From Saccharothrix sp. NRRL B-16314 (lineage in GTDB: Bacteria > Actinomycetota > Actinomycetes > Mycobacteriales > Pseudonocardiaceae): 64,000 bases of DNA. Positions 1 to 64,000 of this stretch are shown here, piece by piece. Location of the stretch: assembly GCF_000716595.1 (NCBI RefSeq), contig NZ_JNXC01000031.1, positions 1 through 64,000 of the forward strand. Direction: 5' to 3'. The notes beneath the pieces are model-generated. The model ran no database searches. It saw only the letters and a list, made by a program, of their open reading frames with translations, and was not told the DNA's origin. Made by a program: the position numbers and the translations under genes. The first letter of the stretch is position 1. The number at the start of each line of letters is the position of its first letter.

Positions 1-980
<980 letters not shown>

Positions 981-1017
981 CCGCAGCGGTGTCGACGGCA
1001 GCGGCAGGCGTCCGGAA

Positions 1018-2247
1018 CTACTGGGTCGGCTGCCCGTGGTCGGAGCCGTGCAGGATCGTCAGCAGGGCGATGTCGTCGGTGGCGGGCCGGTCGCCGACGA
1101 GGGCGTTCATGATCCGGACGCAGGCCACTTCCGGCGGCGCCGGGGACACCGACTGCCGGAGCAGCTCCAGCCGGTCGTCCAGGTCCAGTCCGCGCCGCTC
1201 CACCAGCCCGTCGGTGTACAGGGCGACCAGCGCGCCGACCGGCAGGTCGACTCCGACGCCGCGCCGGCCGGTGATGCCGAGGTTGTAGCCGACGGGCGGG
1301 TCGACCGGTGCGTCGACGAAGACGGCGGGCTGCCCCGGCACGGCGAGGACGGGCGGGAGGTGGCCCGCCATGGCGAGATCCATCCGGGACGTCGCCGTGT
1401 CGATCACCGCGTAGGCGACCGTGGCCATCGTGTAGTCCTCGAAGTGGCTGGCCTTCCGGTCGAGCTTGCCCAGCACCTCCGCGGGGTCGGCGAACTCCAG
1501 CGCGTAGGCGCGCAACGCGCTGCGGAGCCGGCCCATGACGATCGCGGCGGCCAGTCCGTGGCCGACGACGTCGCCGATCACCAGGCCGATGCGCCCGCCG
1601 GGGAGCGCGAACACGTCGTACCAGTCGCCGCCGACGCCGCTGTCCGCGCCCGGGACGTAGCGGGCGGCCAGCTGCCACCCGTCGGTGGCGGGCAGGCGCT
1701 CGGGCAGGAGGCTGTCCTGGAGCAGGGTGGTCGCGGCCCGTTCCGCACGCGACCGGTGCATGTGCGCCGCCATCGCCAGCCTGTCCGCGACCAGCTGCAG
1801 CAGCTCGATCTCCTCGTCGGTGAACCGCCGGGGCGTGGTGCTGCCCACGTGCAGCACTCCGGTGAGGTGTCCCTGGGCGACCATCGGCACGCCGAGCAAG
1901 GCCCTCAGACCCCGCTCGCGCAGCAGCGGGTTCACCACCGTGAACTCGTCGACGCGGTCGATCCACACCGGTTCCCGGCGCTGGGCGACCTGCCCGGCGA
2001 AGCCCGTGCCCACCGGTACCCGGACGCCTTGGACGACCTCGGCCTCCAGGCCGGCGGTCGCCTTCGCGACGAGTTGCCTGCCGCCGGCGTCGGCCAGCAG
2101 GACGGTGACGGTGTCGACCGCGAACAGCTCGCGCACCTGCCACAGCAACACGTCGAAGAGCTTTTCGAGGTCGAGGTACCTGAGCGTGCTGTCGGTGACC
2201 GTCTCCAACACGCGCAGCCGCATCTCCGAGCTCCGCGCCTCGCTCAT
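1018..2247 (-). CDS. GAF-domain SpoIIE/RsbU-type PP2C phosphatase
   Basis: Probable cytoplasmic serine/threonine phosphatase of the RsbU/SpoIIE type, which in actinomycetes dephosphorylates anti-sigma-antagonist proteins. The 409-residue protein starts at MSEARSSEMRL; an upstream in-frame start at 2334 would add a tail that looks non-coding. Residues about 15-165 are a GAF sensor domain (VPVGTGFAGQVAQ, LGVPMVAQGHLTGVLHVG). Residues about 190-400 are the PP2C domain, with the metal-binding signatures VGGDWYDVFALPGGRIGLVIGD (in two parts) and GHGLAAA, and the C-terminal TDDIALL. There is no membrane segment, HAMP domain or anti-sigma kinase domain, and no antagonist gene is adjacent, so its partner is encoded elsewhere. 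The signal sensed by the GAF domain cannot be read from the sequence. Confidence 0.88.
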   Translation of the reverse strand: MSEARSSEMRLRVLETVTDSTLRYLDLEKLFDVLLWQVRELFAVDTVTVLLADAGGRQLVAKATAGLEAEVVQGVRVPVGTGFAGQVAQRREPVWIDRVDEFTVVNPLLRERGLRALLGVPMVAQGHLTGVLHVGSTTPRRFTDEEIELLQLVADRLAMAAHMHRSRAERAATTLLQDSLLPERLPATDGWQLAARYVPGADSGVGGDWYDVFALPGGRIGLVIGDVVGHGLAAAIVMGRLRSALRAYALEFADPAEVLGKLDRKASHFEDYTMATVAYAVIDTATSRMDLAMAGHLPPVLAVPGQPAVFVDAPVDPPVGYNLGITGRRGVGVDLPVGALVALYTDGLVERRGLDLDDRLELLRQSVSPAPPEVACVRIMNALVGDRPATDDIALLTILHGSDHGQPTQ

Positions 2248-2382
2248 CCGCCTTCGACCCCGTCCAGGTCCGTTTCGTGACACACCGGGCACCTGCACGA
2301 CCGTGACGGACGCCAGGAGCCAGGTGCCGAGCAAGCCATCATACCCGGCACGGTGGTGAGTCGAACGGATCAGCTGGGCCCG

Positions 2383-2907
2383 CTACGGGCGGAAGATGGT
2401 CAGCGTCGTGGGGCCGGTGAGGCTGGAGATGCCCTCGCCGGCGCACTTCAGGGCGTCCGGTGTGACGAGTGTCGCCACCTGCTCCGCGCTCGCGGGGGCG
2501 AACGCGCCGTCGGTGACCAGCCCGGTGTTGGTGATCACGGATTCGCCGCCGACGACGGTGACCGTCCAGTTGTACTCGAACGTCGTCGGTGCGGCCGACG
2601 GGTTGCTCCACGTGTACGTGCGCGACGCCGCTCCCGAGCTGAGGAGCGTCGCGCACGACACCGTGTCGATGAACGTCTGGGAGTACGACGCACCGGGCGC
2701 CCCGAGGTTCGTGCAGGCGGGGAAGAAGCCGGTGAGGTGGCCGTTCACGGCCGTCGGCGTGTTGGTGATCGGCGGGTCGTAGGTGACCGCCCACGTGCCG
2801 GCGCAGACCTGGTCGACGGTGGCGGCCTGGGCGACGCCCGTCGGGGCGAGCACACCGCAGGCGGCGATCAGCACCACCGCGAGACGAAGGCCGAACCTCT
2901 GCGACAT
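2383..2907 (-). CDS. small secreted protein of unknown function
   Basis: A 174-residue exported protein. ATG 2907 (MSQRFGLRL) is chosen because it begins a classic signal peptide: basic start, hydrophobic AVVLIAACGVLA, and an AQAA cleavage site near residue 30. An upstream in-frame start at 2958 would bury the signal. The mature part is rich in Thr, Ser and Val, has four Cys that could form disulfides (VCAGTW, PACTNLG, VSCATLL, KCAGEG), and shows beta-strand-like alternation, as in small immunoglobulin-like or surface-binding domains. I do not recognise the family. It stands alone between the phosphatase and the sugar operon. Confidence 0.72.
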   Translation of the reverse strand: MSQRFGLRLAVVLIAACGVLAPTGVAQAATVDQVCAGTWAVTYDPPITNTPTAVNGHLTGFFPACTNLGAPGASYSQTFIDTVSCATLLSSGAASRTYTWSNPSAAPTTFEYNWTVTVVGGESVITNTGLVTDGAFAPASAEQVATLVTPDALKCAGEGISSLTGPTTLTIFRP

Positions 2908-3019
2908 GGCGACCAGCCCTTCCTCGACGGTGTCCTGCTGCCACGTAGTGAGTAGCACCCGCCGCCCCGCACCGGCTACCGCTGTTCAGGGCGGCGTCCG
3001 ACCTCCGGTCGACGGGTCG

Positions 3020-4117
3020 TCACCGGACTCGCGTCGCGGTGTCGAGCCAGGGGACCCCGCTGCCGGCCATGCTGCCGTAGAACGGGTGGCCCTCGGTGAT
3101 CTCGCCCCGCCCGATCGTCTTCCCGGTGAACGCGGAGGCGTAGACGGCCGCCACGAACTCGACGGTCACCCGTGTGTCGGCGGTGGAGACGGGTGGCCTG
3201 CGGCCGGCGTCCAACGCGTCGAGGATGGCGTTCACCTGGGCGGTGTGGCTGCTCGGGGTGTCCGCGGGCTCGCTCGTCCACGCCGGCAGGACGTCCGGCG
3301 CGCCGGGTGCGGCGGTGAGGCGCCAATCCGCGTCCGAGTAGCCGTAGAGGTGTTCCAGTTCGACGGTCGCGTGCTCGAAGTCGAAGCGCAGCCGGCTGGT
3401 CTGGCGCGGCGAGACCACCGAGTTGACCACGGTGGCGATCGCGCCCGACTCGAACCGGACCAGCGCGGCGGACACGTCCTCGGTGTCGGTCGGCCTGGCC
3501 TGGCGGGCGGCGACGGCGGTGACGCTGGTCCACTGGCCCAGGATCGACAGCAGCAGGTCGAACTGGTGGATGCCGTGGCCCATCGTCGGCCCGCCGCCCT
3601 CCAGGTCCCAGCGGCCCCGCCACGGCACCGCGAAGTAGTCGTCGTCGCGGAACCACAGGGTGTCCGCCGATGCCAGCAGCGGTCGACCCAGCACGCCCTC
3701 GGCCACCAGTCGCCGCAACCGGACCGCCCCTGAGCCGAACCGGTGCTGGAACACGGTGGCCACGGGCACGCCGGCCTCGGTCTCGGCGGCGCGCAGCCGG
3801 TCGAACTCGGCCAGCGACAGCACCGGCGGCTTCTCGACCACGGGCGACGCGCCGGCCGCCAGGCACTCCAGCGCGAGCGCCAGGTGGGAACCGGGCGGCG
3901 TGCAGAGGTGGACCAGGTCGGGTCGCTGCGCGTCGAGCAGTTCGGCCAGGCTCCCGTAGGTCGGCACGTCCCACTGCGCGCCGAAGGCCGTCGCCCGCTC
4001 GGCCTGGACGTCGACCGCGCCGACGAGCCGGGCGCGGCCGGCCGACCGGACGACCGCCTCGGCGTGCGCGGCGGCGATCGCGCCCGTGCCGACGATCGCG
4101 CAGGTGTAAGTGGTCAC
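3020..4117 (-). CDS. Gfo/Idh/MocA-family oxidoreductase (last gene of the operon)
   Basis: NAD(P)-dependent oxidoreductase of 365 residues that would oxidise or epimerise a sugar or sugar derivative in the cytoplasm. The N-terminal Rossmann fold shows CAIVGTGAIAAAHAEAV, and the family lysine motif appears as VVEKPPVLS near residue 95. The C-terminal half is the alpha/beta substrate domain. GTG 4117 is used because an AGAAGGAG ribosome site precedes it and it overlaps the stop of the cupin gene by 4 bases (GTGA), implying translational coupling. It is the terminal gene of a four-gene minus-strand operon starting at 6922. The exact substrate cannot be predicted; the paired second Gfo/Idh enzyme suggests an oxidation-reduction relay as in known 3-keto-sugar pathways (inference). 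Confidence 0.88.
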   Translation of the reverse strand: MTTYTCAIVGTGAIAAAHAEAVVRSAGRARLVGAVDVQAERATAFGAQWDVPTYGSLAELLDAQRPDLVHLCTPPGSHLALALECLAAGASPVVEKPPVLSLAEFDRLRAAETEAGVPVATVFQHRFGSGAVRLRRLVAEGVLGRPLLASADTLWFRDDDYFAVPWRGRWDLEGGGPTMGHGIHQFDLLLSILGQWTSVTAVAARQARPTDTEDVSAALVRFESGAIATVVNSVVSPRQTSRLRFDFEHATVELEHLYGYSDADWRLTAAPGAPDVLPAWTSEPADTPSSHTAQVNAILDALDAGRRPPVSTADTRVTVEFVAAVYASAFTGKTIGRGEITEGHPFYGSMAGSGVPWLDTATRVR

Positions 4118-4857
4118 GAAGTGTGCTCCTTCTCGACTACCGGCTGGTCCACGGCGTAGGGGCGAAGGCGTCCGCACATGCCGAACGCCCGTTCCCCCGG
4201 GTGTTCGGGAGCCTGGAACACGGCTGCCCGTTCGAGGTGCCCGGCCACGCCCACGGTCAGGTCGCTGGTCACGGCCAGGCCGGTCTCGGCCCGGCTGAGG
4301 GGGCCGTCGCGCACGATCGCGGGCCAGCGCCCGGCACGCCCTCGGACCAAGGCCGCCGCAGCGGCGTGGAACTCGCGCAACGGCGCCAGGTCCCCGTGGC
4401 GGGTCGCGTCGCGGATGCGGGTGAAGCCCTCCACCGCGAGGTCGCGCCGCTCGCGGGCGTCGGCGGCGCGTTCGGCCTCCGTCGCCCGCACCGGCAAGGT
4501 CGCTGCGGCGCGGTAGCGGTCCGGGTCGGCGATTACGTCGGGTGGGAACGTCATGACGGCGTCGCCGGCTTCGGGCAGGCCGGCGTTGTCCATCAGGACG
4601 ACCACCCGCAGGTCGCCGTGGTTGACGGCGCGGTGGAGGGTGCCGGGCGTGAACCAGACGACCGTCCCGTGGCCCAGTGCGATCTCGCGGCACCCGTCGA
4701 CGGTCACCGTGTGCAGTTCACCCCTCCCCCCGACGACCACGTAGCACTCGGTCGAGGCCAGGTGCACGTGCGGGCTGCCGCCGGCGACACCGTCCGGCGC
4801 GGCGTCGTCGTAGACGTCCAGGAACGACAACGAGGTCCCGCCCGGGAAGGTGCTCAC
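4114..4857 (-). CDS. cupin-domain protein with C-terminal extension
   Basis: A 247-residue protein with an N-terminal cupin barrel (about 1-110) that carries the metal-ligand pattern HVHLASTECYVVVGGRGE and the second motif PGTLHRAVN. Such cupins bind a metal and often isomerise or bind sugars. Residues 130-247 are an unassigned, mostly helical extension. GTG 4857 overlaps the upstream DUF6807 stop by 4 bases, and its own stop overlaps the next start, so it lies inside a tightly coupled sugar operon. It could be a sugar isomerase/epimerase or a ligand-binding accessory protein; the sequence does not decide. Confidence 0.75.
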   Translation of the reverse strand: MSTFPGGTSLSFLDVYDDAAPDGVAGGSPHVHLASTECYVVVGGRGELHTVTVDGCREIALGHGTVVWFTPGTLHRAVNHGDLRVVVLMDNAGLPEAGDAVMTFPPDVIADPDRYRAAATLPVRATEAERAADARERRDLAVEGFTRIRDATRHGDLAPLREFHAAAAALVRGRAGRWPAIVRDGPLSRAETGLAVTSDLTVGVAGHLERAAVFQAPEHPGERAFGMCGRLRPYAVDQPVVEKEHTS

Positions 4858-5780
4858 GTCGGCTTCCTCGCGTCCTCGCGGCGCAGCACCCGGCACACGG
4901 AGTCGGCCAGGGCCGCCGCGTCCGCCGCGCCACCGTCGGCCACACCCGTGCCGTAGCGGAAGCGCACGGTGTCGCCGTCGGCCACGACCAGCTCTTCGCT
5001 GAAGAACGGCGCCGGGTTCAGGCAGGCGAACTCCTCGGTCCGGGTGAACCAGCGCGGCGGGTGGTGCGGGTTGGCCGAGTGGTCGACCACGAGGACCAGG
5101 GACTCCGCGTCGTCGCCGTCGTGACGGCCCGCGAAGGCCATCCACTCGGCACGCCGGCCGCGCAGCTCGTCACCGCCGACGCCGTCGGGCGTGACGACGC
5201 CGCCGCCGGTGAACGAGCGCGGGCCGCGCCAGAACAACCCGCCGTAACCGGCGTTCTCCCGGCCGCGCGTGGTCGGCGAGCCGAAGGCGATTCCTTGGCC
5301 GGAGATGTTGGTCATGGCGGTGTCGAAGGTGAGCGCCCACGCCGCGTCGGACAGGAGGGCGGCGGTGATCGTGCGGCGCTCGGTGATGACGGTGTGCCCG
5401 GATTGGGTGATCCAGTCCAGCTCGTGGGTGAACCGGGCGGTCTCCCCCTCGACGCCGACGTCGACCACGCGGCGGTGCTGTTGCGTGCCGTTGTTGTCCA
5501 GCTGCACGTAGAACTGCCCGTGGACGTAGGTGGGTCCGCCCCAGAAGTTCTCGTCGCCGACGTGCGGCAGCGACCAGGCGATGCCCTTGTGCCACACGTG
5601 GTCGTGCGGGCGGAACAGGCTCACCAGGCGCCCGGACCGGGTGTGGATCGGGTGGAGGAACGGCTTGGGCGACTCCAGGCGCGGGGTGTCGGGCACGTAC
5701 ACGTAGCGGACGAGGTCGACCTCGCCGTCCCCGATGGTCAGCGAGGACCCGACGTCGTGCCGGAGCGCGAGGGCGCTCAC
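4854..5780 (-). CDS. DUF6807 (PmoA-annotated) family protein
   Basis: A 308-residue soluble protein of the DUF6807 family, often annotated PmoA although it has nothing to do with methane monooxygenase. Signatures are FLHPIHTRSGRLVSLFRPHDHVWHKG (split: FLHPIHT, then FRPHDHVWHKGIAWS), FWGGPTYVHG, DWITQSGHTVITERRT and GYGGLFWRGPRSFTGG. These are His/Trp-rich beta-strands of a galactose-mutarotase-like sandwich. Families of this type occur beside Gfo/Idh enzymes in oligosaccharide operons. The reaction is not established. GTG 5780 overlaps the upstream oxidoreductase stop (GTGA), which fixes the start. Confidence 0.82.
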   Translation of the reverse strand: MSALALRHDVGSSLTIGDGEVDLVRYVYVPDTPRLESPKPFLHPIHTRSGRLVSLFRPHDHVWHKGIAWSLPHVGDENFWGGPTYVHGQFYVQLDNNGTQQHRRVVDVGVEGETARFTHELDWITQSGHTVITERRTITAALLSDAAWALTFDTAMTNISGQGIAFGSPTTRGRENAGYGGLFWRGPRSFTGGGVVTPDGVGGDELRGRRAEWMAFAGRHDGDDAESLVLVVDHSANPHHPPRWFTRTEEFACLNPAPFFSEELVVADGDTVRFRYGTGVADGGAADAAALADSVCRVLRREDARKPT

Positions 5781-6922
5781 AGCGACAGCTCCGGGACCTC
5801 GACCCAGCGGCGTCGAGCGGACGACTCCAGGCCGAGTCGGGCCAGGTTGATGCCGCGTGCGCCGGACATCAGGTCGTGCGCGTGCGGGCGGCCGGCCAGC
5901 ACGTCGCGCAGGTACTCCTCCCACTGGACCTTGAAGCCGTTGTCGAAGTCGGCGTTGTCCGGGATCTCCGACCACCCGGCGCGGAAGTCCTCCGGCACGG
6001 CCAGGTCGGGGTTCCACACGGGCTTCGGGGTGTTCGCCCGGTGCTGGGCGACGCAGCGGCGCAGGCCGGCGACGGCGCTGCCCTCCGTGCCGTCGACCTG
6101 GAACTCGACCAGCTCGTCCCGGTGGACGCGCACGCACCAGGAGGAGTTGACCTGCGCGATGATCCCGCCGTCGAGCTCGAACGTGGCGTAGGTGGCGTCG
6201 TCAGCGGTGGCGTCGTAGGGCTCGCCGGTCTCGTCCCAGCGGCGGGGCACGTGGGTGACCGCCTTGGCGGACACGCCGCGGACCTTGCCGAACAGGTTCT
6301 CCAGCACGTAGTTCCAGTGGCAGAGCATGTCCACGGCGATGCCGCCGCCGTCCTCCTCGCGGTAGTTCCAGCTGGGCCGCTGCGCGGGCTGGAGGTCGCC
6401 CTCGAACACCCAGTAGCCGAACTCGCCGCGCACGGACAGCACCCGGCCGAAGAACCCGCTCTCGACCAGGCGGCGCAGCTTCAGCAGGCCGGGCAGGTAG
6501 AGCTTGTCGTGCACCACGCCCGCGACGATGCCGGCTTCCCGCGCCCGGCGGGCCAGCGCGAGCGCGCCCTCGACGGTGGTGGCGGTCGGCTTCTCGGTGT
6601 AGACGTGCTTGCCCGCGTCGATCGCGGCGGTCAGCGCCTCTTCACGGGTTGCGGTGATCTGGGCGTCGAAGTAGACCGACACCTCGTCGTCGGCGAGCAC
6701 CGCGTCCAGGTCCGTGCTCCAGCGCTTGACGTCGTGGCGCTCGGCGATGTCGCGCAGCTTGGCCTCGTTCCGGCCGACCAGGACCGGTTCCACCTGGACG
6801 CGCCGGCCGTCCGGCAGCGCGAGCCCGCCCTCGTCCCGGATGGCGAGGACGGACCGGACCAGGTGCTGGCGGTAGCCCATCCGGCCGGTCACACCGTTGA
6901 GCGCGATGACGATCTTGTCCAC
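5777..6922 (-). CDS. Gfo/Idh/MocA-family oxidoreductase (first gene of the operon)
   Basis: A 381-residue NAD(P)-dependent dehydrogenase. The N-terminus VIALNGVTGRMGYRQHLV is a modified dinucleotide-binding loop, and the catalytic-region motif is VYTEKPTATT. The C-terminal domain contains WNYREEDGGGIAVDMLCHW, where the conserved DxxxH-type region is expected. An in-frame TTG at 6955 would extend it, but that codon lies inside an operator palindrome, so GTG 6922 with its AAGGGG ribosome site is preferred. It leads the operon 6922-3020 and differs clearly from the second oxidoreductase of the same family. Substrate unknown; probably an unusual hexose or inositol derivative taken up or released from plant polymer (inference). 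Confidence 0.88.
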   Translation of the reverse strand: MDKIVIALNGVTGRMGYRQHLVRSVLAIRDEGGLALPDGRRVQVEPVLVGRNEAKLRDIAERHDVKRWSTDLDAVLADDEVSVYFDAQITATREEALTAAIDAGKHVYTEKPTATTVEGALALARRAREAGIVAGVVHDKLYLPGLLKLRRLVESGFFGRVLSVRGEFGYWVFEGDLQPAQRPSWNYREEDGGGIAVDMLCHWNYVLENLFGKVRGVSAKAVTHVPRRWDETGEPYDATADDATYATFELDGGIIAQVNSSWCVRVHRDELVEFQVDGTEGSAVAGLRRCVAQHRANTPKPVWNPDLAVPEDFRAGWSEIPDNADFDNGFKVQWEEYLRDVLAGRPHAHDLMSGARGINLARLGLESSARRRWVEVPELSL

Positions 6923-6939
6923 CCGGGACCCCTTCAACT

Positions 6940-6953
6940 GGAAAGCGCTTTCC
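6940..6953. promoter_or_regulatory. LacI-type operator, copy 1
   Basis: Perfect 14-bp palindrome GGAAAGCGCTTTCC, 18 bases upstream of the GTG of the Gfo/Idh operon. The central AGCGCT with AAA/TTT flanks is the typical form of LacI/GalR-family operators. An identical copy lies 87 bp away next to the divergent glycerate kinase. Confidence 0.75.
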
Positions 6954-7026
6954 AAGCAGTATTGGCCGCGGTCGACACCTCGTCAAGGGCACACGTCGCC
7001 GCCGGGTGCCGTTGACAAGAGGCAAC

Positions 7027-7040
7027 GGAAAGCGCTTTCC
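7027..7040. promoter_or_regulatory. LacI-type operator, copy 2
   Basis: Second perfect GGAAAGCGCTTTCC palindrome, ending 7 bases before the GTG of the glycerate kinase. It occupies the place of a ribosome-binding site, so a bound repressor would block transcription or a leaderless start. The motif differs from the TAACCGTTT-type sites at 9.4 and 18 kb, so a different regulator, probably encoded outside this window, is expected. Confidence 0.72.
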
Positions 7041-7047
7041 TCATCCG

Positions 7048-8214
7048 GTGACGAACCACGTGGTCGTAGCGCTGGACTCGTTCAAGGGCTCGCTGTCCGC
7101 CCGACGGGCCACGGCCGCCGTCGCGCGCGGCCTGCGTCGTCACTCGACCGCGCCGGTGGTGCACGAGCACCCCGTGGCCGACGGCGGCGACGGCACGCTC
7201 GACGCCCTGGCCGGCGCGGGCTTCACGTCCGTGCCCGTCAGCTCGACCGATCCGCTGGGCCGGCCGGTCCAGGCGGCCTACGCGTCCCGCGACGGCGTGG
7301 CGGTGGTCGAGCTGGCCGCCGCTTCCGGGCTCGACCTGGTCGCGGACGTGCCGTCGACACCTCGGCGGGCGGCTGAGTCGTCCACGTACGGCACCGGTCG
7401 GCTGATCGCGGCGGCGCTGGACGCGGGCCACCGCACCGTCGTGGTGGGGCTCGGCGGCAGTGCCACGTCCGACGGCGGCTCCGGCCTGCTCGCGGCCCTC
7501 GGCGCACGCCTGTTCGACGCCGGGGGGACCGAGCTGGACGCCACGACGTCACCGCTGGCCGCCGTCCGCGCGGTCGACGTGACCGGGCTGCACGCGGGGT
7601 TGACCGGGCCGGACCGGGTGGAACTGGTGGTGGCCTGCGACGTGGACAACCCGCTGCTGGGCGCGCACGGCGCGGCGGCGGTCTACGGGCCGCAGAAGGG
7701 CGCCGACACGGCCGCGGTCGCCGAACTGGACGCCGCCCTCGCCCGCTGGGCCGACCTGCTGCACGCGGCGACCGGGGTGGACGCGGCGCCGCTGCCCGGC
7801 GCGGGCGCCGCGGGCGGGAGCGGGTTCGCCCTGTTCACGCTGGGCGCGAGCGCACGTCGGGGTATCGACCTGGTGTTGGAGCTGACCGGCCTGGAGCAGC
7901 GGTTGACGGGTGCACGGCTGGTCGTCACCGGTGAGGGCCGCCTGGACCACCAGACGCTGCGCGGCAAGGCTCCCGCCGGTGTGGCCGCGGCGGCACGGCG
8001 GGCCGGTGCCACCGTCGTCGCCGCGGCCGGGAGCTGCGCGCTCGACCGCGCAGAGCTGGCCGCCGCCGGGTTCGCGCGCGCGTTCACCCTGACCGACCTG
8101 GAACCCGACACCACCCGCTGCCACGAGCAGGCCGAGCCGCTGCTCGAACGCCTGGGCGAGGACATCGCCGCCGCCCTGCTCGCCGACACCCCGCACGCCG
8201 CCGCCCCGCGATGA
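7048..8214 (+). CDS. glycerate kinase (GckA/GlxK type)
   Basis: Phosphorylates D-glycerate, feeding it into glycolysis. The 388-residue protein shows the family hallmarks VVVALDSFKGSLSARRA at the N-terminus, HPVADGGDGTLDAL around residue 40, VGLGGSATSDGGSGLLAALG in the middle and VTGEGRLDHQTLRGKAPAGVA in the C-terminal third (motifs quoted in parts). GTG 7048 is used because the family N-terminus starts immediately there and the operator lies just upstream. It diverges from the Gfo/Idh-DUF6807-cupin operon and shares its twin operators, so that pathway may end in glycerate (inference). Such kinases also serve sugar-acid pathways via tartronate semialdehyde. Confidence 0.92.
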   Translation: MTNHVVVALDSFKGSLSARRATAAVARGLRRHSTAPVVHEHPVADGGDGTLDALAGAGFTSVPVSSTDPLGRPVQAAYASRDGVAVVELAAASGLDLVADVPSTPRRAAESSTYGTGRLIAAALDAGHRTVVVGLGGSATSDGGSGLLAALGARLFDAGGTELDATTSPLAAVRAVDVTGLHAGLTGPDRVELVVACDVDNPLLGAHGAAAVYGPQKGADTAAVAELDAALARWADLLHAATGVDAAPLPGAGAAGGSGFALFTLGASARRGIDLVLELTGLEQRLTGARLVVTGEGRLDHQTLRGKAPAGVAAAARRAGATVVAAAGSCALDRAELAAAGFARAFTLTDLEPDTTRCHEQAEPLLERLGEDIAAALLADTPHAAAPR

Positions 8215-8234
8215 CCACCCGGCGGGTCGAGGCG

Positions 8235-9248
8235 TCAGGCGATGTACGGCAGCTGCTCGGGCTCCACCCGCCCGAGCAGTGGCACGCCCTTCAGGTACCG
8301 ACCCACCTCCGCGACGGCGAACTCGCCCAGCGTGCGCACCTCGCGCCCCTGCGCGCCGGCCAGGTGCGGGGTGACCAGGACGTTGGGCAGGGTCAGCAGC
8401 GGGTGCCCCGGCGGCAGCGGCTCCGGGTCGGTGACGTCGAGGATGGCGGAGATCCGGCCGTCGACGCAGGACCTCGTCAGCGCCTCGGTGTCGATCAGCG
8501 ATCCGCGGGCGGTGTTGAGGACGACCGCGCCGTCGGGCAGGAGTCCGAGCCGACGGGCGTCGAGCATGTGGTGGGTCTCGGGCAGGGCCGGCGCGTGCAC
8601 GCTGACGAGGTCGCTCCGCCGGCACAGGTCGTCCAGACCCACCCGCTCGACGCCGAGACCCGCCGCGTCGGCCGCGGTCACGTGCGGGTCGTAGAGCAGG
8701 ACTTCGACGTCGAACGCCCGGAGGCGGCGCAGCACCAGCCGACCGATCCGGGAGGCGCCGACGACCCCGACGGTGCAGTCGTGCAACCCGGTGCCGTCAC
8801 CGGCGAGCCAGTCGCGCGGCGCGTCCTCACCGGCGGTCGCGTAACGCCTGGCCCGGCTGAACGCCCGCTTGGCGCCCAGGACCAGCATGGCCATGGTGTA
8901 GTCGGCCACCGGGACCGCGTTGACCTCGGCCGCGGAGGACACCACCAGACCGCGTTCGAACACGACCGGGTCGAGGCGGGCCTTGACGGTGCCGGCGGCG
9001 TGGACGACGACCCGCAACCTCGGCGCGGCGGCCACCACGTCGGCGTCGATGCGGGGGCAGCCCCACCCGGTGAGCAGGATGTCCGCTTCCGCCAACGCCG
9101 CCGCGGCTGCCCGACCCTCGAACGACGTGAACGTCGTCCCCGGGTCGACGTCCACCAGCTGCCGCAGCCGGGTGACGAGGTCGGGTGGGAAGACGTCGCG
9201 GTGCGCCCAGGGGGCGAGGGCGAAGACCGCGACAGGTCGCCGTGGCAC
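8235..9248 (-). CDS. D-isomer-specific 2-hydroxyacid dehydrogenase
   Basis: A 337-residue NAD-dependent reductase of 2-keto acids such as hydroxypyruvate or glyoxylate. The C-terminal nucleotide-binding part has VGVVGASRIGRLV, a GxSxxG variant of the usual GxGxxG. The catalytic trio follows: Arg in NTARGSLID, Glu in DPEPL, and His in VTPHLAGAQG. GTG 9248 is chosen for its TAGGAG ribosome site; in-frame starts further upstream run through the operator region. It is convergent with the glycerate kinase and divergent from the ABC importer, sharing a 238-bp promoter region with two operator-like palindromes. With the kinase it may form a hydroxypyruvate-glycerate route (inference). Confidence 0.9.
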   Translation of the reverse strand: MPRRPVAVFALAPWAHRDVFPPDLVTRLRQLVDVDPGTTFTSFEGRAAAAALAEADILLTGWGCPRIDADVVAAAPRLRVVVHAAGTVKARLDPVVFERGLVVSSAAEVNAVPVADYTMAMLVLGAKRAFSRARRYATAGEDAPRDWLAGDGTGLHDCTVGVVGASRIGRLVLRRLRAFDVEVLLYDPHVTAADAAGLGVERVGLDDLCRRSDLVSVHAPALPETHHMLDARRLGLLPDGAVVLNTARGSLIDTEALTRSCVDGRISAILDVTDPEPLPPGHPLLTLPNVLVTPHLAGAQGREVRTLGEFAVAEVGRYLKGVPLLGRVEPEQLPYIA

Positions 9249-9287
9249 GGAGTGGGCTCCTATCGGTGGATCAGCGGGCGCCGACCT

Positions 9288-9303
9288 ATGTAAACGTTTC
9301 CAT
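9288..9303. promoter_or_regulatory. LacI-like operator upstream of the dehydrogenase
   Basis: ATGTAAACGTTTCCAT, an imperfect palindrome centred on AACGTT, lies 40 bases upstream of the dehydrogenase start. It is of LacI-family character but differs in sequence from the 7-kb sites. Confidence 0.5.
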
Positions 9304-9423
9304 ACCGACCTCACTCTACGCACATCCGAGCTCGGCCCACAACGCTCCCCGCTAGGCCACCTCACCATGCCTACGTGCGCCTAAGAGCGCAAACCGGCCG
9401 CCAGCCGCCTGTTGACGGGCCAA

Positions 9424-9437
9424 TGTAACCGTTTTAT
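9424..9437. promoter_or_regulatory. operator-like site upstream of the ABC importer
   Basis: TGTAACCGTTTTAT, about 50 bases upstream of the first permease. Its TAACCGTTT core is the same as in the site next to the PL26 lyase at 18004. This suggests control of both transcription units by the LacI-type regulator at 18225. Confidence 0.5.
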
Positions 9438-9486
9438 CTTGGTGAACATTCTGTTTCGGCTCTGCACCGCGAGAGAGGCCTCTGAC

Positions 9487-10482
9487 GTGAGCATGACGCG
9501 GGTCCGCGGCGGCGCTGGTGGCACCAGCCCTCCGGTCGAGACGGCACCACCCGGGCCCAAGGACGACAGCTCGCGCTCAGGTCACCTGCGTCGCATCCGG
9601 GCGGACCGGGTGCTGCTGGTCGTCGCGGCGCCGGGCCTGGTCTACTTCCTGGTCTTCCACTACGGCGCCCTGTTCGGGAACGTGCTGGCCTTCCAGGACT
9701 TCGTCCCGTTCCTCGGCGTCTCCGGCAGCGAGTGGGTCGGCCTGGCGCACTTCGAGCGCATGTTCGGCGACCCGGAGTTCTGGAACGCGGTGCGGAACAC
9801 GCTGGTCATCGCCGCCCTCCAGCTGGTGTTCTTCTTCCCCGCGCCGCTGGCCCTCGCGCTGCTGCTGAACAGCGTCGTGGGCGACACCGTGCGGCGGTTC
9901 GTGCAGAGCGTGGTCTACCTGCCGCACTTCCTGTCGTGGGTGATCGTGGTGGCGCTGTTCCAGCAGGTGCTGGGCGGCGCGGGCGCGCTGAACGGGTGGC
10001 TGTCGGACCTCGGCCTGGGCACGGTCTCGATCATCGGCAACCCCGACGCGTACGGGCCGCTGGTGATCGCGCAGCTCATCTGGAAGGAGTGCGGCTGGGC
10101 CACCATCATCTTCCTCGCCGCACTGTCCCAAGTGGATGAACAGCAGTACGAGGCGGCGGCGCTGGACGGCGCGGGCTACTGGCGGCGGCTGTGGCACGTG
10201 ACGCTGCCCGCGATCAGGCCGGTCATCGCGCTGCTGCTGGTGCTGCGGCTGGGCGAGTTCCTGTCCATCGGGTTCGAGCAGTTCTTCCTCCAGCGGCAGT
10301 CGGTCGGCCCGGAGACCGGCGAGGTGCTGGAGACGTTCGTGTACTTCACCGGCTTCGCGAGCGGCGACTTCGGCTACGCCGCGGCCGTCGGGCTGTTCAA
10401 GGGCGTGATCGGCGTGGCGCTCGTCTACGCCGCCAACAAGGTGGCGCACCGGCTGGGCGAGCAGGGGGTTTACCACTCATGA
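9487..10482 (+). CDS. sugar ABC transporter permease, LplB type
   Basis: Inner-membrane component of a binding-protein-dependent oligosaccharide importer. The protein of about 331 residues has an extra cytoplasmic N-terminal tail of about 35 residues and then six hydrophobic segments starting at VLLVVAAPGLVYFLVFHYGALFGNVLAFQ (in parts). Residues about 205-225 hold the EAA loop (EQQYEAAALDGAGYWRRLWHVTLP), which docks on the ATPase. The start is GTG 9487 (or ATG 9493), both close behind a GAGAGAGG ribosome site. It overlaps the second permease by 4 bases (ATGA). No ATP-binding subunit is encoded nearby, as is usual for this class, which shares an MsmK-like ATPase. Confidence 0.88.
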   Translation: MSMTRVRGGAGGTSPPVETAPPGPKDDSSRSGHLRRIRADRVLLVVAAPGLVYFLVFHYGALFGNVLAFQDFVPFLGVSGSEWVGLAHFERMFGDPEFWNAVRNTLVIAALQLVFFFPAPLALALLLNSVVGDTVRRFVQSVVYLPHFLSWVIVVALFQQVLGGAGALNGWLSDLGLGTVSIIGNPDAYGPLVIAQLIWKECGWATIIFLAALSQVDEQQYEAAALDGAGYWRRLWHVTLPAIRPVIALLLVLRLGEFLSIGFEQFFLQRQSVGPETGEVLETFVYFTGFASGDFGYAAAVGLFKGVIGVALVYAANKVAHRLGEQGVYHS

Positions 10483-11369
10483 GCAGGACTGGCGCCGCTC
10501 CGGCGTGGATGGGTCGGCCCACGGTCGCGGTGCGCGTCGCCAAGGCCGTGGCGTTGACCGTGGTGGTGCTGCTGGTGATCTTCCCGCTGTGGACGGTCCT
10601 GGCGACGAGCCTGGCCGACCCGCAGACCGTCATCGAGAACGGCGGCTGGGTGGTGTGGCCCGGCGAGTTCTCCTTCGGCGCGTACACCGAGATCCTCCAG
10701 GGCGGGATCATCACCCGCGCGATGCTCGTCAGCGCCGGCATCACCCTGGTCGGCACGGCGCTGAGCCTGGCGTGCACCGTCGGCCTGGCCTACACGCTGA
10801 GCCGGCCGAAGGTCTACGGCGGCAAACCCCTGCTGCTGCTGGTGCTGTTCACGTTCCTGTTCCCGCCGGGGATGGTGCCGCTGTTCCTGGTGGTACGGAG
10901 CGCCGGGCTGTTCGACCAGTACGCCGCGCTGGTCCTGCCGTTCCTGGTCAACGTGTTCAACCTGGTCGTGATGCGCGGCTTCTTCCAGTCGATCCCGCCG
11001 GAGCTGATCGACGCGGCCCGGATCGACGGCGCGGGCGAGCTCGCGATCCTGCGCCGGATCGTGCTGCCGCTGTCGAAGGCCGTCATCGCGGTGATCGGCC
11101 TGTTCTACGCGGTCGCGTACTGGAACCGCTTCTTCGAGGCGATCATCTACTTCAACGACCAGACCAGGTGGCCGATCGGCACGGTGCTGCGGCAGTACGT
11201 CACGGGTGGCGCGTCGCTCGCCGAGACCTCCGGCGAACTGGCCACCACGTCACCGCAGTCCGTCCAGATGGCCGTGGTCGTGCTGGCGACGCTGCCCATC
11301 GTGTGCGTCTACCCGTTCTTGCAGCGCTACTTCGTCAAGGGCGTCGTCACCGGTGCCCTGAAGGCCTGA
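10479..11369 (+). CDS. sugar ABC transporter permease, LplC type
   Basis: Second membrane subunit (296 residues) of the same importer. It has six membrane segments, from VALTVVVLLVIFPLWTVLATSLA onward (quoted in part), and an EAA loop IPPELIDAARIDGAGELAIL followed by RRIVLPLSK. The C-terminus FVKGVVTGALKA is typical of LplC/YtcP-type permeases, which serve oligosaccharides derived from pectin and other complex polymers. ATG 10479 overlaps the upstream stop. It is followed after 39 bases by the binding protein, completing a permease-permease-lipoprotein operon without its own ATPase. Confidence 0.9.
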   Translation: MSRTGAAPAWMGRPTVAVRVAKAVALTVVVLLVIFPLWTVLATSLADPQTVIENGGWVVWPGEFSFGAYTEILQGGIITRAMLVSAGITLVGTALSLACTVGLAYTLSRPKVYGGKPLLLLVLFTFLFPPGMVPLFLVVRSAGLFDQYAALVLPFLVNVFNLVVMRGFFQSIPPELIDAARIDGAGELAILRRIVLPLSKAVIAVIGLFYAVAYWNRFFEAIIYFNDQTRWPIGTVLRQYVTGGASLAETSGELATTSPQSVQMAVVVLATLPIVCVYPFLQRYFVKGVVTGALKA

Positions 11370-11408
11370 AACCCGTCCCCACCGCCAACCACTGGACAGG
11401 AATCCCCC

Positions 11409-13052
11409 ATGGATCACCGCATCGACCGCCGTTCCCTGCTGCGGCTGGCGGGACTCGGCGCGCTCGGCTTGGCCGCACCGTCCTTCCTCACGGGGTGCGG
11501 AACCGGTGGCTCGTCCGGCGACGTCTCCAACGCGGGCAAGGACCTCACCCCCTGGCCGTCGTACGTGCCGTTCCCCGGCCCCGCACCGGACGCGCCCGGT
11601 GACGCATCGGGCGTGCAGCCGCTCTACCTGAAGTACCCCGAGAAGCTCGTGCGGTCGGTGGGCAACCCGGTGGGCGACGGTTCCGACGTCACGGTGATGG
11701 TCGTGTCGTTCGGCGCGCCGCCGAAGCCGGTCGGCGAGAACTCGTACTGGCAGGCGGTCAACGCGGCGCTCGGCGTCAACCTGAAGATCACCGTCGTGCC
11801 GGACCCCGAGTACAAGCAGAAGATGACCACGCTGATGGCGTCTGGTGACGACCTGCCGGACGTGATCATGTTCTCGAACCTGGCGCTGGCGCACTCGGCC
11901 GAGTTCATCCGGAGCCGGGGCGCCGACCTGTCCGAGTTCGTCGGCGGTGACGCGGTCAAGGAGTTCCCGAACCTGGCCAACATCCCCACCTACGCGTGGC
12001 AGGGCATGGGCCGGATCGGCGGCCGGATTTACGGCATCCCGCTGGAACGCCCGATGCCGGGCAACAGCCTGTTCGTCAACCGGTCCGCCATGGACGCGGC
12101 GGGCATCCCCGCGGACTGGACGACCGAGCAGTACCTGGAGGGCATGAAGCAGCTGACCGGCGACCACAAGTGGGGCGTCGGCTGGTTCAAGACGCTGTTC
12201 GGCGGGCTGGGCGCGATCACCTACCACGCCGGTTCGGTCGGCGCGCCCAACACGTGGTCGACGGACGGCGGCGCGTTCAGCCACACCATCGCGACGCCGC
12301 AGTTCGAGCAGGCCTTGGAGATCATGCGCAAGCTGGTCGAGACCGGCGCGCACTACCCCGACAGCCTCACCGTCAGCTCCACCGACATGCAGAGCCACTT
12401 CCACAACGGCACGGTCGCCACGATCCACGACGGTTTCGGGTCGGTGGCGCTGTCCACCCTGAACAAGATCAACGGCCGGTTCGCCCTCGACCTCGGCCGG
12501 CCGTACGGGGCGCAGGCCACGCCCTGGCAGGGCCCCGGTGTCTTCGGCTACGTCGCGTTCAAGAAGGCCGAGCCCGCCCGGATCAAGCTGCTGCTGCGCA
12601 TCGTCGACCACCTCAGCGCGCCGTTCGGCACCGAGGAGTACGAGCTGGCCAACTTCGGGGTGGAGGGCAAGCACTTCACCAAGGACGCCGACGGCATCAA
12701 GACCACCGCGCTGTACGACCAGGAGAACAACTCGCTGCTGCCGACGAAGTACATCGGCACCGCGCCGGCCGTCCTCTACCTGCCCGGTCACGGCGACGTG
12801 GCGAAGGCCGTGCACGACTGGCAGAAGGCGTCGCTGCCCAAGAGCGTGCGGAACCCGGCCACCGGCCTCCGGTCGAGCACCGAGGCGAGCAAGGGCGCGC
12901 AGCTCGGCCAGATCATCGGGGACGGCATCACGGCGATCACGTTCGGCCGCAAGCCGCCGTCGGCGTGGCCGGAGGTCGTCGCCCAGTGGCGGCAGGCCGG
13001 GGGCGACCAGGTCGCCGCCGAGCTGGCCGAGGAACACGCGGCGAACCAGTGA
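11409..13052 (+). CDS. extracellular sugar-binding lipoprotein (LplA-like)
   Basis: Surface receptor of the importer, 547 residues. The N-terminus has twin arginines (R7-R8 in DRRSLLRL), a hydrophobic stretch and the lipobox LTGC with Cys30, so it is probably Tat-exported and lipid-anchored. The mature part is a large family-1-type solute-binding protein with several aromatic residues suited to oligosaccharide stacking (for example YKQKMTTLMASGDDLPDVI and WKPP-like loops near the end). At this size it belongs with the LplA group, which binds longer oligosaccharides. A strong hairpin follows the stop codon. Ligand inferred from context: rhamnogalacturonan fragments. Confidence 0.87.
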   Translation: MDHRIDRRSLLRLAGLGALGLAAPSFLTGCGTGGSSGDVSNAGKDLTPWPSYVPFPGPAPDAPGDASGVQPLYLKYPEKLVRSVGNPVGDGSDVTVMVVSFGAPPKPVGENSYWQAVNAALGVNLKITVVPDPEYKQKMTTLMASGDDLPDVIMFSNLALAHSAEFIRSRGADLSEFVGGDAVKEFPNLANIPTYAWQGMGRIGGRIYGIPLERPMPGNSLFVNRSAMDAAGIPADWTTEQYLEGMKQLTGDHKWGVGWFKTLFGGLGAITYHAGSVGAPNTWSTDGGAFSHTIATPQFEQALEIMRKLVETGAHYPDSLTVSSTDMQSHFHNGTVATIHDGFGSVALSTLNKINGRFALDLGRPYGAQATPWQGPGVFGYVAFKKAEPARIKLLLRIVDHLSAPFGTEEYELANFGVEGKHFTKDADGIKTTALYDQENNSLLPTKYIGTAPAVLYLPGHGDVAKAVHDWQKASLPKSVRNPATGLRSSTEASKGAQLGQIIGDGITAITFGRKPPSAWPEVVAQWRQAGGDQVAAELAEEHAANQ

Positions 13053-13058
13053 TGTCGC

Positions 13059-13114
13059 GGCGGCGCCGGCGTGACATCCCGGGGTGGTTTCCCGGGGTGA
13101 CTTCCGGCGCCGCC
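13059..13114. terminator. hairpin after the binding-protein gene
   Basis: Perfect 11-bp inverted repeat GGCGGCGCCGG (13059-13069) and CCGGCGCCGCC (13104-13114). The 34-base loop itself contains two copies of TCCCGGGGTG. It begins 6 bases after the stop at 13052. There is no T-tract, as is common for actinomycete terminators. Confidence 0.6.
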
Positions 13115-13271
13115 CTCCGCCCTAATGCGGACACGAGCGATCCGCACGCTCTCCGGTGACAGCCTGCGGGCTGAATTCGCGCGCACCGGCCCGCATTCGA
13201 GTAGCGGATCACCGCCGGCGGGCGTCCAATAACCGTTGACCGGGTCGTGCCGCGTCCGACCCGGTCAGCGG

Positions 13272-13313
13272 GTCCCCCCGGTCTGCCGCCCCCGACCGGC
13301 AGACCGGGGGGAC
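13272..13313 (-). terminator. strong terminator hairpin after the DUF2264 gene
   Basis: Perfect 16-bp inverted repeat, GTCCCCCCGGTCTGCC (13272-13287) with GGCAGACCGGGGGGAC (13298-13313), and a 10-base loop. On the minus strand it sits directly after the stop at 13318 and also faces the convergent importer operon, so it probably works in both directions. Confidence 0.8.
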
Positions 13314-13317
13314 ACCC

Positions 13318-15192
13318 TCAGCCGGCGGGCGCGCGTTCACACGCCGGGGTGTCGCCCAAGCGGATCACGGTGGTCTCCGCGTCGGGGAAGGACAGGGCGA
13401 CCTCGTCCTCATCGACCCGCACGGCGACCATCGGCGGCTCTTGGACCGCGAGTTGCACGAGGCTGACGTAGACCGCGGTGCCGCCGGGATGCGCGTCGGC
13501 GATCACGTACGGCGTGGCCGAGCACCGACCGTAGGCGTTGGTTCCCGTTCCTGTCACCACGCCCGCGCCCGTGTAGCCGTGCAGGGCGCGCACCGCGCTG
13601 AGCAGGCCGTCCGGACGTCGTGCCAGCGCAACGTCGTCCCCCACCCGGGGTTCGGGCGGTGCCGGCGCGGCGAGGGCGTGGCCGCCGTCCCGGACCTGGC
13701 AGCCGGCCGGCGCGGTGACCTGGTGGATCCTGATCTCCGCCGCGCCGCGGACCACCGAGGCCGTCACGACGCGGACGGGACCGTCCTGGTACGCCGAAGC
13801 GGCGAAGCCCTGCGACACGGTCAAGGGCTCGATGCGCCGACGTGCGGAAGCGGTGCCGTCGGGAGCGATGACGGCGAGGTGGTTGTCCACACCGGACGCC
13901 GGCCCGCCCGCCTCCGGTCCGGTGTGGCTGGTGTAGGCGAACTTGAGGTAGTGCGGGTCGGGCACGCCGTCCGCCGGCTGCACGCGGTCGCGGTCGCTGC
14001 CGTGGTTGAGCAAGCGGACGACGCCGTCCGAACGGGTGGTGTGCAGCAGCCAGCCGGGTGCCGGTAGCGGCACCACCTGGTCCGCCACGTCGACCGGCGC
14101 CGCCTCCTCCGGGTCCGTCCAGACCGGGTGGTCGGGCGGCAGCAGCAGGCCGAGGAACGCTTTGCTCGCCCAGTAGGGCGACGCGGGACCGGAGTACTCC
14201 TGCACGACAGGCAGGAATTCGTCGTACCAGCCGAGGGTGAGCAGCCCGCGGTCGTCCGGTGCGCCCCGGTCCACGAAGTGCCGCAGGACGCCGCCGGCGA
14301 TGCGGCGGGTGCGGCCCGGCGGCAGGGGTGACGCGCCGGTCAGCGCGCCGAGCCAGAACGGCGCCACCGCGGCGAACCGGTACGTCAGGGAACGTCCCTG
14401 GTGCACCGGCCCGCCGTCGGCCGCGAAGAAGTGCTGGTACTGCTCCAGGAACCGGCTCAGCCGCGACGCGTAGAGCTCCTGCCGCACCGTGTCGCCCGCC
14501 ATCCGCGCCCACAGCGACGGGTACTGGTGCATCGCCCAGCCGCAGTAGTAGTCGAAGTTCTTGCCCTTGCCGTCGGAGTACCAGCCGTCGCCGACGTACC
14601 ACTCCTCGATCCGTTCCAGCCCACCGGTGATCTCGTCCGGCTCGTGCGGCCCGCCGACCGAGGCCAGGAACTGCTCCACGACCACTCGGAAGAGCACCCA
14701 GTTGTTGTCCGGAGTGCGTTTCCCGACGGCACCGGCCAGCCACGCCACGACCCGCTCCTGCTCGGCCGGCGTCAACCGGTCGAACAGCCACGGGCGGGTC
14801 TCGTGCAGCGCCAACGCCACCGACGCCGCCTCGGCCAACTGCTGGGACATGTCGGCGATGGCGGGCCAGGCGAACGGGTGCGCCGGATCGGTACCGGCCA
14901 CCAGTCCCCGCGCGTAGCGCTCCAGGAGCGCGGGCGGCACGTCGCCGCCCGCGCCCGCGATCCGGAACGCGGCGAGCAGGAACGTCCGCGCGAAGCCCTC
15001 CAGCCCGTCGCTCGCCGGCCCGGACCAGCTCGCCCGACCGGGCAGCCGGAACTGGGCGAAGTCGTCCGTCGCGTACGGCACCACGGACGTCAGCAGGTGA
15101 TCCGCGAGGGCCTCCCACTGCGCCCGGGTCCAGCCGGTGCGCGGTGACCGTCGTCGGTCTGGCGTCGGGAGGCCGAACGCGGAACGAGCCAC
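13318..15192 (-). CDS. DUF2264 domain protein, probable pectin-associated hydrolase
   Basis: A 624-residue protein without a signal peptide, so cytoplasmic. Residues about 20-370 are an (alpha/alpha)-barrel-like DUF2264 domain with DGLEGFARTFLLAAFRI, RTPDNNWVLFRVVVEQFL, WYVGDGWYSDGKGKNFDYYCGWAMH (quoted in parts) and HQGRSLTYRFAAVAPFW. The C-terminal about 250 residues are beta-rich. DUF2264 proteins occur in plant-polysaccharide loci, and their fold resembles unsaturated-glucuronyl-hydrolase-type enzymes, but no reaction is established for this group. It follows the PL26-like lyase by 49 bases on the same strand, which suggests that it acts on the lyase products. Starts at GTG 15192. Confidence 0.82.
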   Translation of the reverse strand: MARSAFGLPTPDRRRSPRTGWTRAQWEALADHLLTSVVPYATDDFAQFRLPGRASWSGPASDGLEGFARTFLLAAFRIAGAGGDVPPALLERYARGLVAGTDPAHPFAWPAIADMSQQLAEAASVALALHETRPWLFDRLTPAEQERVVAWLAGAVGKRTPDNNWVLFRVVVEQFLASVGGPHEPDEITGGLERIEEWYVGDGWYSDGKGKNFDYYCGWAMHQYPSLWARMAGDTVRQELYASRLSRFLEQYQHFFAADGGPVHQGRSLTYRFAAVAPFWLGALTGASPLPPGRTRRIAGGVLRHFVDRGAPDDRGLLTLGWYDEFLPVVQEYSGPASPYWASKAFLGLLLPPDHPVWTDPEEAAPVDVADQVVPLPAPGWLLHTTRSDGVVRLLNHGSDRDRVQPADGVPDPHYLKFAYTSHTGPEAGGPASGVDNHLAVIAPDGTASARRRIEPLTVSQGFAASAYQDGPVRVVTASVVRGAAEIRIHQVTAPAGCQVRDGGHALAAPAPPEPRVGDDVALARRPDGLLSAVRALHGYTGAGVVTGTGTNAYGRCSATPYVIADAHPGGTAVYVSLVQLAVQEPPMVAVRVDEDEVALSFPDAETTVIRLGDTPACERAPAG

Positions 15193-15241
15193 GATGAGGT
15201 TCCCACTTCCTGTGCGGGTGACGTCCGGACGGGTGGCCCCA

Positions 15242-17959
15242 CTACGCGGGAAGGCTGTCTCCCACCAGGGCGAGGCACTGGATGGCGGCCAGGCCGTACT
15301 GCGAAGAGGCGTTGGTCGAGGCGAAGGGCGCCTCGTCGACCGGCTTGAGCACCGCCGGCCCCTCCAGCCGCGCGGACGTGAACTCCAGGGTGCGCGGGTA
15401 GCCCGCGTGACCGGTGTCGAACTCCTTCCAGGCCCGCGCGGCCAGGGTCGCGTCGCCGAGCTTGGCCGCGGCGTAGGCGGTGAGCCGGGAGTGCGCCTGG
15501 CGCAGGTTGAGGCTGCCCCAGGACTTGCCCGTCTCGGCCTGCTGCTCGGCGGCGGTGCCGTTGTAGAGGCGGCAGTACTGCAGCCAGGCCTCGGTGAACT
15601 GCTCGTCGCCGGTGAGGGAGACGAGCTCGCTGCACGCCTCGACCAGCCCGAACACCGCGCCGAGCGAGCCGACGCTCACCGCCGGTTCGGCGGGCTTGAA
15701 GGCGCCGTCGTCGAGGTCGTACAGGCCGCTGCCCTGCGCGAACCCGTTGGGCATCGCGGCGATGGTCCGCATCCCGTTGAGCAGCTTCTCGCGGGCGACC
15801 GGGTCACCGCCGCGCTCCCACTCGGTCAGCCAGGCGAGCGCGAGGCCGCTCCAGTCGGTGCCGGTGCTGACGCCGAGCGCGTGCGGGTCCGGCTCGTACG
15901 GCGCGGTGCGGATCTTCCGGATCGGGTCCAGCGCCAGGAACGCCTTGTCGGCGTCCACGAGGTCGCGCATCAGGTCGCCGGTGCGTTCGTCGGCGGTGAG
16001 GAAGTAGAGGAAGCGCCGGTAGCCCGCCGTGCTGATGCGCAGCTGCTTGGCGCTGTCGGCCCAGTGCTGCACTCCGTGCCGCGTGCCCAGGTCCTGCCAC
16101 TTGCCGAGGTGGTAGACGTCGACCTCGCCGGTGTGCCGGGTCATCGCCTCGGCGAACCGGAACGCCTCGGCGCTGCCGGTGCGCAGGTAGTGGTACCAGA
16201 GCCACAGGTCGGGCGACAGCTCGGAGTTGGCCCAGGCGTAGCCGCCGACGTCGTAGCGCCACACGTGCCGGTCGGGGTCGTAGGTGTGCATGATGTCGCC
16301 GTAGTCCCAGAAGCCGTACCAGGACCGCTGTTCGACCTGCCTGCTGTGGAACTCGAACAGGAAGTCGAGGCGGTCCTCGACGCGGGTCCTCGCCGGGGTG
16401 GAGCGGTCCACCGGCGACCAGTCGCCGAACACGCCCGCCGCGTGCATGTGCGCCGGTGACGCGACGACGAGGGGTGGCGTGCGCACCGCGTCGGTCAGCT
16501 CCGCGATCCGCTCGGCGGACGGGGTCGCGCCCAGCGCCCAGAACACCAGCTCGGTCGTGCGCGCGATCCCGTACGGGGTGCCGAAACCCGGCTCGTGGTC
16601 CTCGTAGGTGATCTCCAGGCCTTCCAGCTGCTCCGGGTAGGTGTCCTGGCCCATGCCGTCGTGGTAGAAGCGCAGGTCCATCGCTCCGGCGTCGGGCGAC
16701 CACAGCCACACGGTGACCTCGGCCGTCTCCCCCGCCGCGCCCCGGACGTCGAGCCGGGTGGGGTTCAGCTGCCAGAAGTTCCGCATGCCGAAGGCGAAGC
16801 CGCCACCGGGTCCGCCGACGTAGCCGAGCCCGCCGGCCCGTCCGCCGGAGTCGACCGGTATCCAGCCGTGGCCCGCCTTGGTGCGCTTGCGGATCTGGAA
16901 GCCGTCGGCGGTGACCTGGCGCAGCGAGTAGTCGCCGAAGGCGGGGACGAGGTGCAGCCGTGAGCTGACGCGGGTGTCCCACGTCTGCACCGGCGGGGTG
17001 GCGCGGCCTTCGACCTGTGCCTTGCGGACCGCCGCGCCGGGGTCGCGGCGCAGCCCGGTGATGCCGCGCACCGCTTCGGCCAGCACGCCGTCGCCCGAGC
17101 CGGCGAAGCGCACGTGCCGGTCGTGCAGCTCGTCGCGCAGCGGCACGTCGAACCGGATGCCCAGGCCCCGCAGGAAGTCCTTCTTCTCGTCGCCGTCGAA
17201 CACGAAGCTGTGCACGGCGCGGATGCCGTCGCTGCCGGCGTAGAAGTACAGGCGCACGGTGAACGGCAACCAGGTACGGTCGCCGTGCCGGTGGCCGCCC
17301 TCGATCCTGACCACGGCGCGGACCGGACCGGACGACTCGACCGTCACCTTGTCGGTGCGGCCGGTGAACTTCTCGGGCTTCGCGGTGCTGTCCTCGTCGC
17401 CCGGCTCGTCCTGCCGCAGGCACACCAGCCTGCCGTTCTTCGCGATCTCGCGGTCGCCGCGGTGGAGGGCGCGGACCAGCTGGTCGCCCTTCTTGGCGAT
17501 CACGCACCGGATGGCGCCGGTGTCCACCTCGACGTGGTCGGGGCGGTCCTCGACCGTCACGGCCGTCGCCGGCGCGGCGGGCGTTCCGGCGGTGAGCACG
17601 TACTGCTCATCCGGTGCCACCTCGGTGCCGATGGCGTGGGCGGTCCACTTGAGCGAGCCGTCCGGCCAGTACCCGGTGGGCCACGTCTGCACGGGCACCG
17701 GCTGACCGGCCGCCGTGCGCAACGCGAAGGACTGGTCCGCGGGCACCGTGCCCCTGGGCCAGGGCACGCCCCAGGTCGAGCCGGCGGCCAGCTGCCGGGG
17801 CGTGCCGCCTTCCAGCCACTTGAGCCGGACGCCGTCGTCGATCAGACCGCTCGCCGTCCGGGGTGCGGCGTGCGCCTCCCCCGCCGGCCGGGCGAGGTGA
17901 CCGGCGGCGCCGACGGCCGCCGTGCCGAGGAGGAGGTTGCGTCGGGAGATCATCGCCAT
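15242..17959 (-). CDS. exo-rhamnogalacturonan lyase-like protein (PL26/YetA-like), Tat-exported
   Basis: A 905-residue exported enzyme. The first 31 residues are a Tat signal (SRRNLLLG, then AAVGAAGHLA and an AHA-type cleavage site). The mature protein resembles the PcRGLX/YetA group: an N-terminal beta-rich domain (LKWLEGGTPRQLAAGSTWGV, WPDGSLKWTAHAIG) and a C-terminal helical-barrel domain (YAWANSELSPDLWLWYHYLR, TGDEQFTEAWLQYCRLYNGT). Family members cleave the rhamnogalacturonan-I backbone from its end by beta-elimination. Length and order match the family; I assign it by overall resemblance rather than by a mapped catalytic residue. It is divergent from the LacI regulator, and its products would be taken up by the importer at 9.5 kb (inference). 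Confidence 0.8.
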   Translation of the reverse strand: MAMISRRNLLLGTAAVGAAGHLARPAGEAHAAPRTASGLIDDGVRLKWLEGGTPRQLAAGSTWGVPWPRGTVPADQSFALRTAAGQPVPVQTWPTGYWPDGSLKWTAHAIGTEVAPDEQYVLTAGTPAAPATAVTVEDRPDHVEVDTGAIRCVIAKKGDQLVRALHRGDREIAKNGRLVCLRQDEPGDEDSTAKPEKFTGRTDKVTVESSGPVRAVVRIEGGHRHGDRTWLPFTVRLYFYAGSDGIRAVHSFVFDGDEKKDFLRGLGIRFDVPLRDELHDRHVRFAGSGDGVLAEAVRGITGLRRDPGAAVRKAQVEGRATPPVQTWDTRVSSRLHLVPAFGDYSLRQVTADGFQIRKRTKAGHGWIPVDSGGRAGGLGYVGGPGGGFAFGMRNFWQLNPTRLDVRGAAGETAEVTVWLWSPDAGAMDLRFYHDGMGQDTYPEQLEGLEITYEDHEPGFGTPYGIARTTELVFWALGATPSAERIAELTDAVRTPPLVVASPAHMHAAGVFGDWSPVDRSTPARTRVEDRLDFLFEFHSRQVEQRSWYGFWDYGDIMHTYDPDRHVWRYDVGGYAWANSELSPDLWLWYHYLRTGSAEAFRFAEAMTRHTGEVDVYHLGKWQDLGTRHGVQHWADSAKQLRISTAGYRRFLYFLTADERTGDLMRDLVDADKAFLALDPIRKIRTAPYEPDPHALGVSTGTDWSGLALAWLTEWERGGDPVAREKLLNGMRTIAAMPNGFAQGSGLYDLDDGAFKPAEPAVSVGSLGAVFGLVEACSELVSLTGDEQFTEAWLQYCRLYNGTAAEQQAETGKSWGSLNLRQAHSRLTAYAAAKLGDATLAARAWKEFDTGHAGYPRTLEFTSARLEGPAVLKPVDEAPFASTNASSQYGLAAIQCLALVGDSLPA

Positions 17960-18003
17960 GAGGGCTCCACTGGGGTGGGCGTTGCTCCGGGAAGTGGCGG
18001 GAT

Positions 18004-18018
18004 GTTTAACCGTTTACC
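18004..18018. promoter_or_regulatory. operator next to the PL26 gene
   Basis: GTTTAACCGTTTACC, a near-palindrome around a central C, lies 45 bases upstream of the lyase start. Its TAACCGTTT core matches the site at 9424. Confidence 0.55.
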
Positions 18019-18185
18019 GTCGCCCAGATCGCAGCATGACCTGCAATGCATGTCAAGGGTGGGCGGCGGTGAAAGGATACGGTTACAGGCGGGAACGTCA
18101 GCAGGGGTCTGTCTGGCGTGCAGCCCTCGAACCGGCGTACCGGCGAACGATTTGACACCAGGGCAGTCAGCCGGAAACATCGCGT

Positions 18186-18199
18186 GTAAGCGGTTTACC
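18186..18199. promoter_or_regulatory. autoregulatory operator upstream of the LacI gene
   Basis: GTAAGCGGTTTACC, with half-sites GTAA and TTAC around a central G, lies 26 bases before the LacI-family start. A related GGATACGGTTACAG lies at about 18075-18088. Together with 18004 this puts two or three sites in one 265-bp divergent promoter region. Confidence 0.5.
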
Positions 18200-18224
18200 A
18201 GCTGGTTTCACGGCAGGGGGCGGG

Positions 18225-19322
18225 ATGGTCCGGCGCGCGGCGTCCGACGACCAAGGGCGGCGGCCGGTCACGATCCGGGACGTGGCCGCGCACGCGGGGG
18301 TGTCCGTCGCGACCGTGTCCCGCATCCTGTCCGGCACCTACCCCAGCGCGCCCGCCACCCGCACCAAGGTGCTGCGCGCGGTCCGCGAGCTGGACTACGT
18401 GGCGAACGCGAACGCGCGCGGGCTGGCCGGTGCGAGCAGCCGCAGCGTCGCGATAATCGTCAACTCCGTCGTGTCGCCCCACTACGCCCACGTCGCGCAG
18501 GGCGTGCAGACCCAGGCCGCGATCGAGGGCAAGCTGTGCATCGTCGGCACCACCGGCGGTGACGCGGAACGCGAACTCGCGACCGTGCAGCTGATGCGCG
18601 AGGAGCACGCCGAGTGCGTGATCCTCGTCGGCAACGTGGTGGCGGACGACGCCTATCGCGAGCGCATGGGCGACTACGCCCGCGCGCTGGCGCTCGCCGG
18701 ATCGCAGCTGGTCCTGTGTGGACGGCCGACGCTCGGTCCCGACGTGCCCGCTCTCGTGGTGGAGTACGACAACACCGGCGGCGCCTACGCCATCACGAGC
18801 CACCTGCTGTCGGCCGGCCACCGGCGTATCCTGTTCCTGGGCCGGCGGGACAGCTACACGACGCCGGAGAGCCGGATCGCGGGCTACCGCAAGGCGTTGG
18901 CCGACCACAACGTGCCGCACGACCCCGGTCTGGAGGTCGTGGGCAGCATGGAGCGGCGCGAGGGCCACCGGATGATCAACGAGACGCTGGCCGCCGGGCC
19001 GCGTGACTTCACGGCCGTCTTCGCGGGCAACGACCTGATCGCGGCCGGTGCGCGGCAGGCGTTGCGGGAGCACGGGTTGCGCATACCGGAGGACGTCTCC
19101 ATGGTCGGCTTCGACGACCTCCCGCCGTCCGCGGACATCGACCTCACCACCGTCCACGTGCCGCACGAGGAGCTTGGCCGCACCGCCGTGCGGATGGCCC
19201 TCGCCCGTGCGCGGGACAAGTCGGACCCGGCCGAGCACGTCATGCTCGGCACCCACATCGTCGTCCGCGACTCCGTCCGGCCCCTCATCCGGCCGGACGC
19301 CAAGCAGCCGGATGCCGAGTAG
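18225..19322 (+). CDS. LacI-family repressor of the pectin locus
   Basis: A 365-residue DNA-binding repressor. Residues about 15-60 hold the LacI helix-turn-helix and hinge (VTIRDVAAHAGVSVATVSRI, LDYVANANARGLAG). The rest is the periplasmic-binding-protein-like effector domain (IIVNSVVSPHYAHVAQGV, FAGNDLIAAGARQALREHG, MVGFDDLPPSADIDLTTVH). It diverges from the PL26-like lyase, with operators at 18004 and 18186, and probably also controls the importer at 9487 through the related site at 9424 (inference). The effector is probably a rhamnogalacturonan-derived sugar. Binding-site identity rests on shared sequence and position only. Confidence 0.92.
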   Translation: MVRRAASDDQGRRPVTIRDVAAHAGVSVATVSRILSGTYPSAPATRTKVLRAVRELDYVANANARGLAGASSRSVAIIVNSVVSPHYAHVAQGVQTQAAIEGKLCIVGTTGGDAERELATVQLMREEHAECVILVGNVVADDAYRERMGDYARALALAGSQLVLCGRPTLGPDVPALVVEYDNTGGAYAITSHLLSAGHRRILFLGRRDSYTTPESRIAGYRKALADHNVPHDPGLEVVGSMERREGHRMINETLAAGPRDFTAVFAGNDLIAAGARQALREHGLRIPEDVSMVGFDDLPPSADIDLTTVHVPHEELGRTAVRMALARARDKSDPAEHVMLGTHIVVRDSVRPLIRPDAKQPDAE

Positions 19323-19336
19323 GAGGTTGCGCGGTC

Positions 19337-19810
19337 ATGGCCGGAGGTTGGAACAGCAAGTCCGACCGGGTGGTGCCCGAGCACCGGGGGCACGACTGGC
19401 CCGTGGGCGCCGGCAACCCGTTCGACCCGGAGCTGCCGTGGCCGGGTCGGCTGTACTGGGCGCGGGGCAAGCCGTCGCGGGTGTTCCCGGCCGACCGCGA
19501 GCCCACCGGCGATGAGCTGTACGCGGCGATCCCGATGGGGTACACGACGCTGGCCACGTTGGAGCGGCTCGCGCTGTTCCGGCGCGGGGTGCGGCTGCGC
19601 GGGTGGGAGCAGGGCTCGTCGGCGAAGGCCGATTTGATGGGGTACCAGCCTTACCAGGTGATGCTGCCGCCGGACGACGAGGGCCGGTACCAGCTGGTCG
19701 GGGTGAGCTGGCCGGAGCGGTACGCGGTGGAGGCCGCCGGGCAGCTGTCGGCCCGGGTCGACGGCCTCGTCCTGCTGTGCCGGGTGCTCAACCACAGCAA
19801 CTGGCACTGA
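19337..19810 (+). CDS. hypothetical protein, 157 residues
   Basis: A soluble protein of 157 residues that I do not recognise. ATG 19337 follows a good AGGAGG site (19321-19326) which begins at the stop of the LacI gene, so the two are probably co-transcribed. It is rich in Trp, Pro and Gly near the N-terminus (HDWPVGAGNPFDPELPWPGR) and ends in VLLCRVLNHSNWH. There is no signal peptide, membrane segment or known catalytic motif. A DNA-linked or pectin-linked role is suggested only by neighbourhood. Confidence 0.6.
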   Translation: MAGGWNSKSDRVVPEHRGHDWPVGAGNPFDPELPWPGRLYWARGKPSRVFPADREPTGDELYAAIPMGYTTLATLERLALFRRGVRLRGWEQGSSAKADLMGYQPYQVMLPPDDEGRYQLVGVSWPERYAVEAAGQLSARVDGLVLLCRVLNHSNWH

Positions 19811-19845
19811 CCAGACCGGCGCGCGGCGATTCGGCGTAGGCGGGC

Positions 19846-21021
19846 TCAGGGTTCGATCGGCCAGCCGGTGTAGGCCTCGGCCAGGTGGGTGGCGGCGGCG
19901 GTGGTGGCGGTGAGGAGTTCCAGTTCGCCCAGTTGCCGCTTCAGGTCGAACACCGATCCGGCCGGGTCGGTGTGCAGCATCGAGGTCATCCACCACGAGA
20001 AGTGCTGGGCCCGCCACACCCGCCGTGACGCGGTCGGGCCGTAGGCGTCCAGGAGATCCGTGGAGCCGGTGGCGAAGTAGCTGTCCAGCGCTCGGGCGAG
20101 TACCACCACATCCGCCACGGCCAGGTTGAGGCCCTTCGCCCCGGTGGGCGGAACGGTGTGCGCGGCGTCCCCGGCCAGGAACAGCCGACCGTGCCGCATC
20201 GGCTCGCAGACGTAGCTCCGCATGGGGATCACGCTGCGGTCGAAGATGGGGCCTTCGGCCAGGGTGAACCCGTCACCGGCGACGCGGGCGCCGAGCTCGG
20301 CCCAGATCCGGTCGTCGCTCCAGTCCTCGACCCGCTCGTCGGGATCGCACTGGAAGTACATCCGCTGCACCTCCGGCGTCCGCGTGCTGATCAACGCGAA
20401 GCCCCGCTCGGAGTGGGCGTAGACCAGTTCGTCGGACGACGGCGGCGCCTCGACCAGGATGCCGAACCACCCGAACGGGTAGGCCCGGAAGTGGTCGGCC
20501 CGCTGGTCGTCGGGGATCGTGCGCCGGCTGACACCGCCGGACCCGTCGCACCCCGCGATCACGTCGCACCCCAGCTCGACCGGGGTGCCGTCGGCCTCGG
20601 TGAACGCGATGACCGGCTTGTCCGAGGCGACGTCGCGCAGCGACACGTCGGCCACCTCGAACCGGATGTCGGCACCGGTCGCGAGTCGCGCGGCGATCAG
20701 GTCCTTGAGCACCTCGTGCTGCGGGTAGAGCCACACCGCCCGGTCGGCGAGGGCGGCGAAGTCGATCCGGTGCCCCTCCCCGCCGAACCTCAGCTCGATC
20801 CCCTCGTGCCGGGCGCCCTCGTCCAGCGCCCGCTCCCCCGCGCCCATCGCGGTCAGCAACTCCACCGTGCCCTGCTCCAGGACACCGGCGCGCATGGTCT
20901 GCTCGATCTCCGCACGGCTGCGCGTCTCGACCACCACGGAGTCGATGCCGCCCTCGGCCAGCAGGTGGGACAGCACCAGCCCGGCGGGGCCCGCACCGAC
21001 GATTCCGACTTGGGTTCGCAT
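19846..21021 (-). CDS. pobA: 4-hydroxybenzoate 3-monooxygenase
   Basis: FAD enzyme that hydroxylates 4-hydroxybenzoate to protocatechuate with NAD(P)H and oxygen. The 391-residue protein has the usual family length and the three fingerprints: QVGIVGAGPAGLVLSHLL (FAD binding), VIAGCDGSGGVSRRTIP (FAD/NAD(P)H motif) and LAGDAAHTVPPTGAKGLNLA (second FAD motif). The region RAGVLEQGTVELL after residue 40 is characteristic of PobA rather than other aromatic hydroxylases. It diverges from an IclR regulator across 102 bp with IclR-like half-sites. Protocatechuate cleavage genes are not in the window, so the pathway continues elsewhere. Confidence 0.93.
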   Translation of the reverse strand: MRTQVGIVGAGPAGLVLSHLLAEGGIDSVVVETRSRAEIEQTMRAGVLEQGTVELLTAMGAGERALDEGARHEGIELRFGGEGHRIDFAALADRAVWLYPQHEVLKDLIAARLATGADIRFEVADVSLRDVASDKPVIAFTEADGTPVELGCDVIAGCDGSGGVSRRTIPDDQRADHFRAYPFGWFGILVEAPPSSDELVYAHSERGFALISTRTPEVQRMYFQCDPDERVEDWSDDRIWAELGARVAGDGFTLAEGPIFDRSVIPMRSYVCEPMRHGRLFLAGDAAHTVPPTGAKGLNLAVADVVVLARALDSYFATGSTDLLDAYGPTASRRVWRAQHFSWWMTSMLHTDPAGSVFDLKRQLGELELLTATTAAATHLAEAYTGWPIEP

Positions 21022-21065
21022 GGGGTCGACTCAACGGCCACGGCGACGCGATCGCCAGTTACGGC

Positions 21066-21096
21066 TTCCACTGGGTGGAAACGGTGCGGATTCCGC
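21066..21096. promoter_or_regulatory. putative IclR-type operator between pobA and its regulator
   Basis: TTCCACTGGGTGGAA (21066-21080) and GCGGATTCCGC (21086-21096) are two small palindromes with GGAA/TTCC half-sites. They lie in the 102-bp divergent region, as expected for IclR-family control of pobA. Confidence 0.5.
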
Positions 21097-21123
21097 GACC
21101 GGCCCGTCGTTACGTTCACCGGC

Positions 21124-21888
21124 ATGGCGGACGGGACGGCCAGGGGTTCGGTGACGGGGCGGGCGCTGGCGCTGCTCGGCGCGTTCGACGCCGCGCACCC
21201 CCGGCTGAGGATCACGGAACTGGCCCGGCGCGCGAACCTGCCGCTGGCCACGGCCCACCGGTTGGCCGCCGAACTGGTGTCGTGGCGCGCGCTGGACCGC
21301 GACGCCGACGGCGGCTACAGCATCGGCCTGCGGTTGTGGGAGGTGGCCACGCTGGCACCGGTGGCCGGCCGGCTGCGCGAGGTCGCGCTGCCGTTCATGC
21401 AGCACCTCTACGAGACGACCCACGAGAACATCCACCTCGCGGTACACGACGGGTTCGACGCCCTGTACGTGGAGAAGCTGTGCGGCCACCGCTCGGTGCC
21501 CGTCATCTCGCGGGCCGGGGCGCGGCTGCCGATGCACCCGACCGGCGTCGGCAAGGCGCTGCTGGCCCACGCCGGCGGCGAGTTCGTGCACAGCTACGTC
21601 GAACGCCCCCTGCCCCGCTTCACGGCCTACACGATCACCGAACGGCCGCGCCTGCTGCGCGAACTGCGCACCACGGCGGACCGCGGGTACGCGCTGACCA
21701 GCGAGGAGATGACGTTGGGGTCGTGCTCGGTCGCGGTGCCCATTCCCGGCGCCGGGCCGGAACCCGCCGGCGCGCTGGGCGTCGTGGTGCGGTCGGTGCG
21801 CACCGACCTGGCCCGACTGGTGCCCGACCTGCGGACCGCCGCCGACGGGATCGCCCGGACGCTGGGCGCGCTCGAACCACGGCGCTGA
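21124..21888 (+). CDS. IclR-family regulator, probable PobR
   Basis: A 254-residue regulator with an N-terminal winged helix (SVTGRALALLGAFDAAHPRL, ELARRANLPLATAHRLAAEL) and a C-terminal IclR effector domain (NIHLAVHDGFDALYVEKL, MHPTGVGKALLAHAG, YALTSEEMTLGSCSVAVPIP). Divergent placement from pobA suggests that it controls that gene in response to 4-hydroxybenzoate, as IclR-type PobR proteins do (inference from position). ATG 21124 is the first start with a full helix-turn-helix. The in-frame extension upstream lies antisense to pobA and is not believed. Confidence 0.88.
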   Translation: MADGTARGSVTGRALALLGAFDAAHPRLRITELARRANLPLATAHRLAAELVSWRALDRDADGGYSIGLRLWEVATLAPVAGRLREVALPFMQHLYETTHENIHLAVHDGFDALYVEKLCGHRSVPVISRAGARLPMHPTGVGKALLAHAGGEFVHSYVERPLPRFTAYTITERPRLLRELRTTADRGYALTSEEMTLGSCSVAVPIPGAGPEPAGALGVVVRSVRTDLARLVPDLRTAADGIARTLGALEPRR

Positions 21889-21897
21889 CCGGCCGGG

Positions 21898-22623
21898 TCA
21901 GGCTCGCAGGACGGCGGCGCGCACGTCCCGGTGGGGTGGGCGGACCGGGGTGAAGCCGGCGTCCTCCAGTTCGGCGGTGACGGTGGCGCGCGAGGCGGGC
22001 CAGACGGTGAACGCCTCGTGCTCCTCGCGGACCAGGGTGCCGGCGCGGTGGACGCGGTAGGTGTAGTGCAGCCGCTGCACCCCGTCCTCCGGGGTCGAGG
22101 TGACGTGGGCGCTGTACACGTCCTCACCCGCGTGCACGGGCGGCAGGCGCCACTGACCAGGTCGTTCCAGGGACTCCGGGGGCGGGTCGAACAGCAGGAG
22201 GCCGCCGGGGACGAGGGCTTCGGCCAACGCGCGCCAGGTGGCGCGGCGGTCCTCGGGCGACAGGCACTGGACCACGTTGGCGGCGACGGCCAGGTCGGCG
22301 GACCGGTGCAGGCGGAAGTCCTGGGCGGGGCACGGGTGGACGGTGACGCGGGCACGGTCGCGTGGGGCCATCCCGGCGAGGCGGTCGAGCAGGAACGCGC
22401 GCATGGCGTCGGCGGGCTCGATGGCGTGCACGGGCGCGGTCGTCGCCCTGACCAGGACGTCGGCGACGATGCCGGTGCCGGCTCCGACGTCGATGACGCC
22501 CGTGCGGGCCCGTCGGGCGGCGGCGCCGAAGCGGTCGCGGGCACGGGCGTGGTCGCGTCTCTCCTGGAGGACGTCGTAGAACTCGGCCGAGACGTCGTAG
22601 GCGGCGGTGACAGCGGATTCCAT
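21898..22623 (-). CDS. class I SAM-dependent methyltransferase
   Basis: A 241-residue methyltransferase. The N-terminal AYDVSAEFYDVLQE precedes the SAM-binding motif GVIDVGAGTGIVADVLV near residue 45, followed by AIEPADAMRAFLLDRL and the motif-IV region ADLAVAANVVQCL. The C-terminal part is beta-rich with YTYRVHRAG. The acceptor is unknown; small-molecule methylation is typical of this class. It diverges from the second IclR regulator across a palindrome-rich region, but a common role is not otherwise indicated. It is convergent with the PobR-like gene, with only 9 bases between stops. Confidence 0.82.
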   Translation of the reverse strand: MESAVTAAYDVSAEFYDVLQERRDHARARDRFGAAARRARTGVIDVGAGTGIVADVLVRATTAPVHAIEPADAMRAFLLDRLAGMAPRDRARVTVHPCPAQDFRLHRSADLAVAANVVQCLSPEDRRATWRALAEALVPGGLLLFDPPPESLERPGQWRLPPVHAGEDVYSAHVTSTPEDGVQRLHYTYRVHRAGTLVREEHEAFTVWPASRATVTAELEDAGFTPVRPPHRDVRAAVLRA

Positions 22624-22660
22624 GGGTGCGTCCGTTTCGCGTTGCGGTGCGCGGCCCGTG

Positions 22661-22761
22661 GGACCACGGTGGGCCGTCGGGGTATAGCCGGCACCGGGCG
22701 TGGTGATCCGCCGTGCGCACCACGTTCACCCGATCGGGTGACTGTCACCTCACCGTGGTCC
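22661..22761. promoter_or_regulatory. nested inverted repeats in a divergent promoter region
   Basis: A perfect 16-bp palindrome TCACCCGATCGGGTGA (22726-22741) lies between the arms of a perfect 11-bp inverted repeat, GGACCACGGTG (22661-22671) and CACCGTGGTCC (22751-22761). The region separates the methyltransferase from the IclR gene, so it probably holds binding sites for one or two regulators. Confidence 0.5.
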
Positions 22762-22796
22762 GTCGGCGGTGATCGAACCTGGCCTACATTGAGCCG

Positions 22797-23543
22797 ATGA
22801 CTGGCGACGCACCGCTGTCCGCGGCCGAGAAGACGCTGAGCGTCCTGGAAGCGCTCGCCGACCACTCGCGCATCGCCGACATCGCCGACGCCTCCGGCCT
22901 GCCCAAGGCGACGGTGCACCGCATCCTGCAGACGCTCGTCCAGCGCGATTTCGCCCGCGCCGACGGTCGGGGCGGCTACCTCGGCGGCCCGCGCATCCTC
23001 AGCCTCGCCGGCCGGTTCCTCCAGCGCCTGGACGTCGCCGAGCACGTCCACCCGACCCTGCGCGACCTCCAGCAGCGGACGGGGTGGACGGTCCACCTCG
23101 CGCTGCTGTCCGGGGACGAGGCGGTCTACGCGGCCAAGCTGGAAGGCGCGCGGCCGTACCACCTGGCTTCGCGGGTGGGCATGAGCCTGCGCCTGCACTG
23201 CACGTCCATCGGCAAGGCGATCCTGGCCGCCATGCCCGACGACGAGGTCCGGGCGCTGGTGCGGCGCACCGGTCTGCCCGCCCGCACCGAGCGCACGGTC
23301 ACCGACGCGGGCGCGTTGCTGGCCGAGCTCGCGGAGGTCCGGAAGCGCGGGTACGCCGAGGACCACGAGGAGAACGAGACCGGGGTGCGGGCGGTCGGCG
23401 CGGCCGTGTTCGACCACACCGGCGAGGTGATCGGCGGTGTGTCGACGGCGGCCCTGGTCGATCTCGCCGAGGCACCCGCCGACCTGCCGGAACTGGTGGT
23501 GCGGGCCGCCGCCGACGTGTCGCGCGCACTGGGCGCGACCTGA
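22797..23543 (+). CDS. IclR-family regulator of the sugar-acid operon
   Basis: A 248-residue regulator. The N-terminal winged helix reads LSVLEALADHSRIADIADAS, then GLPKATVHRILQTLVQRDF. The effector domain has VHLALLSGDEAVYAAKLEG, LHCTSIGKAILAAMP and GYAEDHEENETGVRAVGAAV. It precedes, on the same strand, a four-gene catabolic operon that begins 101 bp later behind an IclR-like palindrome, so it is the likely controller of that operon. The effector would be a sugar acid or keto-acid (inference). Confidence 0.9.
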   Translation: MTGDAPLSAAEKTLSVLEALADHSRIADIADASGLPKATVHRILQTLVQRDFARADGRGGYLGGPRILSLAGRFLQRLDVAEHVHPTLRDLQQRTGWTVHLALLSGDEAVYAAKLEGARPYHLASRVGMSLRLHCTSIGKAILAAMPDDEVRALVRRTGLPARTERTVTDAGALLAELAEVRKRGYAEDHEENETGVRAVGAAVFDHTGEVIGGVSTAALVDLAEAPADLPELVVRAAADVSRALGAT

Positions 23544-23617
23544 GGCCCCTGAACCGAACCAGCCTGTGACTCGCTTCACAAAGGGGTCGGGCCGTGCCAT
23601 CGTGGGGCCATGGCGAT

Positions 23618-23642
23618 GGAACTCCGTTCCGTCAGGCGGAAC
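23618..23642 (+). promoter_or_regulatory. IclR-type operator before the sugar-acid operon
   Basis: Three half-sites, GGAAC (23618), GTTCC (23626) and GGAAC (23638), form two overlapping palindromes, GGAACTCCGTTCC and GTTCCGTCAGGCGGAAC. The last ends 2 bases before ATG 23645. This is a good candidate binding site for the IclR regulator encoded just upstream. Confidence 0.6.
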
Positions 23643-23644
23643 AT

Positions 23645-24664
23645 ATGAAGGTGACATCGAGCGAACTGGTGAAGCTCGCGGTGCGCGTCCTGCTCGACGC
23701 CGGGACGACCCTCGTCGACGCGAGGACCGTCGCGGAATCCCTGGTCGAGTCGAACCTGACCGGCCACGACTCGCACGGCGTGCGGCGGCTCGTCGACTAC
23801 GTCGCCCGCATCCGCGACGGCCGGATCGACCCGCGCGCCCGCCCCGACGTGGACCACCCCCGGCCCGGTTCGGTCGTGGTCCGCGGCAACCGCGCCCTGG
23901 GCCGGATCGCCGCGGGCGCCGCGACCCGTGAGCTGCGCGCCCTCGGCCGCACCCACGGCAGCGGTGTCGCGGTGATCCGGGACTGCAACCACGTCGGCAG
24001 GCTGGCCGAGTACGTCGGCTTCCTCGCCGAGCACGACCTGGTCGCGCTCGCGTTCGGCAACGCCGATCCGAGCGTCGCCCCCTTCGGCGGGCGAACCCGG
24101 CAACTGGGCACCAACCCGCTCGCCTGGGCCGCGCCACGGGCGTCGGGCCGGCCGCCGATCGTGGTGGACTGGGCGACCTCCGGCGTGGCCGAGGGCAAGC
24201 TCGCGGTGGCCCGCGACCGCGGCGAGCGCCTGCCCGAGGGCCTGGTGCTCGACGCGCGCGGCCGACCGAGCACCGAGCCCGGTGACTTCTACGCGGGAGG
24301 CGCGCTGCTGCCGTTCGGCGGGCACAAGGGCTACGGCCTGAGCGTGCTGATCGAGGTGGTCGCCGGGCTGCTGACCGGCATGGGCATCGGTAGCCTCCCC
24401 GGCTACGGCGGCGGGTTCGGCACGGTGCTGGTGGCGATCGACATCGGCTCGCTCACCCCGGTCGCGCGGTTCCGCGAGCAGGCGGAGCTGTTCTGCCAGG
24501 AGCTGAACCGCACCCCGCCCGCCGAGGGCAGCACCGAGGTGCTGGTGCCGGGTGAACCGGAGGCACGCACCCGTCGCGCCAGGTTGCGCGACGGCATCCC
24601 GATTCCCGAGGAGACCTGGCACGAGCTGCACGGTCTCCTCGGGGCGAAGGAGGAGACGACATGA
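23645..24664 (+). CDS. Ldh-family (malate/L-lactate/ureidoglycolate-type) dehydrogenase
   Basis: A 339-residue NAD(P)-dependent oxidoreductase of the type-2 malate/L-lactate dehydrogenase family, which acts on 2-hydroxy or 2-keto acids and related sugar acids. Visible motifs are NLTGHDSHGVRRLVDYV near the N-terminus, HGSGVAVIRDCNHVGRLAEY and PFGGRTRQLGTNPLAWAAP in the cofactor region, and GALLPFGGHKGYGLSVLIEV near the end, all in family order. ATG 23645 is used because MKVTSSELVKLAV is the normal family start. It overlaps the transporter gene by 4 bases. In this operon it probably oxidises or reduces the imported acid (inference). Confidence 0.88.
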   Translation: MKVTSSELVKLAVRVLLDAGTTLVDARTVAESLVESNLTGHDSHGVRRLVDYVARIRDGRIDPRARPDVDHPRPGSVVVRGNRALGRIAAGAATRELRALGRTHGSGVAVIRDCNHVGRLAEYVGFLAEHDLVALAFGNADPSVAPFGGRTRQLGTNPLAWAAPRASGRPPIVVDWATSGVAEGKLAVARDRGERLPEGLVLDARGRPSTEPGDFYAGGALLPFGGHKGYGLSVLIEVVAGLLTGMGIGSLPGYGGGFGTVLVAIDIGSLTPVARFREQAELFCQELNRTPPAEGSTEVLVPGEPEARTRRARLRDGIPIPEETWHELHGLLGAKEETT

Positions 24665-26019
24665 CCGGAGCCGCCGACAGCACCGCGGCCGAGCTGACCC
24701 CGGAGCGCAGTGACCGGACCGGGGGACGGCGACTGCGCCGGGTCGTGGGCGCGTCCGTGGTCGGCACCGCGTTGGAGTGGTACGACTTCTTCATCTACGG
24801 CTTCGCCGTGACGCTGGTGTTCAACGAGCTGTTCTTCGTCACCGCCGACCCGGCGACGGGCGTGATCGTCGGGTTCGCCACCTTCGGCGTCGGTTTCGCG
24901 GTCCGCCCCCTGGGCGGGTTCGTGTTCGGCCACCTCGGCGACCGGATCGGACGCCGGGCCACGCTGGTGATCACCACCGTGGTCATGGGCGTGTCGACCG
25001 GGTTGATCGGCCTGCTGCCGACCTACGACTCCATCGGCATCGCCGCGCCCGTCCTGCTGACGGTGCTGCGGATGTGCCAGGGCCTCGGCGCGGGCGCGGA
25101 GTTCGGCGGCGCGTCGACGTTGCTGGCGGAGCACGCGCCACCGCACCGGCGAGGCTTCTTCACGTCGTTCGCGCAGACCGGCGTCCAGATCGGCCTGCTG
25201 TCGGGGACCGCGGTGTTCCTGCTGGTCGAGACGCTGCCCCGGCAGACCGTGCTGGACTGGGCGTGGCGCGTCCCGTTCCTGTTCAGCTTCGTGCTGATCG
25301 CGGTCGCGCTGTACGTGCGGCTGCGGGTCGACGAGTCACCGGTGTTCCAGCGCATGGTCCGGCAGCGGACGACGGTGAAGCTGCCCGTGTTCGAGGCGCT
25401 GCGCCGCTACCCGCGCAACTTCCTGATCGGGATCGGCGCGCACATCTGCGACACCGCGGTCGTGTACATCTACGCCACCTACAGCCTGGCCTACATCACC
25501 AAGTCGCTGGCGCTTCCGCGTTGGGTGGCGCTCACTGGCGTGGTGGCGTTCACCTTGGTCGTGATCGTGCTGCAACCGGTGTACGGGGCGTTGTCCGACC
25601 GGATCGGGCGGCGTCCGCTGAACCTGTTCAGCGTGGTGTTCACGGCGGCGTTCGCGTTCCCGTTCTTCCTGCTGCTCGACACCCGCGAGCCCGTGCTGAT
25701 CTGGCTGGCGCTGGTGGTGGCCACCGCGTTCGGCTTCGCGCCGATGATCGCCGTGCAGCCGGTGTTCTACGCCGAGCTGTTCGGGGCGCGGGTCCGCTAC
25801 ACGGGGTTCGCCGCGTCCCGCGAGATCGGCGCGGCACTGGCCGGGTTCTCCCCGCTGGTGGCCGCCGCGCTGGTCGCGCAGGCGGGTGGACGGGGCTGGC
25901 CGGTGGCCCTGTGGATGATCGGCACGGCGGCCGTGTCGTTCGTGGCGTTCCTGCTGTCGAAGGAGGGCAAGGACGTCGACATCGCCGCCTCCGACCACAC
26001 CGGGGAGGCCGCGCGGTGA
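24661..26019 (+). CDS. MFS metabolite:proton symporter (MHS type)
   Basis: A 452-residue inner-membrane transporter with 12 predicted membrane helices. The start VVGTALEWYDFFIYGFAVTL (quoted in part) and the loop FGHLGDRIGRRATLVIT are signatures of the metabolite:H+ symporter group, which includes shikimate and alpha-ketoglutarate carriers. A second motif, LSDRIGRRPLNLFS, marks the start of the second half. It lies between the Ldh-like dehydrogenase and the fructuronate-reductase-like enzyme with 4-base overlaps on both sides, so it probably imports the organic acid that they metabolise. Confidence 0.9.
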   Translation: MTGAADSTAAELTPERSDRTGGRRLRRVVGASVVGTALEWYDFFIYGFAVTLVFNELFFVTADPATGVIVGFATFGVGFAVRPLGGFVFGHLGDRIGRRATLVITTVVMGVSTGLIGLLPTYDSIGIAAPVLLTVLRMCQGLGAGAEFGGASTLLAEHAPPHRRGFFTSFAQTGVQIGLLSGTAVFLLVETLPRQTVLDWAWRVPFLFSFVLIAVALYVRLRVDESPVFQRMVRQRTTVKLPVFEALRRYPRNFLIGIGAHICDTAVVYIYATYSLAYITKSLALPRWVALTGVVAFTLVVIVLQPVYGALSDRIGRRPLNLFSVVFTAAFAFPFFLLLDTREPVLIWLALVVATAFGFAPMIAVQPVFYAELFGARVRYTGFAASREIGAALAGFSPLVAAALVAQAGGRGWPVALWMIGTAAVSFVAFLLSKEGKDVDIAASDHTGEAAR

Positions 26020-27368
26020 GCCGGCCCCGGCTGTCCGCCGCACGCCTGCCCGAGCGGTTCGCGGCCGACCTGCCCCGCGCGGCGGTCGGCATCGTCCACA
26101 TCGGACTGGGCGCGTTCCACCGGGCGCACCAGGCGGTGCTGACGCAGGAGGCCGTGCGGGTGTCGCCGGGGCCGTGGGGCATCTGCGCGGTGGCGCAGCG
26201 CAACGCGCGGTTGCGCGACGCGCTGGTCGAGCAGGACCACCTGTTCACCGTCACCGAGCGGGGCGACCGCGACGACCGGTTGCGCGTGGTCGGCAGCGTG
26301 CGGGAGGTGCTGCTGGCCGTCGAGCAGCCCGACCGGCTGGCGACCGTGCTGTCCGAACCGGACACCCGGGTGGTGACGCTGACAGTCACCGAGGCCGGGT
26401 ACCGGCACGACCCGGCCACCGGGCGGTTGCGCGCCGACGACCCGGACGTGGCGGCCGATTTGGCGGGCGGACCACCGCGCACGCCGGTCGGGCAGCTCGT
26501 CGGCGGGCTGCGTCGCCGCCGTGAGCGCGGGCACCCCGGCGTGACCGTCGTGTCGTGCGACAACCTGCCCGACAACGGCCACCTGGTCGGTGGCCTGGTG
26601 CGCGAGTTCTGCGCCCGGCGCGGCGAGGACGACCTCGTCGACTGGGTGGACGAGCACGTGCGGTTCCCGTCCAGCGTGGTGGACCAGATCGTGCCCGCGA
26701 CCACCGAGGACGACATCGAGCGCGTCGCGGAGGCGCTGGGGCTGGAGGACCGCGCCGCGGTGGTCGGCGAACCGCACCGCAAGTGGGTGCTGGAGGACTC
26801 CTTCGCCGCCGGACGCCCGGCCTGGGACGAGGTGGGCGCGGAACTGGTGACCGACATCGCGCCGCGCCAGGCCGCGAAGCTGCGCCTCGTCAACGGCACG
26901 CACTCGGCACTGGCCCACCTCGGGCTGCTCGCCGGGTGCACGAGCACCGCGGACGCGCTCGCGCGCCCCGAGTTCGCGCACTACGCCGAGCGCCTGCTGC
27001 GCACCGAGACAGGTCCCTCGCTGCGCCGCTTCGGCACGTGTCCGGACGAACGGGCGGTCGAGGCGCTGCTCACCCGGCTGGCCAACCCGCGGATCGCCCA
27101 CCGGCTCGACCAGATCGCCACCGACGCCCAGCGCAAGCTGCCGCAACGCCTGCTCGACCCGGCGGTGGACCTGCTGGTGGCGGGCGTCGAGCCGCGCCTG
27201 ATCTGCGTGGCCGTCGCCGGTTTCCTGCACCAGCAGAACTTCCGCGTGATGACCCTGCCGCTCCCCCTGCGCCAGTCGCGCGTGTTCCGCACGCTGCTGG
27301 CCGACGCGGTGCGCCGGATCGACAACGACGGGGTGACCGCCACCCTGCGCGGGATCGGGAGGAGCTGA
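26016..27368 (+). CDS. mannitol dehydrogenase family oxidoreductase (fructuronate reductase-like)
   Basis: A 450-residue NAD(H)-dependent dehydrogenase of the long-chain mannitol-dehydrogenase family. The Rossmann motif IVHIGLGAFHRAHQAVLTQE is at the N-terminus. The catalytic block KLRLVNGTHSALAHLGLLAG, near residue 290, carries the family Lys, Asn and His. FPSSVVDQIVPATTEDD is another family stretch. Members reduce fructuronate, tagaturonate or fructose. The GTG start overlaps the MFS stop (GTGA). In context a hexuronate or aldonate role is more likely than mannitol, because the operon also imports an acid (inference). Confidence 0.87.
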   Translation: MSRPRLSAARLPERFAADLPRAAVGIVHIGLGAFHRAHQAVLTQEAVRVSPGPWGICAVAQRNARLRDALVEQDHLFTVTERGDRDDRLRVVGSVREVLLAVEQPDRLATVLSEPDTRVVTLTVTEAGYRHDPATGRLRADDPDVAADLAGGPPRTPVGQLVGGLRRRRERGHPGVTVVSCDNLPDNGHLVGGLVREFCARRGEDDLVDWVDEHVRFPSSVVDQIVPATTEDDIERVAEALGLEDRAAVVGEPHRKWVLEDSFAAGRPAWDEVGAELVTDIAPRQAAKLRLVNGTHSALAHLGLLAGCTSTADALARPEFAHYAERLLRTETGPSLRRFGTCPDERAVEALLTRLANPRIAHRLDQIATDAQRKLPQRLLDPAVDLLVAGVEPRLICVAVAGFLHQQNFRVMTLPLPLRQSRVFRTLLADAVRRIDNDGVTATLRGIGRS

Positions 27369-28133
27369 ATGGACCTGCACGACACCGTCGCCGTCGTCAC
27401 CGGCGGCGGCACCGGCATCGGCCGGGCCACCGCGCTCGCGCTGGTCGGCGGGGGTTGCCGCGAGGTCGTGGTGACGTACTCGCGGTCCGAGGACGACGCG
27501 GAAGCGGCCGTGGCGGAGCTGACCGCGGTGGGGTGCGAGGCCGTCGCCGAACGCGTCGACGTGGCCGACGAAGGGCAGGTGCGGGCGCTGGCCGATCGGG
27601 TGCGGGCGAGGTTCGGGCGGGTCGACGTGCTGGTCAACAACGCGGGGACCACGCGGGCCGTGCCGCACGCCGACCTCGACGCCCTCACCGACGACGTGTT
27701 CCACCACGTGCTCGACGTGAACGTGGTCGGCCCGCTCCGCGTCACCCGCGCGTTCGCCGACGACCTGCGGGCGGCCCGCGGCGCGGTGGTCAACGTCGCG
27801 TCCATCTCCGGCTACCGCGCCGGCGGGTCGTCCATCGCCTACGGGGTGAGCAAAGCCGCCCTGCTGCAACTGACCCGCAACCTCGCCGTGGCCCTCGCGC
27901 CGGACGTGCGGGTCAACTCCGTCGCCCCCGGCACCGTGGCCACGCGCTGGCAGACGTCGCTGCACGGCGAGGCGGGTTTCGCGGAGCGGGCGGAGGCCGA
28001 GCGGCGGACCGTGCCGCTGCACCGCACCGCCGAGCCCCGGCACGTGGCGCAGGCGGTGCTGGGGCTGCTGACCATGGACCTCGTCACCGGTGAGGCCGTC
28101 ATCGTCGACGGCGGCAAGCACGTCGTGTACTAG
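27369..28133 (+). CDS. short-chain dehydrogenase/reductase
   Basis: A 254-residue classical SDR. It has TGGGTGIGRATALAL (cofactor), VLVNNAGTTRAVPHAD, the active-site Ser in VNVASISGYRAGG, Tyr and Lys in AYGVSKAALL, and the C-terminal TGEAVIVDGGKHVVY. The start directly abuts the preceding stop. It is the last gene of the IclR-controlled operon and probably oxidises a hydroxyl of the imported sugar acid; gluconate 5-dehydrogenase-like activity is one possibility. Substrate not decidable from the sequence. Confidence 0.9.
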   Translation: MDLHDTVAVVTGGGTGIGRATALALVGGGCREVVVTYSRSEDDAEAAVAELTAVGCEAVAERVDVADEGQVRALADRVRARFGRVDVLVNNAGTTRAVPHADLDALTDDVFHHVLDVNVVGPLRVTRAFADDLRAARGAVVNVASISGYRAGGSSIAYGVSKAALLQLTRNLAVALAPDVRVNSVAPGTVATRWQTSLHGEAGFAERAEAERRTVPLHRTAEPRHVAQAVLGLLTMDLVTGEAVIVDGGKHVVY

Positions 28134-28304
28134 CCGCCCCACCTCCCGGTGCGCTGTCGCCGGTGCGGGTCGGACCGGCAGGTTCTCGGGCAGGAAGGGC
28201 ACCACTCCCCGGCCGAGGCCGTACTCGGCGTGCAGGGTCTGCTCGAACGCCATGGCGAGGTGGTGCTCGCCGTACGCGTTGGGCTGGTAGGTGCCTCGAC
28301 GGCC
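28134..28304 (-). pseudogene. possible C-terminal remnant of an SGNH-type hydrolase
   Basis: Minus-strand sequence in this otherwise gene-free gap reads, after an in-frame stop, TYQPNAYGEHHLAMAFEQTL followed by HAEYGLGRG. The pattern P-N-x-x-G-E-H-x-L-A is reminiscent of the catalytic-His end of SGNH/GDSL hydrolases. There is no start, no N-terminal domain and no ribosome site, so if real it is a degraded fragment. Chance resemblance in a GC-rich frame is quite possible. Confidence 0.22.
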
Positions 28305-28307
28305 TGA

Positions 28308-29204
28308 TCAGCGGGTCACGGCGGTCTCCTGCTCCACGCGCGAGAGCTTCTCCGGGTTCCGCACGTAGTACACCCCGTTGATCAGGCCGTGCTCGATCCG
28401 CATCGCCAGGACGCCGTCGATCTCGCCGTCCAGCCGCATGATCAGGGCCGGGCAGCCGTTGACCTGCACCTGCTCGAACGAGATCCGGGCGCTGAACTTG
28501 GTGATCCCGCCGGCCAGCACGCGAGCCGCCCGGTCCGCGCCCAGGACGGGCTTCGGCATGGCCTGCTTGACGCCGCCGCCGTCGCTCAGCATGACGACGT
28601 CCGGGGCGAGGATGTCGATCAGGCCCTGGAGGTCACCGGTCTTGACCGCCCGTTGGAAGGCGTCGAGCGCCGCTCTGGTCTCGGCCGGTGACGCGATGTC
28701 GCGCGGTCGGCGCGCGGCGACGTGCGCCCGTGCCCGGTGCGCGATCTGGCGGACCGCGGCGGGCGTCTTGTCGACGGCCTGCGCGATCTCGTCGTAGTCG
28801 AGGTCGAACACCTCGCGCAGCACGAACACCGCCCGCTCGACCGGCGCCAGCGTCTCCAGCACCAGCAGCATCGCCATCGAGACGCTGTCCGCCAGCTCGA
28901 CGTCCTCGGCCACGTCGGGCGCGGTGAGCAGCGGTTCGGGCAGCCACGGGCCGACGTACGACTCCTTGCGCCGGCCGAGCGTGCGCAGCCGGTTGAGCGC
29001 CTGACGTGTGGTGATGCGGACCAGGTACGCGCGCTGGTCGCGGACCGCGCCGAGGTCGACGCCGGCCCAGCGCAGCCACGTCTCCTGGAGGACGTCCTCC
29101 GCGTCCGCCGCCGAGCCCAGCATCTCGTAGGCGACGGTGAAGAGCAGGTTGCGGTGGGTGACGAACGCCTCGGTGGCGGGGTCCGGACGGCTTTCCTCGC
29201 TCAT
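28308..29204 (-). CDS. ECF RNA polymerase sigma factor, SigJ-like, with SnoaL-type C-terminus
   Basis: A 298-residue sigma factor. Region 2 (FVTHRNLLFTVAYEMLGSAA, then DAEDVLQETWLRW) binds the -10 element and region 4 (PVERAVFVLREVFDLDYDEI, then AVRQIAHRARAHV) binds the -35 element. Residues about 180-298 form a SnoaL/NTF2-like domain, a known feature of the ECF41/SigJ group that modulates sigma activity in place of an anti-sigma protein. ATG 29204 (MSEESRPDP) is preferred to an upstream in-frame start at 29276. ECF41 factors usually adjoin an oxidoreductase or carboxymuconolactone-decarboxylase gene; no such gene is adjacent, which is slightly unusual. Confidence 0.9.
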   Translation of the reverse strand: MSEESRPDPATEAFVTHRNLLFTVAYEMLGSAADAEDVLQETWLRWAGVDLGAVRDQRAYLVRITTRQALNRLRTLGRRKESYVGPWLPEPLLTAPDVAEDVELADSVSMAMLLVLETLAPVERAVFVLREVFDLDYDEIAQAVDKTPAAVRQIAHRARAHVAARRPRDIASPAETRAALDAFQRAVKTGDLQGLIDILAPDVVMLSDGGGVKQAMPKPVLGADRAARVLAGGITKFSARISFEQVQVNGCPALIMRLDGEIDGVLAMRIEHGLINGVYYVRNPEKLSRVEQETAVTR

Positions 29205-29376
29205 GCCCGGGTGGCTCCTGTCTGGTCGCTTCCGTCTGTCCCCCACTGGACACCGGCCACCACCATTCTGTGACACCGCGGGCAGGTCCCACCGAACGCC
29301 GCCGGGACCGCCTCCCGGACCGGGCTCGTCCGTCCCGGAACCTCGCCGTCGAGCACGTCTACGGCGGCCGGCCTGC

Positions 29377-30435
29377 TCAGCGCGGCACGGGGAGGTCGAG
29401 TTTCTGCCGCAGCTCCGCCAACCCTCCCGTGCGAGGTTCGTCCCGGCTGTCCTCGACGTGGACGTAGAGCGCGAGGACGAGCCGGCGGGCGCGCTCGTAC
29501 CGTTCGTCGCTCCACGTCTTCAGGCGCTCCAGGCCCGCGTGCACCGGTTCGAAGTCCGCCGGGAACAGGTTGAAGCCGACGTCGACCAGCGAAGGACTGC
29601 TGATCTCCTTCTGGTACATGGCGGACTCGAACGGCTGCCGCACCACGTCGCCCTCGCTCACGCCGGCGGCTTCCACCTGGTCGTAGACGAGGTCGAGGCC
29701 GAGGGCGTCGCCGGCCAGCAGCTCGCCGAACCGCAGGGCGATCCAGGGGTACAGGCCCTTGTCGCCGTCCCTGGCCGGGTGGGACTCGCGGTGCGCGCGT
29801 TGGAGCACGGTGGCCGCCTCGTTCCTCTTGCCCTGCCCGATCAGCACGTGGCCTTCGAGGTAACGCGCATAGTCCGCGGACACGTCACCGGACATCTTTT
29901 TCACGTCCGTCAACAGCTTCAGGGCCGCGGTCTCTTCTCCGCTCTGGAGCAGCAGGTTGCCGAGCAGGAGACAGGCCACGGCCCGCGTCCCCGCGTCGTT
30001 GTCGACCTCGACGGCCTCCTCGAACCCGGTCCGGGCGGTGGCCGGATCACCGGTGAGTTGCGCCGCGAGGTTCCGCAGGAGCACCTCGCCGGAGGTCGAG
30101 GACGAGTAGTCCCCGAAGGCCGGGGTGAGCATCACCGCGGCCAACGGGCCCAGCCACGGATCTTCTCCCGCGGCCACCTGCTCCAGCCACGTCCGGCAGG
30201 CGCCGTCGAGCCCACCCTCCCGGAGTTCCAGGCCTGCCAACGCCATCGCCGCATGACCGGACGAGGCGGTGCGGCCCGCGCCGGCGAGCGTGGTCAGCAG
30301 CGCCCGCGCTGCCGGGAGGTCACCTGCCCGGTACGCCGCCAGCCCGCGCTCGACCTCGTCCGGCACCGGGCTCACGGGATCCGGGGGAAGTGGGAGCGCG
30401 CTGCCGTCGGGGCCGAGAAGGGAACGGTCGGTCAT
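29377..30435 (-). CDS. TPR-like repeat protein, function unknown
   Basis: A 352-residue soluble protein that is almost entirely helical, with tandem TPR/Sel1-like helix pairs (VERGLAAYRAGDLPAARALL, DPATARTGFEEAVEVDNDAG, LLGNLLLQSGEETAALKLL). The C-terminal 120 residues lack clear repeats. ATG 30435 (MTDRSLLGP) is used; the in-frame extension to 30480 is short and low in coding character. No enzyme motif is present. It may be a scaffold or adaptor. Its neighbours, a membrane protein and a lipoprotein, are on the same strand but 216 bases away, so an operon is uncertain. Confidence 0.65.
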   Translation of the reverse strand: MTDRSLLGPDGSALPLPPDPVSPVPDEVERGLAAYRAGDLPAARALLTTLAGAGRTASSGHAAMALAGLELREGGLDGACRTWLEQVAAGEDPWLGPLAAVMLTPAFGDYSSSTSGEVLLRNLAAQLTGDPATARTGFEEAVEVDNDAGTRAVACLLLGNLLLQSGEETAALKLLTDVKKMSGDVSADYARYLEGHVLIGQGKRNEAATVLQRAHRESHPARDGDKGLYPWIALRFGELLAGDALGLDLVYDQVEAAGVSEGDVVRQPFESAMYQKEISSPSLVDVGFNLFPADFEPVHAGLERLKTWSDERYERARRLVLALYVHVEDSRDEPRTGGLAELRQKLDLPVPR

Positions 30436-30651
30436 GTCACTGCTTTCCCTCGAGGACGTTTCCAGGCGAGGGTGCCACAAGGGTCCGACAGTTCTCGCGA
30501 AAGCGCGAAGAAGGTCGATCTTCGTCGCATGCGTTCACCCAGGTCTCGGAAAACGTTGCAGGGCCACGGCACGCACGATCACGTCGCGCTCACGACGCTC
30601 CTGGATGGACGCACGACGCGGCTGCCCGCTCACCTGAGTGCCGTCGCAGTA

Positions 30652-31416
30652 CTAGGGCGACTGCCTGGCGCTTTGCCAGGTGGTGAAGGTGAAGGCGATG
30701 TGCTGCTCGGCCGCCGACGGGACGTGCGTGAGCGAGAGGGCGGCGAGGTTGCCCTGGTCGGTGCGAACGCACAGCGTTCCGCCGACACGCAGGTCGTACG
30801 CGTCGAGCAACACCTTCGACCACGCGTCGGCCGCGATGCGGGAACACCGTTCGAAGTCGGAGCCCCCGCCGTCACCGGCGACCGCGAACCGGGGCGACCC
30901 GTGCGTCATGGCGTTCAGCTGCTGTCCGGTCGCGGACGGGCTGAGGTCGACGCCGGGGACGTCCTGGAACCTCGCCTGCCCGATGTCGAGGTCGATGCCC
31001 TGCGCGTTCGCCAGGTTGGTGAACCCCTCGGCGACGATCGGCGGCTCGTCGGTCTGGGGGTCGAAGATCCGGATGCCGAACATGCCGAGGGACACGACGA
31101 GGAGGAGGCCGAACTCGACCGCTCTGCCGCGCCGGGCGAAGAACCCCTCGCCGCCGTCCCGCTTGGTGATCGCGTGGTTCCCCAGCATGACCAACGCGGC
31201 CAGTGCCGCGAAGGCGCCCAGTGCCGCCGTGACGGTGTTCTTCCCGTGGGACTCGTACCACTGCGACAGTCCGCTCAGGTCGGCCGCGATCGCGATGGCC
31301 GCCGCCGCGGCGGCGAAGTAGATCGCGACTCTCCTCAGCGCCCGCATCGCGACCCCGCCGGAGGGACACGCGGTTCCCTCGGACCCCGTCACGGTCGTCT
31401 CGTCGGGCCGCGTCAC
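30652..31416 (-). CDS. three-helix membrane protein with an extracytoplasmic C-terminal domain
   Basis: A 254-residue protein of unknown function. Three hydrophobic segments are visible (about 25-47, 62-82 and 100-120), ending in LLLVVSLGMFGIRIF. The C-terminal about 130 residues are hydrophilic and probably outside the cell. They contain LCVRTDQGNLAALSL, which closely matches LCVRTGEGNLAILHP in the upstream lipoprotein, so the two C-terminal domains are related. GTG 31416 overlaps the lipoprotein stop by 4 bases; an internal ATG (31347) is an alternative start. The pair probably works together at the cell surface. Confidence 0.65.
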   Translation of the reverse strand: MTRPDETTVTGSEGTACPSGGVAMRALRRVAIYFAAAAAAIAIAADLSGLSQWYESHGKNTVTAALGAFAALAALVMLGNHAITKRDGGEGFFARRGRAVEFGLLLVVSLGMFGIRIFDPQTDEPPIVAEGFTNLANAQGIDLDIGQARFQDVPGVDLSPSATGQQLNAMTHGSPRFAVAGDGGGSDFERCSRIAADAWSKVLLDAYDLRVGGTLCVRTDQGNLAALSLTHVPSAAEQHIAFTFTTWQSARQSP

Positions 31417-31985
31417 GGTTCGTACCGGATCGCGTAGGTCAGGTCGAGGCCCGGCCCGCCCTCGACCACGGGTGACTTCGGGTGGAGGATCGCCAGGTTG
31501 CCCTCACCGGTGCGCACGCAGAGCTCGCGGTCGCCCGCCTGCCGGTCGAGCCCGTCGACCTCGCGCAGGTAGTCGGTGTCGGCCAGGGCGGCGCAGCGGT
31601 CGAAGTCCTCCCTGCCGAGCCCGTCGACCCAGGCGACGCCGGCACGGGGGTCCGAGGACGTCACGACCAGCCGCCCCGGGAGCATCACGGACACGTCGGC
31701 GCCCGGGTCCCGCGCCTGCCGGGTGGTGCGCCCGCAGTCCATGTCCAGGCCCAGCCCGAACTTCAGCGGCAGCCCGCTCCGGCGCACCGGACCCTTGTTC
31801 CGGTTCTCGACGCAGGCGTCGTCGGTGGGTCCAGCGTTCGGGGGCGCGGTCGAGGAGGAGGCAGGTGCGGTGGTCGAGGGCGGGGTCGTCGCCGTCGGTG
31901 AGGCGGACTCCGCCGGGGCTCCGCAGCCGACTAGGGCAACCAGGGCACAGCACAGCACGAGATCGCGGGGCGGCCGGTTCGTCAC
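31413..31985 (-). CDS. putative lipoprotein paired with the membrane protein
   Basis: A 190-residue exported lipoprotein. The signal ends in the lipobox LVGC with Cys21, followed by a long Ser/Thr/Pro linker (about 25-50), as in many actinomycete surface lipoproteins. The folded part (55-190) ends with the LCVRTGEGNLAILHP segment shared with the downstream membrane protein, and carries four further Cys residues. No family recognised. Adjacent duplication of a domain, one copy lipid-anchored and one membrane-anchored, suggests a sensor or surface complex (inference). Confidence 0.68.
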   Translation of the reverse strand: MTNRPPRDLVLCCALVALVGCGAPAESASPTATTPPSTTAPASSSTAPPNAGPTDDACVENRNKGPVRRSGLPLKFGLGLDMDCGRTTRQARDPGADVSVMLPGRLVVTSSDPRAGVAWVDGLGREDFDRCAALADTDYLREVDGLDRQAGDRELCVRTGEGNLAILHPKSPVVEGGPGLDLTYAIRYEP

Positions 31986-32039
31986 CTCCGCAGAGTATCG
32001 AATTGATCACTGTCCGTGCATGATTTCGCGGCGCGTCGC

Positions 32040-32960
32040 TCAGCCTTCCTTGGCCGCGTCACGCACCCGGCAGCACAGTTCCTGCGTGCGCAACGCGTCG
32101 GCGTAGTCGCACACCAGCCGGCTCGGGTCCTGCTCCCGCACCGCGGCGAGGAACCGCTCGTCGGCGATGACGAGCGGGTCGCGGCCGATCGGGGTCTCGT
32201 GGCTGCCGTCGGCGTCCTCGCGGCGCAGCACCTTGTTCGTCAGCGTCAGCTTGCGGCCCTCGCAGTGGAACTCGATGCCGGCGTCCACCGTGGCGTGCAG
32301 GACGCAGGTCGCGGTGAACACGGCCAGCGGCCCCGAGTCGAACGCGAGGGTGGCGGCGCTGACGGTGGCCACGTCCAGGTCCGGGTGGTCGGGATCGGGC
32401 GAGTGCCGCGCGACGGCGTGGACCACGTCGGCCTCACCGAGCAGGAAGCGGGCCAGGTCGTACAGGTGGGTGGCCTGTTCCACCACCTGTCCCCCGCTCT
32501 CCGCCTCGACCCGCCACCACGGCACCGGCGGGACGAGGCCGTGCCAGGCGGCGCGCACCAGGTGCGGCGGCGTCTCGGCGAGCATCCGGCGCAGCTCCGG
32601 CAGGACCTCGAGACCACGCCAGTAGTAGCCGACGCCGACGATCAGTCCACTGTGGATGGAAGCGGCGATGCGGCGCGGCACGTCGAGGTCGTTGCCGATC
32701 GGCTTCTCGACGTAGAACGGGACGCCGCGGTCGATGAGCGCGTGCTCGATGTCGCCGTGGGCGTGCGGCGGCACGCAGACCCAGGCCGCGTCCACGTCCT
32801 CGTGCGCCAGCAAGTCCGCCGTGTCACGGTACGCACGACCACCCCAGGGGACCGACGCGCCGGACCGGCTCACGTGGCCGACGATCTCGGCGCCCAGTCC
32901 CGTCAACGCCGCCGCGTGCCGTCCGGCGATGTAGCCGGTGCCGATCAACGCCACCTTCAC
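32040..32960 (-). CDS. Gfo/Idh/MocA-family oxidoreductase of the alpha-galactoside operon
   Basis: A 306-residue NAD(P)-dependent dehydrogenase. It begins MKVALIGTGYIAGRHAAALT and has the catalytic-lysine motif VEKPIGNDLD near residue 95, then the substrate domain with VEQATHLYDLARFLLGEADV. GTG 32960 overlaps the GH36 stop (GTGA), so it is co-translated with the alpha-galactosidase and probably acts on a sugar released by that enzyme (inference). It is shorter than the two Gfo/Idh enzymes at 3-7 kb and not a close copy of either. Confidence 0.88.
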   Translation of the reverse strand: MKVALIGTGYIAGRHAAALTGLGAEIVGHVSRSGASVPWGGRAYRDTADLLAHEDVDAAWVCVPPHAHGDIEHALIDRGVPFYVEKPIGNDLDVPRRIAASIHSGLIVGVGYYWRGLEVLPELRRMLAETPPHLVRAAWHGLVPPVPWWRVEAESGGQVVEQATHLYDLARFLLGEADVVHAVARHSPDPDHPDLDVATVSAATLAFDSGPLAVFTATCVLHATVDAGIEFHCEGRKLTLTNKVLRREDADGSHETPIGRDPLVIADERFLAAVREQDPSRLVCDYADALRTQELCCRVRDAAKEG

Positions 32961-35107
32961 CGGTCCTCCTCCACGGCCTGCCAGAGCTCGACGCGGCTGC
33001 GCCAGTCCTCGGTGTGCCCGGGTGGCGGCGGTGGCGGGAACGCCGAGGACAGGCCCACCGCCATCAGCGCGGCCCCGGTGGTGATCACCCCGTCGTGCTC
33101 ACGCCGGTAGTGCCGCTCGGCGTCCAGCCCGCGCAGCCTGATCCGGCGCGGACCTTCGCCCGCGACACCGCGCACCTGGTAGACGAACACCACCGTCTCG
33201 CCGCGGTCACGGGACACGTACTGCACGGCGCACGGCTCGTGGTCGGACGGCGCGACCAGCCAGTGCTGGTCACCGTCCTGGATCGTCGGCCGCAGCCGCT
33301 TGTACTCGGCGATCAGCTCACGGGCCCGCTCACGGTCGCCCTCGCTCCACGCCAGGACGTCACCGGAGATGCCCAGCACGCCCTGCATGGCGACGTGGAA
33401 GCGGAAGTCCAGCGGGGTGGTGCGGCCGGTGGTCGGTTCCGGGGTGTCGGCCACCCACCCGACCATCGCCCTCGGCGCGTAGGCCCGGCTGAAGCCGTGC
33501 TGCATCCGCAGCCGGTCGCCCGGGTCGGTGTTGTCGCTGACCTGCGCCATGTCGGTCAGGCCGAGGATGCCGAGGTCCACCCGGCCGCCACCGCCCGCGC
33601 ACGTCTCGATCATCAGGTCGGGGAACTCCGCGCGCAGCCGTGCGATCACCTCGTACACGCCCCGCACGTGGCGGACCCACACCTCGCGTCGCCGCTCCTG
33701 TGGCGCCTGCGGCCAGCCGACCTCGGTGTACGGGCGGTTGTGGTCCCACTTGACGAAGTCGATCCGGTGGTCCGTGAGCAGCGCGCGGAGCTGCGACAAG
33801 ACAGCTTCCCGCACGTCCTGCCTGGCGAAGTTCAGCACGAGCTGGTTGCGCGACATCGTGGGTTCGCGGTCGGGGAGGTGCAGCACCCGGTCGGGGTGTG
33901 CCCGGAACAGGTCGCTGTCCGGGTTGACCATCTCCGGCTCCAGCCAGATCCCGAACCGCATGCCCAGCCGGTGCACCTCGTCGACGAGCTGCGCCAGCCC
34001 TTGCGGGAACTTCGCCGGGTCGACCGTCCAGTCGCCGAGGCCGGCGTGGTCGTCGTTGCGCGCGCCGAACCAGCCGTCGTCCACGACGAACAGCTCGACG
34101 CCGAGTTCGGCCGCCCGGGTGGCGAGCTCGATCTGGTGCCCGACCTCCACGTCGAACGCCGTCGCCAGCCAGGTGTTGTAGTGCACCGGAGGCGGCGTGC
34201 GGCGGTGCCGGGCGGGCAGCACGTGCTCACGCTGGTAGCGGTGCAGCACGCGCGCCGCGCCGTCCAGGCCGTCGTCGGTGTAGCCGCAGGCGAGGGACGG
34301 CGTGCGGAAGTCCTCACCCGGTTCCAGGTGCCACGTGGAGTCGAACGGGTCGATGCCCGCGACCACGTGCAGCGCGTCGTTGCGCTCGGTCTCGAACACG
34401 ATGGACCAGTTGCCGCTCCACGCCAGCGCGCCGAACCAGACCGGCCCGTCCTCGCCCGCCCGGGTGACGGCGAACCAGGGGTTGGCCTCGTGGCTGGTGA
34501 ACCCGCGGCGACTGCCGACCACCACCTTGCCCGCCGCCAACTCGCGCCGGGTGAGCTGGTACTCGTCGCCCCACCGCCCGTTCAGCGTCCACGACTCGTA
34601 GCGGGCCGGTGGCAGGCCGAGCACCGCGCTCGCGACCCGTTCCAGCCGCAGCGGGCTCGTTCCGCGGTTGCGCACCCGCACGTCCCGCACGACGATGCCG
34701 TGCTCGGCGAGCACCGCGAACCGGTGCTCCACCACCAGACCGGCGTCCTCGAAGACCAGCGTGAGGACGTCGTCCTCGATCCGGTCCTCGCGCCAGGTCA
34801 GGCGGGACACCGACGATCCGTCCTCCCGTGCCACCACCAGGCCCGGTTCCTTGTACGCGCGGTCGCCGTACGTCGAGCAGGCGAGCGGGACGCCGTCCAT
34901 GAAGTGGGCCTGCGACGGCCGGTTCCACGGCGTGTGCGGCAGGTACGAGTCACCGCCCAGGCCACCGCCGTCACCGCCCCAGTGGTCGAGCATCAACGCG
35001 CCGCCGTCCGCGACGGACAGCAGCATCGCGTTCCGGGCGGTCCTCAGCAGCCACGCCGGTCTTCCGGCGCAGGTGGTCCGCGTGACGGCAGGGGTGTCGG
35101 CAGGCAT
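32957..35107 (-). CDS. GH36 alpha-galactosidase
   Basis: Cytoplasmic retaining alpha-galactosidase of 716 residues, the usual GH36 size; no signal peptide. The N-terminal beta-supersandwich is followed by the catalytic barrel. The nucleophile Asp lies in FVKWDHNRPYTE near residue 450 and the acid/base Asp in VSDNTDPGDRLR near residue 524. WLEPEMVNPDSDLFRAHPD and FVVDDGWFGARNDD are further family blocks. ATG 35107 (MPADTPAV) has an AAGGAGA ribosome site. Encoded behind an ABC importer and ROK repressor, it would hydrolyse imported alpha-galactosides such as raffinose-family or galactomannan-derived sugars. Confidence 0.95.
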   Translation of the reverse strand: MPADTPAVTRTTCAGRPAWLLRTARNAMLLSVADGGALMLDHWGGDGGGLGGDSYLPHTPWNRPSQAHFMDGVPLACSTYGDRAYKEPGLVVAREDGSSVSRLTWREDRIEDDVLTLVFEDAGLVVEHRFAVLAEHGIVVRDVRVRNRGTSPLRLERVASAVLGLPPARYESWTLNGRWGDEYQLTRRELAAGKVVVGSRRGFTSHEANPWFAVTRAGEDGPVWFGALAWSGNWSIVFETERNDALHVVAGIDPFDSTWHLEPGEDFRTPSLACGYTDDGLDGAARVLHRYQREHVLPARHRRTPPPVHYNTWLATAFDVEVGHQIELATRAAELGVELFVVDDGWFGARNDDHAGLGDWTVDPAKFPQGLAQLVDEVHRLGMRFGIWLEPEMVNPDSDLFRAHPDRVLHLPDREPTMSRNQLVLNFARQDVREAVLSQLRALLTDHRIDFVKWDHNRPYTEVGWPQAPQERRREVWVRHVRGVYEVIARLRAEFPDLMIETCAGGGGRVDLGILGLTDMAQVSDNTDPGDRLRMQHGFSRAYAPRAMVGWVADTPEPTTGRTTPLDFRFHVAMQGVLGISGDVLAWSEGDRERARELIAEYKRLRPTIQDGDQHWLVAPSDHEPCAVQYVSRDRGETVVFVYQVRGVAGEGPRRIRLRGLDAERHYRREHDGVITTGAALMAVGLSSAFPPPPPPGHTEDWRSRVELWQAVEEDR

Positions 35108-35153
35108 CGCTCTCCTTGGGGTGATCGCCCGGGTCGAGAGGGAGGAACGCACG

Positions 35154-36329
35154 TCAGGCCGGTTCGGGGAGCAGCCGGGCGTCCACGGCCTCGGCCGAGA
35201 AGACCTGGTCGATCACCATGTGCCGGGCGCCGTGCACACCCGCCCGGTCGCCGAGCCGGCTCTCCACCACGGCCATGCTGCTGGTCAGCGCCGGCACGGT
35301 CCGCTCGTACAGCCGCTCGCGGACGCCCACCAGCAGGTGTTCGCGGGTGAGCGCGAGGTCGCCGCCGATCACCACGACGGTCGGGTTGAGCAAGGCGACC
35401 GCGGTGGCCAGCACCTCGCCCAACAACCGGCCGGCGTCGCGGACCAGCGTGACGGCGTCCGGGTTGCCCTCGTCCACGAGGCGGACGACGTCGCGGCTGG
35501 TCCGCGCCTCGATACCGCGTTCGGTGAGCTGGCGGGCGAGCGCCGTGCCGCTCGCGTGGGCCGCCAGGCAGCCCGTGGCGCCGCACCGGCACCGCGCGCC
35601 GTCGACCGGTCGGGAGATCCGGATGTGCCCGATGTCGCCGCCCTGCCCGGTCGCGCCCCGTTCGGGCCGGCCGCCGAGGATGACGCCCGCGCCGATCCCC
35701 GTGCCCACCTTCACGAACAGCAGGTTGTCGACGTCCGGGTACCGCTCGCGGACCTCGCCCAGGCCCAGCAGGTTGGCGTCGTTGTCCACGAACGCCGGGC
35801 AGCCCAGCGCGTCGGACAGCGTCTTCGCCACCGCGACCCCGTGCCAGCCCGGCATGATCGGCGGCTGCACGGGCCGCCCGCTGCGGAAGTCGACGGGAGC
35901 GGGCAGGCCGACGCCGATCCCCGCGAGCTGGGCCCGGTCCCGTCCCGCGTCCTTGAGCAGGTCGCGGAACCGCCGCACGACGGTCTTCAGCACCACGTCG
36001 GGTTCCTGCCCGACGAGCAGGTCCTCGGTGCGCTCGGCGAGCATCCGGCCTCCCGCGTCGGTCAACGCGAACCGGGCGTGCGTCGCGCCGAGGTCGGCGG
36101 CCAGGACGAGCTTGTCGTCCTCCTCGAACGACAGCACCTCGGCGGGCCTGCCCGCGGTGCCTCGCCGCTGCTCGACCGCGCGGATGTAGCCCGCGGCGAT
36201 GAGCTGGCTGAGCCGCAGGGCCACCGTGGAGCGGGACAGCCCGGTGAGTTCTTGCAGGTCGCGCCGGGTCTTCACCCGCCCGGACCGGATGAGCACCAGG
36301 ATTTCCCCCGGTGACGCCGTGAACGCCAT
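35154..36329 (-). CDS. ROK-family transcriptional repressor
   Basis: A 391-residue repressor of the XylR/NagC type. Residues about 5-65 are a winged helix (VKTRRDLQELTGLSRSTVAL). The remainder is a ROK sugar-kinase-like fold with the effector motif DLGATHARFALTD, the zinc motif CRCGATGCLAAH, and GTGIGAGVILGGRPERG. It lies within the importer/GH36 operon, 9 bases after the permease stop, so it is autoregulated with its targets. The likely operator is the 16-bp palindrome at 39616 in front of the operon (inference). The effector is probably galactose or an alpha-galactoside. Confidence 0.92.
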   Translation of the reverse strand: MAFTASPGEILVLIRSGRVKTRRDLQELTGLSRSTVALRLSQLIAAGYIRAVEQRRGTAGRPAEVLSFEEDDKLVLAADLGATHARFALTDAGGRMLAERTEDLLVGQEPDVVLKTVVRRFRDLLKDAGRDRAQLAGIGVGLPAPVDFRSGRPVQPPIMPGWHGVAVAKTLSDALGCPAFVDNDANLLGLGEVRERYPDVDNLLFVKVGTGIGAGVILGGRPERGATGQGGDIGHIRISRPVDGARCRCGATGCLAAHASGTALARQLTERGIEARTSRDVVRLVDEGNPDAVTLVRDAGRLLGEVLATAVALLNPTVVVIGGDLALTREHLLVGVRERLYERTVPALTSSMAVVESRLGDRAGVHGARHMVIDQVFSAEAVDARLLPEPA

Positions 36330-36338
36330 TCGCGCGGC

Positions 36339-37211
36339 CTACCCCTTCTCCGCACCGCTGGTCAGACCCTGCGAGAGCAACCGCTCGGTCAGGAAGAACA
36401 GCAGCACGATCGGCAGCGTGATGACGACCGACCCGGCCATCAGCACGGTCGTGGAGACCTCGATGCTGCCCGACAGCTGCGCCAGACCCAGGGACACCGT
36501 CCACCGGTCCCGCCGCTCGACCAGGAACAGCAGGGCGAACAGGAACTCGTTCCAGGCGATCATGAACACGAAGATGCCGGTCGCGATGACGGACGGCAGG
36601 GCCAGCGGCAGGCTGATCCGGCGGATGACGCCGACCCGGCTCAACCCGTCGACCAGGCCCGCTTCCTCGACGCTCGGCGGGATCGTCTCGAAGTAGTTCT
36701 TGAGCATGTAGATGGCGACCGGCACGGTCTGCGCGATGTACACCAGCACCAGACCGATCAGCGAGCCGCGCAGCTGCATCCGCGTGAGCATGACGAACAG
36801 CGGGATCGCCAGCACGATGCTCGGGAACAGGTACACGACCAGGAACAGCGAGCTGACCTGTCGACGGCCGAAGAACTCCAGCCTGCTCACGGCGTACGCG
36901 CCGGGGATGGCGATCGCCAGCGCCACGACCACCGACGCGGACGCGACGACGGCGCTGTTGCCCAGCAGGCTGAGGAAGCCCTGGCCGCCTTCGGTGACCG
37001 GCCGCAGCACGTCGGCGTAGGTCGAGAGAGTCAGCCCGCCCAGGTCGGGGAACAGCGAGTCGGGCCGCCGCAACAGGTCCTCGATGGGCCGCAGCGACAG
37101 CATGAGCATGTAGTAGAACGGCAGCAGGGTGGCGACCAGGAAGAACACGATCACCACCGGGCGCAGGACGCCGAGCACGGCCCGCTCCACCCGGTCACGC
37201 GTCCACGTCAC
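36339..37211 (-). CDS. ABC transporter permease, MalG type
   Basis: A 290-residue membrane protein with six hydrophobic segments and the EAA motif ETIPPSVEEAGLVDGLSRVG followed by VIRRISLPLALP. It is the second permease of the alpha-galactoside importer. GTG 37211 overlaps the first permease stop by 4 bases, which fixes the start; an in-frame start at 37244 would extend into the upstream gene. The ATPase is not encoded here and is presumably a shared MsmK-like protein. Confidence 0.9.
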   Translation of the reverse strand: MTWTRDRVERAVLGVLRPVVIVFFLVATLLPFYYMLMLSLRPIEDLLRRPDSLFPDLGGLTLSTYADVLRPVTEGGQGFLSLLGNSAVVASASVVVALAIAIPGAYAVSRLEFFGRRQVSSLFLVVYLFPSIVLAIPLFVMLTRMQLRGSLIGLVLVYIAQTVPVAIYMLKNYFETIPPSVEEAGLVDGLSRVGVIRRISLPLALPSVIATGIFVFMIAWNEFLFALLFLVERRDRWTVSLGLAQLSGSIEVSTTVLMAGSVVITLPIVLLFFLTERLLSQGLTSGAEKG

Positions 37212-38170
37212 GGCTTCGCTCCTTCCCGGCGGCGCAGCAACCACAGGTAGGCGCCGAGCAGCACGACCAGCACGGCGGCCAGCAGCACCGACTGGGCCGC
37301 GGCGGCGCCGACGTTCCGCTGCACGGTCAGCAGCTCGTACACCCGCACGCTCACCACCTCGGTGCCCGCCGCGCCGCCGGTGAGCAGGAAGATGTCGTCG
37401 AACTCGTTGAACGTCCAGATCGTCCGCAGCACCACGAGCACGGCGATGACCGGCATCAGCTGCGGCAGCACGATGTGCCGGAACCGCTGCGTCGGCGTCG
37501 CGCCGTCGACCGTCGCCGCCTCCTCCAGGTCACCGGGCAGCGCCGACAGCCTGGCCAGCAGGAACAGGAAGGCGAACGGGAAGTACCGCCAGCCCTCGAA
37601 GGCGATCACGGTCAGCAGCGCGGTCGGCACCGGGACGTCGAGCCCGAACAGCGTGATCTCACCGCGCGCCTGCGAGAGGAACGCGATCGGGTCGTCCCAC
37701 CCGAACAGCTGCTTCCCCCAGCTGTTGACGATGCCGAACTCGGGGTTCAGCAGCACCTTCCAGACGAACGTGACGGCGACGACCGGTGCGACGTAGGGGA
37801 TGAGCATCGCGGCGCGCACGAAACCCCGGCCGGGGAACGGCCTGCGCAGCGCGAGCGCCGCGATCAGCCCCAGCGAGACCGCGACGAACGTCGAGCCGGC
37901 GGTGTAGAAGACCGTGGTGCGCAGGCTTTCCCAGAGCACGTCCGACGCGAACACGCGCGCGAAGTTGTCGAGCGTGAACCTGTCGAACAGCCCCATCCGG
38001 CCGACGTCGATCAGCCGGACCCGCTGGAACGCGATGAGCACCGACCACGCCAGCGGCACGAGCACGACCGCGAGCACGATCACCAGGGTCGGGGTGAGGA
38101 GCAGCAGGCCGGTGCGCGCGTCCTGCTGCTTCACCGTGCGCCCGCGCAGTGGCACCTGCGACGACGGCAC
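37208..38170 (-). CDS. ABC transporter permease, MalF type
   Basis: A 320-residue membrane protein with six helices and the EAA loop LPGDLEEAATVDGATPTQRF followed by RHIVLPQLMPV. It begins at GTG 38170, two bases after the stop of the binding-protein gene. With the MalG-type partner it forms the channel of a CUT1-type importer for di- or oligosaccharides. Alternative in-frame starts lie a few codons inside and would not change the call. Confidence 0.9.
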   Translation of the reverse strand: MPSSQVPLRGRTVKQQDARTGLLLLTPTLVIVLAVVLVPLAWSVLIAFQRVRLIDVGRMGLFDRFTLDNFARVFASDVLWESLRTTVFYTAGSTFVAVSLGLIAALALRRPFPGRGFVRAAMLIPYVAPVVAVTFVWKVLLNPEFGIVNSWGKQLFGWDDPIAFLSQARGEITLFGLDVPVPTALLTVIAFEGWRYFPFAFLFLLARLSALPGDLEEAATVDGATPTQRFRHIVLPQLMPVIAVLVVLRTIWTFNEFDDIFLLTGGAAGTEVVSVRVYELLTVQRNVGAAAAQSVLLAAVLVVLLGAYLWLLRRREGAKP

Positions 38171-38172
38171 GC

Positions 38173-39564
38173 TCAGCCGCCGAGTTCTTCGGCGATGGTG
38201 GCGGCCTGCTCGTTCGCCTTGGCCGCCGCGGCGGGCGCGTCACCGCCGCCGTTGACGACCTCGGCCAGCGCCTTCGGCACCACGAGCTGACCGGCGACGG
38301 CGCCCGCGAGTTCGCCCTTGCCCTGGTTGAAACCCCACCGCCGGAACGTCTTCGGGCTGTCCTGCACCACGCGCAGCGTCTCGGCGTCGTAGAACTCCGA
38401 CAGCGGCGCCTTGGTGTCGACGCCGACGTCGAGCCCGCGCCACATCTCGGCGTACTCCTGCGGGTTGTCCTTCGTGCCCGCCCGGACCGGGACCTTGCCC
38501 TCCGGCGCGATGGCGAGCCAGTCCCGGTACCCGTCGCTCATCAGGTACTCGACCAGCTTCTTGGCGTCGTCGGTGGCGGCGTCCTTCAGCACGGCGAACG
38601 ACGCGGTCTCGCCGAAGGTCGTCGGCTTGCCGCCGTCCGGCCCGGTGAGGCCGGCGACCACACCGGTGTTCCTGGCCAGGAACGCGGAGTCGGCCTGGCA
38701 CTCGGGGCACGTCGGCAGCGCGTCGTCGCGCAGGCCGGCGAGCTCGTCGAGCAGGTACGACGACCAGATCACCATCGCCGACCGGCCCGCGAAGTACGTC
38801 GCCCGCGTGGTGTCGACATCCTGGTTGCCTGCCACGGAGTGGCCCTTGACGAGGTCGCCGTAGAACTGGAAGGCCTTGACGCACTGCGGGCTGCCCAGCG
38901 CGACCTCCCCGTCGCCGCCGACCAGTTCGCAGTCGTTGGCGAGGGCGAGGTGCTCGAACGTCTGGTGGGTGAACACGTCGGCGGGCGTCGTGCTGGCCGT
39001 GATGCCCGCGACGTCACCCTGGTCCAGCCGCTCGGCGGCCTTGCTGATCGCGTCGAACGTGGTCGGCGGCTCCAGTCCGGCCTGGGCGAAGAGGTCCTTG
39101 CGGTAGAAGAGGAGCTGCGCCCAGCCGTCACTCGGGACCACCAGCTGCGTGTCCCCCGAGCGGGTCAGGTCCAGTGACTGCTTGGCGAACGTGTCCACGC
39201 CGAGGCCGTCCACGACCTGCTTCGCGGCATCCGTGTCGAGCAGGTCGTCGGTGCGCAGCTGGCTCATGATCGGCAGCGAGATCGAGCCGATCACGTCGGG
39301 CAGCTCACCGGACGCGGAGGCCGACGTGAGCACGGTCGTGAGCTGGTTCTCGGCGATCGCCACCAGCTTGGTCTCGATGCCGGTCTTCTCGCTGAACCGC
39401 GCCAACAAGCGTTCCTGCGCCTGCACGCGGTCGGCCGTGTCCTCGATGGTCCAGAAGACGAGCGGTCCGTCCGCTCCCCCGCCGGAATCGCCGCTCCCGC
39501 AAGCCGCCAGCACCAGGGCGACAGGCACCGCGGCGGCGAGCACGCGCAGTCCTCGTCCGGTCAT
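38173..39564 (-). CDS. sugar-binding lipoprotein of the alpha-galactoside importer
   Basis: A 463-residue lipid-anchored solute-binding protein of family 1. The signal ends in the lipobox LAAC with Cys22. The mature start LVFWTIEDTADRVQAQERLL and the conserved FSEKTGIETKLV region are typical of CUT1 receptors. It is the first gene of the six-gene minus-strand operon (receptor, two permeases, ROK repressor, GH36, Gfo/Idh). The ligand, inferred from GH36, is an alpha-galactoside. A perfect 16-bp palindrome lies 51 bases upstream of its ATG. Confidence 0.9.
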   Translation of the reverse strand: MTGRGLRVLAAAVPVALVLAACGSGDSGGGADGPLVFWTIEDTADRVQAQERLLARFSEKTGIETKLVAIAENQLTTVLTSASASGELPDVIGSISLPIMSQLRTDDLLDTDAAKQVVDGLGVDTFAKQSLDLTRSGDTQLVVPSDGWAQLLFYRKDLFAQAGLEPPTTFDAISKAAERLDQGDVAGITASTTPADVFTHQTFEHLALANDCELVGGDGEVALGSPQCVKAFQFYGDLVKGHSVAGNQDVDTTRATYFAGRSAMVIWSSYLLDELAGLRDDALPTCPECQADSAFLARNTGVVAGLTGPDGGKPTTFGETASFAVLKDAATDDAKKLVEYLMSDGYRDWLAIAPEGKVPVRAGTKDNPQEYAEMWRGLDVGVDTKAPLSEFYDAETLRVVQDSPKTFRRWGFNQGKGELAGAVAGQLVVPKALAEVVNGGGDAPAAAAKANEQAATIAEELGG

Positions 39565-39615
39565 CGTTGCTCCCTTCGGGTGGACCGCGACCTCTCACGG
39601 GCATCACCGGTCGCA

Positions 39616-39631
39616 TCAGTGGCGCCACTGA
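39616..39631. promoter_or_regulatory. perfect palindromic operator, probable ROK site
   Basis: TCAGTGGCGCCACTGA, a perfect 16-bp palindrome in the 206-bp divergent region between the importer operon and the isomerase operon. No other copy was seen in the window. It is the best candidate for binding by the ROK repressor encoded in the operon. Confidence 0.65.
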
Positions 39632-39770
39632 ACACCCCGGTTTGTCCCGTGACAACCACCAATGCGCTCGTGACTTCGGGGCCGTATCCGCTCGTGCGCA
39701 GGCGTTCGGCGGGCCGCGGCGCGACCGGGATCGGGATGCCGCATTGTTGTTCTGACTGATCGCGGGATTA

Positions 39771-40568
39771 ATGTCCGCCATGCCGCAGTGGAAGATCGCC
39801 TGCCAGGAGCAGCTGCTGCCGGGAGCCTCGATCGAGGAGAAGTGGGAGTTCGCGCAGTCCGCGGGCTTCGACGGCATCGAGCTGCGCACACGGGACGACG
39901 AGGCGTTCGAGGCCAGGCTGGGCGTGCTGAAACGGGCGGTCGGCCGCGGGGTCGTGCTGCCCGCGGTGTGCCTCGACGGGCTCGCGCTCGGCGGGGACGT
40001 CGACCGGTGCGCGGACGCGTTCCGCCAGGTGGCCGCGAAGTTGGGGGTGATCGCGGCACTGGGCGGCCGGGTGGTGGTGGCCCCGGTGTCCGACGGTCGC
40101 CTGCTGCCGGTGCCGAGCCAGCGTTCGTCCACAGAGGACTACCAGACGTTGTCGGAAGGGCTGCACCGGCTCGCCGAGCGGGCCGGGCGGGAAGGCGTGT
40201 CGATCTGCCTGCAACCGGTCAACCGGTACGAGGGGCACCCCGTCAACACGCTGGACCAGGCGGCGGGGCTGTGCCGCGCGGTCGGGACGCCGTCGGCGCG
40301 CGTGGCCGCGGGCACGTTCCACATGAACATCGAGGAAGCCGACCCGGCCGGTGCCCTGTTGGCCGCCGGTCCGTGGCTGGGGCACGTCGAACTCGCCGAC
40401 TCCAACGGGTTCGAGCCGGGTGCGGGCCACGTCGACTGGTGGGCGGCGTTCGCGGCGCTCGACGCGGCGGGGTACGACGGGTGGGCCGGCTTCGCGTGCC
40501 GCCTGTCCGGTCCGCCCGAGTCCGTGCTGCCGGCGTCGGTGAGCCTGCTCCGGCAGGCCGGCGGGTGA
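39771..40568 (+). CDS. sugar phosphate isomerase/epimerase (TIM barrel)
   Basis: A 265-residue cytoplasmic protein of the xylose-isomerase-like TIM-barrel superfamily. Visible blocks are AQSAGFDGIELRTRDDEAFE, VSICLQPVNRYEGHPVNTL, FHMNIEEADPAGALLAAG and GHVELADSNGFEPGAGHVDW; the Glu, His and Asp residues in these are the usual metal ligands. Such enzymes epimerise or isomerise sugars, inosols or hydroxypyruvate. It diverges from the alpha-galactoside operon and heads a three-gene plus-strand unit. Two start codons (39771 and 39780) are possible. Confidence 0.85.
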   Translation: MSAMPQWKIACQEQLLPGASIEEKWEFAQSAGFDGIELRTRDDEAFEARLGVLKRAVGRGVVLPAVCLDGLALGGDVDRCADAFRQVAAKLGVIAALGGRVVVAPVSDGRLLPVPSQRSSTEDYQTLSEGLHRLAERAGREGVSICLQPVNRYEGHPVNTLDQAAGLCRAVGTPSARVAAGTFHMNIEEADPAGALLAAGPWLGHVELADSNGFEPGAGHVDWWAAFAALDAAGYDGWAGFACRLSGPPESVLPASVSLLRQAGG

Positions 40569-40572
40569 TGCG

Positions 40573-41931
40573 GTGACCATCGGGACTCCACCGGAGGCGT
40601 GCGCGCCGGACCTCGCCGGGCTGAGGCGGAACGCGGCGGCGACGCTGCTGCGGAACTGGCGCGGCTCGGCCACCGTGCCGACAGGCGCCCTCTACCCGCA
40701 CCAGTGGAGCTGGGACTCGGCGTTCATCGCCATCGGCTTGGCGCACCTCAGCCCCCGGCGGGCGTTCGCGGAGCTGACCGCGTTGCACGGCGCGCAGTGG
40801 CGTGACGGCAGGGTGCCGCAGATCGTCTTCAACCCCGCCGTCCCCGAGGACGCCTACTTCCCCGGCCCACCGTTCTGGCGACCGCTGCCGCGACGGGGAC
40901 CCGCGGCGGGCGTGTCGACGACCGGGCTCGTCCAGCCGCCCGTGCACGCCACCGCCGTGCTCGCCGTCGCGGAACGCCACCCCGGTGCGGCGACCGACGC
41001 GGCGGTCCGGCACCTGTACCCCCGGCTCGCGCGCTTCCACGACTACCTCTTCTCGCGGCGGGGCGTCGCGTCCGGACTGGTCGGCATCGTGCACCCGTGG
41101 GAGTCGGGCCTGGACAACAGCCCGTTCTGGGACGAACCGCTCGGCGTGGCCGGTGCCGACCTGGCCGACGACATCACGGGGCTGCGCCGCGACCTGCGCC
41201 ACGCCGACGCCGGGCACCGGCCGACGGACGAGGACTACGGGCGGTACATGGGCATCGTCGCCGCGTACCGCGACCGCGGCTACGCCGACGACGACCTGCT
41301 CGGCCTGCCGTTCTGCACCGTCGACCCGCTGTTCTGCGCCCTGCTCGCCTGGTCGGAGCAGTCCCTCGCCGAACTCGCGCGCCGAGCGGGCGCCGACCCC
41401 GGCCGGCACGCCGAACGGGCGCGGGAACTGGCGCACCAGGTGCACACCCGCCTGTTCGACCCGGCGTTGGGCTGCTACGTGGCGCTCGACGCGCGCTCCG
41501 GCCGACCGATCCGCAAGCGCACGGTGGCCGGCCTGGTCCCGCTGCTGCTGCCCGGACTGCCCGCCGGACGCCGGTCGGCGTTGGTCGCGACCCTCACCGG
41601 ACCGGCGTTCGGGCTGGGATCGCCGGACGTGCGCGGTGTGCCGAGCTACGACCTCACCGCGCCGGACGCCGACCTCCGCCGGTACTGGCGCGGTCCGACG
41701 TGGATGAACACCAATTGGCTGCTGTGGACGGCTTTGCGGCTCCAGGGGGAGACGAGGCACGCCGAGCGCCTGGCGTCCGACATGGTCCGCCTGGTCGCCG
41801 ACGCCGGGTTCCGGGAGTACTTCCACCCGGTCACCGGCGAAGGGCTCGGCGCCGACCACTTCAGCTGGACGGCGGCGCTCCTGCTGGACGTCCTCGCACG
41901 TGAACCAGGAGGGCAGCGATGGCAGCGGTAG
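40573..41931 (+). CDS. GH63-like/mannosylglycerate-hydrolase-like glycosidase
   Basis: A 452-residue (alpha/alpha)6-barrel glycosidase without a signal peptide. The motifs YPHQWSWDSAFIAIGLAHLS, GIVHPWESGLDNSPFWDE and PSYDLTAPDADLRRYWRGP followed by TWMNTNWLLW are the signatures of the MGH1-like/GH63 group. Members cleave mannosylglycerate, glucosylglycerate or alpha-glucosides. GTG 40573 begins 4 bases after the isomerase stop. In this locus it would process a second imported glycoside; the exact substrate is open. Confidence 0.86.
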   Translation: MTIGTPPEACAPDLAGLRRNAAATLLRNWRGSATVPTGALYPHQWSWDSAFIAIGLAHLSPRRAFAELTALHGAQWRDGRVPQIVFNPAVPEDAYFPGPPFWRPLPRRGPAAGVSTTGLVQPPVHATAVLAVAERHPGAATDAAVRHLYPRLARFHDYLFSRRGVASGLVGIVHPWESGLDNSPFWDEPLGVAGADLADDITGLRRDLRHADAGHRPTDEDYGRYMGIVAAYRDRGYADDDLLGLPFCTVDPLFCALLAWSEQSLAELARRAGADPGRHAERARELAHQVHTRLFDPALGCYVALDARSGRPIRKRTVAGLVPLLLPGLPAGRRSALVATLTGPAFGLGSPDVRGVPSYDLTAPDADLRRYWRGPTWMNTNWLLWTALRLQGETRHAERLASDMVRLVADAGFREYFHPVTGEGLGADHFSWTAALLLDVLAREPGGQRWQR

Positions 41932-42995
41932 TGCGCATGGACGGTCCGGGGTCGGTCTCGCTCGCCGAGGAACCCGATCTTCCGATCACGCCGACCGGTG
42001 TCCGCGTCCGGACCCTGTACTCGGGGATCTCCGCGGGCACCGAGCTGACCCAGTACCGCGGCACCAACGCGCACTTCGTCAAGACGTGGGACGCCGACGC
42101 CCGCCTGTTCGTACCGGGTCGGCCGACCTCCTCGTACCCCACCGTGGTCGGGTACGAGGAGGTCGGCGAAGTCGTCGAGGTCGGGCCCGAGGTGACCACC
42201 GTCCACACCGGACAGGTCGTGTGGGGTGCCTGGGGCCACCGCTCGGAGACCGTCGTGGACGAGTCGTACGCGACGTGGCGGGTGCTCGACCCGCGTGCCG
42301 ATCCGCTCGTGGGCATCTTCAGCCACATCGGCTCCGTCGCCCTCAACGTCGTGCTGGATTCCGACATCCACGTCGGTGAGACCGTTGTCGTGTTCGGGCT
42401 GGGCGTGGTCGGGCAGATCGTCGCCCAGCTGGCCCGGCACAACGGCGCCAGGGTGATCGGCGTCGACACCCTCCCCCACCGCCTCGGGCTCGCCCGGGAA
42501 CTCGGTGCGGACGAGGTGCTGGACGCCGGCGCGGGCCAGGTCGCCGAGCGGGTGCGCGAGCTGACCGACGGGCGCGGCGCCGATGTCGCCCTCGACGTCA
42601 GCGGCAACCACCTGGCCCTGCACGAGGCCGTGCGCAGCGTCGCGTACAACGCGCGAGTCGTCGCCGGTGGCTTCTACCAGGGCGAGGCGCGCGGCCTGTT
42701 CCTCGGCGAGGAGTTCCACCACAACCGGGTGACGCTGGTCTGCTCCCAGATCTCCGGCGTCGCCGCCGCCCACTCGCACCGCTGGGACCGCAAGCGGCTG
42801 GCGACCACCGTCGTCGACCTCGCCGTGACGGGCCGGCTGGAACTGCGTCCCCTGGTCTCGCACGTCATGCCGATCGAGCAGGCGGCCTCGGCCTACGAGC
42901 TGATCGACGGCCACCCGGACCAGGTGACCCAGGTCGTCCTCGACTTCACGCAGGGGCAAGACGTCAGTCAGGGCAGGAACAGGGTGGACGGGTAG
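41919..42995 (+). CDS. medium-chain (zinc-type) alcohol/sugar dehydrogenase
   Basis: A 358-residue MDR-superfamily protein. The N-terminal catalytic domain has GISAGTELTQYRG and YPTVVGYEEVGEVVEVGPEV, and the Rossmann motif is VVVFGLGVVGQIVAQLARH near residue 155. The classical Cys/His zinc ligands of alcohol dehydrogenase are not obvious in the N-terminal domain, so it may be a zinc-independent subgroup of this family. The ATG overlaps the glycosidase stop by 13 bases. Its 3-prime end overlaps the convergent TPR gene by 28 bases, which marks the border with the biosynthetic cluster. Confidence 0.85.
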   Translation: MAAVVRMDGPGSVSLAEEPDLPITPTGVRVRTLYSGISAGTELTQYRGTNAHFVKTWDADARLFVPGRPTSSYPTVVGYEEVGEVVEVGPEVTTVHTGQVVWGAWGHRSETVVDESYATWRVLDPRADPLVGIFSHIGSVALNVVLDSDIHVGETVVVFGLGVVGQIVAQLARHNGARVIGVDTLPHRLGLARELGADEVLDAGAGQVAERVRELTDGRGADVALDVSGNHLALHEAVRSVAYNARVVAGGFYQGEARGLFLGEEFHHNRVTLVCSQISGVAAAHSHRWDRKRLATTVVDLAVTGRLELRPLVSHVMPIEQAASAYELIDGHPDQVTQVVLDFTQGQDVSQGRNRVDG

Positions 42996-44671
42996 CGGAG
43001 CGTGGTCGGGGGTGGTCCGGGGAGCTGGGCCGCCCAGTCGATCACCTCACCGGCGTGCCACCCGGAACGGAGGTCCGCCAGCTGCGCGCGTTCCGCGTCG
43101 GAGGCAGCCGTCGACACGGCTTGGTCAAGGGCCGAGCCGGCGTCCGAGGTCGCACCGGCGGCGGCGTGGCAGGCGGCGAGCAGGCACCAGGCACGGGCGA
43201 GCCCCGGCACGTCACCGCAGCGGACGCACAGCTCCAGGAGCCGTGCAGCGTGGGCACGGGCCGCGGTGGTGTCGCCGGCCAGGTACGTCAGACGGGCCAG
43301 CGCCCGGGTCGAGTAGAGCAGGCTCGGCAGGTGCCCGAGGTCCGCGGCCATGGCGGCCACCCGCTCGTACACGGACACCGCGAGCGGGTCACCCGCCTTG
43401 GCCAGCAGACCGGCCTGGCGGAAGTGGTAGAAGTGCACGAACATGTCGCCGGCGCGGTCGAAGATCCGCAGGAACAAACTCCAGACCTTCAGAGCACGCC
43501 TGGGTTCACCGCGCGTCTCGAAGATGATGCTGGTGTTGACGACCAGGTTCGTCTTGACCGCGACGCAGTCCTCGTCGCGGTAGGGCTTGGTCAGCTGCAA
43601 CGCGGTCCGCGTCGACCGCATGGCGGCGTCGTGGTCACCGGCCCGGTAGGCGACCAGCGCCTCCAGGTTGAGCAGCCAGGCGCGTTCGAGCGCCACCTGC
43701 GCGTCCTCGGTGTCGCACTCCGCGAGGTCCGCGAGGCCGCGCGTGACACCGGCCTGGGCAGTCTCCATGTCCGACAGGCGTTTCGCCGACACCAACGCGG
43801 TGAACATGGCCAGCCGCGCCCGGTCGACGGGTGTGGTGGCCGCGGCGTAACCGCGGTCGAACTGCTCGCGCGCGTCGTGGAAGCGCCCGAGCGTGGCCAG
43901 TGCCACCCCGAGTGATTCGGCGCGCTCGGTCTCCGGCACCCGGCCTTCGGTCAGCGGCGCCAGGTCGAGCACGACACCGGGATTGAACCACCTGCCCGCG
44001 ACGTCGACCGCCGCACGCCAGGCGTCGGCCGCGTCGGGGAGGTCCAGCGACAACGCCCGCCGGGCGGCGCGGACGGCGCGCGCCTCCTCGTCGTCACCGG
44101 GAGGGCACGGGGGCGGGTCGCCGGGCAGGGTGACCTCCGCTCCCCCGACGCGCTCCCACCACGGGTGCCGCGCCGGCGAGCCCAGCACCAACCGCACGCC
44201 ACGCACCCAGAGGTGGTGGACCAGCACGGTGGTCGGCCGGTCGGCCCGGTCGAAGCGGGGGAAGAACACCAGCGGCTCCTCGCCTCGCCGGCGCAGGCCT
44301 TCCTGGACCAGCAGGCCCACCTTGACGACGATGCGGAACACGAGCTCGGACTCCAGCGGCAGCATCCGCGAGACACCGGTCGGCATCTGCATCAGGTCCG
44401 ACAGCGGCCTGCTCTCCGGCAGGCCCTCCGGCCCGAGCAGGTACCGCAGCTCGGGGGCGCACTCCACGACCAGATCGCCGTCCACCAGCGGGAGCAGCCG
44501 CCGCAGCAGTCCGCGCACCGGGGCGAACGACGAACGCTCGTCGGTCGGTGGGTCGGCGGCGAGCAACCGGAACCCCGGCACCTCGGCGACGTGCCGACCG
44601 CCGTACAGCCAGCACACCTGCCGGGAGGTGAGTTCGGTGACCGCGTCCACCGCCGCGTCCGACGTCGTCAC
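42968..44671 (-). CDS. TPR protein with a degenerate N-terminal domain (cluster twin A)
   Basis: A 567-residue cytoplasmic protein. Residues about 50-190 look like a decayed STAND/LuxR-type ATPase: PLVFFPRFDRADRPTTVLVH sits where such proteins have the Walker B stretch, but both acidic residues and any P-loop are absent. From about 230 on it is TPR-like helices (FHDAREQFDRGYAAATTPVD, RAWLLNLEALVAYRAGDHDA). The latter block matches CWLLNVRALMAFQQRDHRRA in the TPR protein at 48313, so the two are paralogues. GTG 44671 overlaps the protease stop by 4 bases. Probably a regulator or protein-protein adaptor for the cluster; the role is inferred from position. Confidence 0.75.
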   Translation of the reverse strand: MTTSDAAVDAVTELTSRQVCWLYGGRHVAEVPGFRLLAADPPTDERSSFAPVRGLLRRLLPLVDGDLVVECAPELRYLLGPEGLPESRPLSDLMQMPTGVSRMLPLESELVFRIVVKVGLLVQEGLRRRGEEPLVFFPRFDRADRPTTVLVHHLWVRGVRLVLGSPARHPWWERVGGAEVTLPGDPPPCPPGDDEEARAVRAARRALSLDLPDAADAWRAAVDVAGRWFNPGVVLDLAPLTEGRVPETERAESLGVALATLGRFHDAREQFDRGYAAATTPVDRARLAMFTALVSAKRLSDMETAQAGVTRGLADLAECDTEDAQVALERAWLLNLEALVAYRAGDHDAAMRSTRTALQLTKPYRDEDCVAVKTNLVVNTSIIFETRGEPRRALKVWSLFLRIFDRAGDMFVHFYHFRQAGLLAKAGDPLAVSVYERVAAMAADLGHLPSLLYSTRALARLTYLAGDTTAARAHAARLLELCVRCGDVPGLARAWCLLAACHAAAGATSDAGSALDQAVSTAASDAERAQLADLRSGWHAGEVIDWAAQLPGPPPTTLRYPSTLFLP

Positions 44672-46245
44672 CGTCGATCGCCCCTTACCGCGCCCAGCGC
44701 GTCGACGATCCCGGCGCCGTAATGGCCGTTCCGCTGCGGGGTGCCGGCACACGTGGTCGGTTCCTCCGGGCACGCCAGGGCGGTGGCGGTCGCCTCGACG
44801 ATCCGGCTCGTCCGGCTCGGGTCCAGGACGAGCCCGCCGAGGGCGTCGCGGGCGCCGTGACGGCTGACGACCAGGGCCGCGACACCGGCCGCGAACGGTG
44901 AGGCGATCGAGGCGTAGCGGTAGTAGGCGCACGTCCCGGCCGTGCAGTCGCGCAGCAACGACGGGTTGTTCGGTGTCCCGTCGGGGTTGACCATGCCGTA
45001 AGCCCGCGCGGCGCTCTCCGGGTAGGTGGACAGCACGGTCTCCGTCAGCGGGGCGCCGCGGCCACCGGCGCCACCCGGTGCGGCGACGTCCGTGGCGCCG
45101 AGGCCGAAGTTCGACGTGGGCGCGAGCCGGAGGTCGTTGCGCAGGCGGGAGACCGCGAGCACGCCGTCCGCCTCGGCGGGCAGCACCTGGCACGAGCCGT
45201 CGACGGTGCGCGGGTAGGCGGCGTCCGGCGGGTAGGTGGGGCTCGACGCGTCGGTGACCGGTTTCGTCAGGTCGAAGCCCTGGTCGCCGATCGAGGCCAC
45301 CGGGAGCACACCGCGCGACCGGGCGTACTGCACCGCGCGGTGGACGACGGCGATGATGGCGCGTTGCTCCTCCTGGGCGGCGGGCGAGTCTGCGGGGTTG
45401 TCGGCGCAGTGGAACAGCCACGGGTCCAGCACGAACGCCATGTTCACCACGTCGAGCCCCACGCGCCCACTGTGGATCAGGGCGCGCACGACGGGCAGCG
45501 GGAACACGTAACCCGAGTCCTGGGCGACCCGCAGGCTCACCAGCGTCACGCCGGGCGCGACACCGGCCGTTCCACGCCCGTCCTTCGCCGCCGCGACGAC
45601 CCCGGCGACGTGCGTTCCGTGGCCGAGCGCGTCGGCGTCCGGGGGGTTGACGCAGGACGGGGTCGGGCAGGGGCCGTCGAGTTCGGGCATCACGCGGGTG
45701 AAGGTGCCGCTGCGGGCGCGGTCGAAGTTCGGGGCGATGTCCGGGTGGGTGGCGTCGATGCCGGTGTCCATGATGCCGACCGCGACCCGCCGGTCGCCGA
45801 GCTCGTGCCGGTACGACCCGTCGTCGGTCGCGTGCACGGCCTGGTTGCCCCACTGCAGGTGCGCGTACGGCTCGCCCCCACTGCCCGCGAGTGTCGGCGC
45901 GGCGGGGGTGGCCGGTGCGGCGGGGGTGGTCGGGGTGGTTCGGGGTGGCTGGTGCGCTTCGACTCGGCCGATCGGGGCCGCGCCGTCCAGCGGGACGACA
46001 TCGGCTCGGCTCCCGATCCTCTCCGGGAACGCGCGGTCGGCTTTGGCGGTGAGGGCGCCGATCTCCGGGAACTCCTCGAGCACCTGCCCGCCGGCCGACG
46101 CGACCAGCGCCCGCGCGTGCCCCGATTCCTGCGCCACCACGAGGTACGCCTGCGGATCACCGGGCTGCGCACCGGCCGTGCCGCCCCCGGCCACCATCGT
46201 CACCAGCAACACCGCGACCGCCGGTAATGCCTGACGTGCCCGCAT
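44668..46245 (-). CDS. secreted subtilase (S8) with Asp in the oxyanion position
   Basis: A 525-residue exported serine protease. The signal peptide ends near residue 26 (AGA); a propeptide and a Pro/Thr linker (100-120) follow. The catalytic triad is Asp160 (GIMDTGID), His209 (LGHGTHVAGVV) and Ser446 (YASIASPFAAGVAAL). The oxyanion-hole Asn, normally in a GN-x-G motif, is Asp321 (PVASIGDQGFD). Several Cys suggest disulfides. ATG 46245 (MRARQALPAV) has an AAGGGG ribosome site. Divergent from the LuxR-type regulator and co-transcribed with the TPR gene, it is a candidate for extracellular processing of the cluster product, though a peptide-independent role is possible. Confidence 0.88.
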   Translation of the reverse strand: MRARQALPAVAVLLVTMVAGGGTAGAQPGDPQAYLVVAQESGHARALVASAGGQVLEEFPEIGALTAKADRAFPERIGSRADVVPLDGAAPIGRVEAHQPPRTTPTTPAAPATPAAPTLAGSGGEPYAHLQWGNQAVHATDDGSYRHELGDRRVAVGIMDTGIDATHPDIAPNFDRARSGTFTRVMPELDGPCPTPSCVNPPDADALGHGTHVAGVVAAAKDGRGTAGVAPGVTLVSLRVAQDSGYVFPLPVVRALIHSGRVGLDVVNMAFVLDPWLFHCADNPADSPAAQEEQRAIIAVVHRAVQYARSRGVLPVASIGDQGFDLTKPVTDASSPTYPPDAAYPRTVDGSCQVLPAEADGVLAVSRLRNDLRLAPTSNFGLGATDVAAPGGAGGRGAPLTETVLSTYPESAARAYGMVNPDGTPNNPSLLRDCTAGTCAYYRYASIASPFAAGVAALVVSRHGARDALGGLVLDPSRTSRIVEATATALACPEEPTTCAGTPQRNGHYGAGIVDALGAVRGDRR

Positions 46246-46377
46246 CGGCCACCCCTTCCGCGTTCGAGACCTCTGCGTGATCGTTCCCCAGCCGGCGGGG
46301 GGAGTCTCCAGGCTGGGATCTGAGATTCGCCGTCGCACGGCTCAGCCCCCGGTACGGGAACGGTTGTCGGCGACTCA

Positions 46378-46389
46378 CTACCCGGGTAG
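46378..46389. promoter_or_regulatory. palindrome in the protease/regulator divergent promoter
   Basis: CTACCCGGGTAG, a perfect 12-bp palindrome, lies 96 bases upstream of the LuxR-type ATG and 133 bases upstream of the protease start. It is a plausible operator for either unit. Confidence 0.4.
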
Positions 46390-46484
46390 GGCATTGCGCC
46401 GATCAGCGGCGTACTCAATGGTCGAGGGAGGTTGCCCTCCTGCTCCGGCGCGGCAACACTGGGGTGCACAGGGGGTACTGCGAC

Positions 46485-47231
46485 ATGACGAGCTTGATCA
46501 ACACCGACGCGGCCCGGTTTCGGGTTCTCCTGGTGGCTCCGCACCGGTTGGTGAGATTGGGAATACGGGCCGGGCTGGAAAGGTCGGCCCGAATCGAGGT
46601 GGTGGCCGAAGCATCGACCACCGATGAAGTACCGGCCGCCCTGCTCACATCTACCCCGTCCGTCATCATCGTCGATCCCCGCGTTCCCGGAAAAGATCCG
46701 CTCCAGCTCGTCCGGATACTGCGCGGACTGTTCCGGAATCGGACGGCGCCCATTCTGGTGCTCGCCGACGAAGACGCCATGGACACCCGGGCGCTGCTCG
46801 AAATGGGAGTCCGCGGCGTGCTCCAGCACGGCTGTGACGAGCACGAACTGGCCAGCGCGGTCACTGAGATCGCCCTGGGCGGCGCGGTGTTCAGCTCGGA
46901 GGTGACCTGCCGGCTGCTGGACTGGTACCTGGACAGCGTCGGCCAGACGCCCCGTCGGCCACCGGCGGTGATAAACACCCTCACCCCCCGTGAGCTGGAC
47001 GTTCTGCTGTTACTCGCGACCGGCATGTCCAACAGCCAGATCGCCGAGAAGCTGACGTTGGGCCTCACCACCGTGAAATCGCACGTGTACCACCTGATGA
47101 AGAAGCTCGACCTGCCCGACCGGGCGAATGCGGTCGCGTTCGCGTACCAGTACGGACTTGTCGCCCGGCACGCCGCGCTGGAGGGGTGCAACCCGCCCGG
47201 GAACGGTCCGCGGTACCGATTATCCAACTGA
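46485..47231 (+). CDS. atypical NarL/LuxR-type response regulator
   Basis: A 248-residue DNA-binding regulator and the likely controller of the cluster. The C-terminal LuxR helix-turn-helix (166-225) is intact: NTLTPRELDVLLLLATGMSN and LTLGLTTVKSHVYHLMKKLD. The receiver domain is degenerate. The paired acidic residues after strand 1 are replaced by Ala18-Pro19 (VLLVAPHRLVRLGI), the conserved Lys is missing (GVRGVLQHGCD), and only the central Asp64 (IIVDPRVPG) remains. Phosphorylation-independent activity is therefore likely, as in other atypical regulators of antibiotic clusters. No histidine kinase is adjacent. ATG 46485 follows an AGGGGG ribosome site. Confidence 0.9.
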   Translation: MTSLINTDAARFRVLLVAPHRLVRLGIRAGLERSARIEVVAEASTTDEVPAALLTSTPSVIIVDPRVPGKDPLQLVRILRGLFRNRTAPILVLADEDAMDTRALLEMGVRGVLQHGCDEHELASAVTEIALGGAVFSSEVTCRLLDWYLDSVGQTPRRPPAVINTLTPRELDVLLLLATGMSNSQIAEKLTLGLTTVKSHVYHLMKKLDLPDRANAVAFAYQYGLVARHAALEGCNPPGNGPRYRLSN

Positions 47232-47246
47232 TCGTCGCCGGTCGAC

Positions 47247-47277
47247 GATCACCCGCCGGTGATCCCGGTCGGTGATC
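47247..47277. promoter_or_regulatory. GATCACC/GGTGATC half-site cluster upstream of the scaffold gene
   Basis: GATCACC (47247-47253), GGTGATC (47258-47264) and GGTGATC (47271-47277) give one inverted repeat plus a direct repeat 13 bp apart. They lie directly after the regulator stop codon and 183 bases before the scaffold ATG. They could be LuxR-type binding sites or part of a terminator. Confidence 0.45.
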
Positions 47278-47324
47278 GGAAGTTCGACAGGATCCGCCCG
47301 ACGGCACCTACCCCGGACTGAGAC

Positions 47325-47360
47325 GGCCCGACCCGGTTCATTCCCCGGGCTGGGTCGGCC
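47325..47360 (+). terminator. hairpin between the regulator and the scaffold gene
   Basis: GGCCCGACCC (47325-47334) pairs with GGGTCGGCC (47352-47360), giving a 7-bp perfect stem plus a further 2 bp past a bulge. There is no T-tract. It could end the regulator transcript or act as a leader structure for the peptide gene. Confidence 0.4.
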
Positions 47361-47459
47361 CTGACCGAGAATCCGTTTCCAGGGGGAAGACGACCCCGGT
47401 CGTGAATAGTTACGGTCATCCTCACCACGAATCGCCTGACGGGGATGGAGCGACCGGGG

Positions 47460-47639
47460 ATGGCCGATCAGGAAACGAGTGAAGATATCGATGTCACGGC
47501 CGAGGACGTGCCGGTGACCCCACCGGACAATGTTCCGTCCGGCGCCGCGGAACCCGTGGACGACGAGGATGACGTCATCGAGGACCTCGAATTCCTCATC
47601 GACGACATCGAAGACCAGATCGCTCCACTCGGCCTGTAG
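47460..47639 (+). CDS. acidic 59-residue peptide, probable scaffold/precursor peptide
   Basis: A very small, highly unusual protein. Of 59 residues 21 are Asp or Glu, and there is no Lys, Arg, His or Cys. Ser/Thr occur only up to residue 27; residues 28-59 contain no Ser, Thr, Cys, Tyr or Trp. The C-terminal half (DDVIEDLEFLIDDIEDQI, then APLGL) would form an amphipathic acidic helix, as in leader regions of ribosomal peptides. ATG 47460 has a GGAG site 9 bases upstream; an in-frame ATG at 47445 lacks one. It lies 3 bases before the flavoprotein gene and heads the biosynthetic run. The lack of modifiable residues at its C-terminus argues for a scaffold to which amino acids are added rather than a classical core peptide (inference). 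Confidence 0.82.
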   Translation: MADQETSEDIDVTAEDVPVTPPDNVPSGAAEPVDDEDDVIEDLEFLIDDIEDQIAPLGL

Positions 47640-47642
47640 CAG

Positions 47643-48221
47643 ATGACCGAGACCGGCACGGTGCCCGCCGCCAGCGACCCGGTCCGCACCGAGGAAGCGC
47701 TGCCGCTGTACCGCTACTTCACCAGCACGGTCGCGCTGATCACCTCGGGCGCGGCCGACGCCGGCACGAACGTCATGGCCTGCGAGTGGACGTTCAACGT
47801 CTCCTACCGGCCACTGCGGATGATGTCACTGGTCAAGCGCGGGTCCTACACCCACGAGCTGATCTCGGCCGGCGGCGAGTTCGGCGTGAACATGTGCTCG
47901 GACGAGCAGGCCGCACTGGTCTCCTACGCGGGCAACTCGCACGGCCGGGAGGTCGTCAAGCTCGACGACCCGCTGTTCGCCGGAGGGATCTACACCGGCA
48001 AGCGGATCGGCGTGCCGATGCTGCGGGGCTGCGTGCTCAACCTCGAATGCGTGGTGGAGAGCACCGTCGAGATCGGCGAGCACACCGGGTTCGTCGGGCG
48101 CGCGGTCGCCGGTTTGGCCAACCGGTCCAAGCAGCCGCTGCTCTACAACCGCGGCCGGTTCTTCCGGCTGGGCGACCTCCTCGCCAAACCACCCGCGGCC
48201 GAGCCGGCCACCGGGGAATGA
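47643..48221 (+). CDS. flavin reductase-fold protein (FMN-binding split barrel)
   Basis: A 192-residue protein of the flavin-reductase-like/DIM6 family, which binds FMN or FAD and either supplies reduced flavin or acts as a flavoenzyme. Recognisable stretches are RYFTSTVALITSGAADAGTN (opening strand), WTFNVSYRPLRMMSLVKRGS, FGVNMCSDEQAALVSYAGNS and VPMLRGCVLNLECVVESTVE. ATG 47643 follows the scaffold stop by 3 bases, so translation is coupled one-to-one. It is the only redox tailoring candidate in the window, and might oxidise an aminoacyl group held on the peptide (inference). No partner monooxygenase is visible here. Confidence 0.85.
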   Translation: MTETGTVPAASDPVRTEEALPLYRYFTSTVALITSGAADAGTNVMACEWTFNVSYRPLRMMSLVKRGSYTHELISAGGEFGVNMCSDEQAALVSYAGNSHGREVVKLDDPLFAGGIYTGKRIGVPMLRGCVLNLECVVESTVEIGEHTGFVGRAVAGLANRSKQPLLYNRGRFFRLGDLLAKPPAAEPATGE

Positions 48222-48312
48222 GGCCACCTCCACCACCCGGTCGCAGGCCACCAGCACCGCCGACATGCCCACACGTCAACGCCACAGCCGTCGAACACCG
48301 ACAGGAGCCCAG

Positions 48313-50232
48313 ATGAACGACGCGGACATCCTGACGGCCACGAAGAGCGCCGCTCCGGTGGCCACCGACGCGGCCATGGTCGCCGAGCGCGTGACGGCCA
48401 TCTGCGACGCCGCCGCCGACGGCCGAAAAGGCCCGCGCAGCGCCATTTTCCTCGGCACGGTGCCGCTGCTCGACCTCGCCCGCGAGGCGGTCCGCGACGG
48501 ACGCGTCCTCGACGTCGACTGCGCCACCGGGGGCATGGACTCCTTGGTGCCGCTGCGGTCGCTGATCGAGGTCCTGGTGCCCGAGTTGCGCACCGACGCA
48601 CCGGACCTGCTCGACCGGTACTCGCCGGAACTGGTGGCGCTGCACCCCGACTTGGCGGACGTGCTGGACCTGCCCGTCGCCAGGCGGCTCACCCGGCTGG
48701 CCAACACCCCGTCGGAACGGCGCTCGCACCGGGAGTCCGAGCACCTGTTCCGCACGGTCAACGGCCTGGGCCGGCTCCTGCACGACCTGCTCGAACGGAC
48801 CGGTGCGCCCGTCGTGCTGGTGTGGCGGAACCTGCACGAGGCCGACGCGGCGACCCTGCTGGCGTTCCGCCGGTTGAGCCGCTGGGCCGACCAGGGCCAG
48901 ACCCGCCTGGTGTCGCTGGCGACGCTCGTCCCTGGCGGGATCCCGAACTCACCGCCCGCCGGCCTGCCCGCCGCGGAGCAGGCCTGCTTCGACTGGCCGG
49001 CGCACCACGCCCGGCTGCTCGACCTCGTCCGCGAGCAGTCCCTCGGCACCGAGGTGGCGGTGGAGTTCGACGCCGGCACCCCCGCCGGCACGACCCCGGC
49101 CCTGGGTCCGACGCCCATCGGTGAAGCGCTCCTGCTGCTGTCCATCGACGTCGAGCGCGGGTGCGCCCAGGCGATCCGCGCGATGGGCGCGGCCGCCTTC
49201 ACCCTGAACTACGAAGCGGTCCTCCAGCTCGCCGCGCACGTGATCGCGGCCGTGACCGGGCAGGAGGAACCGTTCGACGAGGCCAGGTTCGCCGCCGAGT
49301 GGGAGGCCGCCGCGCCCGAGGAGTACTACGCGGCCATCGAGTTCGCGGTGATCCGACCGGCCGACGTGCGGGACGTGCTCGCGGTGGCGTGGCGGGCGGC
49401 GGGCTTCGCCAACTCGTGCCTGGACGACCACGAGACCTCCCTCGCCTGCTACCGGCAGGCGCTGGGGCTCGCCGACACTCCCCTCCAGCGCGCTCGGGCC
49501 AGGATGTACCTGGGCCTCATCACCGGCAAGCGCCTGCGCCGCATCGCCGAGGCGGAGCAGCACCTCGACCAGGGCCTCGCCGAGATCGACGGCCGGGACG
49601 ACGAGGACGCGCGGCTGGAACGGTGCTGGCTGCTGAACGTGCGCGCCCTGATGGCGTTCCAGCAGCGCGACCACCGGCGGGCCATGCTGATGGTCCGCGA
49701 GGCCCGCGAGGTGATGCGCCCGCTGCACTCCAGCGAGGCGACCCACCTGAAGATCAACCTGATCTCGAACATCTCCGTGCTGCTGGAGAAGACCGGCAGA
49801 ACCGACAAAGCCGTCGCGCTGTGGCAGCAGTTCGCCGCGTTCCTCGGTCCTTCCAACGAGTTGTTCGCCAAGCACTACTACTTCCGGGAGGGCGGCCTGC
49901 GGCTGCTGGCCGGGAGGTCGGAAGACGCGCTGACGTCGTACCGGAACAGCTACGAGCAGTGCGTCCGCATCGACGACCCGTTCCACGCGGCGGTCGTCGC
50001 GCGGGCCGCCGGGTACGTGGCGCACCAGCTCGGGCGGCAGGACGAGGCCGTCGAGTGGTACGAGCGCGTGGTGCGGGCCGGTGAGGCGTGCGGCGACCAC
50101 GAGGCGCTGACCGCGGACCGAGGCACGCTCGCGTTCCTGTCGCAGGACGGCGGCAGCGCGCCGGTCCGGCCCGACACGAAGCTCAACCGGCCGTTCTCCC
50201 TCGTCAACACCTACCTTGCGGGTGAAGGGTGA
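48313..50232 (+). CDS. TPR protein with degenerate STAND-like domain (cluster twin B)
   Basis: A 639-residue cytoplasmic protein. Residues about 60-240 follow the layout of LuxR/STAND ATPases. VVLVWRNLHEADAATLLAFR matches their Walker B block (LDDLHWAD), but the acidic pair is changed to RN and no glycine-rich P-loop is visible, so ATP hydrolysis is doubtful. Residues about 370-620 are TPR-like (DDHETSLACYRQALGLADTP, GRTDKAVALWQQFAAFLGPS, GRQDEAVEWYERVVRAGEAC). There is no DNA-binding domain. It is a paralogue of the protein at 42968. AGGAG precedes ATG 48313. The GTG of the first LanB-type gene overlaps its stop, so it is co-translated with the ligases, perhaps as a scaffold or regulator (inference). 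Confidence 0.8.
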   Translation: MNDADILTATKSAAPVATDAAMVAERVTAICDAAADGRKGPRSAIFLGTVPLLDLAREAVRDGRVLDVDCATGGMDSLVPLRSLIEVLVPELRTDAPDLLDRYSPELVALHPDLADVLDLPVARRLTRLANTPSERRSHRESEHLFRTVNGLGRLLHDLLERTGAPVVLVWRNLHEADAATLLAFRRLSRWADQGQTRLVSLATLVPGGIPNSPPAGLPAAEQACFDWPAHHARLLDLVREQSLGTEVAVEFDAGTPAGTTPALGPTPIGEALLLLSIDVERGCAQAIRAMGAAAFTLNYEAVLQLAAHVIAAVTGQEEPFDEARFAAEWEAAAPEEYYAAIEFAVIRPADVRDVLAVAWRAAGFANSCLDDHETSLACYRQALGLADTPLQRARARMYLGLITGKRLRRIAEAEQHLDQGLAEIDGRDDEDARLERCWLLNVRALMAFQQRDHRRAMLMVREAREVMRPLHSSEATHLKINLISNISVLLEKTGRTDKAVALWQQFAAFLGPSNELFAKHYYFREGGLRLLAGRSEDALTSYRNSYEQCVRIDDPFHAAVVARAAGYVAHQLGRQDEAVEWYERVVRAGEACGDHEALTADRGTLAFLSQDGGSAPVRPDTKLNRPFSLVNTYLAGEG

Positions 50233-52604
50233 CCCAGTTGTCGCTCGACCCCACCGGGGTTCAGGAGGGGACCTCCGACTGGGCGCTGGTCCCTCTCGTC
50301 CTCATCCGCAGCACGGGTTTCAGCGCGAGCCTGCTGGACGCCGTGCGGACGCCGGACGCCGCCCAGGCGTGCGACCGGGTGGTGTCGTTGCGGCGCAGGG
50401 TCGCCGAGTTGCGCGTCGAGTTCAGCGAGGAGCTGTTCCCGACGGTGCTGGCGCGGGAGAGCGCCCGCGGCGCGGACCGCAAGCAGTTCAAGGAGTGGTA
50501 CAAGCTGCGGCGGCGGATCGAGCGCGGCGGCCAGACGTACCCGCTGCCCGCCGTGGTGGGCCTCTGGCCGGACGTGCTGCGGTGGGTGCAGGACTGGAAC
50601 AGCCTGCTGATGACGGTCGACAGCGCCACCGAAGAGGCCGCCGCGACGACCGAGCAGGACTGCGGGCGTGCTCGGCAGCGGCTGCGGGAGCTGGTCGCCG
50701 ACGAGCGGTTCGGCGAGGCGGTCTTCCTGTCCAGCCCCAGCATGCACGTGGGCCTGCGGCGGTACCTGGACACCCCGGAGGCCGAGCAGCGGCCACGCCT
50801 GCGCTCCCGTGAGCAGAAGCTGTACGGCTACCTCCAGCGGTTCACCGCGAAGAACGAGACGACCAGCTTCTTCGGTCCCGTCGACTACGCGGTGGTCGAG
50901 GACCAGCCGCACCCCGCGCTGCGGATGCACGCCACCGCGGGCGGGGTGCCGGCCCGGCGGCGGTCGCGCCTGGCGTACTGGGCCGTGCAGGAGCTGGCCG
51001 ACGCGGTCACGTCCGCCGAGAGCATCCGCCCGCACCTGCCCACCCGCCTCGCCGACACCTGGCGCGACGACGGCACCGCCCTGGTCAACGTGGTCAGCGG
51101 GCGCCGGGTGTCGCCGGACGCGCCCCGGCCGGCCGAGGCGGTGGAGCGGCGGCTGCTCCTGCCCACCGACGAACCGGACCCGCTGGGCCGGCTGCGCGAC
51201 TGGGTCGCCGGTCTCCCGGCCGACTGCGCCGGTCGAGCGCCCGCGCTGCACGTGGTGGACCGGTTCGCGGCGTTGGCCGCCCGGTACACGACGGCGCCGG
51301 TCGACGAGAAGATCCGGGTGCTCGCCGAGACCGAGGAGCTGTTCCACCGCACCACCGGCGCGGACCCGCGTCGCGGTGGCGGCACGATGTTCGCCGACCG
51401 AACCCTGTTCTACGACGAGGCCGTCGGTGACCTGACCACGGTCATCGGGCAGTCCATGGTGACCGACATCCGCGCCCGCATCCGGCCGGTGCTGGACCTC
51501 TGCGTCACGTTCAGCACGATCGTGCAGCGGGTGTGCGTGCGGCGGGCCACCGAGGTCGCGCTGCGGCTCGGCGGCGGTGGACCGGTCCCCTACCTGGCGT
51601 TCGTGCGCGAGATGGTCGCCACCGTCACCATGACCGACTGCCTGGCCGACCCCGAGGTGACCGCGTTCACCGAACGGCTCGCGGAGCTGGCCCGGACGCG
51701 GACGGTCGACGGGCGGATCGCGCTGGACGAGGCCGACCTGGCGCCGCTGCTGGTCCGCACGCCGGCCGGCACCGCCGTGTCACCCGACCTCTTCCTGCTC
51801 GCGGGCAGCACGGACGACCTCGCGGCCGGCGCGTACGAGGTGGTGGTCGGCGAGATCCACTACGGCTACCAGGTCTGGACGCACCTGCTGTCGTTCTGGT
51901 CCGCGCCGGACTGGCTGGCCGAGCAGATCGGCCGGCGGCTGCCGCCCGACCACGACCGGATCGCGTCCCTCGTGCACAAGCGCAAGCAGGGCAAGGCGTT
52001 CCCCAAGGAGCTGCCGGGTCTCAGCGTGGAGATGGGCGGCCGGTCGCGCAAGCCGCCGGAGCAGGTGCTGCGCGCGGCCGACCTGGAGGTCGTCCTGGCC
52101 GATGGCGCGCCGACCCTGCGGTCACTCGTCGACGGTCGGCCGGTGAGGTTGCACCCCGGCGACCCGCGCAACCCCGTGAGCTGGATCTTCGGCACGCCGC
52201 CGGTGATCACCCCGTCGATCCGGTCGGGTGAGCACACGCCCCGGGTCCACGTCGGCCGAGCCGTCCTCCAACGCGCGCACTGGCGGATCGACCCGGCGAT
52301 CCTGGAACCGGCGCGTTCCGCCGGCCGGCACGAGTCCATGATCCTCGTCCGGGAGCTGGCGGGCCGGATCGGGCTGCCGCAGCGGTTCTTCGTGCGCGTG
52401 CCGGGCGAGCGCAAGCCGTTCTTCGTCGCCCTGGACAGCATGATCGGCGTCGACTACCTGCTCGCGATGACGGCCGGCCAGGACGCCGCGGACATCACCG
52501 AAGCCCTGCCCGACACCGGTGACTGGTGGTTGCGCGCGGCCGACGGCGGGCGGCGCAGCTGCGAGTGGCGGATGACCTGGATCCACGGTGACGGCGATGG
52601 GTGA
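50229..52604 (+). CDS. LanB-type aminoacyl-tRNA-dependent ligase 1 (PEARL-like)
   Basis: A 791-residue protein of the lantibiotic-dehydratase N-terminal (glutamylation) domain family, lacking the SpaB_C elimination domain. It should use aminoacyl-tRNA to modify the peptide. Family blocks are IRSTGFSASLLDAV at the N-terminus, AKNETTSFFGPVDYA at residues 207-221, MFADRTLFYDEAVGD near 387, EVVVGEIHYGYQVW, RFFVRVPGERKPFFVALDS near 720, and EALPDTGDWWL with CEWRMTW at the end. GTG 50229 overlaps the upstream stop (GTGA). Family members ending here and paired with a scaffold peptide are peptide-aminoacyl-tRNA ligases. The amino acid added cannot be read from the sequence. Confidence 0.85.
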   Translation: MTQLSLDPTGVQEGTSDWALVPLVLIRSTGFSASLLDAVRTPDAAQACDRVVSLRRRVAELRVEFSEELFPTVLARESARGADRKQFKEWYKLRRRIERGGQTYPLPAVVGLWPDVLRWVQDWNSLLMTVDSATEEAAATTEQDCGRARQRLRELVADERFGEAVFLSSPSMHVGLRRYLDTPEAEQRPRLRSREQKLYGYLQRFTAKNETTSFFGPVDYAVVEDQPHPALRMHATAGGVPARRRSRLAYWAVQELADAVTSAESIRPHLPTRLADTWRDDGTALVNVVSGRRVSPDAPRPAEAVERRLLLPTDEPDPLGRLRDWVAGLPADCAGRAPALHVVDRFAALAARYTTAPVDEKIRVLAETEELFHRTTGADPRRGGGTMFADRTLFYDEAVGDLTTVIGQSMVTDIRARIRPVLDLCVTFSTIVQRVCVRRATEVALRLGGGGPVPYLAFVREMVATVTMTDCLADPEVTAFTERLAELARTRTVDGRIALDEADLAPLLVRTPAGTAVSPDLFLLAGSTDDLAAGAYEVVVGEIHYGYQVWTHLLSFWSAPDWLAEQIGRRLPPDHDRIASLVHKRKQGKAFPKELPGLSVEMGGRSRKPPEQVLRAADLEVVLADGAPTLRSLVDGRPVRLHPGDPRNPVSWIFGTPPVITPSIRSGEHTPRVHVGRAVLQRAHWRIDPAILEPARSAGRHESMILVRELAGRIGLPQRFFVRVPGERKPFFVALDSMIGVDYLLAMTAGQDAADITEALPDTGDWWLRAADGGRRSCEWRMTWIHGDGDG

Positions 52605-54642
52605 GCCGACGGCGTGGCGGCTGATGAGCCGCTTCATCCTGCGCAGCCCCGGTTTCCCGTTCCGCGCGCTGGACGGCTTGCGCTCGACCGCCACCTCGGA
52701 CCTGGAGGAACAGCGGGCGGCGTTGTGGGACCTCGCCGCGCAGCCGCTCGTCCAGGAGGCCATCTGGTTGTCGAACCCGGCCGTCTTCGAGAACGAGCTG
52801 TCGTCCTCGCACGCCACCGCCAACCGGTCGTCCAAGATCAAGCGGCGGGAGCGGCGGCTGTACACCTACCTGCAACGGCTGGCCGCGAAGAACGACACCA
52901 CGAGCTTCTTCGGCCCGTTGAACTACGGCCGGTTCGGCGATGAACCGGAGTTCAAGCTCGGTGCCGAGCGGATCGGCCGCCGCCGCGGCTTCGTGGCGTT
53001 CCGGGCCGTGGCCGAGCTGGCGGACCGCATCGGAGCCGAGCCGGAACTCCTGCCCCACCTGCGACCGCGTCGCGACCCGCTGCGCGACGCCGACGACCCG
53101 GTGCTCGCGTCGTGCGACGGGGAAGCGACGGTCGCCGAGCTCTGCGCGCGGTTGTCGCTGTCCCCCGAGGTGATCGGTGGGCTGGCGGCGGCCGGCCGGC
53201 TCCGGCTCGGGCCGCACCTCCCGGAGTCCGAAGTGGACCCGCTCGGGCACCTGATCGCCGAGCTGCGCCGGATGCCCGAGAGCGGCACGACGCTGCGCTG
53301 GCTGACCGAACTGACCGCGCTCGCCGACTCGGCGGCCGAGTTCGCCGCGACGCCGTGGCCCGAGCGCAGGGCGGTCCTGGATCGCGCGGACCGGCACTAC
53401 GCCCGGCTCACCGGACGCACGGCGCGGGAGGGCGACGGCCGGATGTTCCGCGACCGCACCCTGTTGTACGAGGAGTGCCGCGGCGACGTCGAGAGGTTGA
53501 CGCTGGGCGCCGCCCAGGCCGACGCCATCGTAGGCGCGCTCGGGCCGGTGCTCGACCTCTGCGCGTCCTACAGCTCGTTGATCCACGACGACCTCCAGTC
53601 CGCCGGACGCGCGCTGTTCGACCAGCTGGGCGGTGGGCGTCCGGTGTCGTTCCCCCGTTTCGTGGCGGCGTGGCGGCGTGAGCACCCCGACGGCACGCCG
53701 ACGCCGCTGGCCGATCGTCTGCGGGACGCGTTGACCGCCCTGGTGACGGACACGACCGACACCGCCGTCCTGTCCGCGGACGACGTGCGGGCGCTCTGCC
53801 CACCATCACCCGATCCCGTGGTCGCGTCGCCGGACCTGATGATCGCCGCCGCCGACTTCGACGCCGTCGCGGACGGGAGGTTCAAGCTCGTGCTCGGCGA
53901 AGTCCACCACGGCATCCAGCCGGCGGGCTGGATGCTGTCCGTGGCCGACGACGCCGACGAGTGGCAGGCGGAACTGGCCGGGCACAACCCGGCCGGCTCG
54001 GCGAACCTGGTCTTCCGCCGCCGGATGAAGCTCGCGCCGCCGGAGTTCCCCGGCCCGAGCGTCCAGCTGAGCGGCACGGCCGCCAACACCGACCGCCTCG
54101 ACGCGGCACAGCTCCGGGTCGCCCTCGACGGCGACCGGCTGGTGCTCCGGGTCGGCGAGGACGGTCGGCCGATCCGGTTCCGGCCGCCGACGTTCGGCGT
54201 TCCGTTCGACCTGTTCGCGGTGTTCGAGTGCTTCTCCTTCCCCACCGTGCGACCGCCGGCGATCCGGCTGGGCGACCGCACGCCCCGGGTGGAGATCGGC
54301 GGGCTCGTGTACCAGCGGCGGCGCTGGGAACTGGCGAGCGCGGACATCCCCGGCCGGGACCGCTCGGCCGACCTGCTCGCGGGGGCCGCCGCGTTGCGGG
54401 ACCGGTTCGGCCTGCCCGAACGGGTCTTCGTCCGCAGCCCGGCCGAGCCGAAGCCGGTGTACGTCGACCTGACGATCCCGTTCGCGGTGGAACTGCTGGC
54501 GGTGCTCGCCCGCGGCTGCGACCGCCTGGTGGTCGAGGAGATGCTGCCCGGCCCGGAAGACCTGTGGCTGCACCGCGAGGACGGACCGTACTGCGCCGAG
54601 CTGCGCATGGTGATGAGCCGGGAAGGCGGTGCGGGCCGATGA
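52597..54642 (+). CDS. LanB-type aminoacyl-tRNA-dependent ligase 2, shortened
   Basis: A 681-residue paralogue, about 110 residues shorter than the other three. The missing part lies between the opening block (MSRFILRSPGFPFRALDG) and the AKNDTTSFFGPLNYG motif, which here is at residues 97-111 instead of 185-221. The later blocks are intact: MFRDRTLLYEECRGD, VLGEVHHGIQPAGWML, RVFVRSPAEPKPVYVDLT, and EMLPGPEDLWLH with CAELRMVM at the end. ATG 52597 overlaps the preceding gene by 8 bases. It may be a minimal active ligase or a specialised partner. Whether the missing tRNA- or peptide-binding helices abolish activity is open. Confidence 0.82.
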   Translation: MGEPTAWRLMSRFILRSPGFPFRALDGLRSTATSDLEEQRAALWDLAAQPLVQEAIWLSNPAVFENELSSSHATANRSSKIKRRERRLYTYLQRLAAKNDTTSFFGPLNYGRFGDEPEFKLGAERIGRRRGFVAFRAVAELADRIGAEPELLPHLRPRRDPLRDADDPVLASCDGEATVAELCARLSLSPEVIGGLAAAGRLRLGPHLPESEVDPLGHLIAELRRMPESGTTLRWLTELTALADSAAEFAATPWPERRAVLDRADRHYARLTGRTAREGDGRMFRDRTLLYEECRGDVERLTLGAAQADAIVGALGPVLDLCASYSSLIHDDLQSAGRALFDQLGGGRPVSFPRFVAAWRREHPDGTPTPLADRLRDALTALVTDTTDTAVLSADDVRALCPPSPDPVVASPDLMIAAADFDAVADGRFKLVLGEVHHGIQPAGWMLSVADDADEWQAELAGHNPAGSANLVFRRRMKLAPPEFPGPSVQLSGTAANTDRLDAAQLRVALDGDRLVLRVGEDGRPIRFRPPTFGVPFDLFAVFECFSFPTVRPPAIRLGDRTPRVEIGGLVYQRRRWELASADIPGRDRSADLLAGAAALRDRFGLPERVFVRSPAEPKPVYVDLTIPFAVELLAVLARGCDRLVVEEMLPGPEDLWLHREDGPYCAELRMVMSREGGAGR

Positions 54643-57014
54643 CCGGCAGGTGGCGGATGGTGCCGCACTTCCTGGTGCGCGGCACGGGTTTCCCGGTGGA
54701 GCTGCTGGAGCGGATCGCGCTGGACGAGACCGCAGCGGCCGTCGACCGCCTGCTGGACGGCGAGGACGGGCTCGCCGCGCTGTCCGGTTCGTTGACGGAG
54801 CTGCTGGCCGCCGAGCACGGCTCCGGCACCGCCAAAGTCCGGCGTCTGTGGTGGAAGCGGGTCTCCGCCGGCCGTCCGATCCGGGCCGGTGAGGCGGACC
54901 TGGCCGCGGCCGGTCCCGCCATCCGGAGCGCCGCACGGGCCTGGGACGCCGCTCTCGCGGGTCAGGACGCCCTGTGGGAGGCCGCGCAGGAGACGTTCAC
55001 GGCGGAGCTGGCGAAGTGCCGCGCCGAGCTGCGGTCGATCGTGTCCGACGAGCGGTTCGCGGAGGCGGTGTGGGAGTCGAGCCCGCCGATGCTGGAACGC
55101 GGCATCACGCCGTACGTGAACGGTCGTGGCGGTGCGAGCGGTCAACGGCGGCTCGAACGGCAGCTCGTCGCGTACCTGCAACGGTTCTGCGCCAAGAACG
55201 ACACCGCGTCGTTCTTCGGTCCCATCGGCTACGGGGCGGTCGGCACGCCGTCGACAGGTCCTGGTGGCAACCCCGGTGACGTCCGCCACCGCGAGGCGTT
55301 CATCGCGTTCTGGGCCGTCGCCGAACTCGCCCAGGCGATCGGCCGGGACGACGCAGTCCGTCCCCACCTCGTGCCCGTCGTGCGCCCGGTGTTCCGGGTG
55401 GACGCGGATCGCGGCACCCTGGAGGTGCCCGGCCGCGGCTCCCGCAGGCTGCCGCCGCCCGAACGGGACGTCCTCGCGCTGGTGGACGGAACCCGCTCGG
55501 TGACGTCGATCTCCTACGCGCTGAACCGGACGGTCGGCGACATCCTCGCCGTGCTGGACGTGCTCGCCGGGCAGGGTGTCGTGCGACTCGCGCCGGAGCC
55601 CCCGGTGACCGACCCGCACCCGATCACCTGGCTGTCGGACTGGGTCGCCGGTCTCCCGTCGAACGGCTGGCACGCCGCGCTCGAACCGTTCCGCACCGCC
55701 GAGAAGGACTTCCCCGCCGCGTCCCTGCCGGAGAAGCAGGATCTGCTGCGAGGTCTCGAAGGCCGGTTCGAGCACCTGACCGGAGTGGCGCCTCGACGCG
55801 GCGCGGGCGGCTTCTACGTCGACCGCCTGCTGATCTACGAAGAGGCGGCCTCGGAGTTCGGTCCCCTCGTGCTGTCCGCGCAGGCCGCTGAAGCCGTTCG
55901 CGCGCAGCTCGCGCCGATCCTGGACGTGTACGCGGCGCACGCCGTCGCCGTCCAGCAGGAACTGCGCGCCACGGCCGCCGAGCGGCTTTCCGGCCTTGCC
56001 CCGGACGGGCGGGTGCCGCTCGTGCGCTGGATCGAGTCCGCGAAGGACCAGCCGCTGATCGAGACCACCGCCGCGTGGCAGCGGGCGGTCGCGGCGCAGC
56101 TCCAGGGGAAGCAGGACGAGCGCGAGGTGGAGCTGGACCCCGCGCGGCTGCCGCGGACGTCGCTCGACGACGAGGTCCTGATCAGCTCCCCCGACCTGCT
56201 GCTGCTCGCCGACGACGTCGAAGCCGTGCGCGAGGGCCGGTTCAGGATCGTCGTCGGTGAATGCCACGACACTGCCCTGCTGTGGGGCTGGCCGTTGCGG
56301 TTCCACCCGGAGCCGGGCAAGGTGCGCGACGACGTGGCGCGGGCACTGCGGTCCGCCATCGGCGAGCAGGTGGTGGCGTCGGTGCTACCGGGCCGGCGGG
56401 TCAAGATCACGCCGTTCGAGTACCCCGGCCCCACGGTGGAGCTGTCGGCCGCCAGCACCAAGCCCGCAGTCGACCGGGTGCCCGCGCACGAGGTCGGCAC
56501 CAGGGTGGTCGACGGCCGGCCGGTGCTGCACGCCGACCGGGTCGGTGACTTCACGCTGCACAACGGCGAGCTGCACACGGTGGCGCACCGGACGTTCGGG
56601 CTGCCCCGGGTCGTCCCGCCGAAGGGCTGGGAGCTGGGCGGGCACACCCCCCGGCTGCGCATCGGCGACGTGGTCGTGCAGCGGGAGCGGTGGCGCGTCC
56701 AGGCCGGTGACCTGTTCCCCGGCACGTACGCCGGTGACGACCTGCGGTTGGTGGTCGACTACCGGCGTGCGGCCCGGAGGCTCGGCCTGCCGCGGTACCT
56801 GTTCGCGCGGGTCGAAGGCGACCGCAAGCCGGTACACGTCGACGGCCACAGCTGGTTGCTGTTGCAGTTGCTGCACCACCTGGCCGCGGACAAGGAGCTG
56901 GTGCTGACCGAGATGCTGCCCCGCCCGGACCAGCTGTGGCTGTCCGGCTCGACCGGCCGGTTCTGCTCCGAGCTCCGGTTCACGTTGTACCGCACGGCGA
57001 AGGACACGCGATGA
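54639..57014 (+). CDS. LanB-type aminoacyl-tRNA-dependent ligase 3
   Basis: A 791-residue member of the same family. Its start FLVRGTGFPVELLERI shares the 13-residue string VRGTGFPVELLER with ligase 4. AKNDTASFFGPIGYG begins at residue 185, exactly where it begins in ligase 4. Further blocks are GGFYVDRLLIYEEAASE, RFRIVVGECHDTALLW, YLFARVEGDRKPVHVDGHS and EMLPRPDQLWL with CSELRFTLY at the end. ATG 54639 overlaps the ligase 2 stop (ATGA), and its own stop overlaps the TldD gene. No elimination domain. It should attach one amino acid from its cognate tRNA to the growing scaffold C-terminus (inference from family). Confidence 0.85.
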   Translation: MTGRWRMVPHFLVRGTGFPVELLERIALDETAAAVDRLLDGEDGLAALSGSLTELLAAEHGSGTAKVRRLWWKRVSAGRPIRAGEADLAAAGPAIRSAARAWDAALAGQDALWEAAQETFTAELAKCRAELRSIVSDERFAEAVWESSPPMLERGITPYVNGRGGASGQRRLERQLVAYLQRFCAKNDTASFFGPIGYGAVGTPSTGPGGNPGDVRHREAFIAFWAVAELAQAIGRDDAVRPHLVPVVRPVFRVDADRGTLEVPGRGSRRLPPPERDVLALVDGTRSVTSISYALNRTVGDILAVLDVLAGQGVVRLAPEPPVTDPHPITWLSDWVAGLPSNGWHAALEPFRTAEKDFPAASLPEKQDLLRGLEGRFEHLTGVAPRRGAGGFYVDRLLIYEEAASEFGPLVLSAQAAEAVRAQLAPILDVYAAHAVAVQQELRATAAERLSGLAPDGRVPLVRWIESAKDQPLIETTAAWQRAVAAQLQGKQDEREVELDPARLPRTSLDDEVLISSPDLLLLADDVEAVREGRFRIVVGECHDTALLWGWPLRFHPEPGKVRDDVARALRSAIGEQVVASVLPGRRVKITPFEYPGPTVELSAASTKPAVDRVPAHEVGTRVVDGRPVLHADRVGDFTLHNGELHTVAHRTFGLPRVVPPKGWELGGHTPRLRIGDVVVQRERWRVQAGDLFPGTYAGDDLRLVVDYRRAARRLGLPRYLFARVEGDRKPVHVDGHSWLLLQLLHHLAADKELVLTEMLPRPDQLWLSGSTGRFCSELRFTLYRTAKDTR

Positions 57015-58336
57015 ACCCGCTCCTGCCGCACGACGCGGCGCTCGCGGCGGTCGGTGCCGCACCCGCACCGGGCGACCTCTTCGGCGAGCTGTTCGCGGAG
57101 CACCGGGATCACGTCGTGGTGGAGGTGGCCGGCGGCGAGGTGCGGACTTGCAGGCTGCGCCAGGAACGCGGCGTGGGCATCCGGCGGGTGACGCCGCACG
57201 ACGTCCGGCACCTGCACGTCGACCACCTCGACCCGGACGCCCTCCCGTCGTTGACCCGGGCGCTCCGGCACGACGAGCCGCTGCGCGACCTGCCGCGCCA
57301 CTCCGACGTCGCCGAGTTCGACGTGGCGCCTTCGGTCCGCGCGGGGTTGGAGGCGGAAGCCGAGGCCCTGCGCGTGTCGCAGGAGGTGATGGTCCGGGTC
57401 GTGACCGGCGTGCAACGGGTTCTCATCGCACGCGCCGACACGGGTGTGACCGAGGAGAGCCGTCCGTACGCGGCGGTGCACGTGCACGCCGTCGCCCGTC
57501 GCGGCAAGCAGGTCCGCCGCAGCCGCCGGTCCGTCGGCGCCACCGACATCCACGCGATCCTCGCGCGAGGGCTGCACCTGGAGATCGCCAGGGTGGCCGG
57601 TGAGGCGGCCGAACGGCAGGTCGACGCGGTCGCCGCGCCGTCCGGCGAGTTCCCGGTGGTGCTCGGTCCGGGCAGCCCCGCCATGCTCGTCCACGAGGCG
57701 TGCGGGCACGCGCTGGAGGCGGACCTGGCCGGCCGGGAGGGCTCCGCCTACGGCGCGCTGCTCGGCCGCCGGGTGGCCGATCCGATCGTCACGCTGGTGG
57801 ACGATCCCGCGCTGCCCGGTGACTCGCCCCTGTACGGGGTGGACGACGAAGGCGAGCCCGCCCGTCCGGTGACGCTGGTCGAACGCGGTGTCGTGCGGAG
57901 CTTCCTGCGCGATCGGCGGCACGGCGGCTCGGGTCACGGGCGGCGGCTGGGTTACGCGTACCCGCCGCTGCCCCGGATGGCGAGCACGGTGATCGCCGCG
58001 GGCGAGGAGCCACCGGAGGACATCATCGCGGCGACCGACCGCGGGGTGTACGTCCAGTCGATCGGCGGCGGCGACACCGACATGGGCTCCGGCCGGTTCA
58101 ACCTCCAGGTGGACGAGGGTTTCCTGATCGAGAACGGTCGGATCGGCGCGCCGATCCGCGGCGCGGTGCTGTCCGGGCGCGGGCCCGACGTGCTGGCCGC
58201 GATCGACCGCGTCGGCTCGGACCTGCACGTGCTCGGCCACACGTACCTGTGCCGCAAGCTCGACCAGTTCCCGCTGGTGGTCAACGTCGGCCAGCCGACG
58301 ATCCGGGTGTCGAAGCTCGCGGTGTGGGGAGGGTGA
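57011..58336 (+). CDS. TldD-like metalloprotease subunit
   Basis: A 441-residue protein of the TldD/PmbA family and the catalytic partner of the following gene. The zinc motif HExxxH appears as HEACGHALEAD (His228, Glu229, His233). The C-terminal block TYLCRKLDQFPLVVNVGQPT with VSKLAVWGG keeps the Cys that serves as third ligand in TldD. TldD/TldE heterodimers degrade unfolded peptides and mature ribosomal peptides such as microcin B17. Here they would trim or release the modified C-terminus of the scaffold (inference). The ATG overlaps the ligase 3 stop. The protein is slightly shorter than housekeeping TldD and clearly a cluster-specific copy. Confidence 0.9.
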   Translation: MNPLLPHDAALAAVGAAPAPGDLFGELFAEHRDHVVVEVAGGEVRTCRLRQERGVGIRRVTPHDVRHLHVDHLDPDALPSLTRALRHDEPLRDLPRHSDVAEFDVAPSVRAGLEAEAEALRVSQEVMVRVVTGVQRVLIARADTGVTEESRPYAAVHVHAVARRGKQVRRSRRSVGATDIHAILARGLHLEIARVAGEAAERQVDAVAAPSGEFPVVLGPGSPAMLVHEACGHALEADLAGREGSAYGALLGRRVADPIVTLVDDPALPGDSPLYGVDDEGEPARPVTLVERGVVRSFLRDRRHGGSGHGRRLGYAYPPLPRMASTVIAAGEEPPEDIIAATDRGVYVQSIGGGDTDMGSGRFNLQVDEGFLIENGRIGAPIRGAVLSGRGPDVLAAIDRVGSDLHVLGHTYLCRKLDQFPLVVNVGQPTIRVSKLAVWGG

Positions 58337-58340
58337 CGCG

Positions 58341-59621
58341 ATGATCGAGTCCGCCACGGCGACCGTGACCGCCGCGCTCGACGCGGGAGCGACCGACGCC
58401 GAGGTCTACGCCGAGCACGGCACGACGCACCGCGTGATCACGCACACCGAGCGGCTGAGCGAGAGCCGCGGCCACCGCACGGAAACCGCGCTGCGCGTGT
58501 GGTCCGACGGGCGCGGCTGCCTGCTGACGACCGTGGGCACGGGGTCGACGGCGCTCGCACGGGCAGCGGTCACCACCGCGCGGGCGCACGGGCTCCGCGG
58601 CGTCGCGTTCATCCGGGATGCCGGCTCGCGGCCGGAACCGCCCGCGCAACTGCCCGCGCCGGCGCTGGACGACCGTCCGGCGAGCCTGGTGAGGACCGTG
58701 GCGGGGAAGGTCCGCGAGCTGCCGCTCCCCCAGCCGCACCTGCTCAGCATCGGCTACACCGGGCAGCACACGCGCCGCCTGCTGGTGAACTCCCGCGACC
58801 TGGCCGTGGCGCAGGACGTGACCACGCACGAGGTGTGGTGCTGGTTGGAGGGCGGCAGCGGCCACGTCCGGTTCGCCGCGGTCGCGGACACGCTCGACGC
58901 CCTCGTCGCCGAAGAACTCGCCGGTGAGCTCATCGACCAGGCCGCCTGCCTGGTCGCCGGCACACCGGTCGAGGCGGGCACGTGGCCCGTGCTGTTCGGC
59001 CCCGGGCCGGCGGCCGACCTCGCCTGGGCGTTCGCGCGGCTGCTCAGCGCCCAGCACGTGCTCGGCGACCTCCGCGCGCTGCGCGACCGCGTCGGCCGCC
59101 GGATCGCCTCATCCGCGGTGACCCTGATCGACGACGTGACCCACCCGTTCGACGACGAAGGCACTCCCGCCGAGACGGTCACCCTGATCGAGGGCGGTCG
59201 TCTCAGGGGCTTCCTGCACTCGCTGGAAACGGCCCACGGCCTGGACATGCCGCCGAACGGGAAGGCGACCCGCGCGGAACTGTGGCGCCCGCCGCTGCCC
59301 GCCCCGGCACGCGCGTACCTCAAGCCGGGCACGGCGACCGGCGAAGAACTCCGGTCCGGGCTCGGCACCGGTCCGATGATCACCGGGCTGCTGCGGTCCG
59401 GCCGGTTGCAGAGCGGCACCGGGCGCTTCACCGCCATCGGCTACGGCTGGTGGCTGCGCGACGGGGTGCCCGTCCGGCGGATCAGCGGTGTCCAGGTGTC
59501 CGCGGGGGTGTTCGAGCTGTTGCGCTCGATCGTCGCCTGCGGTGACGACCTGCGGTTCACGCCGCTCGCGGGTGGCGCCGGCGCGCCGAGCGTGCTGATC
59601 TCCGGGATGCAGGTGGGCTGA
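58341..59621 (+). CDS. TldE/PmbA-like protease subunit
   Basis: A 426-residue PmbA/TldE homologue and partner of the TldD-like protein 4 bases upstream. It has the family blocks DAEVYAEHGTTHRVITHTER, LLVNSRDLAVAQDVTTHEVW and SSAVTLIDDVTHPFDDEGTP, but no HExxxH, as is normal for the non-catalytic subunit. Residues near the end (SGVQVSAGVFELLRSIVACG, then VLISGMQVG) form the family C-terminus. The complete pair, encoded between two LanB-type genes, makes proteolytic release a core step rather than a neighbouring housekeeping function. Confidence 0.88.
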   Translation: MIESATATVTAALDAGATDAEVYAEHGTTHRVITHTERLSESRGHRTETALRVWSDGRGCLLTTVGTGSTALARAAVTTARAHGLRGVAFIRDAGSRPEPPAQLPAPALDDRPASLVRTVAGKVRELPLPQPHLLSIGYTGQHTRRLLVNSRDLAVAQDVTTHEVWCWLEGGSGHVRFAAVADTLDALVAEELAGELIDQAACLVAGTPVEAGTWPVLFGPGPAADLAWAFARLLSAQHVLGDLRALRDRVGRRIASSAVTLIDDVTHPFDDEGTPAETVTLIEGGRLRGFLHSLETAHGLDMPPNGKATRAELWRPPLPAPARAYLKPGTATGEELRSGLGTGPMITGLLRSGRLQSGTGRFTAIGYGWWLRDGVPVRRISGVQVSAGVFELLRSIVACGDDLRFTPLAGGAGAPSVLISGMQVG

Positions 59622-59623
59622 CC

Positions 59624-62029
59624 ATGGCGACGTGGAGCTTCCTGCCGCAGGTCATCGTGCGGGGCACCGGGTTCCCGGTCGAGCTGCTGGAGCGGCTGCG
59701 GTTCAGCGGCACCGTGCGGCTGTTCGAGCAGGTCGCCGACGCGGAGGCGGCGATCCGCGCGTCGGCGGGCGAGGTCATCCCGCTGATCCGGGACGCCGTC
59801 GTGGTGGCGAAGGCCGACGGTGACACCGCCGCGCTGCGGGTGCTGTCGGACATCCGCGGCAGGGTGACGCGGCTGCTGCCGACCCGTGCCGCGGTCGACG
59901 TGCTCGCCGGCCGGCTGGACGAGTGGAACCAGGCGCTCGCCGAGCGGGACGCGTTGCTCGACAAGGCGCGGGAGACCTTCGCCGCCGAGTTGACCGAACG
60001 CCGCCGCAGGCTGCGCGCCATCGTCGGCGACGAGCTGGTGAAGGACGCGTTGTTGTTGTGCAGCAGGGACATCCGGGCGGCCGTCGAGCGTTATCACGAC
60101 GCGTGGCCGGAGCGGCGCACCAGCTCGGTCCGCAAGCTCGAACGCCGCCTGGTGTCGTACCTGCAACGGCTGTGCGCGAAGAACGAGACGCAGAGCTTCT
60201 TCGGCCCGCTGAACTACGGCCGCCTCGACCCTGCCGCCACCGACAACCTGACCATCCGGCGGAGTCCCGACCGGATCGCGGCCCGGGAGAGCTTCCCGTC
60301 CCAGTGGACGGCGGAACGCCTGGCGCTCCGGATCGCCGAGGACCCGGCGAGCCACCCGCTGCTCCAGCCCCGCCGGGCGACGTGGTGCCGGCTCGACGGC
60401 GACGAGCTGGTCTTCCCCCTGGGCGACGACACCTACCGCCTCGAACCGGCCGATCTCGTCCTGTTCCAGGCCGCGGACGGCCGTAGGACCGTCGCCGAAC
60501 TGGCCGACGACCTCGGCGAACCGTGGCCGGAGACGTGGCAGCGGGTGCGTCGGCTCAGCCGGAAGCGCGCGCTCGTCCTCGGCCCGATCATCCCGCCTGA
60601 CCTGCCCGACCCGCTCGCCTGGCTGATCGACTGGCTGGACCGGTTCCCGCCGGGTGCCCCTCCGCGCGACCGGTGGGAGCCCGAACTGCGCTCGTTGCAC
60701 GCCGCGATCCGGTCGTTCGCGCACAGCCCGGTCGAGGACCGCCGGGAGCTGCTGGCGGACATCGAGGCGCAGGTCGTCACGTTGTGCGAAGCCGACGCCC
60801 GCCGGCACGGCGGACGGATGTACGCCGACCGCGCCCCGCTGTTCGAGGAGTGCCGGGGCGATCTCGCCGAGTTCGTCATCGGCGGCGACCTGCACCGGGT
60901 GATCACCGAACGGCTGGCGCCGGTGCTCGACCTCGCGACGACGTTCGGGATCGCCGAGCAGCACCGTGATCACGCCGCCGCCGTGGCCCTGGTCCGGCGG
61001 CACGGCGGTGACGAGATGCCGTTGCTCGGCTACCTGGCGGCGTTGGCCCGGGAACCGGTGCACCACGGCCCGCACCCGGAGTTCGACCGCCTCCTCGACA
61101 CCCTCGACGCGCTGGTCGCCGACCACACCGAGGGCAACGTGGCCCGCATCCCTGGCGACGCACTGCCTACCGGCGGCGCGCCGGGCCGGTACCTGGTCAC
61201 GTCGGTCGACCTGATGCTCCGGGCCCGCGACGTCGAGGACGTGCGGGCGGGCCGGTTCGAGCTGGTCCTGGGCGAGATGCACCCGCAGGCGCTGTCCTGG
61301 GTGTTCCCGAGCGCGCACATGCTCGAGCCGGACCTGCGCGCGGAGCTGGGTGCCGGTCTGGCCGCCGGGATCGCGGCCCAACCGGACGCCGGCCTCGCGG
61401 CGCGGTTCGTGCACACCCGGTCGAACAAGATCTTCCCGTACCCCCTGCCCGGTCACGTGGTCGAGCTGCGGCCCCGTGCCGCCTTCGCCGACGCGGTGCC
61501 CGCCGCGGAGGTGACCGTCCGCGCCGGGGACGGCGAGGTGGGCTGCTGGTCTCCGAGCACGGGCGAGCTGCGGTTCTACCCGCCGTTGCGCCGCCGGTCC
61601 GGGCAGCTGGACCCCGTCGCGTCGCTGTCGTTCCCGTCGGTGCACCTGCCCAGGATCGGCCTGGGCACGCACGTCCCCCGCGTGGAGGTCGACGGTGTGG
61701 TGGTCCAGCGGGAGCGCTGGGACCTGCCCGCCGACACGCTCGGCGTGACCGCGAAGGACGACTTCGAGCTGTTCCACTCGGTGTGGCGGACCGCGCGGGA
61801 CCTCGGTCTGCCGGACCAGGTGTACGTGCGGGTGCCGCAGGAGCCGAAGCCGGTGTTCGTGGACTTCGGCAACGCGTTCCTGGTCGAACTGCTCGCCCAC
61901 CTCGGCCGGTTGAGCACCGGCATGACCGTCAGCGAGGCGTTCCCCGGCACCGAAGGCGCCTGGCTGGACGACGCCGCCGGGCGGTTCCACTGCGAATTGC
62001 GGCTGATCGTGGTCGGAGGCCCACAATGA
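59624..62029 (+). CDS. LanB-type aminoacyl-tRNA-dependent ligase 4
   Basis: An 801-residue family member and the closest relative of ligase 3 (shared VRGTGFPVELLER and identical position of the AKNETQSFFGPLNYG motif at 185). Other blocks are MYADRAPLFEECRGD, FELVLGEMHPQALSWV, QVYVRVPQEPKPVFVDFGN and EAFPGTEGAWL with CELRLIVV at the end. ATG 59624 follows the TldE stop by 2 bases and its stop overlaps the MFS start. No elimination domain. Four ligases in one transcription unit imply up to four different tRNA-dependent additions, or repeated use with different specificity (inference). Confidence 0.85.
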   Translation: MATWSFLPQVIVRGTGFPVELLERLRFSGTVRLFEQVADAEAAIRASAGEVIPLIRDAVVVAKADGDTAALRVLSDIRGRVTRLLPTRAAVDVLAGRLDEWNQALAERDALLDKARETFAAELTERRRRLRAIVGDELVKDALLLCSRDIRAAVERYHDAWPERRTSSVRKLERRLVSYLQRLCAKNETQSFFGPLNYGRLDPAATDNLTIRRSPDRIAARESFPSQWTAERLALRIAEDPASHPLLQPRRATWCRLDGDELVFPLGDDTYRLEPADLVLFQAADGRRTVAELADDLGEPWPETWQRVRRLSRKRALVLGPIIPPDLPDPLAWLIDWLDRFPPGAPPRDRWEPELRSLHAAIRSFAHSPVEDRRELLADIEAQVVTLCEADARRHGGRMYADRAPLFEECRGDLAEFVIGGDLHRVITERLAPVLDLATTFGIAEQHRDHAAAVALVRRHGGDEMPLLGYLAALAREPVHHGPHPEFDRLLDTLDALVADHTEGNVARIPGDALPTGGAPGRYLVTSVDLMLRARDVEDVRAGRFELVLGEMHPQALSWVFPSAHMLEPDLRAELGAGLAAGIAAQPDAGLAARFVHTRSNKIFPYPLPGHVVELRPRAAFADAVPAAEVTVRAGDGEVGCWSPSTGELRFYPPLRRRSGQLDPVASLSFPSVHLPRIGLGTHVPRVEVDGVVVQRERWDLPADTLGVTAKDDFELFHSVWRTARDLGLPDQVYVRVPQEPKPVFVDFGNAFLVELLAHLGRLSTGMTVSEAFPGTEGAWLDDAAGRFHCELRLIVVGGPQ

Positions 62030-63273
62030 TGGACGGGTATCGAGGGCTGTTGGCGCACCGGGACTTCCGGCTGCTCTGGCTCGGGCAGGTGACGTCCCAG
62101 TTCGGTGACGCCTGCTACGAGATCGCCATGGTGTGGTTGGTGTTGCAGCTGACCGGCCAGGACTACTTCAGCGTCGGCCTGGTGATCTTCGCGCGGCTGG
62201 CGCCGTACGTGGTCATCGGGCCGTTCGCCGGGGTGTACGTCGACCGGTGGGACCGGAAGCGGACCATGGTCGTGACGGATGTCGTCCGCGGCTTCCTCGT
62301 GCTGATCGTGCCGCTGCTGCACGTGGTGGGCGCGTTGCAGGTCTGGCACGTGGCCGCGGTGGCGTTCACGCTCACCACGTGCCGGACCCTGTTCAACCCG
62401 GCGCTCCAGGCGTCGATCCCGCGGATCGTGGACGAGTCCCGGCTGGTCGGCGCGAACGCCCTGATCCAGGCCAGCGGGCAGACCGCGGCGATCGCCGGTC
62501 CCGCCGCGGCCGGGCTGCTGCTCACGTGGATCTCCGCGGACGCGCTGTTCGTCCTGGACGGCCTGACGTTCCTGTTCTCCGCGGCCATGATCGCCCTGCT
62601 GGCACTGCACGCGCTGCCGCGCGACCGCAGCACGGAAGGCACGGTCCGCACCGAACTCGCCGGGACGATCCGGACCCTGAGCCGGAAACGCCCGGTGCTG
62701 TGGTCGGTCGTGCTGTACGCGGTCGGGCTGCTCACCATCGCGGGTTCCTACCGCGTCGGGCTCGCGGCGCTGTCCGAGAACGTGCTCGGCGGCGGCTCGG
62801 CCACGTACGGCCTGCTGATCGCCGCTCTCGCCGGCGGCACCGTGTTGGGCGCGCTCGTGCTCGGCGCCACGCAGCCGCGCCGGCCGACCGTGGTGATCTT
62901 CGGCGGGTGGGCGTTGTGGGGCGTCTGCTTCGCGGTGCTGGGTCTCGGCGGGTCGCTGGTGCTCGCGCTGGTCCTGGCGGTGGTCTCCGGGATCGGCGAG
63001 TCCGCGGCGACCGTGTTCACCACGGCGCTCGTGCAACGGGCGATACCGCCCGAGCAGCTGGGCAAGGTGTTCGGGCTGTGGTCGCTGCTCTGCTCCACCG
63101 GCGAATCGCTGTCCGGCGTGCTCACCGGCTACGGCCTCGGCCGCCTGGACGTGCGGACCGTCCTCGGGATCGCCGGTGCGGCGACCCTCGTCATGAGCCT
63201 GTTCGGGTTGGCCGTCACCGCCCGGCAGGACACCGGAGTACCGACCGAGACGCCGTCTGGAGGGCAGGGATGA
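62026..63273 (+). CDS. MFS efflux transporter (EntS/MFS_3 type)
   Basis: A 415-residue membrane protein with about 12 helices. The start LLAHRDFRLLWLGQVTSQFG, the loop GVYVDRWDRKRTMVVTDVVR and the region FNPALQASIPRIVDESRLVG are typical of exporters of siderophores and small natural products. The ATG overlaps the ligase 4 stop. It probably exports the finished small molecule and gives self-protection. Its type, a single-component drug/siderophore exporter rather than a LanT-type ABC peptide transporter, fits a small released product better than a long peptide. Confidence 0.9.
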   Translation: MMDGYRGLLAHRDFRLLWLGQVTSQFGDACYEIAMVWLVLQLTGQDYFSVGLVIFARLAPYVVIGPFAGVYVDRWDRKRTMVVTDVVRGFLVLIVPLLHVVGALQVWHVAAVAFTLTTCRTLFNPALQASIPRIVDESRLVGANALIQASGQTAAIAGPAAAGLLLTWISADALFVLDGLTFLFSAAMIALLALHALPRDRSTEGTVRTELAGTIRTLSRKRPVLWSVVLYAVGLLTIAGSYRVGLAALSENVLGGGSATYGLLIAALAGGTVLGALVLGATQPRRPTVVIFGGWALWGVCFAVLGLGGSLVLALVLAVVSGIGESAATVFTTALVQRAIPPEQLGKVFGLWSLLCSTGESLSGVLTGYGLGRLDVRTVLGIAGAATLVMSLFGLAVTARQDTGVPTETPSGGQG

Positions 63274-64000
63274 CACCGGACCTGTACACCCTGAGCTACT
63301 GGGTCAAGTACGGGCACGCGGAATCGGCCGCCGTGCACACCGCGGCCCGCCTCGGCCTCCCGGACGTGCTGCGGTCCGACCCCGGTCTCACCGACGAAGG
63401 GCTGGCCGAGCGCACCGGCTGCACGCCGCACGCGGCTCGTGTGCTGCGGAACGTGCTGCGGCTCGGCGGTGCGCCACCCGACCCGGAGGCGTTGGAGGAA
63501 GTGCGGACGCGCGCGAACGTCGCGGCGAAGCGGTGGCCCGTGGTGGGTGACATGGTCACCGCGTTGCGCGCGGGCGATCACGCCGAGCTGTCCTCGTGCT
63601 ACCGCGACCTGCCGCCTCCGGGAGGCAACTGGCTGCTGGACCGGGCCGACCACGGCTACCTGCGCGCCCGCGTGCTCAGCGCGGCGGCGGAAGTCGGACT
63701 GCTGGCGGCGTTGGTCGACGGCCGCACGCCCGACCTGGCCGCACGGCTCGACCTACCCGCGCCGTCGCTGGCCGTGCTGACGGACGCGTTGACGCGGCTC
63801 GGCGTCATGCGGCACGGCACGCACGACCTCGCGCCCTCGTTGCGCGAGGCCTTGTCCGCGCCACGGGCGCTCAGGACGTACCTGCTCGGGGCGCAGCTCG
63901 CGCACCGGTTCTGGGACGCGCTGGGCGACCTGGACGACGTCGCGCGCGGCGGCGGGCCGACGTTCGACCTGCTCGACCCCGACGTGGCCGGCCGGTACTA
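63270..64000 (+). CDS. O-methyltransferase-like protein, C-terminus beyond the window
   Basis: The first 243 residues of a protein that starts at ATG 63270, overlapping the MFS stop. Two successive winged-helix dimerisation segments are visible: HTAARLGLPDVLRSDPGLTD with RTGCTPHAARVLRNVLRLGG, and RARVLSAAAEVGLLAALVDG with LPAPSLAVLTDALTRLGVMR. They resemble the N-terminal domain of plant-type O-methyltransferases. The duplication is unusual. The SAM-binding domain would follow right of the edge, so the methyltransferase call is a prediction. As the last visible gene of the cluster it suggests methylation of the product, and shows that the cluster continues beyond the window. Confidence 0.7.
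   Translation, partial: MTPDLYTLSYWVKYGHAESAAVHTAARLGLPDVLRSDPGLTDEGLAERTGCTPHAARVLRNVLRLGGAPPDPEALEEVRTRANVAAKRWPVVGDMVTALRAGDHAELSSCYRDLPPPGGNWLLDRADHGYLRARVLSAAAEVGLLAALVDGRTPDLAARLDLPAPSLAVLTDALTRLGVMRHGTHDLAPSLREALSAPRALRTYLLGAQLAHRFWDALGDLDDVARGGGPTFDLLDPDVAGRY

Follow-up and report, generated by a model that had tools for sequence, protein, structure and literature searches.

A pearlin-type operon of Saccharothrix sp. NRRL B-16314 with five PEARL-type ligases and no glycine oxidase gene

Results

A 13-gene operon crosses the right edge of the window

The window, a stretch of 64,000 nucleotides from a contig of Saccharothrix sp. NRRL B-16314, shares its numbering with that contig and contains most of an operon of 13 genes. 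Reading the contig further to the right showed that the operon extends beyond the window edge at position 64000. The features of the locus are as follows.

46485..47231, + strand: LuxR-type response regulator (PF00196, PF00072), a possible pathway regulator
47460..47639, + strand: scaffold peptide, 59 aa, ending in EDLEFLIDDIEDQIAPLGL; NF033737 (Amm_Lyn_leader) at E=0.004, under the cut-off
47643..48221, + strand: flavin reductase-like protein (PF01613); 49-50% identical copy in Actinoplanes flavus, among the matches listed
48313..50232, + strand: TPR protein of the BhaC1/AmmC1 flavoenzyme family (K406/N486/K623), predicted hydroxylase of peptide-borne Trp
50229..52604, + strand: ligase P1, 791 aa, orthogroup C (PF04738; UFB 100 clade)
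52597..54642, + strand: ligase P2, 681 aa, orthogroup D (PF04738), predicted Ala ligase of the BhaB1 group
54639..57014, + strand: ligase P3, 791 aa, orthogroup B (PF04738), predicted Trp ligase of the BhaB7/AmmB2 group
57011..58336, + strand: TldD-like protease subunit (PF19289), HEACGH at residue 228
58341..59621, + strand: TldE-like protease subunit (PF19289), without HExxxH
59624..62029, + strand: ligase P4, 801 aa, orthogroup F (PF04738; UFB 100 clade of 6)
62026..63273, + strand: MFS exporter (PF07690)
63270..64649, + strand: O-methyltransferase MT1 (PF00891 on the full gene), 3' end outside the window
64646-67102, outside the window: ligase P5, 818 aa, LanB-type (PF04738), overlapping MT1
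67096-68235, outside the window: MT2, methyltransferase-like (weak methyltransferase matches only), overlapping P5

From the TPR gene onward the intergenic spacing is −8 to +4 bp, in keeping with the tight packing claimed in a preliminary description of this DNA. Every gene which that description had listed (a peptide, a flavoprotein, a TPR protein, four PF04738 proteins, TldD/TldE, an MFS protein and a methyltransferase) is present, and the DNA to the right of the window, which it proposed to read for further tailoring genes, holds P5 and MT2. The family of the TPR protein, the AmmA/BhaA-like character of the scaffold and the fifth ligase just past the window go beyond it. TldD and TldE are paired PmbA/TldD-type genes with the HExxxH motif in TldD only, and the flavin reductase-like protein is predicted to supply reduced flavin or to reduce quinone intermediates. 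A minus-strand block to the right of the operon, at 68204-78367, includes an Asn synthase recalling Amm20; its membership in the pathway is not supported, since no relatives of the block were found around the A. flavus cluster.

The same 13 genes are found in the same order in A. flavus, and it is because of this shared order that we regard the set as more than a chance grouping. The A. flavus enzymes are 43-57% identical to those described here, with the exception of MT2 (35%, over part of the protein only). No relative of the LuxR-type regulator lies beside the A. flavus cluster, judging from the A. flavus gene list. Among the matches listed, a Saccharothrix MAG has locus tags in a fitting order (scaffold HOV94_32820, P1 32835 and P2 32840).

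For comparison we assembled a matrix of 15 clusters, consisting of 10 of 36 loci (multi-ligase loci, one per group), four of five further hit genomes and this strain; the remaining loci, mostly myxobacterial, the MYX2 stretch and an Acidobacteriota locus that has just a single ligase stand outside the matrix and the oxidase and Amm10 counts drawn from it. There are thus 13 comparators besides this strain and A. flavus, with gene starts from a simple gene caller. Counterparts of the flavin reductase, MT1 and MT2 were found in none of the 13; the profiles used derive from this strain and A. flavus themselves, which makes presence in those two a matter of construction.

The scaffold peptide resembles AmmA and BhaA

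The scaffold peptide is acidic, has no Lys, Arg or Cys in its 59 residues and is free of Ser, Thr and Cys over its last 32. Its C terminus, EDLEFLIDDIEDQIAPLGL, resembles those of AmmA and BhaA, and EDLEFLIDDIEDQIAPLG is invariant in all seven aligned members of the scaffold family. By motif and gene neighborhood it is an acidic scaffold of the AmmA/BhaA type, although its score with the ammosamide/lymphostin leader model NF033737 is 17.2 bits against a curated cut-off of 30, a shortfall that counts against the pathway model proposed below. A BhaA search of 398 class genomes gave a single match, in Anoxybacillus.

The five ligases carry the residues of peptide-aminoacyl-tRNA ligases

All five ligases have the consensus residue at all ten conserved positions that we checked. 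These include the equivalents, assigned by spacing, of BhaB7 D558, E575, R715, E813, R815 and R34, together with the CCA-binding R208, Y205 and R429. Excerpts of PMC11962472 and PMC11117183 describe such residues in TglB and BhaB7 as shown or modeled to bind ATP, the peptide and the CCA end of the tRNA. P5 did not score in one Pfam hmmscan but reached 76.4 bits with PF04738 in another search and also has a precomputed PF04738 domain. Pfam found no elimination domain in any operon gene. These residues, the lack of an elimination domain by Pfam and the Ser/Thr/Cys-free scaffold end bear out the earlier suggestion of PEARL-type enzymes acting on a scaffold peptide, and the evidence supports the assignment of the five ligases to the peptide-aminoacyl-tRNA ligase (PEARL) type, predicted to add amino acids C-terminally.

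Tree building placed P3 in a clade to which every one of the 15 matrix clusters contributes a single member (UFB 99) and P5 in the AmmB1 orthogroup, with members from 14 of the 15 (UFB 78). The P2 clade (UFB 100) includes the PEARL that adjoins a BhaA-like gene of Paenibacillus, the BhaB1 position, and the association of P1 with the BhaB2-4 positions is loose (UFB 63). The tree included 15 of the 77 database relatives of P1 and omitted one short Anoxybacillus ligase fragment. On this basis, P3 is predicted to be a Trp ligase (AmmB2/BhaB7 group, named by gene order), P2 an Ala ligase and P5 an AmmB1-like ring-aminating ligase.

The orthology of P2, P3 and P5 is anchored on gene order and residue numbering, and AmmB and BhaB proteins were placed without their own sequences. 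One anchor is the Streptomyces-genus cluster S500, which matches the numbering of amm genes in excerpts of PMC12424672 (Amm10, 12, 14, 15 = PF13468) and whose TPR protein has the K/N/K spacing of AmmC1. The other is a Paenibacillus cluster of seven PEARLs with a TPR protein that has exactly the K391/N472/K654 of BhaC1. The published pairings of AmmB2 with BhaB7 and of AmmB3 with BhaB5 agree with both anchors. Residue numbers alone failed to fix the BhaB7 position, a second Paenibacillus ligase being near-equal in absolute spacing; a 17-residue D-to-E spacing together with gene order settled it. P1 used as a lone query sequence found no match in the PDB.

The TPR protein belongs to the BhaC1/AmmC1 flavoenzyme family

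K406, N486 and K623 of the TPR protein align with the Paenibacillus residues that bear the BhaC1 numbers K391, N472 and K654. These alignments assign it to the BhaC1/AmmC1 flavoenzyme family, and hydroxylation of Trp is its predicted activity. In our tree, the last version of which left out a degenerate Paenibacillus TPR protein, it belongs to neither the AmmC1 nor the BhaC1 clade, and its nearest paralogues adjoin an AmmB1-group ligase, as AmmC1-type proteins do. An AlphaFold2 model of the protein had a mean pLDDT of 84.4; in a fold search, the best 50 of 1584 matches were helical-repeat proteins, TPR or the like, plus a single STAND ATPase; no flavoprotein was among them, which speaks neither for nor against a flavoenzyme.

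The oxidase-dependent module is missing

The Gly-ligase group (AmmB3/BhaB5), a glycine oxidase and an Amm10-like protein occur together in 13 of 13 comparators (of which nine seeded the oxidase profile and six the Amm10 profile) and in neither this strain nor A. flavus. Neither contig positions 44001-89943 nor a 55-kb stretch of A. flavus gave a score above 60 bits for the glycine oxidase (Amm14/BhaG) or Amm10; a DAO-type gene (PF01266) in a neighboring A. flavus cassette reached 33 bits with the oxidase profile. A whole-genome oxidase search gave no match on the contig of the operon; FAD-oxidase (DAO-type) relatives are encoded elsewhere in the genome, the best at E=6e-19 and 36% identity. 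The Amm10-like protein had no match in this genome or that of A. flavus, in a search run without a positive control. An NADPH-FMN quinone reductase (Amm17/BhaH, PF03358) likewise had no match in 44001-89943 or the 55 kb of A. flavus; it is present in 10 of the 13 comparators and so is not universal.

Shortened scaffolds co-occur with particular ligase groups

All nine clusters with a scaffold gene that ends before APLALA is complete had ligases of group C, D or F, and none of the five that encode it in full did. The A. flavus scaffold is two residues short. The P4 group (F) was found in 5/5 clusters with scaffolds two residues short, 0/3 other clusters with scaffolds one residue short and 0/5 with full-length scaffolds. 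It also occurs in this strain, where the scaffold is one residue short, so that P4 is at most a possible Leu ligase.

Discussion

The AmmA/BhaA-like scaffold end, the PEARL residues of five ligases and the BhaC1/AmmC1-family TPR protein together identify the operon, as read from its genes, as a pearlin-type cluster. The preliminary description had called four ligases around one protease pair an unknown combination. That claim does not hold, for the ammosamide pathway likewise combines four PEARLs with a TldD/E pair, Amm12/13 (excerpts of PMC12424672).

Like the ammosamide (amm) cluster of Streptomyces sp. CNR-698, with which the comparison was made via amm-like clusters and papers, the operon has an AmmA-like scaffold, a TPR flavoenzyme family member, predicted AmmB1 and AmmB2 group ligases, a TldD/E pair, a methyltransferase and a transporter. 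Unlike amm, it has five ligases rather than four, its scaffold encodes APLGL where AmmA* has APLALA, and it is without an AmmB3-group Gly ligase, the Amm14 oxidase, Amm10, the Amm17 reductase, the Amm19 dipeptidase and a halogenase. The cluster of Bacillus halodurans C-125 (bha), compared via the bha-like Paenibacillus cluster, likewise has a scaffold that ends before the Ala preceding Trp, ligases of the groups predicted here (BhaB1, Ala; BhaB7, Trp) and a TPR flavoenzyme paralogue, but it has BhaB5 (Gly), the BhaG oxidase and BhaH, none of which is found here, whereas the flavin reductase and two methyltransferase-like genes are features of this operon. Lymphostin (lym) of Salinispora shares with ammosamide the leader model NF033737, to which our scaffold is a weak match; it is set apart by its description in excerpts of PMC9505594, which report an NRPS-PKS line, absent from the operon. 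The 3-thiaglutamate (tgl) pathway, again compared by description, also uses a PEARL to lengthen a scaffold peptide from which the product is cut off, but its ligase adds Cys and its tailoring chemistry differs. In searches of the open-access literature, no description of this cluster type stood among the records listed.

On balance, the operon probably assembles a methylated indole-quinone from Trp at the scaffold C terminus and then cuts off the product. Each chemical step here is inferred from the observed genes, their order, residues, orthogroups and presence or absence. P2 would add Ala to ...APLGL, and P3 would add Trp after it. The TPR flavoenzyme would then hydroxylate the indole towards a hydroxyquinone, with reduced FMN probably coming from the flavin reductase, and P5 would bring in one ring nitrogen from an aminoacyl-tRNA. 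AmmB1 formed an amine and the keto acid of Leu in vitro, and its authors suggested a dual activity (excerpts of PMC11117183); if P5 had such an AmmB1-like dual activity, it would become clear how the pathway can do without a glycine oxidase. P1 and P4 would attach further residues, one possibly the tag that TldD/TldE needs, as with the Arg of AmmB4 in ammosamide. TldD/TldE would release the product, MT1 (O-methyltransferase family) and MT2 would methylate it and the MFS protein would export it. Because the operon has no gene for an amine-releasing oxidase, the product is predicted to differ from ammosamide and to be distinct from the known ammosamides.

A more specific model, which we put forward tentatively, is that the operon represents a separate pearlin lineage that has lost the oxidase-dependent amination module (Gly ligase, glycine oxidase and Amm10) and in which non-templated, tRNA-dependent ligases rebuild a truncated gene-encoded scaffold before Trp is added and converted to a methylated amino-indolequinone. 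The ligase sets of the superfamily could then be read from the missing scaffold residues (the BhaB1 group where one is missing, the P4 group together with the P1 or P2 group where two are). Several observations count against the indole-quinone pathway proposed above. P4 is intact here, yet the scaffold already encodes the Leu, so that a Leu-adding P4 would be idle. Within the AmmB1 group, P5 is nearer to the BhaB6-position ligases (UFB 100), for which we found no reported activity, and the TPR protein falls (UFB 71) with a further paralogue present alongside the BhaC1 type in clusters of Bacillota and Proteobacteria. No operon gene encodes an M20 dipeptidase like Amm19, by Pfam. Finally, the known substrate of AmmB1 is already aminated via the Gly route, which is absent here, and according to the abstract of PMC11117183 both the Gly-derived and the Leu-derived nitrogens depend on the oxidase.

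A rather unlikely alternative is that the TPR protein acts on another peptide-borne residue or forms no quinone, and that this is a pearlin pathway of other chemistry with only scaffold and ligases in common with ammosamide. The position of the TPR protein outside the AmmC1 and BhaC1 clades, the missing glycine oxidase, Amm10-like protein and PF03358 reductase, and the flavin reductase, MT1 and MT2 that the 13 comparators lack would all fit such a pathway, but K406, N486 and K623 are retained, as is the Trp-ligase orthogroup member P3, and the closest TPR paralogues share the AmmC1-type adjacency to an AmmB1-group ligase. We give still less weight to an ordinary pyrroloiminoquinone pathway with its glycine oxidase and quinone reductase encoded elsewhere in the genome: the DAO-type relatives at a distance from the operon and the DAO-type gene near the A. 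flavus cluster could be read in this way, but the oxidase lies within the cluster in 13/13 comparators, the Gly-ligase orthogroup is missing from both clusters of this type and neither genome matched Amm10 in the search without a positive control. Glutamylation and dehydration by split LanBs, of the lanthipeptide or thiopeptide type, would account for the PF04738 matches and for the match of a profile of P1 relatives to the split LanB TbtB (PDB 6ec7/6ec8, E=2.3e-20), but we regard it as highly improbable and exclude a class I lanthipeptide or thiopeptide reading on the ligase residues (all five have the PEARL-specific Asp and Arg where split LanBs, in excerpts of PMC11117183, have Tyr and Leu), the absent elimination domain and the composition of the last 32 scaffold residues.

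The PEARL class of enzymes is young, with few pathways worked out so far. By keeping the predicted Trp-ligase and AmmB1-type groups while dropping the oxidase module, the pearlin-type cluster described here amounts to a natural experiment on the role of that module. The link between shortened scaffolds and particular ligase groups would offer a rule for predicting what each ligase adds, an open problem for PEARLs.

Extent and gene content of the operon

The ligase operon of Saccharothrix sp. NRRL B-16314 is intact, conserved, and rare. All of the genes that the preliminary description had listed were found, with the sizes claimed for them. The contig is 89,943 bp long and the window is its first 64 kb; when we read the sequence to the right for further tailoring genes, as had been proposed, we found that the operon continues with the end of MT1, a fifth LanB-type ligase, and MT2.

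47460-47639, scaffold gene (59-residue acidic peptide)
48313-50232, TPR protein (BhaC1/AmmC1 flavoenzyme family)
50229-52604, ligase P1
52597-54642, ligase P2
54639-57014, ligase P3
59624-62029, ligase P4
63270-64649, methyltransferase-like MT1, crossing the window edge
64646-67102, ligase P5 (818 amino acids), beyond the window
67096-68235, methyltransferase-like MT2, after P5 and beyond the window

From the TPR gene to MT2, every intergenic distance falls within −8 to +4 bp, and a convergent block of other genes begins at 68204. Immediately left of the operon lies a subtilase-family gene (PF00082; 44671-46245, minus strand), which nothing links to it.

The ligases and their orthogroups

In a 93-row alignment, each of the five ligases matches the consensus at ten conserved positions. 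Nine of these were equated by spacing with BhaB7 R34, Y205, R208, R429, D558, E575, R715, E813, and R815, the functions of which are taken from excerpts of PMC11962472; the Asp and the last Arg distinguish peptide-aminoacyl-tRNA ligases (PEARLs) from split LanBs (PMC11117183, in excerpt). P2 is missing ~90 to 100 residues near its N terminus in the alignment with P1, P3, P4, and P5.

In ligase trees of 15 clusters (this one, that of Actinoplanes flavus, and 13 comparators) and 15 database relatives, P3 belongs to an orthogroup with one member from each of the 15 clusters (group B; branch support [UFB] 99) and P5 to one drawn from 14 (group A; UFB 78, 0.995 in the FastTree tree). P1 groups with ligases of three actinomycete clusters (group C; UFB 100), P2 with those of Paenibacillus, Anoxybacillus, Rhizobium, and Pseudovibrio (group D; UFB 100), and P4 is one of an orthogroup of six (group F; UFB 100). 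Group E (UFB 100) is represented once in all 13 comparators and is absent from the Saccharothrix and A. flavus clusters.

The orthogroups were named through two anchor clusters. The gene series of S500, an amm-like Streptomyces cluster, matches the amm numbering in the available text of PMC12424672: Amm10, here assigned to a protein outside any known family; a single ligase; TldD (Amm12); a 286-amino-acid gene without a Pfam match at the expected place of TldE (Amm13); an oxidase of the DAO type (Amm14); and a protein with PF13468 (Amm15). On this numbering, the three ligases preceding Amm12 would be AmmB1, AmmB2, and AmmB3, corresponding to groups A, B, and E; the K/N/K spacing of the S500 TPR protein is that of AmmC1, offset by 12. 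The cluster of Paenibacillus polysaccharolyticus has a BhaA-like gene, a TPR protein with BhaC1's own K391/N472/K654, and seven ligases, of which, in gene order, the fifth falls in group E (BhaB5) and the seventh in group B (BhaB7). The assignments from both anchors are consistent with the pairing of AmmB2 with BhaB7 (Trp) and of AmmB3 with BhaB5 (Gly) published in PMC11117183 (in excerpt). The Paenibacillus ligase between the BhaC1-like and scaffold genes would be BhaB1, which supplies the Ala missing from BhaA (PMC9850906 and PMC12945691, both in part); P2 belongs to this predicted BhaB1 group.

Elsewhere, one ligase of the Anoxybacillus sediminis cluster is split into two pieces in overlapping frames. 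The Saccharothrix genome has two more ~700-amino-acid ligases with the PEARL E-x-R motif (C8:110707-112794 and C8:115575-117692), around which (60 kb) no TPR, TldD/E, oxidase, or Amm10-like partners were found.

Scaffold length and ligase set

The scaffold can be aligned with BhaA (..DFDLEEIEDKVAPLAL) and AmmA* (..EFDLDEVESKIAPLALA), as given in the accessible part of PMC9850906, and is matched by an NCBIfam leader model with a score under the model's cutoff. Across seven family members, 18 residues (EDLEFLIDDIEDQIAPLG) are identical while the N-terminal halves diverge; the C terminus is GL in three and G in four. Over this stretch plus one residue, the Saccharothrix and A. flavus genes differ in 7 of 19 codons, all synonymously, with no residue change.

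Where the scaffold gene stops short of APLALA, at least one ligase of group C, D, or F is present (9/9 clusters, including Saccharothrix and A. flavus); the five APLALA-encoding clusters have none, with one to four ligases from other groups. The clusters are related, so the Fisher P value of 0.0005 overstates the association. Group D occurs in all three of the other one-residue-short scaffold clusters and group F in all five two-residue-short ones. The Saccharothrix cluster (scaffold APLGL), with groups C, D, and F together, is an exception to a simple length rule. Two Streptomyces clusters have scaffold genes that extend beyond APLALA to ...ARW, an encoded C-terminal Trp.

Tailoring enzymes

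The TPR protein BhaC1 contains FMN but no recognizable flavin domain (PMC9850906, in part), and its Lys391 ends up cross-linked to the quinone (PMC11117183, in excerpt). The operon TPR protein retains all three BhaC1 residues (K406, N486, and K623) but lies in a third clade, adjoining the paralogue that bha-type clusters carry besides the BhaC1 type (UFB 71); we therefore regard its predicted role as a Trp hydroxylase as only likely. Two of 13 relatives match AAA_16 weakly, and a STAND-TPR structure, 6mfv, ranks sixth in the Foldseek search. The N-terminal part of the TPR protein may be a degenerate STAND/AAA ATPase, and the unexplained FMN site might lie in the former nucleotide pocket.

An Amm10-like protein and a glycine oxidase occur in 13/13 comparators and, at 60 bits, in neither the Saccharothrix nor the A. 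flavus cluster; A. flavus has one DAO-type gene (33 bits) in a neighboring cassette. Quinone reductase is found in 10/13 comparators versus 0/2. None of the 13 comparators yielded relatives of the flavin reductase, MT1, or MT2; comparators may carry other methyltransferases, and S500 does. An AmmB1-group ligase acting without the oxidase is conceivable, because AmmB1 supplied with Leu-tRNA yielded the amine plus 4-methyl-2-oxovalerate in vitro, and the authors of that work suggested a dual activity, although their abstract names the oxidase as necessary for the Gly- and Leu-derived nitrogens and the AmmB1 substrate had already been aminated via the Gly route (all from excerpts of PMC11117183).

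Neighboring gene blocks

Contig positions 68204-80295 hold the convergent block, which encodes an anthranilate/ADIC synthase-like protein, a DhbA-like dehydrogenase, an Asn synthase, a ketosynthase-like protein, and an AMP-ligase/ACP, and past it comes a gene related to AvaA6, the 3-aminoavenalumate diazotase. These genes appear to form an aminobenzoate or diazo cluster of their own. In A. flavus, the adjoining genes (L075, its cluster locus, 6790-12948) encode a Lys/Orn N-monooxygenase, a DAO oxidase, a MetRS-like class I synthetase, and an amino acid permease, a cassette that we take to resemble hydrazine-forming ones. The N-N-bond flavor common to the two neighborhoods is perhaps coincidence.

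Conservation, rarity, and relation to amm and bha

A pattern scan of one genome per species (84,980 species) gave 36 loci with P1 relatives, one of which, in A. flavus, has the complete set in identical order: scaffold, flavin reductase, TPR protein, P1, P2, P3, TldD, TldE, P4, MFS, MT1, P5, MT2. Among the matches listed, the scaffold, P1, and P2 occur in a Saccharothrix MAG under locus tags consistent with the operon order, and P5 has at least seven other relatives at 46 to 62% identity before the next falls to 31% (the A. flavus copy is not recognizable there). The cluster type looks rare because, among the matches listed, the top-scoring P1 matches in 199 related genomes are ~30% identical and the flavin reductase, across 354 genomes from the A. 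flavus family, is matched at an E value of ≤1e-25 by A. flavus alone. Ligase-like matches to P1 were listed in 23 of 24 same-genus genomes, several within open frames of ~2,000 amino acids.

We keep the Saccharothrix cluster apart from the characterized ammosamide/bha type because the Gly-ligase group, glycine oxidase, and Amm10 are missing from it. The predicted working mode is common to both: by analogy, the cluster would operate through a scaffold, ligases, a TPR flavoenzyme, and TldD/E release, and its product is predicted to differ from the known ammosamides.
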